This document shows, piece by piece, positions 1 through 64,000 of a stretch of 64,000 bases of DNA. Numbering within the stretch: position 1 is the stretch's first letter; the number at the start of each line of letters is the position of its first letter. Below the pieces are notes generated by a model. It made no database searches. It was not told the DNA's origin and saw only the letters and a list, made by a program, of their open reading frames with translations. Made by a program: the position numbers and the translations under genes. This stretch comes from Diphasiastrum complanatum (lineage: Eukaryota; Streptophyta; Lycopodiopsida; Lycopodiales; Lycopodiaceae): positions 42,432,927 through 42,496,926 of the forward strand of contig CM055101.1 of assembly GCA_029204225.1 (NCBI GenBank). Direction: 5' to 3'.

Positions 1-1130
1 GTATTAAGTTCAGATCCATTGTATATACTTTTCATAAGAGTCCAATGTAGGAATCTAGAAGGTCAACACTAGCCACCAATGATGGTGTGGCAAATTAGTG
101 GAATCTTAGCCAAAGTGGATATGGATAAGCACTATGACTGTGACATATATATCCAGCATGAATAGGATAAGTTATCGATCAGGTACAACTCGTCTTTGTA
201 GGATATCAACAGGACCATCATCCTAAGATTCAAACAAAATGATGGACAAAAGAGTGCACATTGGAGAGAGTGGAATTTTGTATAAGTCCAAGATCATCCC
301 AAAAATAGTACCCTTGAAATCCAAGATCATCACATGGGTGATTGACGTCAAATTTGAAACTGAAATTTGAGCTACTTAAATGTCCTAAAGCTAATTCGAT
401 CGCCCTATGGAAAATCACGAGTGACAAGGTCCAAAATTGACTTATCTATGATGATGGACATCAAATTTGACTTATTTCATGTGATAGGGTTTCGGGGAAA
501 CCCCATAGAGAAGGTCAAAGTCGATGAATCTTAATATACTAGCTAGTTGCGTCTAATCCCTTAATCAACCATGTCGAGTGATCAACACCAAAATCACACG
601 TTAGGTATCGAATTTGAGCTATTCAAAAATGGGAGAAGTTCCAAAATGGAAAGTTTTACATTGATAGACATCAAGTTTGAGCTATCTCATGTGATGTTGG
701 TTAATTATGATTACTCAATGGGCTATGTCAAGTGATAGGAACCAAAATAGAGCTGTTTCACAAGTATCAAATTCAAGCTCCTTCAATTTTTCAAACTCGT
801 GATTTTGAAGATTTTGTGTATTTTTTTAAAAATGACAAACATGTAATAATTATTGCTTAGTTTCCTAAATAGTTAAAAGAAATCACACTTCTATTTCATA
901 GTTTGCTTGAATGTGCTTCTTTTCTTCGTGAATTAGACAATGTCATATCCATTCAAGCAGATTGACATTGGTGAGGTATCTGAATGTTTTAGTGATAAAG
1001 ATATTTGTGGATCTTGTTACATTTGTGTGTTCATCAATTTTAACTGTATATTTTGACAAGTGTATTTTGTCAATATCATTAACATTCTTGTTAAAAAATT
1101 TGCAGATAAAATTTAATTGTTGATTAGCGA
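1..1130. other. Intergenic DNA, no gene seen
   Basis: No reading frame of convincing length or composition is present. A loosely repeated phrase, variants of 'catcaaatttgagctat' followed by 'catgtgat', recurs near 350, 455, 605 and 665. This suggests an old, heavily diverged tandem repeat with a period of roughly 100-200 bases. Confidence 0.5.
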
Positions 1131-1850
1131 ATATGTCTTCTGTTGACGAAATGTCTCGAAACAGGTATATTTATTTAATGCACAATAGATATTATGTACT
1201 TAACAATTGGATTTGCAACATTGTGTGCTGAATATAACTTTATTGTTTTTTTTCTACGATTGTTTAAAGCACGACACCTCCACAAGATAGCAAAAAGTTA
1301 AAGAAGATGCAATATTATTACAAAATGGAATCACGAAAGAGAGCACAAATGCTTGAGCAAAGACTTAGTGGAACATCATCGTCATCACTTTCTGGTGCCC
1401 AACCTTGACCTAAATCGTAGGTGCTATATGAAACTTAAGTCTGTATTTATACACATATAAATTAGCTTGTAACATTAAACTAATCATTCCTGTAATTGTA
1501 GAATGAAATTAGTATCAACAGAGGTACAATGATAAGATATATTGCGAGTGTAAACAATGCAAAAGATTGGAAATTTGAGAAAGACGAATAGTGGCGCAAC
1601 ATCTGTGAAAGTTTGGAAAGCACATTGAGGAGCCGTGGATTTGGAGGTACATTTTGACTATTTAGTACTTTTCTTATCACAAATATTATAATTTTTTGAA
1701 GAAAAAAAAGACTAATGGATCAATCATATGCTTCAAGGATGGAACAAATCAATGGAAAAAAGTGCTCAAGTAGTGAAAAGCTTCTCAACAATCTTATCAA
1801 CAGGATAAGAAATAAAGATTTTGGATCATCTTTGGCATTAGACGAAGATC

Positions 1851-2190
1851 TTGTTGGCATGTAATGATGTCACTAGTTGCTACACACCTCATGATGGGGA
1901 AGTTATGCATCTTTCCATGCCGCATGTCACTCACTCCACCACACCTCACATAGATCTTTCCATGGAATCTATTCATCCGACGATATCACCACACATAGAT
2001 TCTATTCATCCCACGACACCGCACATGGATTCTATTCATCCCACAACACCTCACGCAGATTCTATGATGGATTTATTAAATCCATGATGTCACCACACAT
2101 AGATTCTATCTATCTCATGACACCTCACATCGATTCATCCATCCCACGGCACCTCACATCGATTCTATCCATTCCACATCACCTGACATA
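1851..2190 (+). repeat. Degenerate 30-33 bp coding minisatellite
   Basis: About nine imperfect copies of a 30-33 base unit reading roughly 'cctcacatagattctattcatcccacgacac' with many substitutions. Up to about 2085 it is open on the plus strand and reads as repeats of Pro-His-Ile-Asp-Ser-Ile-His-Pro-Thr-Thr; frame breaks follow. It lies just upstream of the CACTA-type remnant and may have been part of the same decayed gene. The protein repeat is not one I recognise. Confidence 0.7.
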
Positions 2191-2192
2191 CC

Positions 2193-3641
2193 TTGTGTAG
2201 AATCTCCTCTTCAAATCTATGTATTGTTGACTTATCCAAGGATGTTTTAAATTCATTGACTAAGTCTCCCCTTCCTCCCTACCTAAAAGCATTGGTTAAG
2301 CCCTTCGATAAAAAGAAATATTCATGTTGGTCTGATAGAGTACCACTACCATTATATGGAACATCATTTTCATACATGATCAAGCCAAGTGAGCACTATC
2401 CAAACGCAGGATTGGATTTATTTTCTTTGACTAGCATTGATGTCCCTTTGAATAATGTTGTCACATTAATGCCGTAAGCAGGACCACAATACAATTGGGG
2501 TGATTGACATGCTTTGTGTTGTCACCAATGGAGAATGCAAGTTTATGGCTTGAATGCCAATGCTTGTTCTTTGGAAGAGCAACGTTTGCAAGGAGAGGAT
2601 GTTTTGAAATCACATCGTATGTACATTGATGGGCATCCAGAAAAACATGGCAATTAGACTGAATGGTTGATACACTCCAACAAGCAAGATCAAAGGGACA
2701 ATTCATATCTGACACATATTCGGAATTTGCAGGAGGATGTGATTGGCAGGTGTGTGACAGTATCGAAAGTATAGTGCAATGTGGGCATATGGTCATCATC
2801 ATCGCATTGAATCAATTGATATGAAACGACGAACTTATGATTGTGGTGTGATGACATCTTTCCATCCAAAAAGTCGGAGTAGTGCTCGAGATCGAAGTCC
2901 AATTTCTGGAGAGCTTGAGTATGTAAGAACCATACAAGCCATATATGAGGTGTGTTTTGGTGAAATGGGTAAGTATTTGTTGTTTGACGTGAAATGGTTC
3001 AAAATCAACTATAGAGGATCAAATGCAACTGTAAAAAAAGATCGTGGTGGATTTTTTGCTATTGATTCAACCAAGACATTAAGCATGGACTTTTCAGACA
3101 CACATTTCTGTTGCCTCGTCATTGTGAATAGGTGTGCATGAATTTTGCATTTTTTCTTTTTGTCAATTGTGACCAATGTTATATTAATCGTCTGCACTAC
3201 TTTTTCATTACATCTATTTACTATGAATCAAAATATGATCATAACAAATCTCTAATCCTAACATTGCTAAATGTGCAGGTAATTTTTCAACCAGATCGAC
3301 TAAACATAAATTGGTGGTATGTTGTTCAAATTAAGCCATGCTCAAGACATGTATTCGAAAATGCATATGTTGAGAATGAAATGGAAGATCTAAATTTGGA
3401 CAACACAAGTATATCTATTGAAGATGTACATATATCTTCAAGTTTTATAAATCTTGAAAACTTCATAATTGATTCTCATGATTTTGACGACTCAGATGAT
3501 GAAGAGGACAACAATGATTCCTTGCATGAGGACAATATTGAGAGAGGTTTTGATTTCGATAGTGATGATGAAAATCGTCTTAGCGGAGATGAGTTGCAAG
3601 ATGTATTGGCTAATGAATTTGAATCTTGCAATGATGAATAA
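2193..3641 (+). pseudogene. CACTA (En/Spm) transposase gene remnant, DUF4216 region
   Basis: The stretch 2779-3131 reads through a block typical of the C-terminal DUF4216 domain of plant CACTA transposase genes: a 'CGVMTS' start, 'SSARDRSPI', an aromatic-rich 'IYEVCFGEMGKYLLFDVKWF' core and a later 'FFAIDSTKTLSMDF'. It resumes at about 3281 with 'VIFQPDRLNINWWYVVQIKP', matching the conserved end of the domain. Between them, about 3121-3280, is an intron-like stretch with candidate GT and TGTGCAG borders, though one of the two possible donors leaves a stop. A strongly acidic tail rich in Asp, Glu and Ser ends at 3641. Upstream, 2193-2477 is open but unrecognised, and 2480-2778 has stops. The catalytic TNP2 transposase core is not visible, so the copy cannot be autonomous. 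Family assignment is by recall of the domain pattern. Confidence 0.65.
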
Positions 3642-3842
3642 AGTATGTACATATGTCACAAATAATTTTGTCATAAAATGATACATTGTGGTCAATATAT
3701 ATTGTTTTCAAATTAAAATTATTACATTTTTCTACGATGTTGCATTTCTATAGTTTCATAGTAATTTGACATAATGGTCATTTGATTTTGTGTCAACATT
3801 TTATTATAAGTATGCACTTATTCAAAACTAACAATAAAGTAA

Positions 3843-4424
3843 AGCCTTTAGTTCAATTTGTGGTTGAGCAAGTATTGCTATAGTGAATTAAATGCCTAAC
3901 CTATTCGACAAACAAGTCGAGACAATCGATTGACAAAACAGAAGCACTCCAACACATGCAATAAGAGATTAGTTTATGAATGCAAGGGAGTCGATGAACT
4001 CAATTCTCCAGTGAACTCGATGCTATATTGATCACTTAACTGAGTACATATAGTCGGGAATCATAGATAGGTGCGTCCGTTAGACAATGAGTTGTGTCTG
4101 TTCTTATTTACATGTATTTAATTAATGTTAACCAATAGAAAAATTACAAGTGTACATTTGTTGATGTGTTCTCCTTGTCACTTCTTATTAAACCGATGCG
4201 AGAAGACGACGTGGAAATGCACAACTGTTGGTTGAGGCTCGAGCTATTCGACTCATCTCAAAATAATCCTTATTCGGATCTCTTCGATAGAAGTCGAGTC
4301 AATTTAGTTAAGATTATATGCCTTATAATTAGAGTTGTCTTGTACTAAAGATCATGCTTTAATGTCATAAGTTCAAAAATCGACATAACATGTGTATTTG
4401 GCCTTCGATACTTTTATATTCGAA
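3843..4424 (+). repeat. Dispersed ~580-bp repeat, copy 1
   Basis: This segment matches 61687-62274 in the same orientation along its whole length with scattered substitutions and small indels. Shared landmarks include 'gcctttagttcaatt', 'ttgctatagtgaattaaatg', 'gatcacttaactgagtac' and 'tatgccttataattagag'. Neither copy has an open reading frame worth naming. Its class is unknown: part of a retrotransposon internal region or LTR is possible, because copy 2 directly abuts a copia gag fragment. Confidence 0.85.
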
Positions 4425-5097
4425 TGTCTTCTTTGATAGACATTTCTTCATATTTAGGGCCTTTGCATTCGATAGAGTGTCTTTGATAAGTATACTTGAA
4501 TATTGTTGAAATAGATCCTCGTCAAACTCAATTTGACAATAAACTCTTCTTTTGCTTGCTCTTGGATTTTGTGTTTCTCACACAAATCTCATTATAGATT
4601 ATGCATTGTATTCAGTTGACGTAAAACCTCATTATAGATTATGCTTTGCATTCATTTGATCTAAATGTGGTTCGAGTCTTTTGTTTTAAGAGAGTCTACT
4701 TAAACTGGTGGTACTAATTAAAACCTCTAATTAAAAAAAAAGGTGGTACTAATATGAGGAGCAAGATTGATAATCTTAAGTGATACATTCTTTTGAAAAA
4801 AAAATTAACTGTGCCTTGTACACATTTTTCAATACAATCAATTTTAGGTATTAATATTTTAGTCATCATCATTACTCATAAATAAATTACATATGTGTAT
4901 TTTAAAAAAAAAATCAACAAATAATTTGATTATAAAATTTGCCAACTATTCAAATCACTTATATTTTCAATTGTTTTTCCAAAAAGTAAAGTTTGAAAAG
5001 TTTGAAAAGCAGAAATTATTCTTAAAAAAATTAATCAAGAATTTGTTCACATTTGAAATTTTGCAATAGAGAGAAATTCTGAAATAAATAAATAAAT

Positions 5098-5155
<58 letters not shown>

Positions 5156-5504
5156 GCTTATGTTTTATTCATATTTGTAAATTATAACAAAATAAAATTT
5201 TTTAATTTTTTATAAATTTGACATTCAATACTTTGACAAAATTTCAAAGAATTTTTAAGAAACTGGTGTCTAGGTCATTTCTCTTTTTGTTCACTATGTT
5301 AAAAGGAATAAAAGATAACACTGATTTAATGAAAGTCGCTTAAAAGAGGAGCAACTCATCTTTTAGCAAACCATCACAATAAGCTAGAGGTGTAGCATCA
5401 AAGGTAATTACAAAGGGAATAATTTGAGTCTATATACAAAAATAAATTGGTTGGAGCAGATGGGCTGGGCTGGAGATGGAGATGAGATGGAGATGGAAGA
5501 GGAG
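4425..5504. other. AT-rich intergenic DNA, no gene seen
   Basis: Low-complexity AT-rich sequence downstream of the P450 stop codon. It contains a 52-bp (TA)n microsatellite at 5101-5152 and short poly-A runs. I see no coding region. Confidence 0.6.
5101..5152. repeat. (TA)26 microsatellite
   Basis: Uninterrupted TA dinucleotide run, about 26 units. Confidence 0.97.
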
Positions 5505-6462
5505 TCAATTATAGGGTTTTACAAGGATTTGCATGCCATGCTCTGGTTTGGGAACCGAAAATCGACCAGGTGCATGCACATATGCAGGGGATAGCTGAAA
5601 GCTGAAGCGTTGGAGAAGCTTGCAAAGCACCACCTTTGCTTCCATGAGTGCAAAGACTTGGCCAATACAGTTGCGAGGACCCAAGGAGAAGGGCATGAAT
5701 GCAGAGCGATGCTTGGATGCATTGGCAATGCCTTCTGCGAACCGCTCTGGATTAAATTCATCTGCATCCTCCCCCCAGATTTGTTTGTTGTGCATCGTCA
5801 CAAGCGGCAGCAGAGAGACCACGGTACCTTTGGGGATTACTATTTTTCCCAGCTTCATATCTCGATCTATACCCCTCATCATATGTGGACTTCCTGGATA
5901 CAAGCGTAGTACTTCATTCAGCACCATACCCACCTGTGCAAACAACGGAGAGGCATCATATATTATTTATGATGTCGCATTGCGGGATTCTAATCACGGC
6001 AGACAGAGAGGGAGGGAGAGAAAGAGAGAGAGAGATTCACCAGTTTGAGTTGATTAAGCATGCTATAGCTCGGATGACGACTGCCACAAACGTTGATCAC
6101 TTCTGCTCGTAATCTCTCCTGCCAGTCGGGATGAAGGGCCAGCAACATTGTTGTCCACGTTAAGAACGCTGCAGTTGTCTCCTGTCCAGCAAGGAAGAAT
6201 GTCTTGCATTCATCCACAATATCCTGAATGCTCATTCGTAGATTCTTCTGATTGCCTCGCAATTTGCCGTTGTATGCACATATCATAACGCCTAGAAGGT
6301 CGTTCTGCTGTAAATCATTTTGAGATTCCAGCTTGATGCGTTTCTGAACCAGTTGCTGCAAGTTGTCCTCGATTGCCTTTCTGATTTTCTGACGGTGAGG
6401 ATTGATTGCCAATGGTAAAAAGCTGCAATAAAAGGACGCCAAACTGCATTGACATCTTGTCA

Positions 6463-6556
<94 letters not shown>

Positions 6557-7640
6557 AAGTATAACCACACGTGTTCAACAGCTAAAACAGTAGATTTTTA
6601 CAAATTATTGGTACCTTTTCAGTTGCAAGCGAGGTGGTCTCATTGCTTCTAGCAGTATCGCAAACTGGCGCTGTTGCAACTTGAACACTGTTTTACCTGC
6701 TTCATAGCTGGTACCAAAAGCTGTATGGGCGATAATATCAGCAGTCAGGATCTGATACTCTTTTAGAACCTCAATCTCCAAATCCTTGGGTTGGTTAGCC
6801 TCTATGATCCTGCGAGACCAATCATCCAACATCTTTGTAGCCAGGTCCGCAATCCTCTCCACCATAACCTGAATGGATGCTGCTTTCTTAGTTGTTATCG
6901 TTGTTCCATTAAACTCTTTAAATTATTGCTGGAATTTACCAGCACAGCTACAACAGTTATAATAGCAACAATCATTGCGATTGAAGATTGGTTCCATAAT
7001 TTTTGAGAGAAGTGCTGCTTATACCTTGAGCTTATCAACATCGAAGCCATGATTAAGAATACGCCTTTGCTCCGCCCACTTTTCACCAGTAGCCGTTAGC
7101 AAACCGTCTCCAAGCAAATCTCTGGCAGCGGTGGTAGGTTCCAATTTGGGGCAGTGTCCAAATTTATTATTCAAAACTTCTTTGATCAGCTCAGGATCAG
7201 TAATGGTCACTCTCACTTGAGACCCAACGCAGTACACGAATGTTTCTCCTGTAAATTAGAGCTTGTAAACCTCCAGAGAATTGCCAAAGTCGCACAAATA
7301 CATAAAGTAACTGAAAATGACAAAAATAAACTAGCTGCAGTTGCAAATTATGTACACATTGAATGAGGTTGTTACCATAGATCTTAGACCATGCGGTGTA
7401 GTAAGGCAGTATGTATGGCACGATTTCGTTTGATGGGTTTTTCATGATCCAGGTAGATGGTGCCTCAGCCAGCAGCCGATTGAGTTCAACCAGATTCCCC
7501 ACTATTGGTATGAAAGGCGGTCCCATCAATCCCTGCGCTCTGAGATCCTTGTAAATTTGTAAAGGACGCCACCACAGATTTCTTAGCAACCGTACTATCA
7601 GTGCAAGGATGCATGCAATCACCAGCCATTCGAGGTACAT
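5505..7640 (-). CDS. Cytochrome P450, CYP72 clan
   Basis: Heme-thiolate monooxygenase expected in the ER membrane, taking electrons from NADPH-P450 reductase. Splicing five exons on the minus strand (7640-7376, 7248-7025, 6886-6615, 6422-6041, 5933-5505) gives 523 residues with no stop, and all four introns have GT..AG borders. The start at 7640 opens with a hydrophobic anchor (about residues 4-20), then a Pro-rich hinge around 'MGPPF' (39-43). The I-helix motif AGQETT is at 332-337, ExxR as EVLR at 388-391, PERF at 443-446, and the heme loop FSLGPRNCIG at 463-472 with Cys470 as ligand. Length and five-exon layout fit the CYP72 clan, and the C-terminal third resembles CYP72/CYP734-type enzymes. 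The exact family and substrate cannot be set by eye. Members of this clan act on hormones, terpenoids or fatty acids. This is the only gene in the window that reads as intact. Confidence 0.93.
6007..6035. repeat. GA-rich tract in P450 intron 4
   Basis: Imperfect GA-rich run just inside the donor side of the 107-bp intron 4 of the P450 gene; on the coding strand it is TC-rich and starts a few bases after the GT. Confidence 0.85.
6466..6553. repeat. Compound (CT)n(CA)n microsatellite in P450 intron 3
   Basis: About 27 CT units followed directly by 16 CA units. It fills nearly half of the 192-bp intron 3 of the P450 gene; on the coding strand it reads (TG)n(AG)n. Confidence 0.97.
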
Positions 7641-9559
7641 TGCCCCAGGCCCAGACCAGAGCAGAAATCAAGTACGAGTTTCACAAACAACTTTGTACTT
7701 GTTCTCAAAGGTGAGGGTGGAGAGCTAAATGAATTATGCCACCTCTAACTCTTAGTCACATAGGATTGCAATTTAAAGGGGATTGGAGGGTTCATCTCTT
7801 AAACCTTTACTCTTCATATGAGAGTGTGAGCAACTAATTCATATGAGAGGGTGATTAAACCATTACTCTTCATATGAGCGTGTGAGCATCTTCATATGAA
7901 ATGGTGATGTTGAACATCAACTCACTCTTGCTCCGTTGTCGCTCTTGCTCTGTTGTCTTATTCTAAATTTTGAGGCCTGCATCATGCTTCAAACTTGATA
8001 TGCAATTGTGATTATCATGGTCTTCCCTTGTCTTATTCTAAATTTTGAGGCCTGCATCATGCTCTAAAAGGCATCTTCACATTGCATATAGAACATCTCA
8101 TCAAGATTTTGGGTCTCAAACAAATTCATGAACCCATCATTAAATCTACTTCTATCTATGAAACAATATATATCTTATGCAATTGCCAAAGCATGCAAAT
8201 TGAAGGCCGGCCCTAGGTCCTAACACACACGCAAAAATTTGGAAGTTGGTAGAGCACTCTCCACATGTCTCTTTATAAGCGTGCTTTTGAGAGACTTGGG
8301 TTCCACGATGAGGTGACAGTACAAAAAAATACATATATATAAGATTAATAGAGACCACGGTCATGAGGCTTCACTAAGGCAGTGCATCTCAACTTAGGAT
8401 ATTCTTAACAAACTCTAAACACCGGCCGGTATTTTTTCAAAATAACATAACTAGTGAATTTTGTTAACACCAAATTTTGGTCTCCCATTCTTCATCCCTA
8501 TCTCTGTGAAGCAATGCAATCTCCCCCTGTCTTGTTGTCTTAAATTGGCGAGGTGAGTAACATACGGATGTAAAAAAAGAGGAAGGGCCTTGGTTTCTTA
8601 AATAAATTGTTGGCCCACTGTTGTAGTTAGTTCGGAACTTTCCAAGGTATTACACCACATGCATTCCTCCACACGATGTCAGGGAGTGAAGCAGTGCAAC
8701 TTCTGATGTTGGCCCACAAGATTGTAGTTTGTTCGAAACTTTCCAAGGTATTATACCACATGCATCCCTTAACCACACGACGTCAGGGAGTGAAGCAGTT
8801 CAACCCCCCTTCGCACCATGTGTGGGTCCGGTCGCCTATGCACCCCAACTAGCAAGAACCTTCGCCCAGGAGACTACAAACCCAATAAGACAAAGACATG
8901 CAACTTAGAGGAAGCCAACCTAGACTTGGGACATTGACACAATAGACATTGTCTTTTCTACACATCCAAAAACCCCAAGCCTCATCCAAATGTAAAAGTG
9001 AAATATTGTACGACACAAAATAAATACAAAATCTTTTGCAACAAGTGAAAACATCTAAAAAGAGTAATCATTCAGCAAATTCTTAGTCTGTGCCCATAAA
9101 CATATTTTCCAAGGGAAATTTCTCCATACAAATACATGCATTTTGACGCAAAAAACCAATACACCTTGCCATTGGCAAAATAAAAACTCATAAAAATAAT
9201 TACTTAAAAATGCCCATCATACTAAGAAAATGCATAATTTTCATAGTTTTTCAATGTTCTAGATTAATTTTTTAAACCTAACTTGTAAAATACATTCCAT
9301 GCTGGTTGTTCTAAGTCCAAAAAATCTTGAAAACACTCACAATATTTTTTATGTTGTTTTTTTATGATTAGGATTTTTCACTAACACTCTCAACTCAATG
9401 CTTTATGTACAATGTCAAGGTTCTCTTTTTTAGCTAATGAAGTTGACGACCGATCTTCTTTATTAGAATCTATTGGCATACTCTCATTTCAATCAGCATC
9501 CAATGTTGACCAAAATTTGTGAGTTGCGGCTTTGCTCTATTGTTGCCAAGTTGCATATG
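7641..9559. other. P450 upstream region, no further gene seen
   Basis: This holds the promoter side of the P450 gene and then unassigned DNA up to the copia element. Short direct duplications are visible: 'tcttattctaaattttgagg' plus following bases at about 7956 and 8033, several 'cttcatatgag' phrases at 7816-7900, and a ~97-bp tandem duplication at 8610-8804. I could not name a promoter element with confidence. Confidence 0.5.
8610..8804. repeat. Two-copy tandem duplication of ~97 bp
   Basis: Copy 1 spans about 8610-8707 and copy 2 about 8709-8804. Both begin 'ttggcccac', share 'aactttccaaggtatta' and end near 'gtcagggagtgaagcag'. They differ by scattered substitutions and one small indel. 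Confidence 0.85.
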
Positions 9560-10007
9560 TGTTGGTGTATGAACGATGGTCTGCTTGGTCTACGATTGTT
9601 TACGATTGCAGCGGACATGACGGAAGCAGAACACGAGAGGCGATTACGATAAAAACGATGTCTACGAACAGTAAGAAAAACAATGAACACAGTAGTAACT
9701 GTGATTTCAGGAATGTGGATTGACTAGGGAACGTAATCAAAAGCTTGTTATCCCTTTTGGGTTATCAGAGTAGGAGTCTGAGACTGCTGTAATAGTAGGA
9801 TTGCGAAGCATTAGGCGTCTTGGACAGCCATGCGATCCTCTGTCTCTGATAACTGTGTTTGTGTGCAAGAGAGTGAGAGAGAATTCAATCAAGAACGTAA
9901 GGATTGAACAGTAGCGAATCTGTATATATATAAAAGAGAATCGAAACACAATGCAATAGCATTGATAAGCGTGTGCTCCTAATTACAGACTCAAAACAAT
10001 AGCTACA

Positions 10008-10041
<34 letters not shown>

Positions 10042-10816
10042 AATCACTAACTCTAAGGAGCTAGTTACTTAAGACCTTTTGGTCGTTTGATCACTCTGTG
10101 CATACAGATTGTTCAACTCAATAACACCTATCCCTCTTCCTCTTTGCTCAGATACATATTTATAGTTGTCAGAGTCTTTTGAGTTATTGTAATTACAGTT
10201 TACAAGATGATTAACAGTCGTTTAAACAAGATCCATAGATCCGTTATTGGAGCGTCGTGAAGGAGGAAAAGTACAAAGTAACGTATCCTCCGTATGCATT
10301 GTAGTGCAAGGATGTAGGCCGTGATGGCCGTTGTCTGCCCCCAATCGTTTGAACAACCACTGGTCGTTTGATCAGTTGTTGATCGTTTGCTTTGTAGGTG
10401 ATCGTTTGCTTCCTTCATTGATAATCGTACGTAATAACTTACGAAGCTAAACGATGAGATGGGTCAACTGTTGTTAGTTGACTTCATAGGAAATCGTAAA
10501 TCGTCGTCGCTGGTCGACTTCGTTGATAACCGTAAGTAGGTTGCTTACGTTTAAAAATGGTTGAGGAGAGTTGACTCTGGTCATTCGTAGGAGATCGTAA
10601 GAAGGTCACTTGCAGTGGTCGATGGGATTCCGCAAGTACTCATAGATGGTAACCTATGGGTTTTAACAACTCCCTTGCGGTTTACGGTTTCTTGCGGTTT
10701 GCGGTTTGAGTTGTGCTTCTCCGTAAACATTGATTTAACGGTTTCCTTCGGTCAGAACGTAGGCTGGCAATAGCTTTGCAGTTTTGACTGTTTCTTACTT
10801 GGCGTGTATTCCAACA
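9560..10816 (-). repeat. 3' LTR of the copia element
   Basis: 1257-bp LTR bounded by TGTTGG and CCAACA on the plus strand. It contains a 31-bp CT run at 10010-10040. Compared with the other LTR it lacks about 80 bp just inside the CCAACA end; the gap lies between two short 'att' matches, so it looks like a microhomology deletion. Confidence 0.92.
10010..10040. repeat. (CT)15 microsatellite in 3' LTR
   Basis: Short 31-bp CT run; the matching place in the 5' LTR is 130 bp long. Confidence 0.95.
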
Positions 10817-10828
10817 GTCCCCCTTAAG
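10817..10828 (-). other. Polypurine tract of the copia element
   Basis: On the minus strand the sequence CTTAAGGGGGAC directly precedes the TGTTGG start of the 3' LTR, the expected place and composition for the plus-strand primer. Confidence 0.8.
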
Positions 10829-10835
10829 CTTGCTG

Positions 10836-11141
10836 CTATGAATCTGGACTCAAATTGAGATTTAACAATTCTACTAGAGTAGAATGTTTGTCCCTTGACA
10901 ATGGTTTTGTCAGAATGTCAGCCAACATACTGTTTGTCTGACAATAACTTAGTGCAATGTCTTCGTTCTGAACCTTCTCTCTGAGAAAATGAAGTTGAAC
11001 CTCTATATGTTTGGTCCTTGTGTGAGTTCGTCGGTTCAATGACAGAGCTATACAACTCTGATTGTCGCACTGGAGTATAGTTGGACCAATTTGTGAGAAT
11101 CTCAGATCCTGTAGTAGTATTCTAAGCCATAAAATCTCCTT
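10836..11141 (-). pseudogene. Copia RNase H, C-terminal part
   Basis: The frame reads 'KEILWLRILLQDL', 'CDNQSCIALS', the TKHIE block and 'ADILTKPL', all typical of the end of copia RNase H. It continues exactly the frame of 13670-14047 once the 11147-13669 insertion and one copy of its 5-bp target duplication are left out. Confidence 0.9.
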
Positions 11142-11146
11142 CACTG

Positions 11147-13669
11147 GTGATTGTGGTTGTGTTGCTTAATAGTGTTCGTAACACTATAGCGGGGTTTGGT
11201 ATGATTATGAAGCTAGTCATTGGGTTTCTAGTTTGGATATTGCCATAGATTATACTAGAAGGTAACTTAAGTTCAAACCCATTCACCTCATAAGTAATCC
11301 ATCTCAAATATTCTTTTGAATGATATAAATGTTTTTCATTTACTAATTCTTGTATTCTCTCCAATCAAGCAAACTTAATTTGATTCAATCTTTGATGCAA
11401 TTGCCATGATTTATCTACGAAAGCTTGACTATCTTTTTCAATGGTTTTATCATGATAATGTATGTGGTTTTAGAAATATATAATATATATATAGCTCTAA
11501 TGGTGTTTTTCAACCACTTTGAGCGATAGCTTCTCCATGTTTTTCAATGGATTAGCAATAGCTGATTTATCATGCTAAGTATATTTGTTAAGCATTACAC
11601 ATCACTCAAACTGAGAAATTTATGACAAGATTCTTTTAAAAGTCATTTTTCTCAATCTTAGTGAATTCTACGAGTTTTAAGGATCAATTTACCTTTTTGG
11701 ATCATTTGGATCCGAGTTACGGATTAGAAGTTATAGCCATTTGAAAATCCTTAATAAGTTTAACTCTTGAAAAGCATATATAATATTCCATTATAAAAAA
11801 CAGAATCTAATTGTTTTTTATTTTCTGGAGTTTTTACAGCAGAAGGTAAATTTGTAATTCGTTAGACTATAAAAACATACCATTTACTGTATACTTTGGG
11901 TTATAGGTTCAATATGAGCACATGAATCCATTTTTTTTTTCAGATTCATAAAAAAAGACACTTAGTATTCATAATAACAAAAAAAAACCCAGTCTACATG
12001 CTTAACTAAATGATTAAACAGAAGAAAATACAGTAAAAAGGTAAATGATTTCACCTCAGATCCTTATGCTCTGACTTAAATTTCAAGGAGACTGTCCATA
12101 GGCTAAGGTCTTTTCTTCAATAGTTGGAGTCACTCTGCATTTTTTTTCAGTAGCCCACATACTTTACTGCCAGAGTGCCGATTCCATCAATATCTTTACC
12201 GGGTAGTCTCTCTCACACAACCCAGAAATAGGCGTGGGCTGGGTCGCGTGGATTCTCCACATTTATGCTTCAGACAGCAGCGATGGCCTTCAAAATTAGA
12301 TTCCTTAAAACTGTACAGGTCTTCCTCTCTTACACAGAATCAGCGATGGTCTTCCTTTCTGAATCGCGGCTGCTTCATGTCTGTTTACAGCTCTCATCAA
12401 CATATTCAGGCACAAACCCAGAATTAGACTACTGTTCTGCGCTTGAAGATCTTGTCTGTGGATCGATTTGTCAAAAAAAATACAGGGCTGCTACTACTTC
12501 TAGCAACAGAGCTTCAGCGTTTCTTGATCATTACCAGACTGCATTTGAATTTCAGACAAGAGTCATTGGGTATTCGTGTCATTGACATTGGTGAACATTC
12601 ATACTGGAAATCAGAGGGGTTGAATGCACTGTGATCACTTTCCTGACACACAGTTCTTGCATACATAACCTCTACACACTCCTTCCTTCTACACAGAATG
12701 AACCACCTCTCCTTTCCTCTTTCCCTGCCTTCTTCACGTGAGAGAGGAGGTGCCTCATAACTTAATTTTCACTAAAGGCCTATCTTGAACATTTTGGCCT
12801 CCAAAACCATTTTCCCAGTTTCGGGTTTTTGAAACTCCGATTTTTCCCCGGATGTCAAACTGTCTCATAGGTATCACCATTCCTTCCATTCTTGTCTGTG
12901 TTACCCGTGACTTCGTATTCAACACGAACCATCATAAAACTGGCAACTCAACATCGCGTACAAACCGACACTCAGTATAATCAACCGTCATCCCCACCAA
13001 GGGAAATCACCAAAATATCAATATTTCGAACTCGGAAAACTTGTCTGACATCAACCCAACAAGTTTGATTTGTAAGTCTGCACTGTACTTTGCCTCAACA
13101 ATTTTTTAACTGCCTTTTTCATTTCGCTTCTTTCAGTAACAAGATTTTTTTAAGTCACAAACTGCTCTTCACTGGAAACCGCAACTGATCGTCGTCGAAC
13201 CCTTAACCTTAGGACCTTTCCTTGAAACTTAAGTCAGTGCCTTAAAGGTACCTGGGCATCTTTTATTATTCATGATATAAAGTACATTTCATCATTACAA
13301 TATGGCAAAAAATTGCCATTTAATAAAACTACTTAGCAACTGTCGATATTATCATCCATCAAAGTCACTTATGAGTGTTGCTAAAAATAGCTTATTGCTA
13401 TTTAACAAACTTACTAGAAATAGTAACATAGTAAAAATAGGTTTAATTTGTCTGATATAACTGTCATTTGAAAATTGATTATGACATTTGAACATGCCAT
13501 AGAATTTCATAGCTACTCTTTAACATAGCCACATTCGTATATCAGTAAAAAGTGGCATAATAGCAGATTTTGCACATATGAGATACATCTAGCACATTTT
13601 CTTCTAGAAAATCAGCATCAATGATTGTAATTGCTGAAATTTTGAAATTTTGACCAGAAAAATGCACTA
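11147..13669. mobile_element. Unclassified 2.5-kb insertion in copia RNase H, 5-bp target duplication
   Basis: The segment is flanked on both sides by the plus-strand 5-mer CACTG (11142-11146 and 13670-13674). Leaving it out restores the RNase H frame with no lost or gained base (Ala-Ala-Thr-Ser-Val then Lys-Glu-Ile). The ends are 'gtgattgtgg' and 'aaatgcacta'; they are not TG/CA and form no convincing inverted repeat. Inside, 11122-11364 (minus) and 12265-12585 (plus) are open but match nothing I recognise; several poly-T and poly-A runs occur near 11800-12000. Candidates include a non-LTR element with a short target duplication or an unusual DNA transposon. Confidence 0.75.
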
Positions 13670-14047
13670 CACTGACGTAGCTGCGACATATTCTGATTCC
13701 GTAGAGGATAATGAAATGCATTTCTGGCTATTCCACGAAATGGGTCCTCCTGCAAGAAAGCAAATGTAGCCAGAGGTGGATTTTCTGGTATCTACGTCTC
13801 TTGCCCAGTCTGAATCAGAATAGGTAATCAATGAGAGTACAGCTTCTGTATTTTCATTGTAACTCAAGGCATAGTGCTTTGAGGATTGAATGTACTTCAG
13901 AACTCTTTGTAGAGCTTTCCAGCATTGTAGGCCTGGATTGGACGTGAATTGTGAAAATGTGCTTACAACATATGCTAGATCAGGTCGTGTGCAAATCATA
14001 GAGTACATGAGATAACCTAAGATAGACTGATAACGGTAATTGTGCAT
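13667..14047 (-). pseudogene. Copia RNase H, N-terminal part
   Basis: Reads 'YRYQSILGYLMYSMICTRPD', 'YSDSDWARDVDTRKSTSGY' and 'SSTESEYVAATSV'. These carry the copia RNase H catalytic acidic residues, with the D in SDSDWA and the E in STESEY. The frame then runs into the 2.5-kb insertion. Confidence 0.92.
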
Positions 14048-14233
14048 TTCTTGCTAATCTGCCTTTGTTTTGGGGCACATGTCTTTGGATAGCTTGCATC
14101 CTGGATCCATAGGAGTGTCTATGGGCTTGCAATCCTCCATGTCGTATTTTCGAAGTATATTAAGTAGGTAGGATTGTTGGCTTATGGTGATCCTTTTGCT
14201 TACGCGATCTCTGTGAATCTCCATTCCAAGTAG

Positions 14234-14870
14234 TCAATGGACTGGACCTAAATCAGCCATCTCAAACTCTGATGAGAGTAAGATCTTAGTTTCTTGTAGC
14301 AACTGATTTGAATTGCTGATGATTAGGGAATCATCAACGTATAGTGCTATTATAACATAGCTTGGCCCCTTTGGTTTTAGATACACATTTGAATCTATAG
14401 TGTAGGAGGTAAAGTCATGTTGCAACAAGAAACGATTTATTCTATCATACCAGGCCCTTCGAGCTTGCCTCAGACCGTATAATGCCTTGTGCAATTTGCA
14501 TAGTAGATGTTCTTTGCCTTGAGGGATGTAACCTTCTGGTTGATAGATGTAGACATCTTCCTGTATGTATATGTGTAGGAATGTCGTCTGGACGTCCATT
14601 TGGAATATCCAGATCTTCTGCAGCAGATATAGCCAATAGAGTACGAATAGACTGATGTTTTACTATTGGACTGAAAGTCTCAGTGCAGTCTATCCCATAT
14701 ACTTGTTCAAAGCCTTTAACCACCAGTCTAGCTTTTCCTTTGGATATAGATCCATCTGGCTTAAGCTTTAGCTTGAAGATCCATTTAGAATCAATTGGCT
14801 TTACACCTGTAGGAGGAATGACAAGACTCCAGGTCTTGTTCTTCATTAGAGATTGATACTTGGCATCCAT
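14234..14870 (-). pseudogene. Copia reverse transcriptase, frameshifted
   Basis: The first frame (14870-14600) reads 'KPIDSKWIFKLKLKPDGSI', 'KARLVVKGFEQVYGIDCTET' and 'FSPIVK'. A shift near 14600 moves reading to 14599-14234, with 'YGLRQARRAWYDRI' and the catalytic 'ALYVDDSLI'. A further break near 14050-14234 separates it from RNase H. The YVDD box is intact but the frame is not. Confidence 0.92.
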
Positions 14871-14964
14871 GACAACTTTTCATTTGTCTGCATCGGACAT
14901 TGACAGTGCTTCTACTACGGTGGCAGGTTCGTCATGACTGATGAAAGCCTGAGGGATGAAGCGG

Positions 14965-15900
14965 TCAAGCTACTGTCGTTGTCTCACAAATCTTCGAATT
15001 GTAGTGCTTGATCAGACGATTCTCCTTGGTGAATGACTGGGATTCTAGTATTTTGCGGTTGAACGATCGTGGGTCTAGGCCCATCGACGGTAAGTGGAGT
15101 CGTTGGGACGAACTTCGTTGCTTGAACAGTCGTAGGTCGTAGCCTATCACTGGAAGGTGGAGCTGCTATGGCAATCTTGTGTATTGGTTGCTTCAATTTG
15201 AAATCGTAATATTTGTCTTCAAGGAAGACATCATCACGACTGACCGAGATCTGGCCCGTAACCACATCGTAAACACGATATGCCTTGTGTGAAGTTGAAT
15301 CGTCGATGGAGATGCTTTTACAGCTTACTGGGTCCAGCTTCTTCCTCAGATCAGATGGCATTTGTGCATAGCAGAGACATCCGAAAACATGCAGGTGTTT
15401 CAAACTTGGTTTGTAACCGTAGTAGGCTTCAAACGGTGTCTTGGAATCAACCGCTTTAGTGCTAGAGTAATTGTGCAGATAGCAAGCCGTAGAGATAGCT
15501 TCCGCCCAAAAGGTTCGAGGCAAATGCAGATTTGTTGTCATGGATCATGCAACTTCCAACAACGTGCGGTTCTTTCGCTCTGCTACTCCGTTTTGTTGTG
15601 GAGTGTGGTGCACACCTCATGAAGATAGGTAGTCCTTCATCTCATTTGACAAGAACTCTCCCCCTGAATCAGACCATAGGGCCTCGACCCTCTAACCAGT
15701 TTGATTTTAAGCGTATTGCTTGAAGTCTTTGAAGAAACGAAATGCTTCTGACTTGTTCTTAATGAACATTACACTGAGAATCGGAGTAATCATCAATGAA
15801 TGTGATAAAATACAAAGCTTGACCTAATGGAGGTACGCTCATAGGACCACACAAGTCACTGTGTATCAGTGACAAGATGGACTTCGCCCTTTTGGCTTGT
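14965..15900 (-). pseudogene. Copia integrase, decayed
   Basis: Residues of the integrase core and C-terminal part are readable: 'RTFWAEAISTACYLHNYSST', 'TPFEAYYGYKPSLKHLHVFG' and 'YRVYDVVTGQISVSRDDVF'. Upstream, near 15560-15620, 'TPQQNGVAERKNRTL' is split over frames. The central catalytic block at 15620-15900 is badly broken. Confidence 0.85.
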
Positions 15901-15911
15901 CCTCTGGGAAA

Positions 15912-16118
15912 TCACGTTCTAGGTTGTTTCCCTAGTAGACAATTTTCACAGATAGTCTGATTAGCTGTGGTGATAGCAATTATATTCATGTTTTTGACCA
16001 TTTTATTGTGATGCATATACAAGATTGAACGCATATTTAAATAAACTAATCTTTGATGCCATAAATTTGCATCTGAAGAACTCACAGAAAGTGCAACATC
16101 GTGACTCAGTATGTACAA
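15912..16118 (-). pseudogene. GAG-pre-integrase / zinc-binding part of copia integrase
   Basis: Reads 'DANLWHQRLVYLNMRSI' and ends 'CENCLLGKQPRT', giving the H and CxxC ligands of the integrase zinc finger in the usual copia context. Confidence 0.85.
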
Positions 16119-16358
16119 ATTTCATTCTCTGTAAGCATAGAGGATTTCCTTTGAATTTTTATCTAAAATAGTACATTGGTTGGCAATGAACAAAGCTCTA
16201 TAGCCCTGATCTGTGATCTTGCTAATAGATAAAATGTTCTTTGTTAATTTGGGTACATAAAGTACTCCATTAGGCTGCCTAGTGATGCCATCAGAGAACT
16301 GTAGTTGAATAGACCCTTGGCCTTCAACTTGGTGTGAACTAGAGTCACCAAAGAAAAT

Positions 16359-17357
16359 TTACTTTGATTCTGTAGCTGTGAGTGTAGAGAAGAGGTCCTT
16401 GCATGGCGTCATGTGCTGAGAAGCACCTAAATCGAGATACCAATGATGGGCATCTCTACTGGATTGATCTTGTACCATCAACGCCTTCTCTTCATCTTGA
16501 GATCCTTCAGTGACTGTGTCAGGGCTGCCTTCTTGGTGCTGCTGCATCTTCTTCTTTGCTTCATTGTGTTTGAGGATGCGACAGTCCTTGATGTCGTGGT
16601 TGGTTCTTTTGCAATATCTGCAAAATAACTTGGTCTTGGATGACGAGTGACTATACTGTTGCTGTTGTTGTGGTTGTGATGTCGTTGGTTGTTCCGCCTT
16701 TGTCTTCTTATCCTTGAAGCCTTTCTTCTTCTTGGATTGCTGCTTGTTTGAATAGAGTGCCATGGATTTGGTACTCATAGATGTGGACAACCTTTTCCTC
16801 CTGACTTCTTCCTGCAACAAGCTTGTTGTCAATTTTTGGAAAGACAACGCAGGGGTATTGCTCAGAAGCAGCACTAAATTATCGTAGGAGGATGGAAGAC
16901 TAGCAAAAAGAGACATGGTAGAGTCTTCTTCTGATATAGGGGAACCTATTGCAGCCAGTTGGTTCATCAATTGTTTGAACTCATTCAAATGGTCATTGAC
17001 TAAGGTGCTTTCACTCATTCTAAGCGTTAGTACCTTCTTCCTCAAGAAGAGACGAGTCGAGACATCTGAGGTCTCGTAGATGCTGGTGAGTGTATCCCAT
17101 GCTTCTTTGGAAGTAGTACAATTGGATACATGAGCAATTTGAGTGTCTTTAAGATTTAGAGATACAATGGCAAGAGCCTTGCCATCCTTGGTTGCCCAAG
17201 CTGGGAGCTATTCGGGTTCTGCCGATCTGACTATAGAACCGTTAACGTATCCCCATAACTCCTTTTCAGTCAGGATCATCCTCATTTTGAACTTCCACAT
17301 GTGGAAGTCATCTCCGTTGAATTTATTGATCAAACGGATCTCTGAGGTACCTTCCAT
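16359..17357 (-). pseudogene. Copia gag and protease N-terminus
   Basis: The ATG at 17357 opens a gag frame that reads 'NKFNGDDFHMWKFKMRMIL' and continues to a CX2CX4HX4C zinc knuckle 'CRYCKRTNHDIKDC'. It then reaches the protease motif 'YLDLGASQHMT', where the usual D-S-G is D-L-G. One in-frame TAG at 17208-17210 interrupts gag; otherwise the frame is open for about 330 codons. Gag forms the virus-like particle and the protease would process the polyprotein. Confidence 0.9.
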
Positions 17358-17435
17358 AGTGATCAAAATTATACACAAACAATTCAGAATAGCTTTTGAA
17401 AAAAGATCCTAGTCTCTAGTAATCCACTGAACCAA

Positions 17436-17448
17436 GGATCTGATACCA
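17436..17448 (-). other. Copia primer-binding site
   Basis: The minus strand reads TGGTATCAGATCC four bases inside the 5' LTR. It matches the common plant copia site for initiator tRNA-Met (TGGTATCAGAGC) apart from the last positions. Confidence 0.88.
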
Positions 17449-17452
17449 CTTA

Positions 17453-18886
<1,434 letters not shown>

Positions 18887-19838
18887 ACATGATGAATGTG
18901 CACTTAACCCAATCTGACGTTCTTTTAAATTGGATGCTATTGATTTTCATAAATAATTTTTTTCAACTCAAAAGCAGAAGTAAGCACATCCACATCATGG
19001 CAACTAAGATCATTAATTATTGGCTAATTTATTTTTTTCTGATTGTAACATTTCTAACTCACACCTTCCAAAGAAAGCATTTATTCAAGTGATACACCAC
19101 CAATTTTTTTCATGTCGTTGCTTTGAATGAAGCCAAGCACTTTAGCAATCCAAAAACGATGATTCTCACTATCATTGGAAGCTAAAAGTGCAATGAGGAT
19201 CCCAACATTACTCTCACTGAGATTGTTAGACCACTTACTCTTGGCAACTTCTACATTTTGATAAGTTTTTGTGGAACCTAAATAAATTTCTCATTCTTCA
19301 CCTTGCACAAGGTGTAAAAGTTTAGTACTTTCTGAAATAGTAGAGGATTCAATATTCGTTATTGGAATAGTTGTTCATCAAATTCTTCAAATGAGTTTGC
19401 ATCACCAAGTTAAACAAACTTTATTTCTACTCTTTTAAAAAATTTTCAACAATGTCAATGAAACTTCACAAAAAATTAGTATGCTACTTAAGCAGTTGTT
19501 TCCAAAAGTTTGATGTTGCAAACGAACCAAACAGAACTAGCTTTCTCTATGATTCTTTTGTCCTTTTAAGGTGAACTTTAAATGACATAATGATGTAAGT
19601 GTAATTTGAAAAGAAGACACTCTGTTAAAAACAAACTTCTTCAAATGATTACCACGACACATAGTTTGAAAATTACTTTCCTCACAATAGTGTTACGCCA
19701 TCACCATAATTTCCAATTTTCAACCAGTGGTGAGAACTAGCATCAATAATTTGTGCCAACCAATGTTTCCATGTAACCTAAAGTATCATAGTAATGCATT
19801 GGTCTAGGGGTATACAACTCCCCAACAATAGTTTGGGG
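18887..19838. other. No confident gene; one decayed minus-strand frame
   Basis: Mostly AT-rich unassigned DNA. On the minus strand, roughly 19245-19110 reads a protein-like stretch including 'ESNVGILIALLASNDSENHR' and then 'FWIAKVLGFIQ', but it is short, has stops on both sides and matches no family I can name. Confidence 0.4.
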
Positions 19839-20885
19839 TGTTGAAAGTATAGTACAAAGGACCGTAAATGAACCTACCTACATAAGGCTCCAAGAGTGAT
19901 TGATTGATTGACACACCTATCCAATGCAAAACTAGTCACCAAATCTTTGATCTAGATTAGCCTAAGATCTTACAACCAAGAGCAATCAAATAGAATGATC
20001 AAATATGGAAACCCAACCCCACACACGTGTGGTATAGCCTCTAGTATGGCCTAATATCAGATAATTATAGTAATCAAGTTTTTATTGCAATACAAACACA
20101 AAAACACAAGACAAACAGTGAAGAAGCTCAAGATTACCAATTTGGTCTAAAAAATTGTTAGGCTTTACTATGAGAGATGGATTGTATATACAAAAGGCTC
20201 TTCCCCATCTCGAGTTACGTGAAAATCCGGCATGTAATAAGGAAGATGATTGACCATTTTTGCCCTAATTTGTCAATCTTACCTAACCCTAGACTTTTGC
20301 CAAGTTGGTGGCTAGGTTGGTTATCCACCTCCATGATTCAAGGAATTTGGTCCTATAATTTAAAAATTATGACCAAACAAGCCTAACTAACCGTATGAAT
20401 GATATCTAAACTACTAGGGTAGCCTACGCACGCCGCAACATGGACTCACATGTGTGGGACCCACATATGTACAATCTACATGGTTTTGATCAAGCTACAT
20501 TTGCAAATTTTTGGCTATTTCTCACACTCCTCAAATTTAGCTTGATCTATCTACAACTCTCTTTGCTTGATGAATGAATACTTTAGAAGTGTCTAAAAAA
20601 TCCAGCTACAAACAAGGAACTTTTGAGACTCCAAGAGAATGATGCCCATGAAGGATCTTTCACCACCTCTTAAAGGATCCCTTACATGATGTTCCATTAT
20701 TGTGTCTATATACATGTAGCACACTTCAAAGCTAAACAACATGCCAAGCTATAAATTCCAAGCCTTTTTGTGCACTTGATGATATGTCTCTTAAGCTATT
20801 AAGTGCATAAAAAATGTTGCTAAATCCAACTTGCCTTCCTTGATTCATATGGGTGAGCATTGATGACTCCATATTTGTGATGCCA
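19839..20885 (-). mobile_element. Copia-family fragment (LTR plus 3' internal end)
   Basis: The LTR spans about 19839-20524 (TGTTGAAAG ... TTCTCA) and is followed by ~360 bp of internal sequence. Both match, in order and orientation, the LTR at 41510-42208 and the internal sequence that follows it. The purine-rich strand beside the LTR ('aaatttgaggagtg') is the 3' polypurine tract. The match stops near 20885, where unrelated DNA and then a gypsy element begin, so this is the 3' end of a truncated minus-strand copy. Confidence 0.85.
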
Positions 20886-21407
20886 TGAATTTGCTAAATA
20901 TCAAATATCAACCTAAATATGGCATGATATACTCGAATATGAAGATATGAGCTGGATAAATATAAATAATGAAGAGGCCTATACATTTTTCGAGAATATA
21001 ACTCCTAGAGACTTGCCTTGTATTTAAGGACAAGACCTCTAGATGTGAAACGTTGCCTTGAATAGACTTTACTAGGTCATCGCGAAACAACTAAATATGA
21101 ATCTACATAATAAACTAGAGTAATTCAACTCTTCGTTAAATATACCTCTCATGGTATAATTGAACATACTAGACCTTTTTATGGGAGCAACGCACCTGTA
21201 GTCTTTAGAAGTGTGTTTGTTCGCTTCGTAAAATATATATTGACCACACGCTTCAGTCTCAATCATCGAGATACAAAGAGTTCATGTATTTGTAAGAGAT
21301 TGAAGAAGTGAATAGAGTGTTGAGAATTATTCTCTCTTAACTCTATTCTGGCGCACTGTTAAGTGTGAGTGATCTTGAGTCTACTAGACCAAAACCTTCT
21401 TCTTCTA

Positions 21408-24282
21408 ACACATGAATGTGGTGTACGAAATGTGAAACTTTTGGACATTCTAAGAAAGACTGCACAACTGTGAATGTAAAGTATATCGAAAATCCTACCC
21501 AGGAGGTACTCTTCATTTTTCAGAATGATGCAACTACTAATTATGTTTAGGGTACTGTAGCATTTGCCCACCAGGATAGACCAAAGTTTGCACCAAAAAT
21601 ACACAATCCTCCAGAATTTGTTGGACCAGTGATGAAGTCACAAACCACAACTAAACCAGTGTCGAGCAATTGTTATAACTGTGGAGAGCCAGGACATTTT
21701 TCACCTGACTGTCCTCAGCCATGAAAGCCGATTGGATATTTACCACTATGTTCGAACTGTAGGAAGCCTGGCCATAAGTATCCTGAGTGCCCTCAGCCGC
21801 AGAAGCCGTGACCAAAGTACCAGTATGTAGTTGTTGCAGACTTGAAAGCAAAAGCTTCGGCTGAAATTGATGTTACCATTGCTGGATGCTTAGATTTTGG
21901 TTCAAGCGTGGACATATAATAACAGAAGACACAGCTCATGCTTTGGGGCTGACTGACATTCGGCCAACACAGCGAAATATCAAGTTAGCATATTTGACTC
22001 GATGAAAGCCTGTTGGAGAATTGAAGGATGTCACTATTTACATTCAAGACAAGCCTTTTACAGTGAATTTTATAGTTATCAAACCACTTGGTTTGCCATT
22101 TTATTCTGTACTAATTGGAACGGCCATGGCTTTATCAATCAAATGCAAGTGTTCACTAGAAGTCCAGAGAATTGAGATTTCAAATTGGTGAGACCAATAA
22201 TCGAGGTAAGCCAGCAAAACAAATAATCACCTGGAGTCGTGACAAATACAAAGGTGAAACTCCTTTGTCTGACACCAGTTTTATCTCAGAAGATTCTTCT
22301 TATGCACTAAATATTTTTTCCAATGCATCTGACATTGAAGTGCAATATTTCGAATGCTATGAGAATAATGACAAAGAAGAATTTTTTAAAGTCTGCAACA
22401 CTGAAGCAGATGTTTTGAATAAAGAAATAAAAGTTGCAGACACGAATTCTGAAGAGTCTGATGAAGATTCAAATGACGAATTTGATGAAACCGAACAAGA
22501 ATTTGGTAATAAGAACCAGGCTGACGACAAGAATATATCTATGGAGTCAACCATGAGTGAAATTCATGGCCATACTAAGGCCAGTATGACATAAGGTATC
22601 ATTCTACCAGATTCTATTGAACTAATTGAACTTGCACCTGGCAGATTTGTGCATGTCTCCAGAAGGACAATAAGAATATACTATGCAAGTCGACAGCTAA
22701 GTGCCTCAGAGAAGAATTATTCGGCCACAAAAAGGGAAACACTCGGAATGATGTCTACTAAGAAATTTCGGCATTATTTGTTGGGATATGCTTTTATTTT
22801 CCATGTTGATCACTATGCTCTAAGGCATCTCATGAATAAACCAGATTTATCAGGACAAATTGCTCGATGGGTTCTACTTCTGCAAGAATTCACTTATCAA
22901 GTAGAACTTCGCCAAGGAAAATATCATACGAATGTTGATTATCTATTGCGACTCAGCACAGAAAAAGTTGAAAAACCAATTAATGATGATTTTCCAGACA
23001 AAAATTTATTCGAAATTTCATTTACGAATTCGTTATATTCTGATATCATTACCTATCTTAAAGGATCAGATATATCCGGATGGATATCATTTGGAGAAAA
23101 AGACAGTTTTTCAATATAAGATAGCACCTTATACTATTATTAACAATGTCCTATACAAGCTTGGTGCTGATCATCAACTAAGAAGATGTCTCAAAACCGA
23201 AGATATTAAAAAGGCTGTACAAAGGCTTACATTCAGAGGATGCTGGCGGAGACTATGCTTTAAAGAACATTGTTAGTAAAATATCGACTGCCAAGTACTA
23301 GTGGCCAATTATGTTCAAGGATGTATCCAATTATATATGATCATGTGATCCATGCCAGAGATCTGGAAAGCCAACAAAAGCAATGAATTGGTCGTTGACA
23401 CCAATCTTGTCTCTTGCACCATTTAAAAATGGAGGATTGACTTTGTTGATCCAATCAAGCGCGTGACTAGACACACTAAGTGTCATTATATTTTGGTTGC
23501 GACAGATTATGACACGAAGAACGTAGAAGCAGAAGCGACGAAATGAAACGATGCGAAAACTGTCGCAGCGTTCTTATTCAAATCTATAATCACGATATAT
23601 GGTTGTCCTCTTGAATTAGTTAGTGACCGTGGTACACATTTTTTAAATGACACAATACAGCTGCTGACAACGTATTTTCTGATTAAACACAGAAAGACAA
23701 CCCCTTATAATCCAAAAGCAAACGGGTTGACTGAGAGAGCAAATGGAATACTTTGCAAGATCTTGAATAAGATTACTATTGCACATGCGACTGATTGGGA
23801 TCAGAAATTACCTTCAGTTCTCTGGGCTTATCGAAACACAGAGAAGATCATGACGAAGCAAACACCATATTTTCTCACTTATGGTATGCATCCTATTTTA
23901 CCTATTGAATTCGAGGTGCCAACTATTCATATACAAGCTCAACGAACAGATGCAGAATGTATTAACGAAAGGTTGACGACTATTGAAGAACTATCTGAAG
24001 CTCGTTCAAATTCACAAAAACTAATGGAGGAAATCCAGGAACAACGGAAGAAATAGTATGATAGTCGTATCAGGAAAAGTGACTTTAAAGCTGATGACTT
24101 TGTGCTGATCTATGATAGTCGACATCATAAGTTTCCTAGAAAACTTCATATGAGATGGCTCAGATCTTTTAAAGTTATAGAGGTGTTCGAGAATGGTTCT
24201 GTTCAACTCCAATCACTTAACGACAAACTATTACCGACTCAAATTAATGGGTCCAAACTCAAGAAATATTATCTTTGACCAA
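21408..24282 (+). pseudogene. Ty3/gypsy element remnant with the reverse transcriptase deleted
   Basis: Read in order on the plus strand. Three CX2CX4HX4C zinc knuckles ('CTKCETFGHSKKDC' near 21420, then two near 21670 and 21755) belong to gag. An aspartic-protease-like stretch with 'LDFGSSVD' follows near 21890, where the usual second motif residue S is F, and then 'KLAYLTR' to about 22190. An acidic linker (22172-22594) ends 'IELAPGRFVHVS', and the next bases are already RNase H ('YYASRQLSASEKNYSATKRE', 'FHVDHYALRHLMNK'). Reverse transcriptase is therefore missing by deletion near 22650. Integrase follows, with 'VATDYDTK', 'LVSDRGTHF' and 'NGLTERANGI', ending near 24282. At least ten stops or shifts occur. 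Confidence 0.9.
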
Positions 24283-24720
24283 TTTTTTTTCTTGAATCTT
24301 TCTGGAATTTTTCACAAATTTTTTAGTATCTTTCTCCAATTTTTCGTGCATTTTTTTACCACTTTATAGCATTCTTTTTCTAGAATCTTTCGACCATCCT
24401 TTCGAGAATTTTCTAGCATCTTTTTTCAATTTTTCGAGAATTTTTCTAGTATATTTTTATTTCCGAGAATATTTCGACAAATTTTCTAGCATTTTACTAA
24501 AAAACTTTTCGAGAACTTTTCAATAATTTTTCTATCTATCTAGAATCTTTCGAAAATCTTTTCGAGAATTTTTCTAGCCTGTATTCTAAAATATTTGAGA
24601 ATCTTTCCAAAATCTTTTGAGAACTTTTTCTGGAGCCATTCTAGAACTTTTTGAAAATCTTTCTAGCATATTTTCGAAAATGTTTTGAAAATCTCTCGAT
24701 CGACTTTTTGTATCCATCTA
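24283..24720 (+). repeat. Degenerate short tandem repeat around 'ttttcgagaattttctag'
   Basis: Just after the gypsy integrase frame ends, a T-rich region repeats variants of 'tttcgagaatttttctagcat' about 15 times with variable spacing (roughly 20-35 bases). No protein is evident. It may be part of the 3' untranslated region or LTR of the gypsy element. Confidence 0.6.
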
Positions 24721-24837
24721 TTAAATATGATGGCCACGTGGTCATCATTATTCACATGTGTTTACACCTACACATTTAAATGGATTTTCTTTATTATTTT
24801 CTTTTTACAAACGGTCTTACCACCATTAAGACTATTC

Positions 24838-25477
24838 TGTCAAATCATATTATTGTCGCGAATGTGTCGCGAACCTGATTCTTTTCGCGTTCGTTTGGTC
24901 TTTTTTTTGTGGAAGTTTTCAGGATCCTAAGCAAGCGACTACAGATCATAGAACATAAAAGATTCGAGCAATCAAGACGACGAAAACAATGAGATGGAGA
25001 GGAGAGCAATTGTATTATCTGTTTTTGAGATTCGAGTGAGTTGGTCAGTGTCTCGCTCGTTGGTGGCTTCAACTCAATCCTTGTGTTCTGCTCGTTTGCA
25101 GACTTTCATGCACAACTATTCTCAGTATTTTTCGTCTCTCTATCTTCTATATTGTATTGATCAAAAACTGTGTATATATCTCCACTGTGTGGAGTTTACA
25201 AGACAGCTAAACAAAGAATTACAAGACAAGTCAATGCTAATCAACTAGTTAGTTATTCTCTGTTATCGCTAACTCTTTCAGCTGAGCGTGAAGTACAGTA
25301 GACCACGCTCGTCGAGCTGCCAGTTGGCAACACGAATTGTTTTCTTTCGTCTTCGTCTCGTTTTGTTTCGTGTCTTTCAGTCTTCGAGGTCGCCCTTCGC
25401 CCTTCGCCCTTCGCCCTTTGCTTCGTTTCACTTCGTCACCTTCGCGACAAAGTTACAAGAGTTCACAATTTTTGACA
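24838..25477 (-). repeat. 640-bp copia 3' LTR
   Basis: Bounded by the inverted repeat TGTCAAA...TTTGACA. On the minus strand the polypurine tract CAAGAGGGAG directly precedes its start at 25477, and the polymerase frame runs into it. No second copy is seen in the window, so the element has lost its 5' end. Confidence 0.85.
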
Positions 25478-26567
25478 CTCCCTCTTGAACCTTGCAACTT
25501 TGTATAATTAATCCAATTGTTTTTCTTTGCCTTGCAAAGAGTGGTTTGTCGAGCAGCTTCGTGAGCAGATCTGCAATCATGTCTTCAGACTTTATGTACT
25601 GAACCTTGAGCTCTCCTTTCGAGATCAAGTCTCGAATATGATGGTACTTCGGAGGTATGTGTTTTGTCTTTGAATGAAAAATAGGATCCTGGGACAAATA
25701 TATGGCACTTTGAGAATCCATCATTAACATGCATGGTTCTCCTTGTGGTATGCCAATTGCCTCCAACATCATCTGCAACCATACTACCTCGTTCGCCATC
25801 TTTGAAGCTGCGACATATTCATCTTCGCATGAGGATTGAGCCACCAAGGTTTGTTTCTTGCAGGTCCCGCTGATTGCTGCTTTGTACACTATCGAACATC
25901 CTCCTGTCACGGACTTGTTGTCGTCTTTGCAGCTTGCCCAACTTGCATCAATGTAGTGGTGCAGCTCAAATCCTTTGTCTTCTTTCTCTACTTTGTAGGT
26001 TAATCCCATATTTTGGATACCCTTCAGATATTGCAGGATTCGTTTCGCCATTTGCCAATGCGCCATGCCAAGATTCGAAGAGAATTGGCTTAATGCATAG
26101 ACAGAGAAAGCCAAATCGGGTTTGGTACAAATTGTGAGGTACATCAGACTACCGATCAGGTTTTGGTAGGGTACACCTTCCATCTTCTGCCTCTCCTCAT
26201 TTGTATTCGGACAATCCTGCTTCACTAATCTGGCTCCAACTATCATTGGTGTGACCTTTGCTTTGTAGTCCATCATTCGATACCGCTTCAGCACTTTTTG
26301 GACGTACTTTGACTGACTCAGATGCATTTCTCTTCTTATTCGACCTCTTCTGATCTCTAGCCCAAGGCATTTTGTTGCTTCTCCTGGATCTGTGATTTCA
26401 TAACTTTCGAAAATCAGACTTTTCATTTCCTTGATTAGCATCAAGGAGTTTCCTATCATAAGGGAGTCATCTACAAAAATAGTCAAAATCACAAAATCTC
26501 TTCCTACTAGGAGCACTTGGAGTAACATCCTGGTTGAGTGCAATTTTCTCAATGGAATTGGATTCAC
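25428..26567 (-). pseudogene. Truncated copia polymerase (reverse transcriptase and RNase H)
   Basis: An open frame of 379 codons. It begins inside the reverse transcriptase palm, with 'FVILTIFVDDSLMIGN' (FVDD in place of the usual YVDD), and continues through 'CLGLEIRRGRIRREMHLSQ', 'TICTKPDLAFSVYALSQFSS' and 'HHYIDASWASCKDDNKS'. It ends with 'SCEDEYVAASKM' and 'IADLLTKLL'. The upstream half of the element (gag, protease, integrase, fingers of RT) is absent; a break at about 26567 joins unrelated DNA. The frame has no stop despite the truncation, which suggests the break is fairly recent. Confidence 0.9.
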
Positions 26568-28430
26568 TAATTCCGGGGGTCAGCACACCTTTTGAAATTG
26601 GTAGAGTGCACTTCTACATGGTTGATTTTGGTAAAGATGCTGCGAATTAGCTTGAATTCATTTGTAATTCCCTGTTTCTTGAGGAATCTTCCAATTGAGG
26701 CTGAATGATCTGCTTGGGTAGATCCACACTCTAGTTCAAATCTGTTTTTTAAGATGAATGATTTGCATGAGTCCATAATGGTTTGGACAGTTTGATTCAG
26801 ATTGGGCAGCAAGAGGTTTATTGATAGATTGACATGGAATCGATTTATCCTGCACAAATAAACTAATTGCTACTGGGAATCTTAAATTTTTTGGTTTAGA
26901 TGTGAGGAATTAAGGTTTATTTGACTAATCCTCTTGTATTTTATGCAAACTGGAAACTGAAACCATGGAATGGATTTGTAAATTGTTGATTTGGAATTGG
27001 AAAATGTGTGCATGCTGATAAAACCCTGTAAAACCGTTGTGATTGGTTCTAACTGCCTTTGTGAAAAGTTGTAACTCGGATAATCTCCTTTTCCCGGTAC
27101 TCTGGTCGTTGGATCAGTTGACAGAACCCAAGTTCTAGCTGAACAAGCTCGCACTTGGGATGGGAAGGGCTGAATCTATTCTAAGAATCTGGAAACCTGC
27201 ATCTGAGCAGTAGTTGCGTGATGGTAGGAGTGGTGCGAGCAGCTATTGGACAGCTTGCCATCCTGTGACCTGCAGTGCATTCTTCGGAACATGGGATTCA
27301 CCTTGATGATCTGCGCAGAAACTTCATAAAGATTTAGGATTCCTGGTTGAGAGCATAGTTGTTATCAAATGAATCCTCAATGTGAAGTTGATGCAGATCT
27401 TAGGAGAGATGTCTGATTGTTGACAACTGTGCCAGCCGTGAGGTGCACATCCGAGTGGATGAAGCGCTGTGAAAGAGTGCTGGGAATGGAGGTGGAGAGC
27501 AGCACCTGCGCGATCCATCGTCCTGACCTGCTTGAGAAATCTCTTTCTCTCTCGCGCTTGGGCACCCACCTGTTTTTTGGGTGTAGACGGCTGGAAATGA
27601 TCGAGACCTAGAATTTTTAGGTTTTGAGTTGTCTTTTCCTTTGTGCATAAATTGGGTATTTTTGGATTTGAGGGCCGCAATCTTATAATATTATGCATGT
27701 GCATGAGGGTCAACCGATGTTTTAAGTGCTTGACGGGTTGTAATTTCAAAAATGGTTCCCAAAGTGATTTTGGGAACTCTGGAAATTTGAGTTACTAGCC
27801 TCCAGTGAGAGGAATTTTGATTCCTTTGGGCATGTGTGTCAAAGCAGTAAACTCGATTTTGGACATTGTTTTTCCATATGAGGTAGAAAAAAATTTGGTT
27901 TTTTTTTCTTCTTCTCTGTGGACAATATGCATGTATAAAGTCCATATCAACTTGACAATTATCTGTAGCCTAGTATTTTGAGAAGTTAATACTGTTGTTT
28001 TTGTGTCAAGCGGTACTAATCGGTTAATATTTATTAAACCGATCTTGACAAAATAATGGTTGTGGTTTGGTTCTCCAGGCAAGTACCCAGTTAGTGGGAA
28101 TTTTGGGTCCCTAGTACTGTGCTTTTTATCGATTTAAACTCTGGAGTAAGATTACTCCTAGTAAATGGAGTTAAATTATGTTTTTCGGTTTTCTCCTTTT
28201 AAAATCGATGGAATAACGATCAGTTGGTTATTGTGGTTTTGATGATTTAGGTCATTAAAATTGAACAAACCAAAGCTTTTGAAATACTTGTTAGATAACT
28301 AATGGTGGAAAATTTATTGTATTTGGAGGTATTTCTTTATTGAACAATTTTATTTGGGGTGAATACAGTGGAGAAAGTACCTGAATCCAAATTTAAAGCT
28401 AGACAATGGTCCTCCTCTAATTGTGTCAAA
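26568..28430. other. Unassigned DNA between copia and gypsy remnants
   Basis: Several minus-strand frames of 90-140 codons are open (for example 27324-27749) but have no motif I recognise. The stretch lies where the 3' LTR of the minus-strand gypsy remnant would be, so it may hold that LTR. I found no clear TG...CA pair or second copy to prove it. Confidence 0.4.
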
Positions 28431-28431
28431 G

Positions 28432-29870
28432 CTACATCCATTCTTGAAGGCTGTCGTTCTCGTCCGAAATTTCTTCATTAATGATTCGGAATGTTGGAAC
28501 TTCAAACTCTATAGGCAGTATAGGATGCATTCCATATACAAGGTAATATTGAGTCTGCTTTGTGGTAATCTTCTCAGTAGTACGGTATGCCCATAAAATT
28601 GATGGTAACTTTTGGTCCCAGTCGGAAGAATGTATTTCTATGATTTTATTTAGAATTTTGCACAAAATTCCATTGGCCCCTTCCGCAAGGGTAGTCTGTC
28701 TATGAGTGATGGAAAAGTATGATAACAGTGCTTCGATGGTCTGGTTAAGAAAATGGGTTCCTTTGTCACTAACAAGTTCTAAGGGACAGCCAAAACGAGT
28801 GACGATGTTTTGAAACAAGAACTTTGCCACTGTTTCGGCATCGTTTTTAATTATAGCTTCGGCCTCTACCATTTTGGTAGCATAATCCATTGCAACAAGA
28901 ATATAACGTCGACATGCTTCACGAGTGGTTGGTTTGATCGGTCCTACAAAATCTATTTCCCACTTCTCAAAAGGTGCTAAGGGGATAATAGGTGTAAGTG
29001 GCCAATGGGTCGTGAAGCTGGGTTTCCCCATCCTCTGACATGCATCACATTTTTGAATAAAAAGTTCTACATCTCTATAAATTGTAGGCCGCCAATACAT
29101 AGCATTCAGAATTTTCTTAGCTATATTTTTAAGAGCATATTAATGGCCCCCCGAATCTTCCTCATGTAACGTTCGGATTACGATGATGATTTCGTTGGTT
29201 TCAAACAACGACGAAGATTATCGTCGGCTCCTAATTTATACAAAACCTTCTCTAATTGTGTAGGGTCCTACTCTCGCAAAAAAGACCATTTTTTCCTACT
29301 TATTAAAGTGATAAGGATAAACCTAATCCTGTAAAAAATCAATAATGGATGTATAAATAGATGATTATGTGTCGATGCACATTATATGCTCATCCGGAAG
29401 CTCATCTGATATTGGTTCAGTTTGGTTTTTAGTTCAGAGGCGTGATATATAATCAACATTTTGGTGATCATTTTCCCTCCTTAACTTTTGATAATTAAAT
29501 TCATCTAATAACAATACCCATCTAGCTATCCTCCTTGATAGATGAGGTTTGTTTACTAGATGTTTTAATGCATAACAATACCTAATGCTTCATGCTCTGT
29601 AGCAGAATAATTTTTCTCAGATGCTGCTAGTTCCCTACCAACATAATATATTGGATAATCAATATTTTGATCATTCTTCTGACTAAGTACAACACCTATT
29701 GCAAAAGACGAGGTATCCACATATACGTGGAATTTCTTCGTCCAAACTGGAGGTCTAACTCCCATCGCTTCTGCTAAGAATTGTTTTAATCTTTCAAAAG
29801 CTTCTTGGTGCTCTTGAAACCAATGATATTCTACTAACTTTTTTAATAAGAATCTAAAAAAGACAATGCC
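28432..29870 (-). pseudogene. Ty3/gypsy remnant: RNase H and integrase
   Basis: On the minus strand 29765-29565 reads RNase H ('FHVYVDTSSFAIGVVLSQ', 'YYVGRELAASEKNYSATEHE'). After a damaged stretch, 29100-28432 reads 222 open codons of integrase: the zinc-binding tail 'CDACQRMGKPSF', then 'WEIDFVGPIKP', 'VAMDYATKMVEAEA', 'LVSDKGTHFLNQTIEAL' and 'WAYRTTEKITTKQT'. It is the same lineage as 21408-24282, which shares 'CKILNKI', 'DWDQKLPS' and 'YGMHPILPIEFEVPT', but lies in the opposite orientation. Confidence 0.9.
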
Positions 29871-31288
29871 TATTTCTTATTGTTAGTCTCAGATGGTGTA
29901 AAAAAAGATTCCCAAAAACATCATTTATTGTTTAAAATGAAAATGTGTTAACCCCTAAAAAGATAAAGATTGGGGCCTTGGCTGAGATCTAGTGTATTTT
30001 CTTGTGAAATTCAAAAATAACTTGTTTTTTTCCATAAAATGGCAGTATGCTTTCCTACATGTTGAAAAAAGGAAACGACAAAAAATCCTTGCAACCTACT
30101 CTGTACTATAAAGCAGTTTTTTGTCTAAAATACTATAAAGCCGGTTTTTTTAGTGTGACAGAAAATCCCTACAGTTTTCCATGAACTGTAATGCAGGTGT
30201 GGCTCGTCTCTTAGTTGTAAATTTTTTTTTTTTTGACATGAACAATAGGTCCTGGTCACATGAAATGAAATGTGTAATTCACAAAATTCAAAAAGTACTC
30301 TTTTTTGGCTTTTTGTAAGCATATGACACAGTAAGTTATGTAATCATACATGTGCAGATCTTCTATGCTAATTGTGTTACTAAAGTACACTAAAATGATG
30401 TCACGACATTACACTTTTTTAGTTACATAAGGCTTAGAATATTATTTACACATTAGATGTAAAAAAAATTTGGTCAAAGCTGATTGAAAATACCCAACAA
30501 CAAAAAAAATGCCATGGGGCTATATGAAAAAGTAGAAAAAGTCTTTTGTTCGTTGGTAGATACTTAACCAAGCTACAGATTTAGGAAGAGTACCTACTTG
30601 TATGTTATGTTAATAATTTGCAAAAACATCTGCTCATAACATAACTTGTTAATACGAATCAGTGTTTAAACATGATGGTTACTAGACTTTATAGAATGTA
30701 AATCATTACATATACTTCTATAGGTATATATATGTAATACTTGACTTCACAAATACTTGTGTACATGATTACATATACTTCTACAAGTATATATGTGTAC
30801 TACTTGACTTCACAAATACTTGTGTTATGGTTTACAAGCATATAAGTAATGGTAATGTTATTTGATAGTATGGAACATCCTTGAGTTATGATAGAGTGAT
30901 ATTACATTTTTTTGCTTATCATTGCTAGAAACGTCTTTGGATGGAAACTTATGAGGTCAAAAGATAAAAAAGAGAAATAAAAAGATGATGGTTGATAATA
31001 TAACTTTTTACTTTAAGTTATATGAAATTTCCATATTATGCAATACATTTTCAAGTTGCGACATGGATAACAACTGAGAATAGGTGTAGACCAGTGTAGT
31101 TCCCACAAGAATACCCTTGTTTTTACTTGGATGTTATTGTGGATGGATGCAGGTGAGCTTATTCTCCTCAGGTTAATACGTACCACGTTTGGTATGGAAT
31201 GGAACTGTACGGAAACATTACGAATTGACTTATTTATGTAATGTGTGATTAGCATTTATTGTTGTTTAGTTTTGTTAGGTTTAAAAAT
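29871..31288. other. AT-rich DNA without a gene
   Basis: No coding region is seen. A two-copy tandem duplication of about 61 bp lies at 30708-30830 ('acatatacttct' ... 'ttgacttcacaaatacttgt'). Confidence 0.55.
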
Positions 31289-31312
31289 ACACACACACAC
31301 ACACACACACAC
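31289..31312. repeat. (AC)12 microsatellite
   Basis: Pure AC run followed by a longer CA- and CG-mixed alternating purine-pyrimidine stretch to about 31370. Confidence 0.95.
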
Positions 31313-31400
31313 AAAGCCATTAGGGCACGCACTCACACGCATGCACGCACGCACGTGTGCGTGCGCACGTTCGCCATTCATGCACGTCCACCATCGACAC

Positions 31401-31441
31401 ACGTCCACCATTGTCCGTCAACGACGGGCACTCTTTACTAG
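31401..31441 (+). mobile_element. Helitron 3' terminus, plus strand
   Basis: Plus strand reads a stem GTCCGTC, loop AAC, stem GACGGGC, then 'actctttaCTAG' ending at 31441 and followed by T. This is the Helitron 3' signature of a subterminal hairpin and CTRR with insertion before T. The same terminus appears at 33446 and 53254 (minus) and at 60282 (plus). I could not find its 5' end. Confidence 0.75.
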
Positions 31442-31575
31442 TATATATATATATATAGTAGTAAAAGTGCCCATGGATGACAATCAAGTTTTTTTTTCAT
31501 ACTTTTCACATTTCATTATAAAAAAGTCACTTACACAAGATGGGTTTCAAAGAATGCATGAAATTTTGTGAGAGT

Positions 31576-32265
31576 ACTGAAGAAAAGCCACCTGTTTGCC
31601 ACCACATCCTGGTGAGCTGCCAGTGGAGGCGGGTAGATTTGTTGGTGGTATGAAGACCGCATGGAAGGCACATGGGTTTCTGCCTGTGGTGGCCGCGGCC
31701 TCGAATTGGAGGTATGCAGCCCAGAGCTTGGAGGCAGAGGAGAGATCTGCGGATCCAGCAGAGTACTCTCAGGGCTCTCGACGAAATTGCATCCCAACAA
31801 CAGAAGCCTACGAGTGAACGGTCGCAAGCTGCGCAGACGAAGAGGGCGGAAGCAGCTTCCGAGCCTGCAGTATTCCTGGAACTGAAGCGCTTCTGGAAGC
31901 CACAACCCCTCTCTGCGCATCCACCATTGGCATTGCCACATACAGGACACCTCCATGGTTGATCTGCGAATGCGGTTGTAATAGGAAAGGGGAGGGGAAT
32001 TTGCTGCCAGAAAGGAGAAGGGATAGGGATTTGTTGATTGAAGGGGAGGAAGGAGAGGAAGGGGGGCGGAAGGGGCATGGAGGCAGGAGGAGGCGGAGTA
32101 GTGGTCGCCACCGGCGGTGGTTGAGGGTAGTTGGCCAGGGCCTGGCTCGTTTGTGGTGGCAGTTGTGGAGGCGCACTGCCATCGCGAAACGTAGATAGTG
32201 TCAAGATACTTCGCCATCTGCGCAACTTGTACTGGATCGAGCGATAAAGGTGCGAGAGCATGTTT
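31576..32265 (-). pseudogene. Proline-rich host-gene exon fragment, product unknown
   Basis: GC-rich compared with its surroundings and protein-like. After a splice-acceptor-like CAG near 32266, one frame reads '[17 protein letters not shown]'. Another continues with a Pro-rich stretch ('[12 protein letters not shown]', '[12 protein letters not shown]'), and the first frame again ends '[18 protein letters not shown]' before a donor-like CAG|GTGG near 31590. The frame changes suggest one or two indels, so I call it broken. I do not recognise the family. Its strand matches the surrounding Helitron candidate, which fits captured gene sequence. Confidence 0.45.
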
Positions 32266-33148
32266 TGTTGGCCTGGTGATTCTTGAGTATGTGCCTAAAT
32301 TTTGAGATGGCAGAATCCAAAACTTTTAGCAGATTGTTCAAAGCCCCCTCCCCAGCAGTTTCGAGAACAATGCAGCTACCCAGGGTGGCCCCTGACAGTA
32401 ATTCAGCAGTCAGTCATCTATGTAATAAATTATAAGACTTGGACCAACATAATCAATTGAAAGCCCACAAGCAATCAGATTAAATCAGTGGAATTATCTG
32501 GTTTGCAAGGAACAAATAGAATCTAGGATCTGAGTATAGGCATCACCAAAAGCTTCATTGGCCCATTTCTACAGTGGAAACCCTCTCCTGTGTCACATGC
32601 GAAAAAGTATGGCCTGAGCTCTGACAGGATAAACTCAAAGAATTCGAGAGCTGTCAGCTACTTCGTAAATCGCTGAAATCGCAGTTTAGAAAGTGCTCAA
32701 AGTCCCTGAGCAAGTGCACGTTGTGGTAAATTGCAGTTTTCCAAAGAGCTATTTTTGTAGTAGAATACTGCCGTCGAAGATAACATCATCATCTATTGTC
32801 AGAGAGCTACATCATAAGTAATACCAATTCATAAATAATCCAAGTTTCAGAAAGCAGTATTGCTGAGACTTTTGAGGATGCATTTGTGTGAATTGATGCT
32901 GATAAGTACTGTAAACAACTAATTGAGTTTGGGAGATTTACCGAGGGAATCGCCCACGTAGAAAGGTGCTATATTTATTGCTCACTCTGTGTATTCGACT
33001 CCATACTTACAACCAAATTCTCCTCCAACTTTGATCTCTGTCAAGGGTAAAAAGCTACCATGGTTAATAGAAGCAAGTGCCAGCAGCACAATGGTCAGGA
33101 GCAACAACAATTTTTGCTCGTACACACTACCGCCATCAGTATTTGTGA

Positions 33149-33193
33149 GAGAGAGAGAGAGAGAGCGAGAGCGAGAGAGAGAGAGAGAGAGAG
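33149..33193. repeat. Imperfect (GA)n tract near a Helitron 5' end
   Basis: About 45 bp of GA with two GC interruptions, placed about 250 bp inside the 5' end, as in the related element at 59398 (CT tract after a C run). Confidence 0.9.
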
Positions 33194-33656
33194 ACTCGAT
33201 CGAGAGAGAGATCGCGCGCGCCGGGGGGAAATTGGAAATTTGAAATGTGTGTGTGGGTGAAAAAGAAAATAAAAGACGCGCATGTGTTGTTTTCTTACCA
33301 TTTTTTTTCAAAGTGTGTTTTAGCTCTTTTCTTTGCAAATGAGTGACGTTTTTTGCGGGCATCGCGTGACATTTTAGGTGGCACAGCGTGACATTTTTTA
33401 CGGCAAAACACACACTCTCTCTCTAAAATAGTTTTATACTATATACTAGTAAATAATGCCCGTCGTTGACGGGCGATGGCGGCCGATCAAGGTGACGGCC
33501 GATGATTTGGAAATTCAGTATGTCGTTGATGGGCAATGACGACTGATCTAGGTGGCGGCCGATGATCCGTTTGTTGTAAATCGGTGGTTTTATCAGAGAT
33601 GATTGACTAATATCTAATTTAGAGGAGCTCTGATCAAAACAGAGGCTCGGATACCA

Positions 33657-34027
33657 TGTCAAAAATCAGTGGGTCTATGCGGAACTGGGAGCGAGCTAGA
33701 TGGATGGATCGGAAGTGCCACAGTTAGCAGCAATGGAACAACAACTGAGTGGAGACAAAATATACTCTTTGATTATAATCAACAGATGATTACAATCGCT
33801 TGAAGTGATAACTTCAGTTGGTTGAGCATGATAACGTTGGCTACCAAAAAAGAAACTCTGATCGTTGTGTGTGATAACATATGCAACGGATCTGTCCGAT
33901 TGAATTGATAAAAACAATTATCAGAAGTTTTAGATATCAGATGTCCTTGAAGAAGGTAAACTTTTCAGTAGTTGTTTTCTTATGAACATTCTAGGATAGA
34001 TATACTGAAAAATATCTATAACAACAT
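33657..34027 (-). repeat. Possible LTR with primer-binding site
   Basis: On the minus strand a sequence ending 'TTTTTGACA' is followed directly by TGGTATCCGAGCC, which looks like the tRNA-Met primer site of a copia element. The far end is uncertain; a TG start near 34027 is possible. There is no coding sequence of such an element next to it. Confidence 0.4.
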
Positions 34028-34119
34028 TTTCCTACAGTTATTACAATTGCCTCATATTGTTATTGTTTGTACTAAGTAGGCGAACTGTCAACGCAAAGTC
34101 GTTGGGTCAAATTTTAGAC

Positions 34120-35020
34120 TGACAATGTCGAAAAATTACATAGGGTCAGATTTTATACATTGGTTCGGATTTTATACAAAGTGAACATGTTTGAAAAAAT
34201 TCGAACTGATCTGAATTGAACACGTTGGGTCAGATTTTAGACCGATAGTGTCGGATTCTATACATTGGTTTGGATCATAGATGCACCGCAATTCGCGATT
34301 CAGAATCGTGATTCAGAAACGCGTTCCGGAATTTTTCCAGAATCGCGAAGAATCGTTTTTTTTTTTTTGAAATTCTTTTAGGCAATATGGGTATCAGATG
34401 AAAACTTTGATTGAGAGCATTATGATTGTGTAGTTTGTTGACCACCCCTCAGACCCCTTGTTTCTCGGGGGGCTACCACCCCCCGAACCCCCTAGAGCTT
34501 TCAACTATATAGACAATGTAGATAAAAATGCTACCGCCCCCCCCCCCGTAGATAAAAATGGGGTCCAAATGCGCGTCGAGAAGGGCCCAATATTTATGTC
34601 CCCAACGGTATGTACATTGCACTGACATCTCCAGTGAAACAATTGCAAAAGTGATCATCATCCATACAGTGGATAGCCCAAACTGTAGGATTAACATTTA
34701 CTGAAAACCAGAGCAAATGACAACCGGATTTCTACTGAAAATAAGATCAATTTGTGCCCCATCTACTGCACTTCTAAGAGGCAAAACGCTGGTTTGACCA
34801 TTGATCCCCTAAAATTTTTTTAGCCATAAGCTATTTTTCCAAAAAAAAAAAACAAAATTTGTTTTTTTTTTTTTTTGTTTTTTGCGATTTTGGGTTCAGA
34901 ATCGCGATTCGCGAATCGCGGACCCAACGAATCGCGATTCCGTGCATCTATGGTTTGGATTTTATACAAAGTGAACATGTTCGGGAAAATCCGAATCGAA
35001 CACGTTGGGCCGCTCAAACA
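34120..35020. repeat. Diverged tandem repeat interrupted by the MITE
   Basis: The phrase 'ttggttcggattttatacaaagtgaacatg' followed by 'gaacacgttggg' occurs at 34162-34230 and again at 34262-34275 continued at 34953-35008. A partial copy lies near 34120. Removing the MITE rejoins the last copy. Confidence 0.75.
34276..34952. mobile_element. hAT-type MITE, 677 bp, with exact 8-bp target duplication
   Basis: The ends are a perfect 11-bp inverted repeat CATAGATGCAC, and the element is flanked by identical 8-bp copies of GTTTGGAT (34268-34275 and 34953-34960). Eight-base target duplications are characteristic of the hAT superfamily. The subterminal parts are rich in overlapping 'gaatcgcgattcgcg' palindromes. 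It codes for nothing recognisable and contains runs of T, A and C. It landed in a tandemly repeated flank (see 34120-35020). Confidence 0.92.
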
Positions 35021-36478
35021 TGTCGTATCCTCGATAACTCTCTGGCTTACAGACGCAACCAGCAATGCTCTTCGCACCGCATTACGTCTCCTATTTAATC
35101 TCCTCTTCCTTGCAGACCTACTTTCATGCTTCAGAGTAATACACGAAGGGTTGCTTCGCGCACACTCAGGTGTGTCCATGTCGATAAGCCCACATGGATT
35201 TTTTAGTTCTTCTAATAGAAATGGCCTATCAAATGACAATAGAAATCATCAAGTTTATTGTACAATATTAACGAAATGGTCAAATTCTACCTAACAAACA
35301 AATAAAAATAAAAACACAAACATAAACTATCTATGTTTAATGTTTACAACGACATTATGTTGACCATTTCAAAATACATAATGAGAAACAAAACATTATC
35401 ATTAGGCTTTACGATGCTAAGAACATGCTGGAAACTCTTCTAATCATGGACTTCACAGACTTTCTGAATCATTTGAGGGAAAGACAACATTATGGGACAT
35501 CAGGACCATAACTATCACAGGCTGACTATATTTCGATCGACATTCAATATCGTGAAGATAAAACATATCTTTTAGAATAGGAGGAAAGTTTAAAGTGTTA
35601 TTCATGGACACGTTAAAGATAGGGATGAAAAGATTTTATCATTGATTTAGACAAACCTCGGGCCTCTACATACCCGTCGTTGGCTTTTTGCATCGATGGA
35701 GTTTACTTGTCATTGTGTCTGTAACTCAAGTATTAAGATTGGCCTACATAAACCCAGCTAAGAACGTTATTTTGACCCATGTATCTCATATGCTGATTAC
35801 CCCAAGCGAAATGGTATGCAGACCATTCATATATCAATCTAATAAATACATCAGATTGCTACATCTCGTGCATATTAAGCTAATAAATACATCAGACCAC
35901 AATTGCTTCATAAATGATATGAGTTGCAAAAATCGTTGTATTGCATTATTCTTCATGCATTCATTAGGTGTGTGGCAAAATACTACTATATTATTGTTTG
36001 TTGTAACTGGCATCAGTTATTTATGGAAAGGAGGGCCTTAATTTTCAGCTGAATGTGAGAATAAATCTGATAATAAGGTAAAGGTAGAGGCTAATAGCAG
36101 TTAACAATGACTTTTCTAACAACGATCCCATAATAATACAATTGCTTTTCTTTTATGCACTAGCTGTTGTTTGGTATTTCATTGAAAAGTTCTAAAGAGA
36201 ATATATATTTCTGGGCATGGCGACAGCTCTGACATCATTTTGGCTAATATCCTATCAAGATATATATTAGGCTTACGACATACTATGAAAGACAATGATG
36301 AAGACAGTCAGTTTGTTGTTATTTAGCAAGAGGTCCTGCATTGCAAGGAGAGCTTCTGAGTCCAATTTTAGTTTACAGGAAATCATATTAGGTCTTAATC
36401 AAACATGCAGACTATTAGGAAATCATGCGAACTTTTCAATAAATCATATTAAGAAATCATGCAGACTTTATCATAATG
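35021..36478. other. No recognisable gene
   Basis: The region 34820-35239 is open on the minus strand for 139 codons but starts in the MITE and has a basic, low-information composition; I do not trust it as a gene. The rest is AT-rich and non-coding by eye. Confidence 0.45.
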
Positions 36479-36498
36479 AGAGAGAGAGAGAGAGAAAG

Positions 36499-36546
<48 letters not shown>
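36479..36546. repeat. (AG)n microsatellite, interrupted
   Basis: About 68 bp of AG with two 'aaagctt' interruptions. Confidence 0.95.
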
Positions 36547-36551
<5 letters not shown>

Positions 36552-37539
36552 TTTATTAATGTCTTTTTCATGCCAAAAGGCATATCACATACTGATCACG
36601 TTCACGGGAATGGCAACTGCCATTCACCTGGTCTTTTTTCAAGTCAGCAATCTCTTTCAAACCAGCATCTTCCTAGAAATAACTTTGTCTAGAATGCAAT
36701 AAATAGCCAAACCCTCTACTAACCGCAACTCAGATTAATGCCAATGGTCACCCTGGAAATTTTGCATCTTATTTGAAGTTCCAATACAACATTCTCTTGA
36801 GAATGCAATTTTTTTTTCTGGAAGAATGCAATTCGGTGTTGTGGTTTGATACACATTGCACAACTATTTTCTAAAGTCAACATCAGCGACCCCACACGGC
36901 GCAACACCCTTCAGACTCTGATTGTTGCTAGTTGCTTGTTTTCCTTTTCAAGCACCGATCCATAGTCCAGTGTCCATTCACAGAGTTCAAACTCAAAGAA
37001 ATTCGTTAACATAATTAAACATTCCATGATCCATGTCGGGAAGAGACTTGACAAAAACAGATATAAAATGAGAAGAAACGTAATGTTCCAGCTTGCTACT
37101 CAAATACTGATGATTGAATGTGGTGAGTCAAGCAAGAAGTAAATTTTGCCATCAATTCTTATCATATTTCTTCCTCACAATGCAAAAGGTATTTGGTTAT
37201 TGGTGGCCTATATTTTTAAAGACTCGTGAATTTCAAAAAATTATAATCAGCTGGTATACAAATCATAAAATTTACATCTCAATTGAGACACCAACATTCA
37301 AAGGGTAAATAAGCGTTGCTGCTCTTTTAACAAAATCTCCTATACAAAATACCCTTGCTGCTCTCTTAACAAAATGTCACAAAAAAATATACAATTGAAT
37401 ATTATGTTTTATGTACAGCAGTAATCTGAATGCTACTAAATGAAGTACATTGTTCTTTTGATGTTCTGAGTAAAGCTATACAAGCTTAAAGTAGCTGAAA
37501 TCAGAAGTTTAAACTTTTTGTTCGATCTGTTGCAAAGCT

Positions 37540-38590
37540 TGGCAGCTAGCAGAATTGATTTGTTTCATGTTCGGGAGGTTTGGTGAACCAAGATGCTGAT
37601 GTGCCTCGCCTTCTCAGTAGTCTGGTGAAGGATGATTCTGGCATAAGTGCACTTAGCTCCAACTGCAATTCTTCTTCTGTCTTTGGCATACATCCTGGTT
37701 TTGGAAATTCATGTTTCTTTCACTCAAGCTCGTTCATTTCCGAGCTTTCCACGGATGGTGTAGGATTAACTGCTTTTGTGGCTTCAATCCATCCTGTTTG
37801 AGCAATATTTTGAGGGTTGGCAATTCCAGCACGCTCTTCATCTGCTCTTTGCAGCTTTGAAACCTTGGCTAACATTAATAAATTGTCGATTAGGCTGGAA
37901 ACTTCACCTGATTGTCTGACAATGCGCTCGATGTGTCCTAGGGTATGGCAATCCATGGGATGCTCATTGATAGATGTCATCTTGCATCAATCGTCCTGCA
38001 CAGCATTGTTTCTTCAACGTAACGAAGTTCAGAGCTATAGAACATGGACAAAAGAAACCCTCAGCGAAAGATATATTTGAAGAACAAACAAAAGCAAACA
38101 ACATGGCTTCATTTTCTCGATCTCGAATAAAGCTTCCTAGCAATTGTATGCCTCATCGCCTTCTAGTTGTGAGCAGCGATCTATGAATCAAATAGGTAAG
38201 AAGGAAAAATAGGGCATTAATTTTCTGCCTTCTCAAGCAAAATGTCAAAAGAGTAAACCATGTTGTTAGTTGCCTATCAAATAGAATAAGTCATGCTTGC
38301 ATCGCTTACCAGAAAGAGCCTACTCTGCCTTTTCAATAAGCAATCTCTCACGCATCCCGTGAACGATTCTGCTTTGATTAGATGGCTCCAGCCTCGGGAT
38401 TTGTTTGCTGACTGAGGAATCAGATTTTTCAAACTTTCGCTCGAATGAAAGAGACGGAGATGCAGCCAGAATTGCCATCCGGATGGCAAAAATGTGTGCT
38501 TTCCGACTGAATAGCTTAGCTTCAAGTCTGCTCACCGAGAGACAGTCATTGCGCCCAAGGAAGCAAGCAAATTGTGTGCGTATATAGTCT
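37540..38590 (-). pseudogene. Unidentified host-gene exons (two segments)
   Basis: Two protein-like minus-strand segments. Segment 1 (38590-38330) reads 'NDCLSVSRLEAKLFSRKAHI' followed by 'AIRMAILAASPSLSFERKFE' and ends at a TAG. Segment 2 (37980-37540) reads 'HPMDCHTLGHIERIVRQSGE', 'LIDNLLMLAKVSKLQ' and, after one TGA at a position where Trp would fit, 'KKHEFPKPGCMPKTEEELQL' and 'FTRLLRRRGTSASWF'. The composition and conserved look suggest a real plant gene, but I cannot name it. Stops in both segments argue for a non-functional copy. It lies within the Helitron candidate 33446-39657 and on its strand. Confidence 0.45.
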
Positions 38591-38784
38591 GTCCTGTTAA
38601 AGCCTTCATCTCAGAAAGCATCGCTCCAAAGACAAAGCTCTAGCTGAAAAAAAAATGGGAGCAACAACGAAAACACTGAACTAACAAAGAAACCTAGACC
38701 TATTGCAAAAAAGTGAAGCAATGCCCAGAAGCACACACTTAAGCATTAGCAAGATGACCAAGTCTCACATAGCTCTAAATTTAT

Positions 38785-38990
38785 TGATGAGAAGATGGGC
38801 AGCCATAAGAGTTGCTCTGAAATCATTAAGATATGCTTGTCTCGGATCCGTTAGCAAGCGATTGGCTATGGCCAGGCCAATAATACCTGCACCGACTATC
38901 ACAACGTTAGATTCTGTCAATACTCTACTGCTGCCCTATGCTTCCTTGATAAACCTCTCAGCAGATGCATAATATCTCAACAACCAACTT
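38785..38990 (-). pseudogene. FAD/NAD-dependent oxidoreductase N-terminal fragment
   Basis: The minus strand reads 'NVVIVGAGIIGLAIANRLL', a classic Rossmann dinucleotide-binding GxGxxG segment as at the start of FAD-dependent oxidoreductases and monooxygenases. It is preceded by a frame with a stop ('ERFIKEA*GSSRVLTES'). Only about 20 residues of the domain are present before the sequence changes to unrelated residues, so it is a captured or rearranged piece. It is directly next to methylesterase exons, which do not belong to this family. Confidence 0.6.
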
Positions 38991-39032
38991 GCAGTAAGTT
39001 ATTCGAATTTCATGGTCCAGCAGAAGATTTAC

Positions 39033-39430
39033 CTGCTTAATCTGATACGGTTTGAACCCTTTAAGTCCCATAAAAGCTGATATATAGACAGCTACAACGA
39101 TCTTCTCAGCGAACAGCCCCATTGCGTTGGTGACAGTATACCCTCCTGCGTTGTGGCCCATCAGAATAACCTGAAAACCAAAACCAACACAGCATGATAA
39201 TCTGTTTTGCCAAGGAGCTGAAAAATCAATCATATCATTTCAGTGGATTATCCACCTTCTCTGTGTTGTCTAGGGATTCCAGCAATTCCACAAGGGGTTG
39301 ATCATATTCAGCCATCGACATGACGTGGTCAGCAGAATCCACAGGTCAAATCCACAGTTGTGGCTCGGTGGCCTGATTTTTGTAGAAGAGCCATGTCCAA
39401 GACCATGAATCAACACAAAGTGCATCCTGC
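39033..39430 (-). pseudogene. Methylesterase (MES-type alpha/beta hydrolase) gene fragment
   Basis: Exon A (about 39430-39256) opens 'HFVLIHGLGHGS', the oxyanion-hole region of plant methylesterases. After a frame break it reads 'YDQPLVELLESLDNTEK'. An 85-bp GT..AG intron follows, and exon B (39170-39033) reads 'VILMGHNAGGYTVTNAMG' and 'EKIVVAVYISAFM', ending at a GT donor. This is the MES fold order. In active members the nucleophile elbow is G-H-S-x-G-G; here it is G-H-N-A-G-G, with AAC in place of a Ser codon. The frame break in exon A, loss of the later exons (Asp and His of the triad) and the Asn all indicate a dead copy. Plant MES enzymes hydrolyse methyl esters of hormones such as salicylate, jasmonate or indole-acetate. 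Confidence 0.78.
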
Positions 39431-39478
39431 AGATCTGCTGCCTTTCTCTGTTTCAAATAATCTACTCACACACTGACA

Positions 39479-39480
<2 letters not shown>

Positions 39481-39513
<33 letters not shown>
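39481..39513. repeat. (CT)16 microsatellite
   Basis: 33-bp CT run in the 5' part of the Helitron candidate. Confidence 0.95.
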
Positions 39514-39514
<1 letters not shown>

Positions 39515-39657
39515 ACCATGGATCAGCAGAGTAAAATTTGAAATGTAATTGTGTGTGTGTGGTGTGACATTTTTGGTGGCACAGGGTTAATTTTGTTACG
39601 GCAACCCTTACATTCTCTCTCTAAAATATATTTATATATATATATATATATATATAT

Positions 39658-40479
39658 CTTGTTAAACACAATCACCTTTGTCTTGTCAATAATGTGTGAT
39701 TGCACAATAAAGGATGTGTGATTGCACAGTGCTGTCTGCTTGGATCTTTCGAAAAATAGGGTTTGGATAATTTGTAGGCTGCACAGGAAGAAATGGCTAT
39801 AGTTGAGGGGAATTTCATGATTAGAAGGTTGGATGTCAAAAGTTGTAGAGAAAAATAGAGTTTTTTGAAGGAAGACAAGAATCGAATCAGTTCCTAAAAT
39901 CGATCCTAGATCTAGACTTCGATCCATGGTACCTGTTTCAACCCTGAGTAGCCATCGACCCACAAACAATTCTGATATGCATCGATCTTGCTATATTTGA
40001 ATCCCTGAGTGCACACAACAATATGACCCTAATTAGCTATCAACTGAGCTACGTTTATTTTGGGCCTACTCCACTGACCCTAAACCTTTTTCCTATGGAG
40101 TTGAATTACTACCAACTAATATCGACCATTTATCAATATGAAATGATCTTCAAAGTGTAGCTACCACATCTTTAACTATGGTTATGCCCATCTCATGATT
40201 ATCTCATTCTTCTACATATCTTTGAAAATCTTTTAAGGAAGGTATGATGATTTAAAAAGATGCATCCAAAAACTCTAATCAAAGGGCTTTCAAAAGCGTA
40301 GCATACACTGTGTCAAAATTAGCAATTTTAGTCAGTGTCCAAAAACTTGGGGAGATCCTTTGTGGAGATTCCAAGATTCCCAAGCCGAGCACATCTACCG
40401 AACATCTCAAACTTCCAGAGATTCCATACTTCCCAAGCCACATACATCTATAGAACTTCAGCCACCCACCGAAAACTAT

Positions 40480-40545
<66 letters not shown>

Positions 40546-41509
40546 CACTACCATCAACCCCCATCTCTACCCCTCTTCTTTCACACCTAACCCCCCTACT
40601 TCCCACCTCTCCTCCCAATAAACCAACTCCAGACCCTGAGCCCTCCCCCTCCCCCCTAACCCTAACCCTAACCCAAAACGCAAGTGTAAAGATGCGACTG
40701 CATTCGACCTCAACCATCGGGCGCTACCCCAATCATTGGCCACCACCCTAACCATCGGTCGCCTATGATATTGAGGGGGAACCCCATCCCCCCCCCCCCA
40801 AAAAAAAATCCATCGAGAGTTGTTGTAAAGCTATCTTCATAAGCTTTACTTCCGGCGCCACTGGCGCCAGCAGCGCCCCTGCTGCTCCCGGTGCCACTGT
40901 GACCAGAATCCAGCCGGTGCCAAGTTCCTATGGCTGAAAATCTTTGATCGGTTCTAGCGAAGTTCAGGGAGCTCAGATCGATGTGCAATCACCTCACACG
41001 ATCTAGGCATGATTAAAGGAAGCCTAGGGATCAATAAAATCTAGAGAGAGAAAAACGTGCTTTACCTGCTTGGGTAGAGTGCTTAGTATGAGGGGGGGGT
41101 GCTGAATCCCACCAATACTATAGGGGAGTGCGGGTTGCGACTCAGGGCGAGCTCCAACCAAGTCTCAGCCTCCCTTGCTGGAATGTTGTCATGGCTCTCG
41201 CCTTGGCATGCTAGCGCCCCGGAGACTAGGGTCGGTCACACACGTGAAATGTAACCTTCTCAGATTTATCAATAATGTGGGATTTTCCTCAAACTGACTC
41301 TGATTACCTTCTAGGTTTCAGTGTTCGGTAAAAGCGACAGTTGTAAGGCAGCTTCAAAATTTTTAAGTTGGCACATAGCTGAGGGTCGTATCCCGGGACG
41401 CCAGCGGTATGCCGTCGGGACCATTCGGTCTATGGCGCCAGCGGTATGCTGTCGGGACCATTTGGTCCAGGAACTGGTTGTCTCCATATCTGTCGTGGCT
41501 TGTGGTTCT
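39658..41509. other. No gene seen; repeats only
   Basis: It contains a (CT)n run at 40482-40545, a partial ~70-bp duplication at 40365-40460 ('ttcccaagcc' ... 'catcta'), a 21-bp CCCTAA-type run at 40654-40674 and a ~38-bp two-copy repeat at 41398-41470 ('cgccagcggtatgc', 'gtcgggaccatt'). GC content rises at 40560-41520 but no frame has recognisable protein character. Confidence 0.5.
40482..40545. repeat. (CT)n microsatellite
   Basis: About 64 bp of CT with one 'at' interruption near 40537. Confidence 0.95.
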
Positions 41510-42420
41510 TGTGAAAGTACTGTACTTTAGGACCATAAATGGATCTACAAAAGATCCACAAGAGTGATTGGATGCTTGCTTAACAATCTATCAAAAAACT
41601 AGACACAAAACAGTTGATCTAGATTGGCAATTTGACAAACAACAAGCACTAACAATCAAAAGCATTGATAAACATTGAAATCCCAGCCCACACGTGTGTA
41701 CTACAGGCTGTAGTACGGCCTTCAACCTGAGAAACAAGTAGAAATTGATTTGGTTTCATTTGGATCACAAAAACTCAATGTACATAGTGAACTAGCTTGA
41801 GATTGCCAATGAGCTCCAAAAATTTTCTATCTTCTCACTATGGAGAGAGGGAATACATAGCAAATTTGACTTCCTTCTTGAAGTTAGGTGGATTTCCAGC
41901 ATGAAATAAGGAAGTTAACTCACTCTCCTTGACCTAAAATGAAACCCTAGTCTATTTCCTAGAGTTATGCTTGGTAGGTAGCTAATTGGTCAAATTTTCA
42001 CCTTAAACTTAGGTGTAGGTCCTATAAAGTAGGGATGACCACCAAATAGACATGACCAACTCTCTTGACTTGACCTAACCTACATTAGGATGGGTTTCCC
42101 ATGTGGCATCATGGCCTCACATGTGTGGGACCCACTTGTGTACACAATTTACACTATTCTACATGGTTTTTGATCAAGCTAGATTTGCCAATTTTTGACA
42201 ATTCTTCACACTCCTCCTCAAATTTAGCTTGATCTATTTGCAACTCTCTTGATAGATGAATGAAAGCTTTTAGAAGTGTCTAAAAAATCCAACTACAAAC
42301 AAGGAACTTTTGAGACTCCAATAGAGAATGATGTCCATGAAGGATCTTTCACCACCTCTTAGAGGATCCCTTACAAGATGTTCCATAAATGTGTCTATAT
42401 ACATGTAGCACACTTCAAAA

Positions 42421-43862
42421 CTAAACATCATGCCAAGACATGGATTCCAAGGCATTTTGTGCACTTGAAGATACATCAATTAAAATAATAAGTGCATACA
42501 TCATGTTGCCAAAGACAACTTGCCTTGCTTGATCCATATGATTGAGCCTTGATGGCTCTATCTTGATACTCAAGGTTCTTCTTGGAGTCCTCGGGTCTTG
42601 AGCTTGATCCTCCACTTGACTTGACTCCAAAACATCAATGAATTGAATAAGGTGTTGATCCAAAGGTGCTTCTTCAAGTTTACAAATCTTCCACTCTTGA
42701 AAGATCACATTTTCACCATTGACAAATTCTTTGGTTGAAAACAAGTAGATTCTACAATCTCTACTTGAAGAGCAAAACACTACCATTATTCCTATCATTG
42801 AAATATGATAATCTTTGGTCCTTACATTGGAATGATCATGCACAAAGCATGTGGACACAAAGATTTCCAAAGCAAATGATGTTTCATCTTTCATGACTCT
42901 ATTCAAACTATTACAAAAATAGTTATCCAATGAAATTGCTTTATCAACAACAAATGTAGATTTCAAAGCATCCCATTTCATTGTCTTGTCATACAAAGTA
43001 ATAAACACCATGAATCTTAAAGATAAGAAACAAGTCACCTCATGTCTACTACTACTTTCCAAAAAGTATTCAAAGATAGTAGACTCTCCAATGCTCACCA
43101 CCCTTGCAAGATGCACACTTGAATGGAAAATTTGCATGCAATTTGATGACTCGGCCATTGTCATTGAGAACTCCCTTGGAACTCTCATGCTTTGAGGCTG
43201 ATCCTCAAGATCTTCCTCCTTTTGATGCTCCTCCTCAATGCAAGCAAGATCAAACTTTGCCAAGATCTCCTCTTGAGTGATCTCCTCCTTTGCCAAGCTC
43301 ATTCTTTCAAAAGCAACACTAGCTTCCAACTTAAACAATCTTCCATGTTTAAATACCTTTGCAATGCAAAAATCATTCTTCAAGATGAAGCAAACACCAT
43401 GCTTAAAGTGGACATCCAAACCACTTTCTAAGAGTAGACCAACACTAAGCATATTCTTGGTGATTGATGATACATAAAGGATATTTTCTAGATCCATGCA
43501 TTTTGAGGATTCTAGACACAAAGAGATGGTGCCAACACCATCTATCCTACACTCTTCATCATTTGCAGTAAAGACAAACTTTTTAGCAGCATTGAAAGAG
43601 TGTAAGGTTGAGAAAAAGTCCTTTTCACAAGACATGTGGGAGCTAGCCCCACTGTCGATCCACCAATTGTCTCTTGAATTGCTATTGCTTGTTGGTGAGG
43701 ATGTAGATGCCATCAAGAATACATCTACTTCATCCTCCTCCTTGTCCTTTGCAAGGTTTCCTTGTTTGTCCTCCTCCACTTGTGCTCTTAGCCTCTTGTA
43801 GCATTCAGATGCATAATGCCCCTTCTTTCCACAAAAGAAGCATTTTTGCTGTGACTTGTCCT
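42421..43862 (-). CDS. Copia zinc knuckle, protease and integrase-remnant frame
   Basis: One frame stays open for over 450 codons. It starts in gag with the CX2CX4HX4C knuckle 'CFFCGKKGHYASEC' (about 43845), passes the protease active site 'WWIDSGASSHMSCEKDFF' (DSG intact) and 'NILYVSSITKNMLSVGLLLE', and then changes character. About 200 codons follow that I cannot assign, then a stretch reading 'STCFVHDHSNV' and 'LFSTKEFVNGENVIFQEWK', which fits the end of a copia integrase. The integrase catalytic core, reverse transcriptase and RNase H are missing. The absence of stops in the residual frame is notable for an element of this age. Confidence 0.75.
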
Positions 43863-44582
43863 TTGAGCTTGATGCATCATCCTCTTCTTTGGCCTCCTTT
43901 GGATGCTTCTTCTTTCCATTGGTCTTCTTTTTGCTTTCTCATCACCATCCTGCAAAGACAAGGAACTCATCCTAGATTTTGCATGGAGCATCCTACACTC
44001 TTCAGCCACTAATACACTGTGAAGTTTTTCTATAGTTGGCAAAGTGTCTTGGATGGCAAAACTTTGGACCAAATTTGCAAAGTCATCTCCTAGACCATTA
44101 AGGACAATTTGTACAAGCTCTCCATCATGAATCTTCTCTCCAATGGAAGCCAACTCCCTATTTAGAGACTTGATTCTGAGTACATAATCCTGTGCACTCT
44201 CCTCACTTCTCCTCATGCTTTGCAAAATCTGACTTCTAAGCATGAGTACTCTTGAAGTGTTACTAGATTCATAGATTTATTTTAAAGACTCCCGAGCCTC
44301 TTTAGCACTAGTACATGCTGATACTTCTCTCAACAAATCATTGCTCACATTCATCTTCACACAATGAAGTGCAAGCCTAGATCTCTTCTTGTATCTAGCT
44401 AACTCTTGTGCACCTAGAGGTTCATCTTCATCTTCAATCAAGAACTCATAAAGGTCTTGGAGCACCAAGAGTGACTCCATCCTAACCTTCCAAATAGCAT
44501 AATTTGTAGAATTCAACCTCTCACTAGCTTCTAGAAGGTATGCTCCAGCAGATCCCATCTTACTAGTGACTTCTACAAACAA
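43788..44582 (-). pseudogene. Copia gag (UBN2-type), one stop and one frameshift
   Basis: Starts near 44582 and reads 'ERLNSTNYAIWKVRMESLL', typical for the start of plant copia gag. One TAA lies at about 44274-44276 in otherwise continuous frame ('ESLK*IYESSNTSRVLML'). It continues with 'SAQDYVLRIKSLNRELASIG' and 'VQIVLNGLGDDFANLV'. Near 43930 a one-base shift separates it from the knuckle and protease frame. Confidence 0.88.
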
Positions 44583-45564
44583 GAAATAGATTTGATTGAC
44601 TTGAAACTCACAAAGGTCTCACACTTGCAGTGTTTCACTCAAATTTGATTTCTAATCCAACAAATGGACTTATAATCATAGTTCTATCACTCCCTCACAG
44701 AGCTGGAATGAAGATAAGATGAAGTGAAAACTACTTTCAAACAAATATTGCCAAGAAATGGATTTGATTGTCTCTAGAAACTCACTAAGGTCTCTCTCTT
44801 GTAGTTTTTCACTCAAATTAGATTTCTAATCCAACAAATGGACTTATAATCTCAGTTCTAGCACTCCCTCACAAAGTTGGAATGAAGATAAGATGATGTG
44901 AAATCTACTTACAATCAAATCTTGCCAAATTTGGCTATTTTTGGACAAAAAAATGACTTAATCTCTTTCTTCCTTCTTGGTGTACTTTCAAGACCTGTTT
45001 TTAACCTTAATAGGACTTGAACTCAGCCTAGATTTATTAGATTCCATGAAACAAATTCAAATCTAATCAATGGCAAATGATCTTGGTAGAATATCCTAGG
45101 ATCTCCACCAAAAATTACACCAATAGCTCACAAATTGAATTTTTTTGGATCAAATGAATACCATGCATTAAATGCAGGTTCAGAGGTGCCCACACATGTG
45201 GACAGTACAGATTTGGACCCCTACCAAGTTTGGGATCAAATCTCCTCACCAAAATCAAGATTCTAGCTTGCCCTCTCAATACTAGCTTTTAGCACCAAAA
45301 CTTGCTAAAAATGGAATTTGCATTAGATCAATGGCTTATGCTCTTGTACTTGGCTCTGATATCATGTGAAAGTACTGTACTTTAGGACCATAAATGGATC
45401 TACAAAAGATCCACAAGAGTGATTGGATGCTTGCTTAACAATCTATCAAAAAACTAGACACAAAAAAGTTGATCTAGATTGGCAGTTTGACAAACAACAA
45501 GCATTAACAATCAAAAGCATTGATCAACATTGAAATCCGAGCCCACACGTGTGTAATACAGGCT

Positions 45565-45932
45565 TTCTATAGTCCATGCCCTTAAGACTTGGAGGCATTA
45601 TTTATATGGTGCCAACTTTGAGGTTCTGACAGACCATGAAAGTCTTAGATACCTGCCTAAAACCCAAAAGGGTAATGACGCTATATGGGTCATAGTTGAT
45701 CGTCTGACCAAAATGGCTCATTTTATTCCGACCAAAACAATCGTTAGAGCTCCAGAGTTAGCGAGGTTGTTTGTAGACAGGTTATTTAAATTGTACGGTA
45801 TACCTTCCGGCATAGTCAACGACCGGGACAGTAAGTTTAGTGGGAATTTTTGGAGGGCAGTATTCCATCATCTCCATACTAAACTTATTATGAGTACCAC
45901 TTTCAATCTATCAAACAATATGATAGCCTAGA
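45565..45932 (+). pseudogene. Ty3/gypsy fragment: RNase H end joined to integrase core
   Basis: Residues like 'LKTWRHYLYGANFEVLTDHE' (RNase H, over more than one frame) run directly into 'AIWVIVDRLTKMAHFIPTK' and 'YGIPSGIVNDRDSKFSGNFW' (integrase, catalytic D residues visible). The zinc-binding part is deleted in between. The lineage differs from the gypsy copies at 21-30 kb. Confidence 0.85.
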
Positions 45933-46017
45933 CTTTTGCTTAGGATTCAAAACATAGAGATAATATTAATAAGCAATTTTAAACTAACAAAATTGTTTAA
46001 TATATTTTCTTAAAATC

Positions 46018-46019
<2 letters not shown>

Positions 46020-46110
<91 letters not shown>
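46020..46110. repeat. (AG)45 microsatellite
   Basis: About 90 bp of uninterrupted AG, directly before direct-repeat copy 1. Confidence 0.97.
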
Positions 46111-46111
<1 letters not shown>

Positions 46112-46481
46112 AATCGGTTTTATGTTGGAATCAAAAATTTTGTATCACTCATATATATTCATCTTTCCTTGCAAATTTGCAAACAATATTGTTGACTATT
46201 CAATAATAAGTCAATTACTAACAAATTTGGAAAAATTCAAAAGCTATCAAGTACTCCTCCTAGGTATAAAGAAATATTTCTATTTTATTTGAAGGTGAAT
46301 ATATTCCATATTCCATATGTGATCTAGATTTCATAGTAGAACAAAGTAGCATTGACTTACCTCCTCCCTAGAAGATGGGTTATTTGATTTGTGCTTCTTG
46401 AATCTTTAGACCTTGCTCATTATGAAAGTAACTTGTCAAGAAATATCTAGAGAATGTAGATATGGTCTAATGGTACCCAAT
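46111..46481 (+). repeat. ~370-bp direct repeat, copy 1
   Basis: Matches 49755-50125 in the same orientation with about 90 percent identity by eye. Shared text includes 'ttgactattcaataataagt', 'tactcctcctaggtataaag' and 'gatatggtctaatggta'. No protein is coded. The pair encloses 3.3 kb with gypsy debris, a candidate LTR and a satellite. Confidence 0.9.
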
Positions 46482-46639
46482 AAATATTATGCTTACATGA
46501 TGTAGTTGATCTGTTATGCTTTAGTATAGGGTCTAAATTTATACAAATGTCATAATCAACAACTACATAATCAATGTTTTTTTTGGTATGAGAAAAGGTA
46601 TACTTTTGGGGCATAGAATATCCAGCAGGGAATAGAAAT

Positions 46640-46825
46640 CGACAAAGATAAAGTCGAAGTTATAAAGAATCTTTGGAAACCCACAAATCTACGAGAACTA
46701 AGAGCTTTCTTAGGACATGTTGGTTATTACAAAAGATTTATCCAGAATCATGCCTCGATTGCTTCAGCCCTTACACAGTTACTTAAGAAACAAGTCGCTT
46801 ATATTTGGACGACAGAAGTTGTTAC
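46640..46825 (+). pseudogene. Ty3/gypsy reverse transcriptase fragment (connection region)
   Basis: Reads 'GIEIDKDKVEVIKNLWKPTN' then 'LRELRAFLGHVGYYKRFI' and 'SALTQLLKK', the well-conserved thumb/connection of gypsy RT. Nothing of the catalytic palm is present. Confidence 0.88.
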
Positions 46826-47399
46826 GAGGCATTAGACATCACATGTAACAAGCTCGTAAGGAAAGCTGTTATGAGGCATTACAAAGTCGCCCATAATTAG
46901 CCCATAAGGAAAGATGTTATGAGGCATTATGACAATGAAATGAAAACTTATGAGCAACGACGTAAGACAAATTCTCTAACGAATATTCTACAAGAAGTTT
47001 TGGTAGACAATGACTTACAACCACTATGAGGCTCACGATTGACATTACAGACATTTGGGGCTCAATTTGCATTCAAATCTCTGATTTTCTTACTTCTCTT
47101 GTAGCGCTAGACCTGTACCAAGTTTTCTACGCTGGAACCGTTGAAAACTTGCTAAATTTGCACTCGAAAATCAGGATTGAAGCCTGATCTGGCAACGCTA
47201 GACCTGCACCTCTATTTTGTCTCAAATCCCAGGTAGAAAATAGAAGTTTTCACCACGATTTTCTCAGTATCCTACTGATTTTCCAGCGCTGGCCCTGCCT
47301 TGTAGATTTCTAAAATCTTGAAGAAGTTCTGAGCAATCTAGCTACTTTCTCCACTGCTAAAAACTAAATTCCCTAAGATGGAGATGGCTCTAATACCAG

Positions 47400-47757
47400 T
47401 GTAATAGATCCTAACACCACAGTAGGGTAAACACTCACTGATCCACCCAACCTTGCCTGCTCCCTAATATAGAGTAAGCCCCTCCTAGCCTAATGTGAGG
47501 ACTGGTAGCATGCAACTGCCAAGTGTCGACCACGTGGCACTGACGTGGCCGACTGCACGTCGGGACCCAACTGGGGGCCCTGTCCTGCTGACAAGGTCCC
47601 TAGACTGTGTTAGGCCCGCCATAGCTATGGACCATGCTAGAGCACACTACTCACACTATCTTGCCCTGTTGGTCGTGTACGCTGGACCCAACTCTGACTG
47701 TGGTATCTGATCTATTTGTGCTCTCTAGGGTTCGGCACTGGTCACGAGCTCGTAACA
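47400..47757 (-). repeat. Candidate LTR with primer-binding site
   Basis: Bounded by TGTAATAG and CGTAACA. On the minus strand its end is followed by TGGTATTAGAGCC (47398-47386), one base off the initiator tRNA-Met primer site. The region 46840-47385 to its left would be internal sequence but has no recognisable protein. No second LTR copy is obvious. Confidence 0.55.
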
Positions 47758-49543
47758 GGTTTCTAGTTCGGACACACGTTTCGCTGTGAGTATTGAACTG
47801 TTTGGAGTCCAGTTAAGTCACGTGGATTCATCTCGACGTGCAGTACAAGACATAACAAATGGTCTGAAAAACAGACTCCGTTCGACGACACTGGACCAAT
47901 TCTTGAAAAATGTTGGAATCTAGTCCATTTAGTAGTATACCCCTCGACAGAAAGGGCATTTTCGAACAAACAGCGTCGGAATTGAGTTATAAAAAGTCCT
48001 ATGGGTTCCTATCAAGCCCACAAACTTGTGGACACCTCCCATCCGAGGTTCTGACTGCTTTTACTGAGTCCGACCAATTTCTGGCTCGATGGGCCTAGAA
48101 TCCCAGAACTATGTTTAGGGTTTCTGGTTCGGAGACACATGTTGCACTGTTAGTTCTGAACCGTTTGGAGTCCAGTTTAGTGCAATAGGTTCATAGCGAC
48201 GTGCAGCATAGGACAGAATAGATGGTCTGAAAAACGGACTTCGTTCGGCGACATTGAACCGGTTCTTAGGGATGTTGAAAAGTAGTCCATTTAGTGGCAT
48301 TTCCCTGGCAAAAAGGGTGCTTCTAGACAAACGACGTCGAAATTGAGCTACAAATGGTCCCATGGGTTTGTGTTGAGCCCACAAAGCTGTGGACACCTCC
48401 CGTCCAAGGTTCTAACTGTTTTCTACTGAATCCGACCAATTCTTGGCTCAACGAGCCTAGAATCCTAGAACTACGTTTAGGGTTTCTGGTTCGGACGCAC
48501 GTTTCGCTGTGAGTACTGAACTGTTTGGAGCCCGGTTTAGTCCCGTGGATTCATCTCAGCGTGTAGCATAGGAGGGAATAGACGATCTAAAAAATGGTCT
48601 CCATTCGACGATATTGGACCAGTTCTTGGGGATGTTGGAAAGTAGTCCATTTAGTGGCATTTCCCTCGACAGATCAAACGGCGTTTCTGGACAAACATCG
48701 CTAGAATTGAGTTGCAAATGGTCATGTGGGTTTGTGTCAAGCCCACGAACTTGTGGACACCTCCCATCCAAACTTCTGATCATTTTTTACTGAATTCGAC
48801 CAATTTCTGGCTCGATGGGCTTAGATTCCAAGATCTAAGTTTAGGGTTTCTGATTTGGACACACATTTTGTTATAAGTAGTGAACCGTTTGGAGCTTGGT
48901 TTAGTCCTGTGTGTTTTTCTCAGCATGCAGCACAGGACGAAACAGACCATCTGAAAAATAGACTCCTTTTGGCGACATTGGATCGGTTCTCGGGGATGCT
49001 AAAAAGTGGTCCATTTAGTGGCATTCCCCCTGACAGAAAGGGTGTTTCTGGACAAACAACATCAGAATTGAGATAAAAATGGTCCTATAATTTCATGTCA
49101 AGCCCACGAACCTATGGACACCTCCCATTCAAGGTTTTGATTGTTTTTTACTGAATCCAACCAATTCATGGCTCGACGGGCCTAGAATCCCAAAACTATG
49201 TTTAGGGTTTCTTGTTCAGGGATGCACATTTCATTGTATGTACTAAACCGTTTGGAGTCCAGTTTAGTGTTATAGGTTCATATCGGCGTGCAGCATAGGA
49301 TGGAACAAATGGTCTGAAAAACGAACTTTGTCGACAACATTGAACCGGTTCTCGGAGATGGTGAAAAGTAGTCCATTTAGTGGCATCCCCCCGGTAGAAA
49401 GGGCATTTTCGGAATTGAGCTACAAATGGTCCCGTGGGTTCATGTCAAGCCCACGAATCTGTGGAAATCTCCCATTCGAGGTTCTGACTACTTTTTACTA
49501 AATCCGACCAATTCTTGGCTCGACCGGCCTAGAATCCTAGAAC
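47758..49543 (+). repeat. Satellite-like tandem array, about five units of ~362 bp
   Basis: Units begin at about 47758, 48119, 48482, 48846 and 49206 with 'tagggtttctggttcgg' variants. They share 'gaaccgtttggagtccagtt', 'gtccatttagtggcat', 'aagcccacgaacttgtgg' and 'atgggcctagaatccc'. Periods are about 361, 363, 364 and 360 bp. Units differ by roughly 10-15 percent by eye. No unit codes for a protein; frames of 60-90 codons are incidental. Confidence 0.93.
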
Positions 49544-49754
49544 AAAACATCAAAATTATTTGTTTGTTAGCAAACCCCACCCTGCCTCACCATCTCCATC
49601 TCCAACTCATCCTTCACTCTCAACTAATTGCAAGATTTTATCGAGAGCTTGGAATTGTTTTATGATGTCTTATTAGCTATTGATATATGCAATCACTATC
49701 TCACCTCCCACATACAATATTCACATTCATTGGCATGGAAATTTTCTGTTGGAA

Positions 49755-50125
49755 ATTGATCGGTTTTCAGTTGGAAATTAGAAATTTTGTATCACTCATA
49801 TCTATTCGTGTTTCCTTGGAAATTTGCAAACAATGTTGTTGACTATTCAATAATAAGTCAATTACTAACAAATTTGGAAAAATTCAAAACCTATCAAGTA
49901 CTCCTCCTAGGTATAAAGAAATATTTCTAATTTCTTTGAAGGTGAATATATTCCATATTCCATATGCTATCTAGATTTCATAGTAGAACAAAGTACCATT
50001 GACTTACCTCCTCCCTAGAAGATGGGTTATTTGATTTGTGCTTCTTGAATCTTTAGACCTTCCTCATTATGAAAGTAACCTGAGAAATATCTAGAGAATG
50101 TAGATATGGTCTAATGGTATCCAAT
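49755..50125 (+). repeat. ~370-bp direct repeat, copy 2
   Basis: Second copy of 46111-46481, ending in the same 'atggtctaatggta.ccaat'. The sequences beyond both ends differ. Confidence 0.9.
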
Positions 50126-50265
50126 TGGCTAAGGACAAAGGGTCGAGGGCCAACGGCTAAGAACCAAGGGCCAAGAGTCAAGGACTAAGGGCCAATTGCC
50201 GACTACCAAGGGCTAAGGGCCTACGTATCTCAAACAACTGCCCTCCTGAATTTCTAGATTTAATC

Positions 50266-51010
50266 CTATCCAAAGCTCTCTTCTTTGCATAAAATTAACG
50301 TTTTTTTCCTTCTTCTTTCGGTTGTTCTAGATTCTACTGTGGGGGCCCTATACGACTGGTTGTTACGCACCTCCTCTGGCTTAACCAACACTACTGAATG
50401 TAACTCAAGCCCCTCACAAATCACGGTATCTCTCATAGACGAACAAACACCCTCTCTTATATCAACATTAGACATCGGATCCAATGTAACATGCACAAAA
50501 GCGGCACCTAAAGTCGTCAATGAACTGCTATCATGTGCATCGTAGGCCTATCGCATATGAATAAACTTGTGTGATTGACCCTACTCCAAGAGTACTCGCC
50601 GCTTATCCTAACCCTATCCTACTCACAAACAAATCAACATCTCCTCCACAACAACTATCCTCCAAAACACTTGGAACTGTATCAAAACCAATTCCATCCC
50701 TACAAACATCCTCTTGTACCTTCTCCAACTCGAGACATGTTAGCCTCCTCTTCGCTCTTTTCCTTTGTTCTAATTTCTTAAACCTATCCCGTCTAGACTC
50801 AAAATCTGAGGTCCTATAAGAGGGACTGTCTCCACCACCAAGACCAACAATCGTCGACACATGCCTATGCAAACTTGTGGTTGACCATGTCACCTCATCA
50901 ACAACAACACCTCCATCACTAATACCTACAACTGAAACATGCTCGACATTATGCAAACTTACGGTTGAGCATGTCGCCTCAGAAGGGTTCATGTCGTGAA
51001 GTCCGTACAA
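50266..51010 (-). other. Unrecognised minus-strand frames
   Basis: Two open stretches (51010-50603 and 50520-50266) with moderately protein-like content, including a basic segment 'ESRRDRFKKLEQRKRAKRRL'. An internal repeat of 'gttga.catgtc.cctc' occurs at about 50880 and 50960. I see no start, domain or splice pattern that would make a gene call safe. Confidence 0.3.
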
Positions 51011-51119
51011 ATATTCAATCTTTTAAATAAAAAAAACACTTGCAAATTTGGAATATAAAATTGTCAGATTTACTAACGAAGTTTTTGAAATAATATAACA
51101 ATTTTTTTTACCAAAACAT

Positions 51120-51160
<41 letters not shown>
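51120..51160. repeat. (AG)20 microsatellite
   Basis: About 41 bp of AG. Confidence 0.95.
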
Positions 51161-51162
<2 letters not shown>

Positions 51163-51243
51163 TAGGAGATACAAAAAAATTAAGTTTATGATAGATTTTA
51201 GATTACATGTGGAAAAAATTACTCTGTTGTCTTATTTGTTGCA

Positions 51244-52290
51244 GGTGATGGAAGATTGATCTATGTGAAGAATTTATCAATGAATACCATTGCTTCTCAG
51301 CTGGAATAAGAGTTTGTTAAGCTTGGGGCCATCAGACCTAATGGCTCAGGAGTCATAAGGTTGGTTGCCTCGGAGCATTTCAATATAAATTTAACTCTAT
51401 TTTCATTGTGCTTGATTTATAATCACAGTTGGCTAACCTTACTTGGTAATTATTGTTACCCACTGTTGGGGGACGGAGGCTCTCAGGCTAGTATATCCCT
51501 TTGGCCGATTTAGGTAGTACCATTTCCCACGATCTGGGCTTCGAATATGCTTATGTGATGTTCTGAAATGCAGCCTTAGCCCAAAGTGCAATCGATGTAC
51601 GCGTTGTATATCTTACAGCAAAAGTTTAGGACCTTCCATTCTACTTGAGTGTTTTTAAGATCCAAGACCTTGACAGTGAAGCCCTATAGAGATTGCAACA
51701 TAATGATTTTATGAGAAACAACATTTGTAGTTGATACTCCGATAGAGTGAATCAAAAGCTATTTGCATGAGGATCAGAATGCAACTGTCAAGCACTGAAA
51801 TTTTCATTTCTTACTTGCAGTTTTTACTTGCATATTGTGTAAGAGTATTGCATTGCTGGGCTCTTTAGGTTGTGTAGAATGTTCTTGGTGGAATTTAAAT
51901 CTCTGACAATCCCGAACTGATATTCCAGCGATAAGCAAAATATCTATTAGAGATCAGCCCATAGTTTTTCTTGGATATGTTTTGTTTTTCTGTGCATGCA
52001 CCTAACTGGTTGCTAGTGATTCTTTGGTGGGCATGGGCAAGGGCGATCCACTGGACAGGATGAATTGGATATATACTCTAGAGGCAGAGGCTCGACAGGT
52101 ACACGTGGTGGTCGTCAGAATCATGTTGCGACTGAGAGTAGCATTCCGAGTACTGAAAAGCATACACGATATGATCTTCAAGGATCCAATAGTTCAAGGC
52201 CACAATAACGTGGTGTGGGGAATCATCAGGCAACACGAAATGGATCAGATCTCGCTACTGGGTCTACTTGTGACAGGTTCATAAGAGCTG
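51244..52290 (+). pseudogene. G3BP-like (NTF2-RRM) RNA-binding protein gene remnant
   Basis: The segment 51244-51359 has clean splice borders (TTGTTGCAG before, AG|GTTGGT after) and reads 'GDGRLIYVKNLSMNTIASQL', then a TAA, then 'EFVKLGAIRPNGSGVI'. This is the start of the RRM of plant G3BP-like stress-granule proteins, which have an N-terminal NTF2 domain. About 660 bp further on, 52030-52200 reads an RGG-rich tail ('SRGRGSTGTRGGRQNHV') with another stop. The NTF2 domain and the rest of the RRM are missing. The in-frame stop in the RRM marks it as non-functional. Confidence 0.62.
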
Positions 52291-52849
52291 TTCAATCTAC
52301 AGCACAAGATCCATTGTTGTTATTAGGTTGGAGTGGCGTGAGGCTGAAGCTACCAGGTCGTCTGCCTCGTACCTATTTCAAAGGATATAAAATACATATA
52401 CATTTACTTATTAATGAAATAAGGAATGGTAATCATTTAAAGAAGAATAGGAGCCACGCACTTGTGCAACTGCCTGATGAATATGCAACTACCTGATGAA
52501 TAGATACTGAGGATGATGAATAAGTAGCTCGCACGCAGCCGCTGCACCATGCAATTTTAACATAAAAATATGTATCAATTAAAAATGCCAAGCTGCCAAC
52601 CTTCCTTGCACGACTGCCTCGCAGTTTGCCTCCTGAATCCAAAACCTCCATTCATCATATATGTATATCACACAGAAGTCGTGTGATCCTCAGATGGGGA
52701 GTATATTCTGACATGATGTTTTTAGAAACTGTTACTTAAGTTGTGCAACTCGTCGTCTATCACAATAGCTTACAGATTACTGATGCGTGATGATACAACC
52801 CCTTGGAAATAATGTTTGGGAATAGCTGCCTCAGAGAGCGTAACAATAA

Positions 52850-53213
52850 CATGTATAAGGCCTTCAGAAGGAGGGTCTCTCAATAACATGTATAAGGCCT
52901 TCAGAAGGAGGATCTTGAGAGACGAAGGAAATGAGAGATGGATCGTGGAGAGGGAGAGACAAAGAGGGGGAGGGAGAGGGGGAGAGAGACGTTTGAATTT
53001 AGAATTAAATTACTAGGTGGGGCCAAGGGGAGGTGCAATATGCATGCATGGGGAGGGCCCATACATGGGGAGGATGCCGCATACATGCATCCTCTTCCCC
53101 CTCTTCCCCAAGTTTTTTACTTAGAAAAGTGTATGCATGGGTGAGGGAAGAGGATGCATGGGTCCCTCACCCATGCATACAAAAGTGTACATAAGTTTAA
53201 ATATATATATAGA
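52850..53213 (-). mobile_element. Helitron 5' part, minus strand
   Basis: On the minus strand a 5' end TCTATATATATATTTAAAC starts at 53213 after an A, and the following ~200 bp ('CTTATGTACACTTTTG', repeated 'CCCATGCAT' phrases, a 'TCTCTCTCCC' tract) match the 5' part of the element starting at 56531. Its 3' end was not found. It directly follows the 3' end of the next element (53254). Confidence 0.6.
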
Positions 53214-53219
53214 TATGTA

Positions 53220-53253
<34 letters not shown>

Positions 53254-53369
53254 CTAGTAAAGAGTGTCCGTCGTTGACAGGCAATGGAGGCCAATTTAGG
53301 TGGCGACCGATGATTTGGATGATGGCCGATCTCGCACATCTTGCATCTCGAATATCTAACTTCCAAGTC

Positions 53370-54180
53370 TTTGGAAAAATTTGAGCCCTTGAAAAAAAAT
53401 TCGAGCCTTTGGAAAAATTCTAGTCTTTGGAAAAATTCGAATCTTTGAAAAAAAATCGAATCTTTTGAAAAAATCGAGTCTTCGGAAAGATTCGAATCTT
53501 CGAAAAAATTTGAGTCTTTTGAAAAATTTGACTTGACAGTACAAACGGTCCTTCGATCCTTCGAAAAAATTCGAATTGACATTTTGATCCTTTGGAAAAA
53601 TTCCAGTCATTGGAAAAATTCGAGTCTTCGGAAAAATTCGAGTCTTTCCAAAAATTCGAGTCTTTGGAAAGATTCGAGTCTTTCAAAAACTTCGATCCTT
53701 TAAAAAAAGTCGAGTCTTAAGAAAAAGTCGAGTCATTTGAAAAATTCGATCCTTTGAAAAAATTCGAGTCATTGGAAAAATTCGATCCATTAGAAAAATT
53801 CGATCCATTGTAAAAATGCGAGTCATTTGAAAAATTCGATCCTTTGGAAAAATTCGAGTTTTTTCAAAAATTCGAGTCTTTCAAAAAATTAGAGTCTCAA
53901 AAAATTCAAGTCTTCTAAAAAAATTCGAGTCTTTCAAAAAATTTGAGCCCTTCAAAAAATTCGAGCCTTTGAAAAGATTCGAGCCTTTCGAAAAATTTGA
54001 GTCATCGGAAAAATCCGAGTCTTCCGAAAAATTTGAGTCATCTTCTGAAAAGTTTGAATCTTTGGAGAAATTCAAGTCATTTGAAAGATTCGAGTCGTTC
54101 CAAAAATTTGAGTCATTCGAAAAATTCGAGTCGTTTAAAAAATTCGAGTCTTCTAACAAAAATCAAGTCGTTCCAAAATT
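53370..54180. repeat. Minisatellite of ~18-bp units (gaaaaattcgagtctttg)
   Basis: About 40 degenerate copies of an 18-bp unit. Because 18 is a multiple of three, several frames stay open on both strands: the minus strand reads Ser-Asn-Phe-Ser-Lys-Asp repeats and the plus strand Phe-Glu-Lys-Phe-Glu-Ser repeats. I take these as by-products of the repeat, not genes. Confidence 0.9.
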
Positions 54181-54189
54181 GATGCGACC

Positions 54190-55400
54190 AATGAGCTGGT
54201 CTCTTCACTGACAACAACAGCCAGGATGAGCGTTGAAGTGTGCTCAATGCACCCGCACCTCTGCTATGAGAAATGAGTCAGAATTAGTTACCAGATGAGC
54301 TGTGAAGAATGTGTTGCAGCTACACTTATTGAAAAGTGCTTTCTATTGTGAAACTCATAGTCATTAAAGAGAGTGCTTATTATGAGAGTAGTGTTAAAAA
54401 TTATAAAACATATCTATCATCTGTTGTTAATGTTTGGGGGATCCTACCCATGTAAATATTTTGTACATATCCAAGGTATGTGAATTGAGCACATATCCTT
54501 GTAGAATAGGGCGAGTTTGGGTTAGGTAGATCAAATTCCAGTGACATGCATAAAGTCTAGTTGGTCTAGTATGATATGCAATAATGTTGACAATGTTTAG
54601 TTTGACATGCATATAGAGATTCACATGGAATTGGTCAATTATGACCTTGTAGAAACTCGAGCCACAATAAATGCATAATGTCCTGAGTTTCCATAGTGAC
54701 ATGCAAAGCATGCAATCACTCTAATGGATACATGCATGTAGATTTGTACATGGCTAGTTGAGAAATTGCCATTTGAAGAAAGTAGGTAGAAGTTAGGTGC
54801 AACCTATGCATGCTAGCAGTTAGGTGTCAAGTTAATAGTTGTTTGCACTTGAATAGGTGTAGGATGTGCATTGAATGCATAGTACCACAAATTTTGGCTC
54901 TCCTATATATGTACATATTATTCTCATTCACAAAGTAATGAAGAACCAAAGTTTTGTAGCTATCTCATGTCATTTTGGATCTAAACAAATATTGCTTGTT
55001 ATCTCTCTAGCTCTCTCTCTCTCTAACTCGTGTTGAGGCTAATGCTCATACATTGAAATCTTGTATTTTTTCATTCTTTGATCATTGCTATTATATTCTG
55101 TTGATTAGCATGCTAGATTGTGGATTAGCCATTTCTTCTGAACTAGATTTTGTTGATCAATCTAGAATCAGGTTATAGTGCCAATCACAAAGCTTAATCA
55201 AGATCAGTCACTCTTGTGAACATTTCCCACATGTGTGAATTCTGGAAATTTTCAACGTAGTGGCTCATACTGGTCCACACCTACGTTGGAGGCACATCAG
55301 CGAGGATCCACATTAGATCACCGAGGCACATCAGTGATCCCTATCATGTAGTCTATTCTCAATGGATTGAGTGCTAGCAAGGTAGGACAGGTTCAGACCA
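54190..55400. other. No gene seen inside the Helitron
   Basis: AT-rich sequence without coding features. The phrase 'aggcacatca.cgagga' recurs at about 55290, 55325 and 55425. Confidence 0.5.
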
Positions 55401-55414
55401 TCGCACTCCACTGA

Positions 55415-55750
55415 TTAGTGAGGCACATCAACGAGGAGCTCTCTCACTGCTATTTCTATCTCAGCACTCTCTGCAACATCGTCTTTTCTCGTCTGCAGCT
55501 TCACACCGACCTTGAGATGCTCTGTCACTACCCTGCTGATCAGATGTTGCTCTGCAAACTGAGGTAGTGTCATAATTGGCACCCCGTTGTAGATGCTCTT
55601 GAGAGTGAAATTCCAACCGCAGTGGCTTCCGTGGAAGGATGAGAGAGAGGATGCGCAACTGTAGCACCCAGGTGGAAATGATCAGGCCACGAGTATGAGT
55701 TCAAGAAAGGAAACCTTCTAGAAAGTTCGTGGCTTCTGTTGCAGATGGTG
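55415..55750 (-). pseudogene. UDP-glycosyltransferase fragment with PSPG box
   Basis: The minus strand reads 'NFLEGFLS*THTRGLIISTW' and then 'VLQLRILS'. Two frame changes over 'HPSTE' lead to 'SHCGWNFTLKSIYNGVP' and 'LPQFAEQHL', continuing in frame to a TAA at 55415. This is the plant secondary product glycosyltransferase (PSPG) box that binds the UDP-sugar: the HCGWN core and closing Glu-Gln are present, but the opening W-A-P-Q is altered to W-V-L-Q. At least one stop and two shifts occur, and the N-terminal acceptor-binding domain is absent. It is fused to an unrelated coiled-coil segment. Confidence 0.82.
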
Positions 55751-56125
55751 GTGGCTTCTGCTTCTTCCAACAATTTCTTATATTCCTCTATTTAATTTCT
55801 TTGGGCACAGAATCGCTCTGCCCTCAACTGCAATTGTTCTTTTTGCTCCAGCTCCTTTTGCTTGCGTTTCTCCTTTTCCTCTCTCTCCTTCATCTTTCGC
55901 TATTGCCTTTCTTTATGCCTAGCTTCTCGCTCCTTCAACTCCTGCTCCTCCTTCAGATCCAACTGCTTTTGTATCCATTCCTTTTCTTTCTCTTCCCTTG
56001 CTATGAGTCTTTCCTGTTCTTGTAGTTTTCTATCGAATGCCTCACCTTCCTTCACGTCTTCTCAATGTAGAGCTCTTGTAGTTCTCTATCGAATGCCTCG
56101 CCTTCCTTCACATCTTCTCAATGTA
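55751..56125 (-). pseudogene. Glu/Lys/Arg-rich coiled-coil coding fragment
   Basis: The minus strand reads a strongly charged frame ('REEKEKEWIQKQLDLKEEQE', 'ERQ*RKMKEREEKEKRKQ', 'LEEAEATT') with two stops. It would form a coiled coil; the parent gene cannot be named. It directly precedes the UGT fragment on the same strand with no spacer visible. Confidence 0.6.
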
Positions 56126-56128
56126 GAG
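56017..56128. repeat. Two-copy tandem duplication of ~56 bp
   Basis: Two copies of a unit containing 'ctatcgaatgcctc.ccttcc' and 'tcttctcaatgtagagct', at about 56017-56072 and 56073-56128, with three or four differences. It lies inside the coiled-coil fragment. Confidence 0.9.
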
Positions 56129-56624
56129 CTGCCTTCAAAATATCGAGCAGTGAATCCACACAATGTGCTTGAACAGATAGTGTGTGTGGCTTGTGCCCAT
56201 GACCGTGAGAGAGACCATGATCATGAGAGAAATAGAGGGAACATGAAATTTGAATTTGTGGAGGTGGGCCCCACCTATGAAATATGTATTGGAAAGAGGG
56301 CATACATCTTCCTCTCACACATACATACACATGCATGTGTCCAAAAAACCTCCTCCCTTGCATGCATGGGGAGGAAGCATGGGGAGGAGGGCCATACATG
56401 CATCCCCCTCCTCATCATTTTTAGTGAAGAAAATGTGTATGCATGGGTGAGGGGAGGAGGATGCATGGATGCACCCATACACATGCGCAAAAGTGTACAT
56501 AAGTTTAAATATATATATATATATATATAGATATATAAGGAAGCGAATGGCGGTCGCGGACGCGTCAGGGGTGCGTCCGCGTCATTACACGCATCGCCGC
56601 TCTCTCTCTCTCTCTCCCTCGATG

Positions 56625-57195
56625 GCTGGCGCATTCGCGCTGATGCTGATCGCGATGGATGGTGTTGATCGCTTTCTACTGGGCAAGCTTGGGTGGAAAG
56701 GCAAGGTGGATGATGAGGAGGCAGATAGAGATCCTGGAAGCGGGGTACGCCCTACTTCAAATACGCATGTAATGGGGCTTCAGAGCTTTTGCCAGCAAGG
56801 CTTCTATATATTGGAGAGATTGTATATGAAGCAGCAGTGGCTTATGTTTCTGGCGTGCTTCTTAAGAACCTTTGTGTCAGTTATTGGAGCGTGGGAGATG
56901 TATAAACACAATTCAAGGAAGTGCCGAAATCCCCATTGCAATGGATTGCGTAAAGCGTGGAATTTGATATTCAATTGGAGACTGAAGAATACATAAAACT
57001 ACATAATCCGAGTTGCTTCCATGGAATAGGGGAGTGGAGCTCACTCAGGATCAGAAGGAGCTTGAGGCAAAACTCAAAAGGATGGCTCCACAAAACGGCA
57101 GATTAGCGATGTTGATTTATCGAGCTCCTAGCGGATGTCCTGCTGTCCGATTCGAGGTCTGGGCACCTAAGAAAACTCGCAGGGCCAAGAAATGA
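56625..57195 (+). pseudogene. Plant 'L34e superfamily'-type membrane protein, intronless broken copy
   Basis: It reads 'ERLYMKQQWLMFLACFLRTF' (a membrane-helix-like segment) and 'CRNPHCNGLRKA'. After a one-base loss near 56960 the next frame gives 'VEFDIQLETEE', and after a second shift the end reads 'LPWNRGVELTQDQKELEAKL', 'APQNGRLAMLIYRAPSGCP' and 'FEVWAPKKTRRAKK', then TGA. From memory this order (CxNPxCxGLRKA, EFD.QL.TEE, PW, APPNGRA.., GPKR.RR.KK) matches a small plant family labelled 'ribosomal protein L34e superfamily', whose function is unknown. No intron separates the blocks, which hints at a processed copy. ATG codons near 56547 and 56621 could be starts. Confidence 0.6.
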
Positions 57196-57980
57196 CCGGT
57201 GCTGCGATCGATGGGGCAAGGGGCAAGGGACAAGGGAATTTCATCGGTTCCTTCGAATTGGTCTGAGCCTTTTATGAAGCACATCTTTGGTTATTGGAGA
57301 GAAGGGATATGGCGGATTGTAGTGAATCAAACACAGAAATTGGACATTCACATGGAACTTTTGCTGTATGATAGAAAAATGTGAGCAAGTAGCAATGTAA
57401 AGATCAACGTTTATCTGGTCGAGAAGAGCTCTAGCAGACATCTCTGCATTGGAAAGATTAAGAGCTCCCTTTAAGTAACTATATAATTTTTAAGAAAATT
57501 CCAAGGATTGTGCTCCTTCGCAACAATAAATGATTACAATAAGCAACAATTGTGCTCCTTCGCAACAATAAATGTTGAGCAAATAAGCATCGGTGGGAAG
57601 GTGAGATGATTACATCCTATTTTGTAGATATTTGGATGTGGGAAGGTTTCTTTGCCTCAAGAAATCCCCACACGCAACTGTTTGCATAGATCTCATTAGC
57701 GAAGCCACCAAAGGGTCCAGCTCCAAGGAACTGATAGGAAGCGGGGGTTTTTGGGGAGGGTTACAAGGCGCACCTCTCCCAGGATGGTTCACAACCGTGG
57801 TAGTGAAGAAAATATTCTAGAACGCTGCTCATGTGTCTTGAAAGTCTTAGAACTTTTTATTCAAAATCCAGAAAGCAAGCTTTCTTTCAGCTCACATCGC
57901 ACTGGACATCACATTACCATCTCCCTAATTCGCAAAGTTTGTAATGCATTCCGTTCCTTTTGGTTCTCTGCGTGTAACTT
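57196..57980. other. No gene seen
   Basis: Contains a 26-bp duplicated phrase ('attgtgctccttcgcaacaa' and following bases at about 57509 and 57549). Frames up to 77 codons lack protein character. Confidence 0.5.
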
Positions 57981-58397
57981 ATGATGCAGTCTCTTCTTTC
58001 TGCATCATGACTTCATTCTTTGTTCCAAATATACGTTGTTGTTGTTTGGCTGAGTATATTGTACACCAAGTCCAGCCTAGCACAGAATGGCGTAACAATC
58101 ACAGATGAGCGTGAGAAGCAAGCATTTTACGATGTAATGGGAGTATTAAACCATGATTGGGACTTCTGGAAAACCTTGCTAGATCCTTGTGGGGTTAATG
58201 CCATCAAAGGTATCAATTGTAATCTTGAAGGCAACACATTCTATTTTACAGATCTCAACTTCAGACCTACTTATGATAACATGCCAGCATGCAGCTTCAA
58301 TGCAACCATCCATCCATCAACTTTGCTTAGGCTGCTTTGCAAGTTTCTAAATACAAACACCTCCTTCGCTGGTTCTAGGGTTTGCAACCATAGATGA
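57981..58397 (+). pseudogene. LRR receptor-like protein, N-terminal fragment
   Basis: From ATGATG at 57981 the frame hits one TGA (58008) within what looks like a signal peptide ('IYVVVVWLSILYTKSSLAQ'). It continues with 'DEREKQAFYDVMGVLNHDW', 'LLDPCGVNAIKGINC' and 'PACSFNATIHPSTLLRL'. This is the pattern of the N-terminal cap (LRRNT) of plant receptor-like proteins of the PII-2/RLP29 type. The leucine-rich repeats should follow, but the sequence turns into 'CKFLNTNTSFAG...' and stops at 58397. One stop and no LRRs make it a fragment. Related proteins sit at the plasma membrane and take part in sensing. Confidence 0.62.
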
Positions 58398-59340
58398 CGT
58401 GGATAGGTGGTTGTCTGAAATCGCACAGGTTCCATACATTTGCAAGAAAGAGGCCCATTTGTAATAGCTTAAGGCTTGCAAACTAATTCTAATTCAAAAT
58501 CTAAGCATGCTGTATATGAAGACCCGAACTTTGCATTCCAGATTCCTTTGCAGGCAGCAGTCGAGAGAGAGATATCACCAGTTTTTTTGTAGGACGTTAA
58601 GCTTTCTAATATTTTTAGCATCTATAGTATTTCCTTTAGTCAGAAGTTCTCCTAGCAGGCTGGGTAAAAAAATTTCCTCCCTCAACAAGTGCCACTGCAT
58701 CTTGCACCAAGTTTCTAGGGGAACTCATGATCATGCTAATTAAGCTTGAGAAGCTTGCTTTGGAGTTCATGCTTGAACTGTATTTATTATCTGGTGTAGG
58801 CCTCAACAGTTTTTTAAATCAGTGCAATCCTTAAATATACACAAGTAGATTTTAAATTTGGCATGTTGTGACAAGTTAAGTTCTTGGTCTAAATGATCTC
58901 AAGGAGTTTTTCTTGAATTATCCATCTGTAGCATTACTCAATTTAGAGCAATTAAGATTCTTGTGACATCCTAGCCAATTCTTTTGCTTATGAAAGTAAG
59001 GAGATCCTTTGTTAGAGCTTATCATGTCTTATCAATACCATTATTATTGAACGATGAAGGAGATGTAGGTCTCCACATTATGAAGCCCCAAAAGAAAGCA
59101 ACATTTGGTGTAGCAGAATAAAGTGAAAAAGTAAGATCAAGCTTCGATTCTAGGATTAAACCTAGGTGGTCTATCAGAAAAGGTCAACAAGTTTGGGAGA
59201 CACGAGGATGAAGCACATGGAAAGTTGGAAAAGGACAGAGCATGGTTTGGCTAAGGTCTTCAAAAATGGGAGAAGGCCTTAGATTTGGTGAACCTTTAAC
59301 TCTAATTTTGGGGGCTATATGACTACTTTAGTAGGCCTGA

Positions 59341-59342
<2 letters not shown>
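58398..59342. other. No gene seen
   Basis: Unassigned DNA between the LRR fragment and a (TA)n run at 59343-59394. Confidence 0.5.

Positions 59343-59394
<52 letters not shown>
59343..59394. repeat. (TA)26 microsatellite
   Basis: Run of TA ending three bases before the Helitron at 59398. Confidence 0.97.
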
Positions 59395-59397
<3 letters not shown>

Positions 59398-59591
59398 TCT
59401 ATATAGTATAAAACTATTTTAGAGAGAGAATGTGTGTTTTGCCGTCAAAAATGTCACGCTCTGCCCCCAAAAAATGTCACTCATTTGCAAAGAAAAGAGC
59501 TAAAAAATGTTTGAAAAAAAATGATAAAAAAAACAACACATACAATACTTTTTTTTAATTTTTGGCACACATTTCAAATTTTCAATCCCCC

Positions 59592-59656
<65 letters not shown>

Positions 59657-60281
59657 GATCACGAGCAGGCGGGAGGCGGGATGGGTGGCTTGATACCCAG
59701 CTTCGAGCTCATACTCATCAAAAGATGTGGCTGGTTGCCCCCAAAAGATGCGGCTAGATAAACAAGAAGATATATTTGTGGAAACTTTGTTGAAGTATGG
59801 CTATACAAAAAAATATTTGTCCAGAAAGGGTGCCAACAACCTGTCTTTATCCAGTTGTTTGCACCTTCATCGTTAATTTATGTGACAAAGCTTACAGATT
59901 CTCCCAAAATCTTCCTCGTAGATGATATCACTGTTCGAACACAAAGATACAAACCAAGTTAAATACATATGTTCAGATAGTCAAATATTCAAGAACCATT
60001 TGTACATTACACATTCAATATATTGTCTACACACACTAGGAAATTTTGTTGCATATACAAGGCTTTCAATCTGCAGTTTTAGATTTTTAGTACCAAAAGG
60101 ACTTGCATATTTGCCAAGTTTGAGTTCTTGATCGGCCACCAACGACGGGCATACCCACTAGATCATCGGTCGCCACCTAGATCGGTCGTCATCGCCCGTC
60201 AACAACATACTGAATTTCCAAGTCATCGGCCGTCACCTAGATCGGCCGCCATTGCCCGTCAACGACGGGCACTCACAACTA

Positions 60282-60282
<1 letters not shown>
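59398..60282 (+). mobile_element. Complete non-autonomous Helitron, 885 bp
   Basis: Starts TCTATATAGTATAAAAC at 59398 directly after A. Ends with the hairpin GCCCGTC-AAC-GACGGGC (60254-60270), eight bases, and CTAG at 60282, directly before T. Inside are a C16 run, a ~52-bp CT tract and a 3' doublet of ~60-bp units containing 'gccacctagatcgg' and 'cgcccgtcaac'. It has no coding capacity for Rep/helicase. It shares its 5' ~260 bp with 33445-33100 and its 3' end with 31441, 33446 and 53254. Confidence 0.85.
59587..59654. repeat. C16 run followed by (CT)26
   Basis: Homopolymer C run directly followed by a CT tract inside the Helitron. The relative at 33100-33240 has a shorter C run and a GA/CT tract at the same place. 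Confidence 0.95.
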
Positions 60283-60285
<3 letters not shown>

Positions 60286-60337
<52 letters not shown>

Positions 60338-60380
60338 CTTTATGTATGTATTGAGTTCATGCTTCGACACATACATAAAG

Positions 60381-60434
<54 letters not shown>

Positions 60435-60475
60435 CTTTATGTATGTATTGAGTTCATGCTTCGACACATATGTTC
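60286..60475. repeat. (TA)n with embedded perfect hairpin and duplication
   Basis: Arms TATATTTCTTTATGTATGT (60331-60349) and its exact reverse complement (60369-60387) surround a 19-base loop and are extended on both sides by TA runs (to 60288 and to 60432). The left arm plus loop recurs as a direct copy at 60430-60470. The whole could fold into a very long hairpin. Confidence 0.92.
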
Positions 60476-60584
60476 ATGAATTTTCTCACCCCCTCCCCTA
60501 GTGATATCTTGGATGATTTAGCAAAACACTTCAAGAGGTACATGATGCAACAAGGCAAGTATCGGACCTTTAGCAAGGCATAGG

Positions 60585-60753
60585 TTGATGTAGTATGAGA
60601 ATATGACAAGAGCTCATAAAGTGATTGTGAGGTAAAAGAGGACATATACACAATCGATCTCTAGTTATTTGCTCTTGTCATATTCTCATACTACATCAAT
60701 GTCATCGAGAAAGAAACTAAGCAGAGATCAATGCCATTGTGTATATGTCCTCT
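60585..60753. repeat. Two interleaved perfect inverted repeats (A-B-A'-B')
   Basis: A, 29 bp at 60585-60613, is the exact reverse complement of A' at 60671-60699. B, 18 bp at 60637-60654, is the exact reverse complement of B' at 60736-60753. The arms interleave instead of nesting. The block lies 150 bp before a copia primer-binding site, thus in or near the 5' LTR. Confidence 0.93.
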
Positions 60754-60908
60754 AGTACGCTTCCGCATAAACGCAATCAAGCTCTGTTTTGTATTCGCCT
60801 ACTGTTGTAGTAGTGCACGCACCGAGGGAATTAGTTAACCATTGCTTTCGTACGGTAGTAGGATCGTTCCGATCCGATTGTTCGACCCATCCATTCGTAT
60901 TCCCCACA

Positions 60909-61690
60909 TGGTATCAGAGCCATCAGAGTGTTGATATCAGAGCTATTTTCATAGCTTGATAAGCTTCCCACAAAACCTAGTTCTATCACCCAATAGAATA
61001 GTCATTTTTTTTGTTTTGTAAATTAGATTTTCACTCTTAGGTCACTGATAGTAACCACTATCACTTAGACTAACTTCTACATGGATTCCCAAGGGAAAGC
61101 CAGTCCCATCGTAAACAAGCTTGATGGATATAATTATCATCTATGAAAATTTAAGATGAAAATTGTGCTAATGGCTAAGGAGTTGTATGATGTTGTCACT
61201 GGTGCAGAGGCAAGACCCGAAGCAGACGACGTTGCAATCTCTCGATGGAAGATGAAGGATGGAAAGTCCTTTGCGCTGACCATTCTCAACATCTCAAACA
61301 CACAAATCAGCCATGTGTCTGAAGCTCAGACCTCCAAGGAAGTCTGGGACATCTTGAGAACCTTGTACGAAGTGCACGACATAGCTTCCAAGCTACATCT
61401 CAGGAGAAAATTCTTCTCCCTCAAGATGACAAACGGTGAGTCCCTACAAAATCACGTCAACCAAGTCAAGAACTTGCTACAGCAAATGGCCGCAATAGGA
61501 TCTTTCATAGATGATCAAGATGCAGTAATGATACTACTCTCAAGCTTGCCAATCTTGTATGATAACTAGGTGATGATGATCACCACACACCCAGAGCTGA
61601 CTCTATCATGAGTCATTATGATGTTGCTACAGGAAGAGACAAGAAAGAAAGAATCCTCCAGTTTCTCTATTGTCGACTCTCATGCGCCTT
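60909..61690 (+). pseudogene. Copia primer site and gag fragment
   Basis: TGGTATCAGAGCC at about 60909 marks the primer-binding site after an LTR ending near 60908 ('ttccccaca'). The gag frame starts at 61081 and reads 'NKLDGYNYHL*KFKMKIVL' (TGA where Trp is expected), then 'AKELYDVVTGAEARPE', 'WKMKDGKSFALTILN', 'LHLRRKFFSLKM' and 'LLQQMAAIGSFIDDQD'. It ends at a TAG (61567) and shows further gag-like residues to about 61670. The rest of the element is replaced by the ~580-bp dispersed repeat. Confidence 0.88.
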
Positions 61691-62274
61691 TAGTTCAATT
61701 CGCGGTTGAGCAAATATTGCTATAGTGAATTAAATGCCTGGCCAGTTCGACAAACAAGAAACTTATCTCTAAGTGTGAGACAATTGACTAACAAAACAGA
61801 AGCACTTAGCACACACAATAAGAGATTAGTTTATGACTGCAAGGGACTCGATGAACTCAACTCTCCAGTGGACTCGGTGTTGTATTGATCACTTAACTAA
61901 GTACATATAGTCGAGGAGTGCAAATAGGTGTGTCTGTTAGACAATGAGTTGTGTATGTTCTTATTTACATTTATTCAATCAATGTTAACGCACTGAAAAA
62001 TTACAAGTGTACATTTGTTGATGTGTTCTCCTTGTCACTTCTTATTAAACTAATGCGAGAAGACCACATGGAAATGTGCAAATGTTGATTGAGGCTCAAG
62101 TTGTTTGAATCATCTCAAAATATTCCTTATTCGGATCTTTTCGATAGAGGTTAAGTCAATTCAGTTAAGAATATATGCCCTATAATTAGAGTTGTCTTTT
62201 ATTAAAGATCATGCTTTGATGTTGTAAGTTAAGGTCGACATAACATGTGTATTTGGCCTTCGATACTTTTATAT
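61687..62274 (+). repeat. Dispersed ~580-bp repeat, copy 2
   Basis: Same orientation match to 3843-4424, starting 'gcctttagttcaattcgcgg' and ending near 'ggccttcgatacttttatat'. The sequences outside differ. Confidence 0.85.
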
Positions 62275-63160
62275 GATAGGTCTTTTGTCGACTTCTTTTT
62301 GGTTCTTCAACTTTTTGACATCAGACTGAAGTTCTTCAATTCACTACATCGCCTAAATTAGATATTCTTCGTGAGATTTAAGACCAGGGTAATTCATTTA
62401 TATTGACCAATTCTTTTTCAATTTTATCATTTTATTCATATAGAGGATCCAACAATTTCTTATAGAATGTCATGTAGCATGGTTTGCGCATTTTTGCCAT
62501 TTAGCAGCATCCACTTTTATTATTCCTCTGACATCACAATATGTATGAGTTGTTTCTGCACTTATTTGTTTAAGTCTTTCAATATTGAGTTGTGTTTGAT
62601 ATTGTGCAAATTTCTTCTTATAAAAATAACTTTATTCTACAGCATCTATACATTTTCTTCGAGCCTTTTATCCTTTCCTCCGGCATCATCAATCCCTTTT
62701 TTATTTTTCTCGAATATGACCTATACGAATAAAGAATAGTCCTGTGATTTTTTGAGTGATTGTTCACATTTAATTTGTTACTAAAAATGAATCCAGTTTA
62801 TCCTAAAGCTTTGTATTTTCATTTTCAAGCTCTTCATTTTTTAGCTTCAGCTATCCTATTTTCTGAATCTTCCCTTGGGTGATTGCATCTATTTCCTATA
62901 TGTAATAGATATTCTCCTTTGCTGAGTCCAACAAATATGAAAACCATGAAGGGTCTTCTAATTCTTGGTGTTTTGTTTGGAATGGTAAAGATTTATCTAG
63001 AAAATCTAAAGTTTTCATAGATTGAATTAATTCACATACATTTTGTACCTCGAAAAAAGGTTTTCTTAGTTAGGGCTCTCATTAGGGAGTGCACCCAATG
63101 CACTCATTGTTGTTGGGTTATGTGAGAAGAGCAGCTGCTGGAAACTAAGAGAGCTGATGG

Positions 63161-63164
<4 letters not shown>
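62275..63164. other. No gene seen
   Basis: AT-rich DNA; a 90-codon plus-strand frame at 62467-62739 is hydrophobic by base composition only. Confidence 0.5.

Positions 63165-63250
<86 letters not shown>
63165..63250. repeat. (GA)43 microsatellite
   Basis: About 86 bp of uninterrupted GA. It makes a long Leu-Ser frame on the other strand that is not a gene. Confidence 0.97.
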
Positions 63251-63253
<3 letters not shown>

Positions 63254-63903
63254 AACGTGTGCTGAAATGTTGCTATGTTGAAAGCCAACATAGACTGTTT
63301 ATATAACATAAAAGTGGAGCGGTACATGCCAAGAAAATAATTGCATGGATTGCCACACTTGACTAACACACATTGTGTTTGGTGTGTTTTGGTCACAGAT
63401 GCTAACAATCCCTCACTAGACTAGCCTACGGCTAATGACAGCTGGTCACAACTGTCAAAATTAATGTACCTCGTAAACAGTAACAATGAAGTTTATCATT
63501 GATTTCTAACAGCCCATCCGATCCTCTCAAGCAAGGCAACCTCATTTTTTGATATATTTCATGCAATGTGGAGCTTTATATCAACTATAGTTGCATTCAT
63601 TGAATTGAATCTCATAGTCCACCATACTTGGTATAAAATTGGTGCTAGTTTAAAATAATATCATTTTTAGAGGGCATTTGGATCCATAGCTCATTATGTC
63701 TCATGTTGTTTTTTAGTTCTCGGCCTCTTCTAAGGAAGATTCAACCTCCATAAGGGAGTATCTATGATCGAAATGGCATATATTAACCAAAAAAAGGATG
63801 AAATCTAAGTGGGAAAAATTCACCATAATAATTCATATTCCTTCTCTTCATTTGTTATCATACAAAGAGTGCTATGTGCTCTCCAAAAAGAAAGATATGT
63901 TTG
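63251..63903. other. No gene seen
   Basis: Unassigned DNA. Confidence 0.45.
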
Positions 63904-64000
63904 CATAGTTGCAGCGAATCGCGATTCGCTGGATCTGCGATTCGCTGGGGCGTGATTTTGCGAATCGCAATTCGCGACCCAGAATCGCAAAAGAAAATAT
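63904..64000. mobile_element. Second hAT-type MITE copy, cut by the window end
   Basis: Starts CATAGTTGCAGCGAATCGCG, which matches the right-hand end (reverse complement) of the MITE at 34276-34952, then continues with the same 'gcgattcgc', 'gaatcgc' and 'cagaatcgcaaaa' series to the window edge. Confidence 0.75.

Follow-up and report, generated by a model that had tools for sequence, protein, structure and literature searches.

The closest described counterparts of the repeats analysed here are Helitrons of rice, maize and bats. DHH_Mothra of rice (PMC4683698) is a high-copy non-autonomous Helitron with a TC start, a hairpin before a terminal CTAG, blocks of tandem repeats and gene fragments, and with ends in common with a larger coding relative; the same description fits the copies in our window (the whole 64-kb stretch of Diphasiastrum complanatum DNA under analysis). 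However, the proposed mother element of DHH_Mothra had RPA and, in that account, no RepHel, whereas relatives with the same 3' end encode Rep here, and the likeness is one of description. In maize, composites arising from nested Helitrons and running from the 5' end of one element to the 3' end of another have already been published; adjacent head-to-tail (PMC2267711) and nested copies likewise lie in or next to each other, with pseudo 3' ends and CTAG-TC junctions, although the genome is a different one and the resemblance is one of structure. In the bat elements Helraiser and Helibat (PMC4778049, PMC5876387) the hairpin serves as the 3' terminator, and its bypass yields new 3' ends and head-to-tail junctions, which was demonstrated experimentally for that animal element and which we infer here.

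Four 3' termini (31441 +, 33446 −, 53254 − and 60282 +) lie exactly where the initial annotation had placed them (Table 1). It had described one common structure for them: the AAC loop, an 8-base spacer and CTAG with a T after it recur in all four, but the perfect 7-bp stem is confined to two. Scanning the 64-kb window for stems of at least 7 bp followed by CTAG returned five matches, whereas 20 simulated sequences based on its dinucleotides gave 0 to 1 each. These five comprise the two perfect ends, the palindrome of 60282 read on the opposite strand, and unrelated matches at 34465 (+) and 43512 (−); the ends at 31441 and 53254 were missed because their stems are imperfect. Two exact occurrences of the 17-bp hairpin with CTAG after it are present in the 64 kb, and the strand at 60241-60282 has a predicted fold of −9.1 kcal/mol (z −3.3). 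Over the last 30 bp, the six pairs of window ends are 80-90% identical, compared with an average of 45% among 200 random 30-bp pairs. A rule quoted in PMC4289320 assigns Helitrons with at least 80% identity over the last 30 bp to one family and separates subfamilies at below 80% over the first 30 bp; judged by the former, the four window ends would belong to one Helitron family. The 31441 terminus is 80-97% identical to other ends over 30 bp and 59-67% over 100 bp, and no 5' end was found for it.

Table 1. Helitron-related features of the window (positions counted from its first letter).
Feature	Position	Strand	Remark
3' terminus, hairpin and CTAG, then T	60254..60282	+	Perfect 7-bp stem
3' terminus, hairpin and CTAG, then T and type-A 5' end	33446..33474	−	Perfect 7-bp stem
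3' terminus and CTAG, then T	53254..53282	−	Imperfect stem: one mismatch and one wobble (manual reading)
3' terminus and CTAG, then T	31413..31441	+	One wobble in stem (manual reading)
Composite repeat: interior 56642-59397 and type-A part 59398-60282	56642..60282	+	Copies on C14, C16
Type-A 5' end region, TCTATATAGTATAAAAC after A, leading into CT repeat	59398..59600	+	Other type-A ends have unrelated flanks
Type-A 5' end region without TC	33147..33445	−	Immediately behind 3' end 33446
Type-B 5' end region, TCTATATA...TTTAAACTTATGTACAC after A, conserved module of ~120-140 bp	56380..56531	−	
Second type-B 5' end	53060..53213	−	41 bp past 3' end 53254, same strand
Type C, candidate 5' border of composite	56532..56641	+	C14/C16 copies carry A2-like 5' region instead
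Type-B element with both ends	53254..56531	−	Other loci have partial copies sharing its 5' or 3' parts
18-bp tandem array near 3' end	53360..54190	−	Related array, same place, in C10 Rep element
Captured UDP-glycosyltransferase fragment (PF00201)	55433..55627	−	E 9.5e-6, sense to its element
Type-A element body	31487..33445	−	Truncated near 31487 in window
Captured isocitrate lyase fragment (PF00463, profile 65-101)	32134..32244	−	E 8.1e-15, sense to its element

The three 5' ends reported to read TCTATATA after A (59398 +, 56531 − and 53213 −) were likewise located, and the proposal that two 5' types are joined to one kind of 3' end held: types A and B are 55-69% identical over their first 30 bp, below the 80% line. 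Under the rule of PMC4289320 the copies would thus form one family with at least two subfamilies defined by the 5' end. No partner 3' end for 53213 was found in the window with the patterns used. Both ends of the type-B element at 53254-56531 are correct, as had been claimed, and no full-length second copy of it was present among the loci read. Across eight type-B loci, one and the same 5' module leads into at least three interiors; reading 750 bp of each locus revealed no complete short type-B element, and L112 stops ~17 bp short of the expected 3' end. Relatives of the type-A body at 31487-33445 (86% identity, on C3448 and C3) resemble it as far as about 31487 and have a same-strand family 3' end ~1.5 and 2.8 kb beyond that point, and position 31458 was therefore rejected as the certain 3' end of the 33445 (−) element. 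Captured gene fragments were recognized in two of eight frames scanned, one in each of two elements, and searches of NCBIfam (5 proteins) and PDB (1 protein) gave no result.

Borders were examined in copies from across the genome. For the 3' border, 34 ends were fetched, of which a script marked 11 as duplicates (23 distinct); L064 and L075 were retained since they have only type-B sequence in common with L056, giving 25 distinct ends. A CTAG terminus is found in 22 of these 25, with T following in all 22. Median pairwise identity is 93% at −60 to −30 and 87% at −30 to −1, and beyond CTAG it is 50% over the TA-rich positions +1 to 20, 30% over +21 to 60 and 25% over +61 to 100. Similarity in dispersed copies hence does not run on past the CTAG-T border, falling from 87-93% inside to 25-30% outside. 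Most flanking sequence is rich in TA, with 84% A+T over its first 20 bases, and none of the copies read has ordinary DNA on both sides. After removal of duplicates (3 of 26 type-A and 5 of 31 type-B ends), manual reading placed the TC of 23 distinct type-A 5' ends after A in 13 and after CTAG in 1, the other 9 lying in TA runs or being without TC; the corresponding numbers for 26 distinct type-B ends are 8 and 2, with no placeable border in the other 16. On C16, a sequence of ~65 bp occurs both upstream of the composite and ~95 bp past its 3' end; plain insertion between A and T does not account for this repeat, which counts against the Helitron reading.

The initial annotation had also taken 59398-60282 for an element with both ends correct. 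Both ends recur at three other loci (best 40 of 2,485 candidates), but all three share 0.8-2.8 kb of sequence upstream of 59398, so that the expected loss of similarity before the A-TC border fails there; 59398-60282 was accordingly set aside as a proven lone mover, and it is instead the 3' portion of a composite that has spread. The composite is 92.6-94.5% identical to two near-identical loci on C14, where the flanks after CTAG are unrelated, and the C16 version is shortened. In the C14 and C16 copies the position of type C is taken by an A2-like 5' region in which TC is not kept; type C itself also occurs in L047/L048 behind a family 3' end, and weakly in L036. The suggested exchange of 5' ends is borne out insofar as one interior has two kinds of 5' border, one of which (type C) is only a candidate, but several 5' ends on one 3' end are also the usual basis for naming Helitron subfamilies (PMC4289320).

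A Rep/helicase partner with the same 3' end, which the initial annotation had called for, was found: five of nine Rep loci read downstream (C10, C21, C1, C13 and C4) have the family 3' end in the same orientation, while it is missing from 5.6-7.3 kb read at the other four (C17, C19, C4824 and C2). The nine are a non-random set, C21 having been followed up for a 3' end already seen, five selected by a helicase motif and three by the length of their open frames. On C10 the Rep domain (E 8e-51) contains HUH and the tyrosines; the helicase motif GPGGTGKT is present on C1, C13 and C4, and the C10 copy yielded no helicase motif. No 5' end could be located for the Rep elements on C4, C13 and C1. The C10 Rep element matches 59398-60282 at both ends (81% for the initial and 97% for the final 30 bp), and its first 30 bp are 74% identical to those of window end 33445, from which TC is lost. 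Against the five Rep ends, the last 30 bp are 90-97% identical for 60282, 80-97% for 31441, 77-93% for 53254 and 73-90% for 33446, the last reaching just 73-77% with four of the five. By these identities the genome contains larger relatives that encode a predicted Helitron enzyme and have their 3' end in common with the window copies.

Some copies adjoin one another. In the window, the type-A 5' end at 33445 abuts the 3' end at 33446, and only TC is lost there and in L061, which is not an A-T step. An initial orientation count gave 15 head-to-tail pairs and 3 in opposite orientation (binomial P = 0.0075; the 30 distinct 5' ends contributed 8 and 1, the 25 distinct 3' ends 7 and 2), one of the three, L124, resembling a low-complexity match; L081, L088 and L101 were overlooked by the pattern and are head-to-tail by eye. 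Twenty more type-A ends (19 distinct) added about two head-to-tail pairs (L141, and L134 by eye) and three head-to-head (L125, L132 and L142), and another inverted type-A pair on C1322 is repeated on C494. Outside the count, with repeat loci omitted, head-to-tail pairs occur in L003, L012, L016, L030, L040, L042 and twice in the window, and tail-to-tail pairs in L004 and L008; 56531/56532 would be head-to-head if type C is a 5' end. No rule of head-to-tail preference is claimed, because related copies are not independent. It is a doubtful proposition that the TA-rich 5' ends serve as targets for later, like-oriented copies, with the chains then moving as composites, so that self-targeting and not rare accident exchanges 5' ends.

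Alternatively, each head-to-tail chain might derive from a single element, as a rolling-circle concatemer or an integrated circle. Helitron tandem arrays are already known (PMC5876387), exact CTAG-TC junctions occur in L003, L016, L056, L064, L081, L094 and L096, and L004 contains two type-B units in tandem. We nonetheless consider this improbable, as neighbours differ: on C10 a short type-A unit precedes the Rep element, and in L016 a Rep-coding element adjoins a type-B 5' end. Moreover, in L042 and L055 (= L058) the downstream 5' end lacks TCTA, cut exactly at the A-T step, as insertion of a later copy within that 5' end would predict. Successive insertion is the preferred account of the chains. 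Somewhat more credence, though still a minor share, goes to the possibility that the different 5' ends arose by recombination after insertion, or by slippage in simple repeats, and not by composite transposition: a CT repeat follows the type-A 5' region of 59398, the joins in L005 and the C16 copy fall at CTCTCT, and the type-C border meets the composite interior at a CT repeat in the window. The C14 junction, however, lies outside any CT repeat, and L001 and the C14 copies have the whole stretch from 56642 to exactly CTAG in common, with unrelated flanks beyond, which fits movement as a composite. It is very unlikely that the copies represent another kind of non-autonomous element, or a hairpin-bearing satellite in TA microsatellites; the TA-rich flanks would suit such an origin and palindromes close to an end also occur outside Helitrons, but the ends are TC and CTAG, preceded by A and followed by T, and Rep-coding elements have the same 3' end.

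We therefore regard it as highly probable that the window contains copies of one family of Helitron (rolling-circle) transposons, a model that includes the enzyme, read-through and composites. It builds on what is observed directly, namely the ends and their borders, the Rep-coding relatives with the same ends, the composite copies and the gene fragments; the action of the enzyme, read-through and the order of events would be as follows. The Rep/helicase of larger members elsewhere in the genome would read the terminal 30-40 bp with hairpin and CTAG as the 3' stop and would start from the TC 5' end, and transfer would presumably be by rolling circle via a circular intermediate, judging by Helitrons in general. 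Insertion would occur between A and T, mostly in TA-rich DNA here, to which the 5' ends of older copies also belong, and copies would consequently accumulate side by side. Where a 3' end is absent or ignored, the next one downstream would be used and neighbours mobilised as one composite; repeated rounds could combine one type of 3' end with many interiors and a number of 5' ends.

This is a plant-type, gene-capturing Helitron family, a clear but ordinary case of known mobile DNA, and no new kind of system is opened by it. A single genome here provides a worked example of a family in which one 3' end is combined with several 5' ends, together with composites, captured genes and relatives that encode the enzyme; for annotation, the case means that the unit that spread exceeds what the nearest pair of ends implies.

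All four family 3' ends proposed by the initial annotation (31441 +, 33446 -, 53254 - and 60282 +) and its three 5' ends beginning with TC (59398 + of type A; 56531 - and 53213 - of type B) were located at these coordinates in the window. Each of the four 3' ends has an AAC loop, an 8-base spacer and CTAG followed by T; the stem ascribed to them is perfect at two and imperfect at the other two. Perfect stems of ≥7 before CTAG numbered five in the real window versus 0 to 1 per simulated window (n = 20), with two of the five unrelated to the Helitron family, and folding of the 60241-60282 strand gave z = -3.3. Roughly 120 bp upstream of the true 3' end are inner hairpin-CTAG-like copies (60137-60160, and L006:1629-1651 at another genomic locus), whole in L006 and without the left arm in the window, possibly representing older, bypassed stops.

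Across the genome holding the window (1.74 Gb in 5,176 pieces, with the window at C10:42432927-42496926), a 153-bp 3'-end query was searched (1,432 first-look candidates, 40 scored); 34 of these 3' ends were retrieved, 25 of them distinct once duplicated loci were dropped. CTAG was the terminus in 22 of the 25, and T came next in all 22. Median pairwise identity across the final 60 bases was 93% and then 87%; outside the end it was 50% for the first 20 bases (mostly TA-rich), and 30% then 25% farther out; similarity therefore ends between CTAG and T. Among 23 distinct type-A 5' ends (26 retrieved), TC followed a host A in 13 and CTAG in one, while nine lay in TA runs or had no TC. Manual reading of 26 distinct type-B ends (31 retrieved) placed TC after A in eight and after CTAG in two, with no placeable border in 16.

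A Pfam Helitron_like_N search of the genome returned 150 matches, all over the cut-off (150 scored of 1,332 candidates). Nine Rep loci were followed downstream, picked because they had long open frames (C10, C17 and C19) or carried a helicase motif (C4824, C1, C13, C4 and C2), or, in the case of C21, because its 3' end had already been seen. A same-strand family 3' end was present at five of the nine (C10, C21, C1, C13 and C4; not a rate, because loci were selected), bearing out the suggestion of an enzyme-coding partner with the same 3' end; at the other four none was found within 5.6-7.3 kb downstream. The last 30 bp of the five Rep ends were 90-97% identical to the 60282 end and 73-90% to the 33446 end. 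The C10 Rep element spans ∼11.8 kb, from TCTATATATATAAAG preceded by A to CTCACAACTAG followed by T, and carries a 1,173-residue open frame with a Rep domain (E = 8e-51), HUH motif and tyrosines. A helicase motif was looked for in this copy and not found; the GPGGTGKT helicase motif occurs in C1, C13 and C4, whose 5' starts were not found within 6 kb upstream of each. The C10 5' end was 81% identical to that at 59398 over 30 bp. Under the 80% identity rule for Helitron family and subfamily assignment, as quoted in part of PMC4289320, the type-A element at 59398 shares both family and subfamily with the Rep element, and type B forms a separate subfamily because its identity to A is 55-69%.

Features of the window
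Feature	Position	Strand	Description
Type-B element	56531 to 53254	-	Type-B 5' end, glycosyltransferase fragment, 18-bp array before 3' end
Type-A element	from 33445	-	Type-A 5' region, isocitrate lyase fragment
Composite	56642-60282	+	Interior 56642-59397, type-A part 59398-60282
Open frame in composite	58011-58394	+	128 residues; by eye resembles leucine-rich-repeat receptor fragment
Repeat immediately 3' of 60282 end	60287-60470		TA run with its flanking unit, present as two 87-bp copies of identical sequence
Rep/helicase-like stretch	50266-51022	-	Weak similarity to N-terminal part of the genome's Helitron Rep/helicase proteins (tblastn E = 4e-6, 1.5e-4)
Tandem array	47758-49559		Unit ∼361 bp
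Retroelement-like frames	43788-44618; 45557-45931	-; +	By eye resemble Copia gag and Gypsy polymerase remnants

An array related to that of the type-B element occupies the equivalent position in the C10 Rep element. The first 120-140 bp of the type-B element are common to eight other type-B loci. At three of them (L105, L108 and L111) the resemblance extends farther into its interior, and the remainder have different interiors, with three or more kinds of interior occurring overall; its 3' part is also present in L112. Two of eight scanned frames exceeded the Pfam cut-off, the glycosyltransferase and isocitrate lyase fragments, both oriented as their host element. Relatives of the type-A element on C3448 and C3 (86% over query 1-1959) have the family 3' end farther along, and the window copy is therefore cut off near 31487. 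The weak tblastn similarity suggests that a decayed coding Helitron piece may sit in the window. A unit related to the ∼361-bp array (77-81%) is found close to a Rep locus on C21 (L034:1-370).

The 59398-60282 segment had been proposed as an element with both ends correct. Three other loci, two on C14 and one on C16, carried both of its ends among the best 40 of 2,485 candidates. The longer stretch 56642-60301 recurs at the two near-identical C14 loci (92.6-94.5% identity) and, shortened, on C16. At all three, likeness to the window upstream runs across 59398 and flanks past the CTAG of 60282 are unlike the window's; therefore, the piece that spread ended at that CTAG and began upstream of 59398. 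In the C14 and C16 copies the interior is preceded by an A2-like 5' region in which TC is not kept; the window has a different border there (type C, a possible Helitron 5' end). Searches of Pfam, NCBIfam and PDB found nothing matching the frame inside the composite. A ∼65-bp stretch with a GC-rich palindrome flanks the C16 composite on both sides (L004:2300-2363; L113:825-895).

Chains of ends are common, with exact junctions of CTAG to TC at seven distinct places; at two further loci (L042 and L055) a 5' end lies beside a 3' end with its first four bases gone at the A-T step. A first count favored head-to-tail orientation (15 versus 3; P = 0.0075), and 20 further type-A ends showed no such excess (∼2 versus 3). 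No orientation rule is therefore claimed.

Accounts of maize describe nested Helitrons yielding composites and preferred landing near or within other Helitrons (parts of PMC3288121), as well as head-to-tail neighbors (part of PMC2267711), and the rice Mothra family, as described in part of PMC4683698, is a close parallel. Hairpin function and bypass have been shown by experiment for Helraiser (sections of PMC4778049 and PMC5876387), whereas the family here is known from sequence. Among the sequences read, only the 65-bp repeat flanking the C16 composite departs from this known Helitron picture. The elements of the window and genome are best read as a normal Helitron family, in which larger members would supply Rep/helicase, the hairpin-CTAG would serve as the stop, insertion would occur between A and T, and composites would form when the next stop is used.
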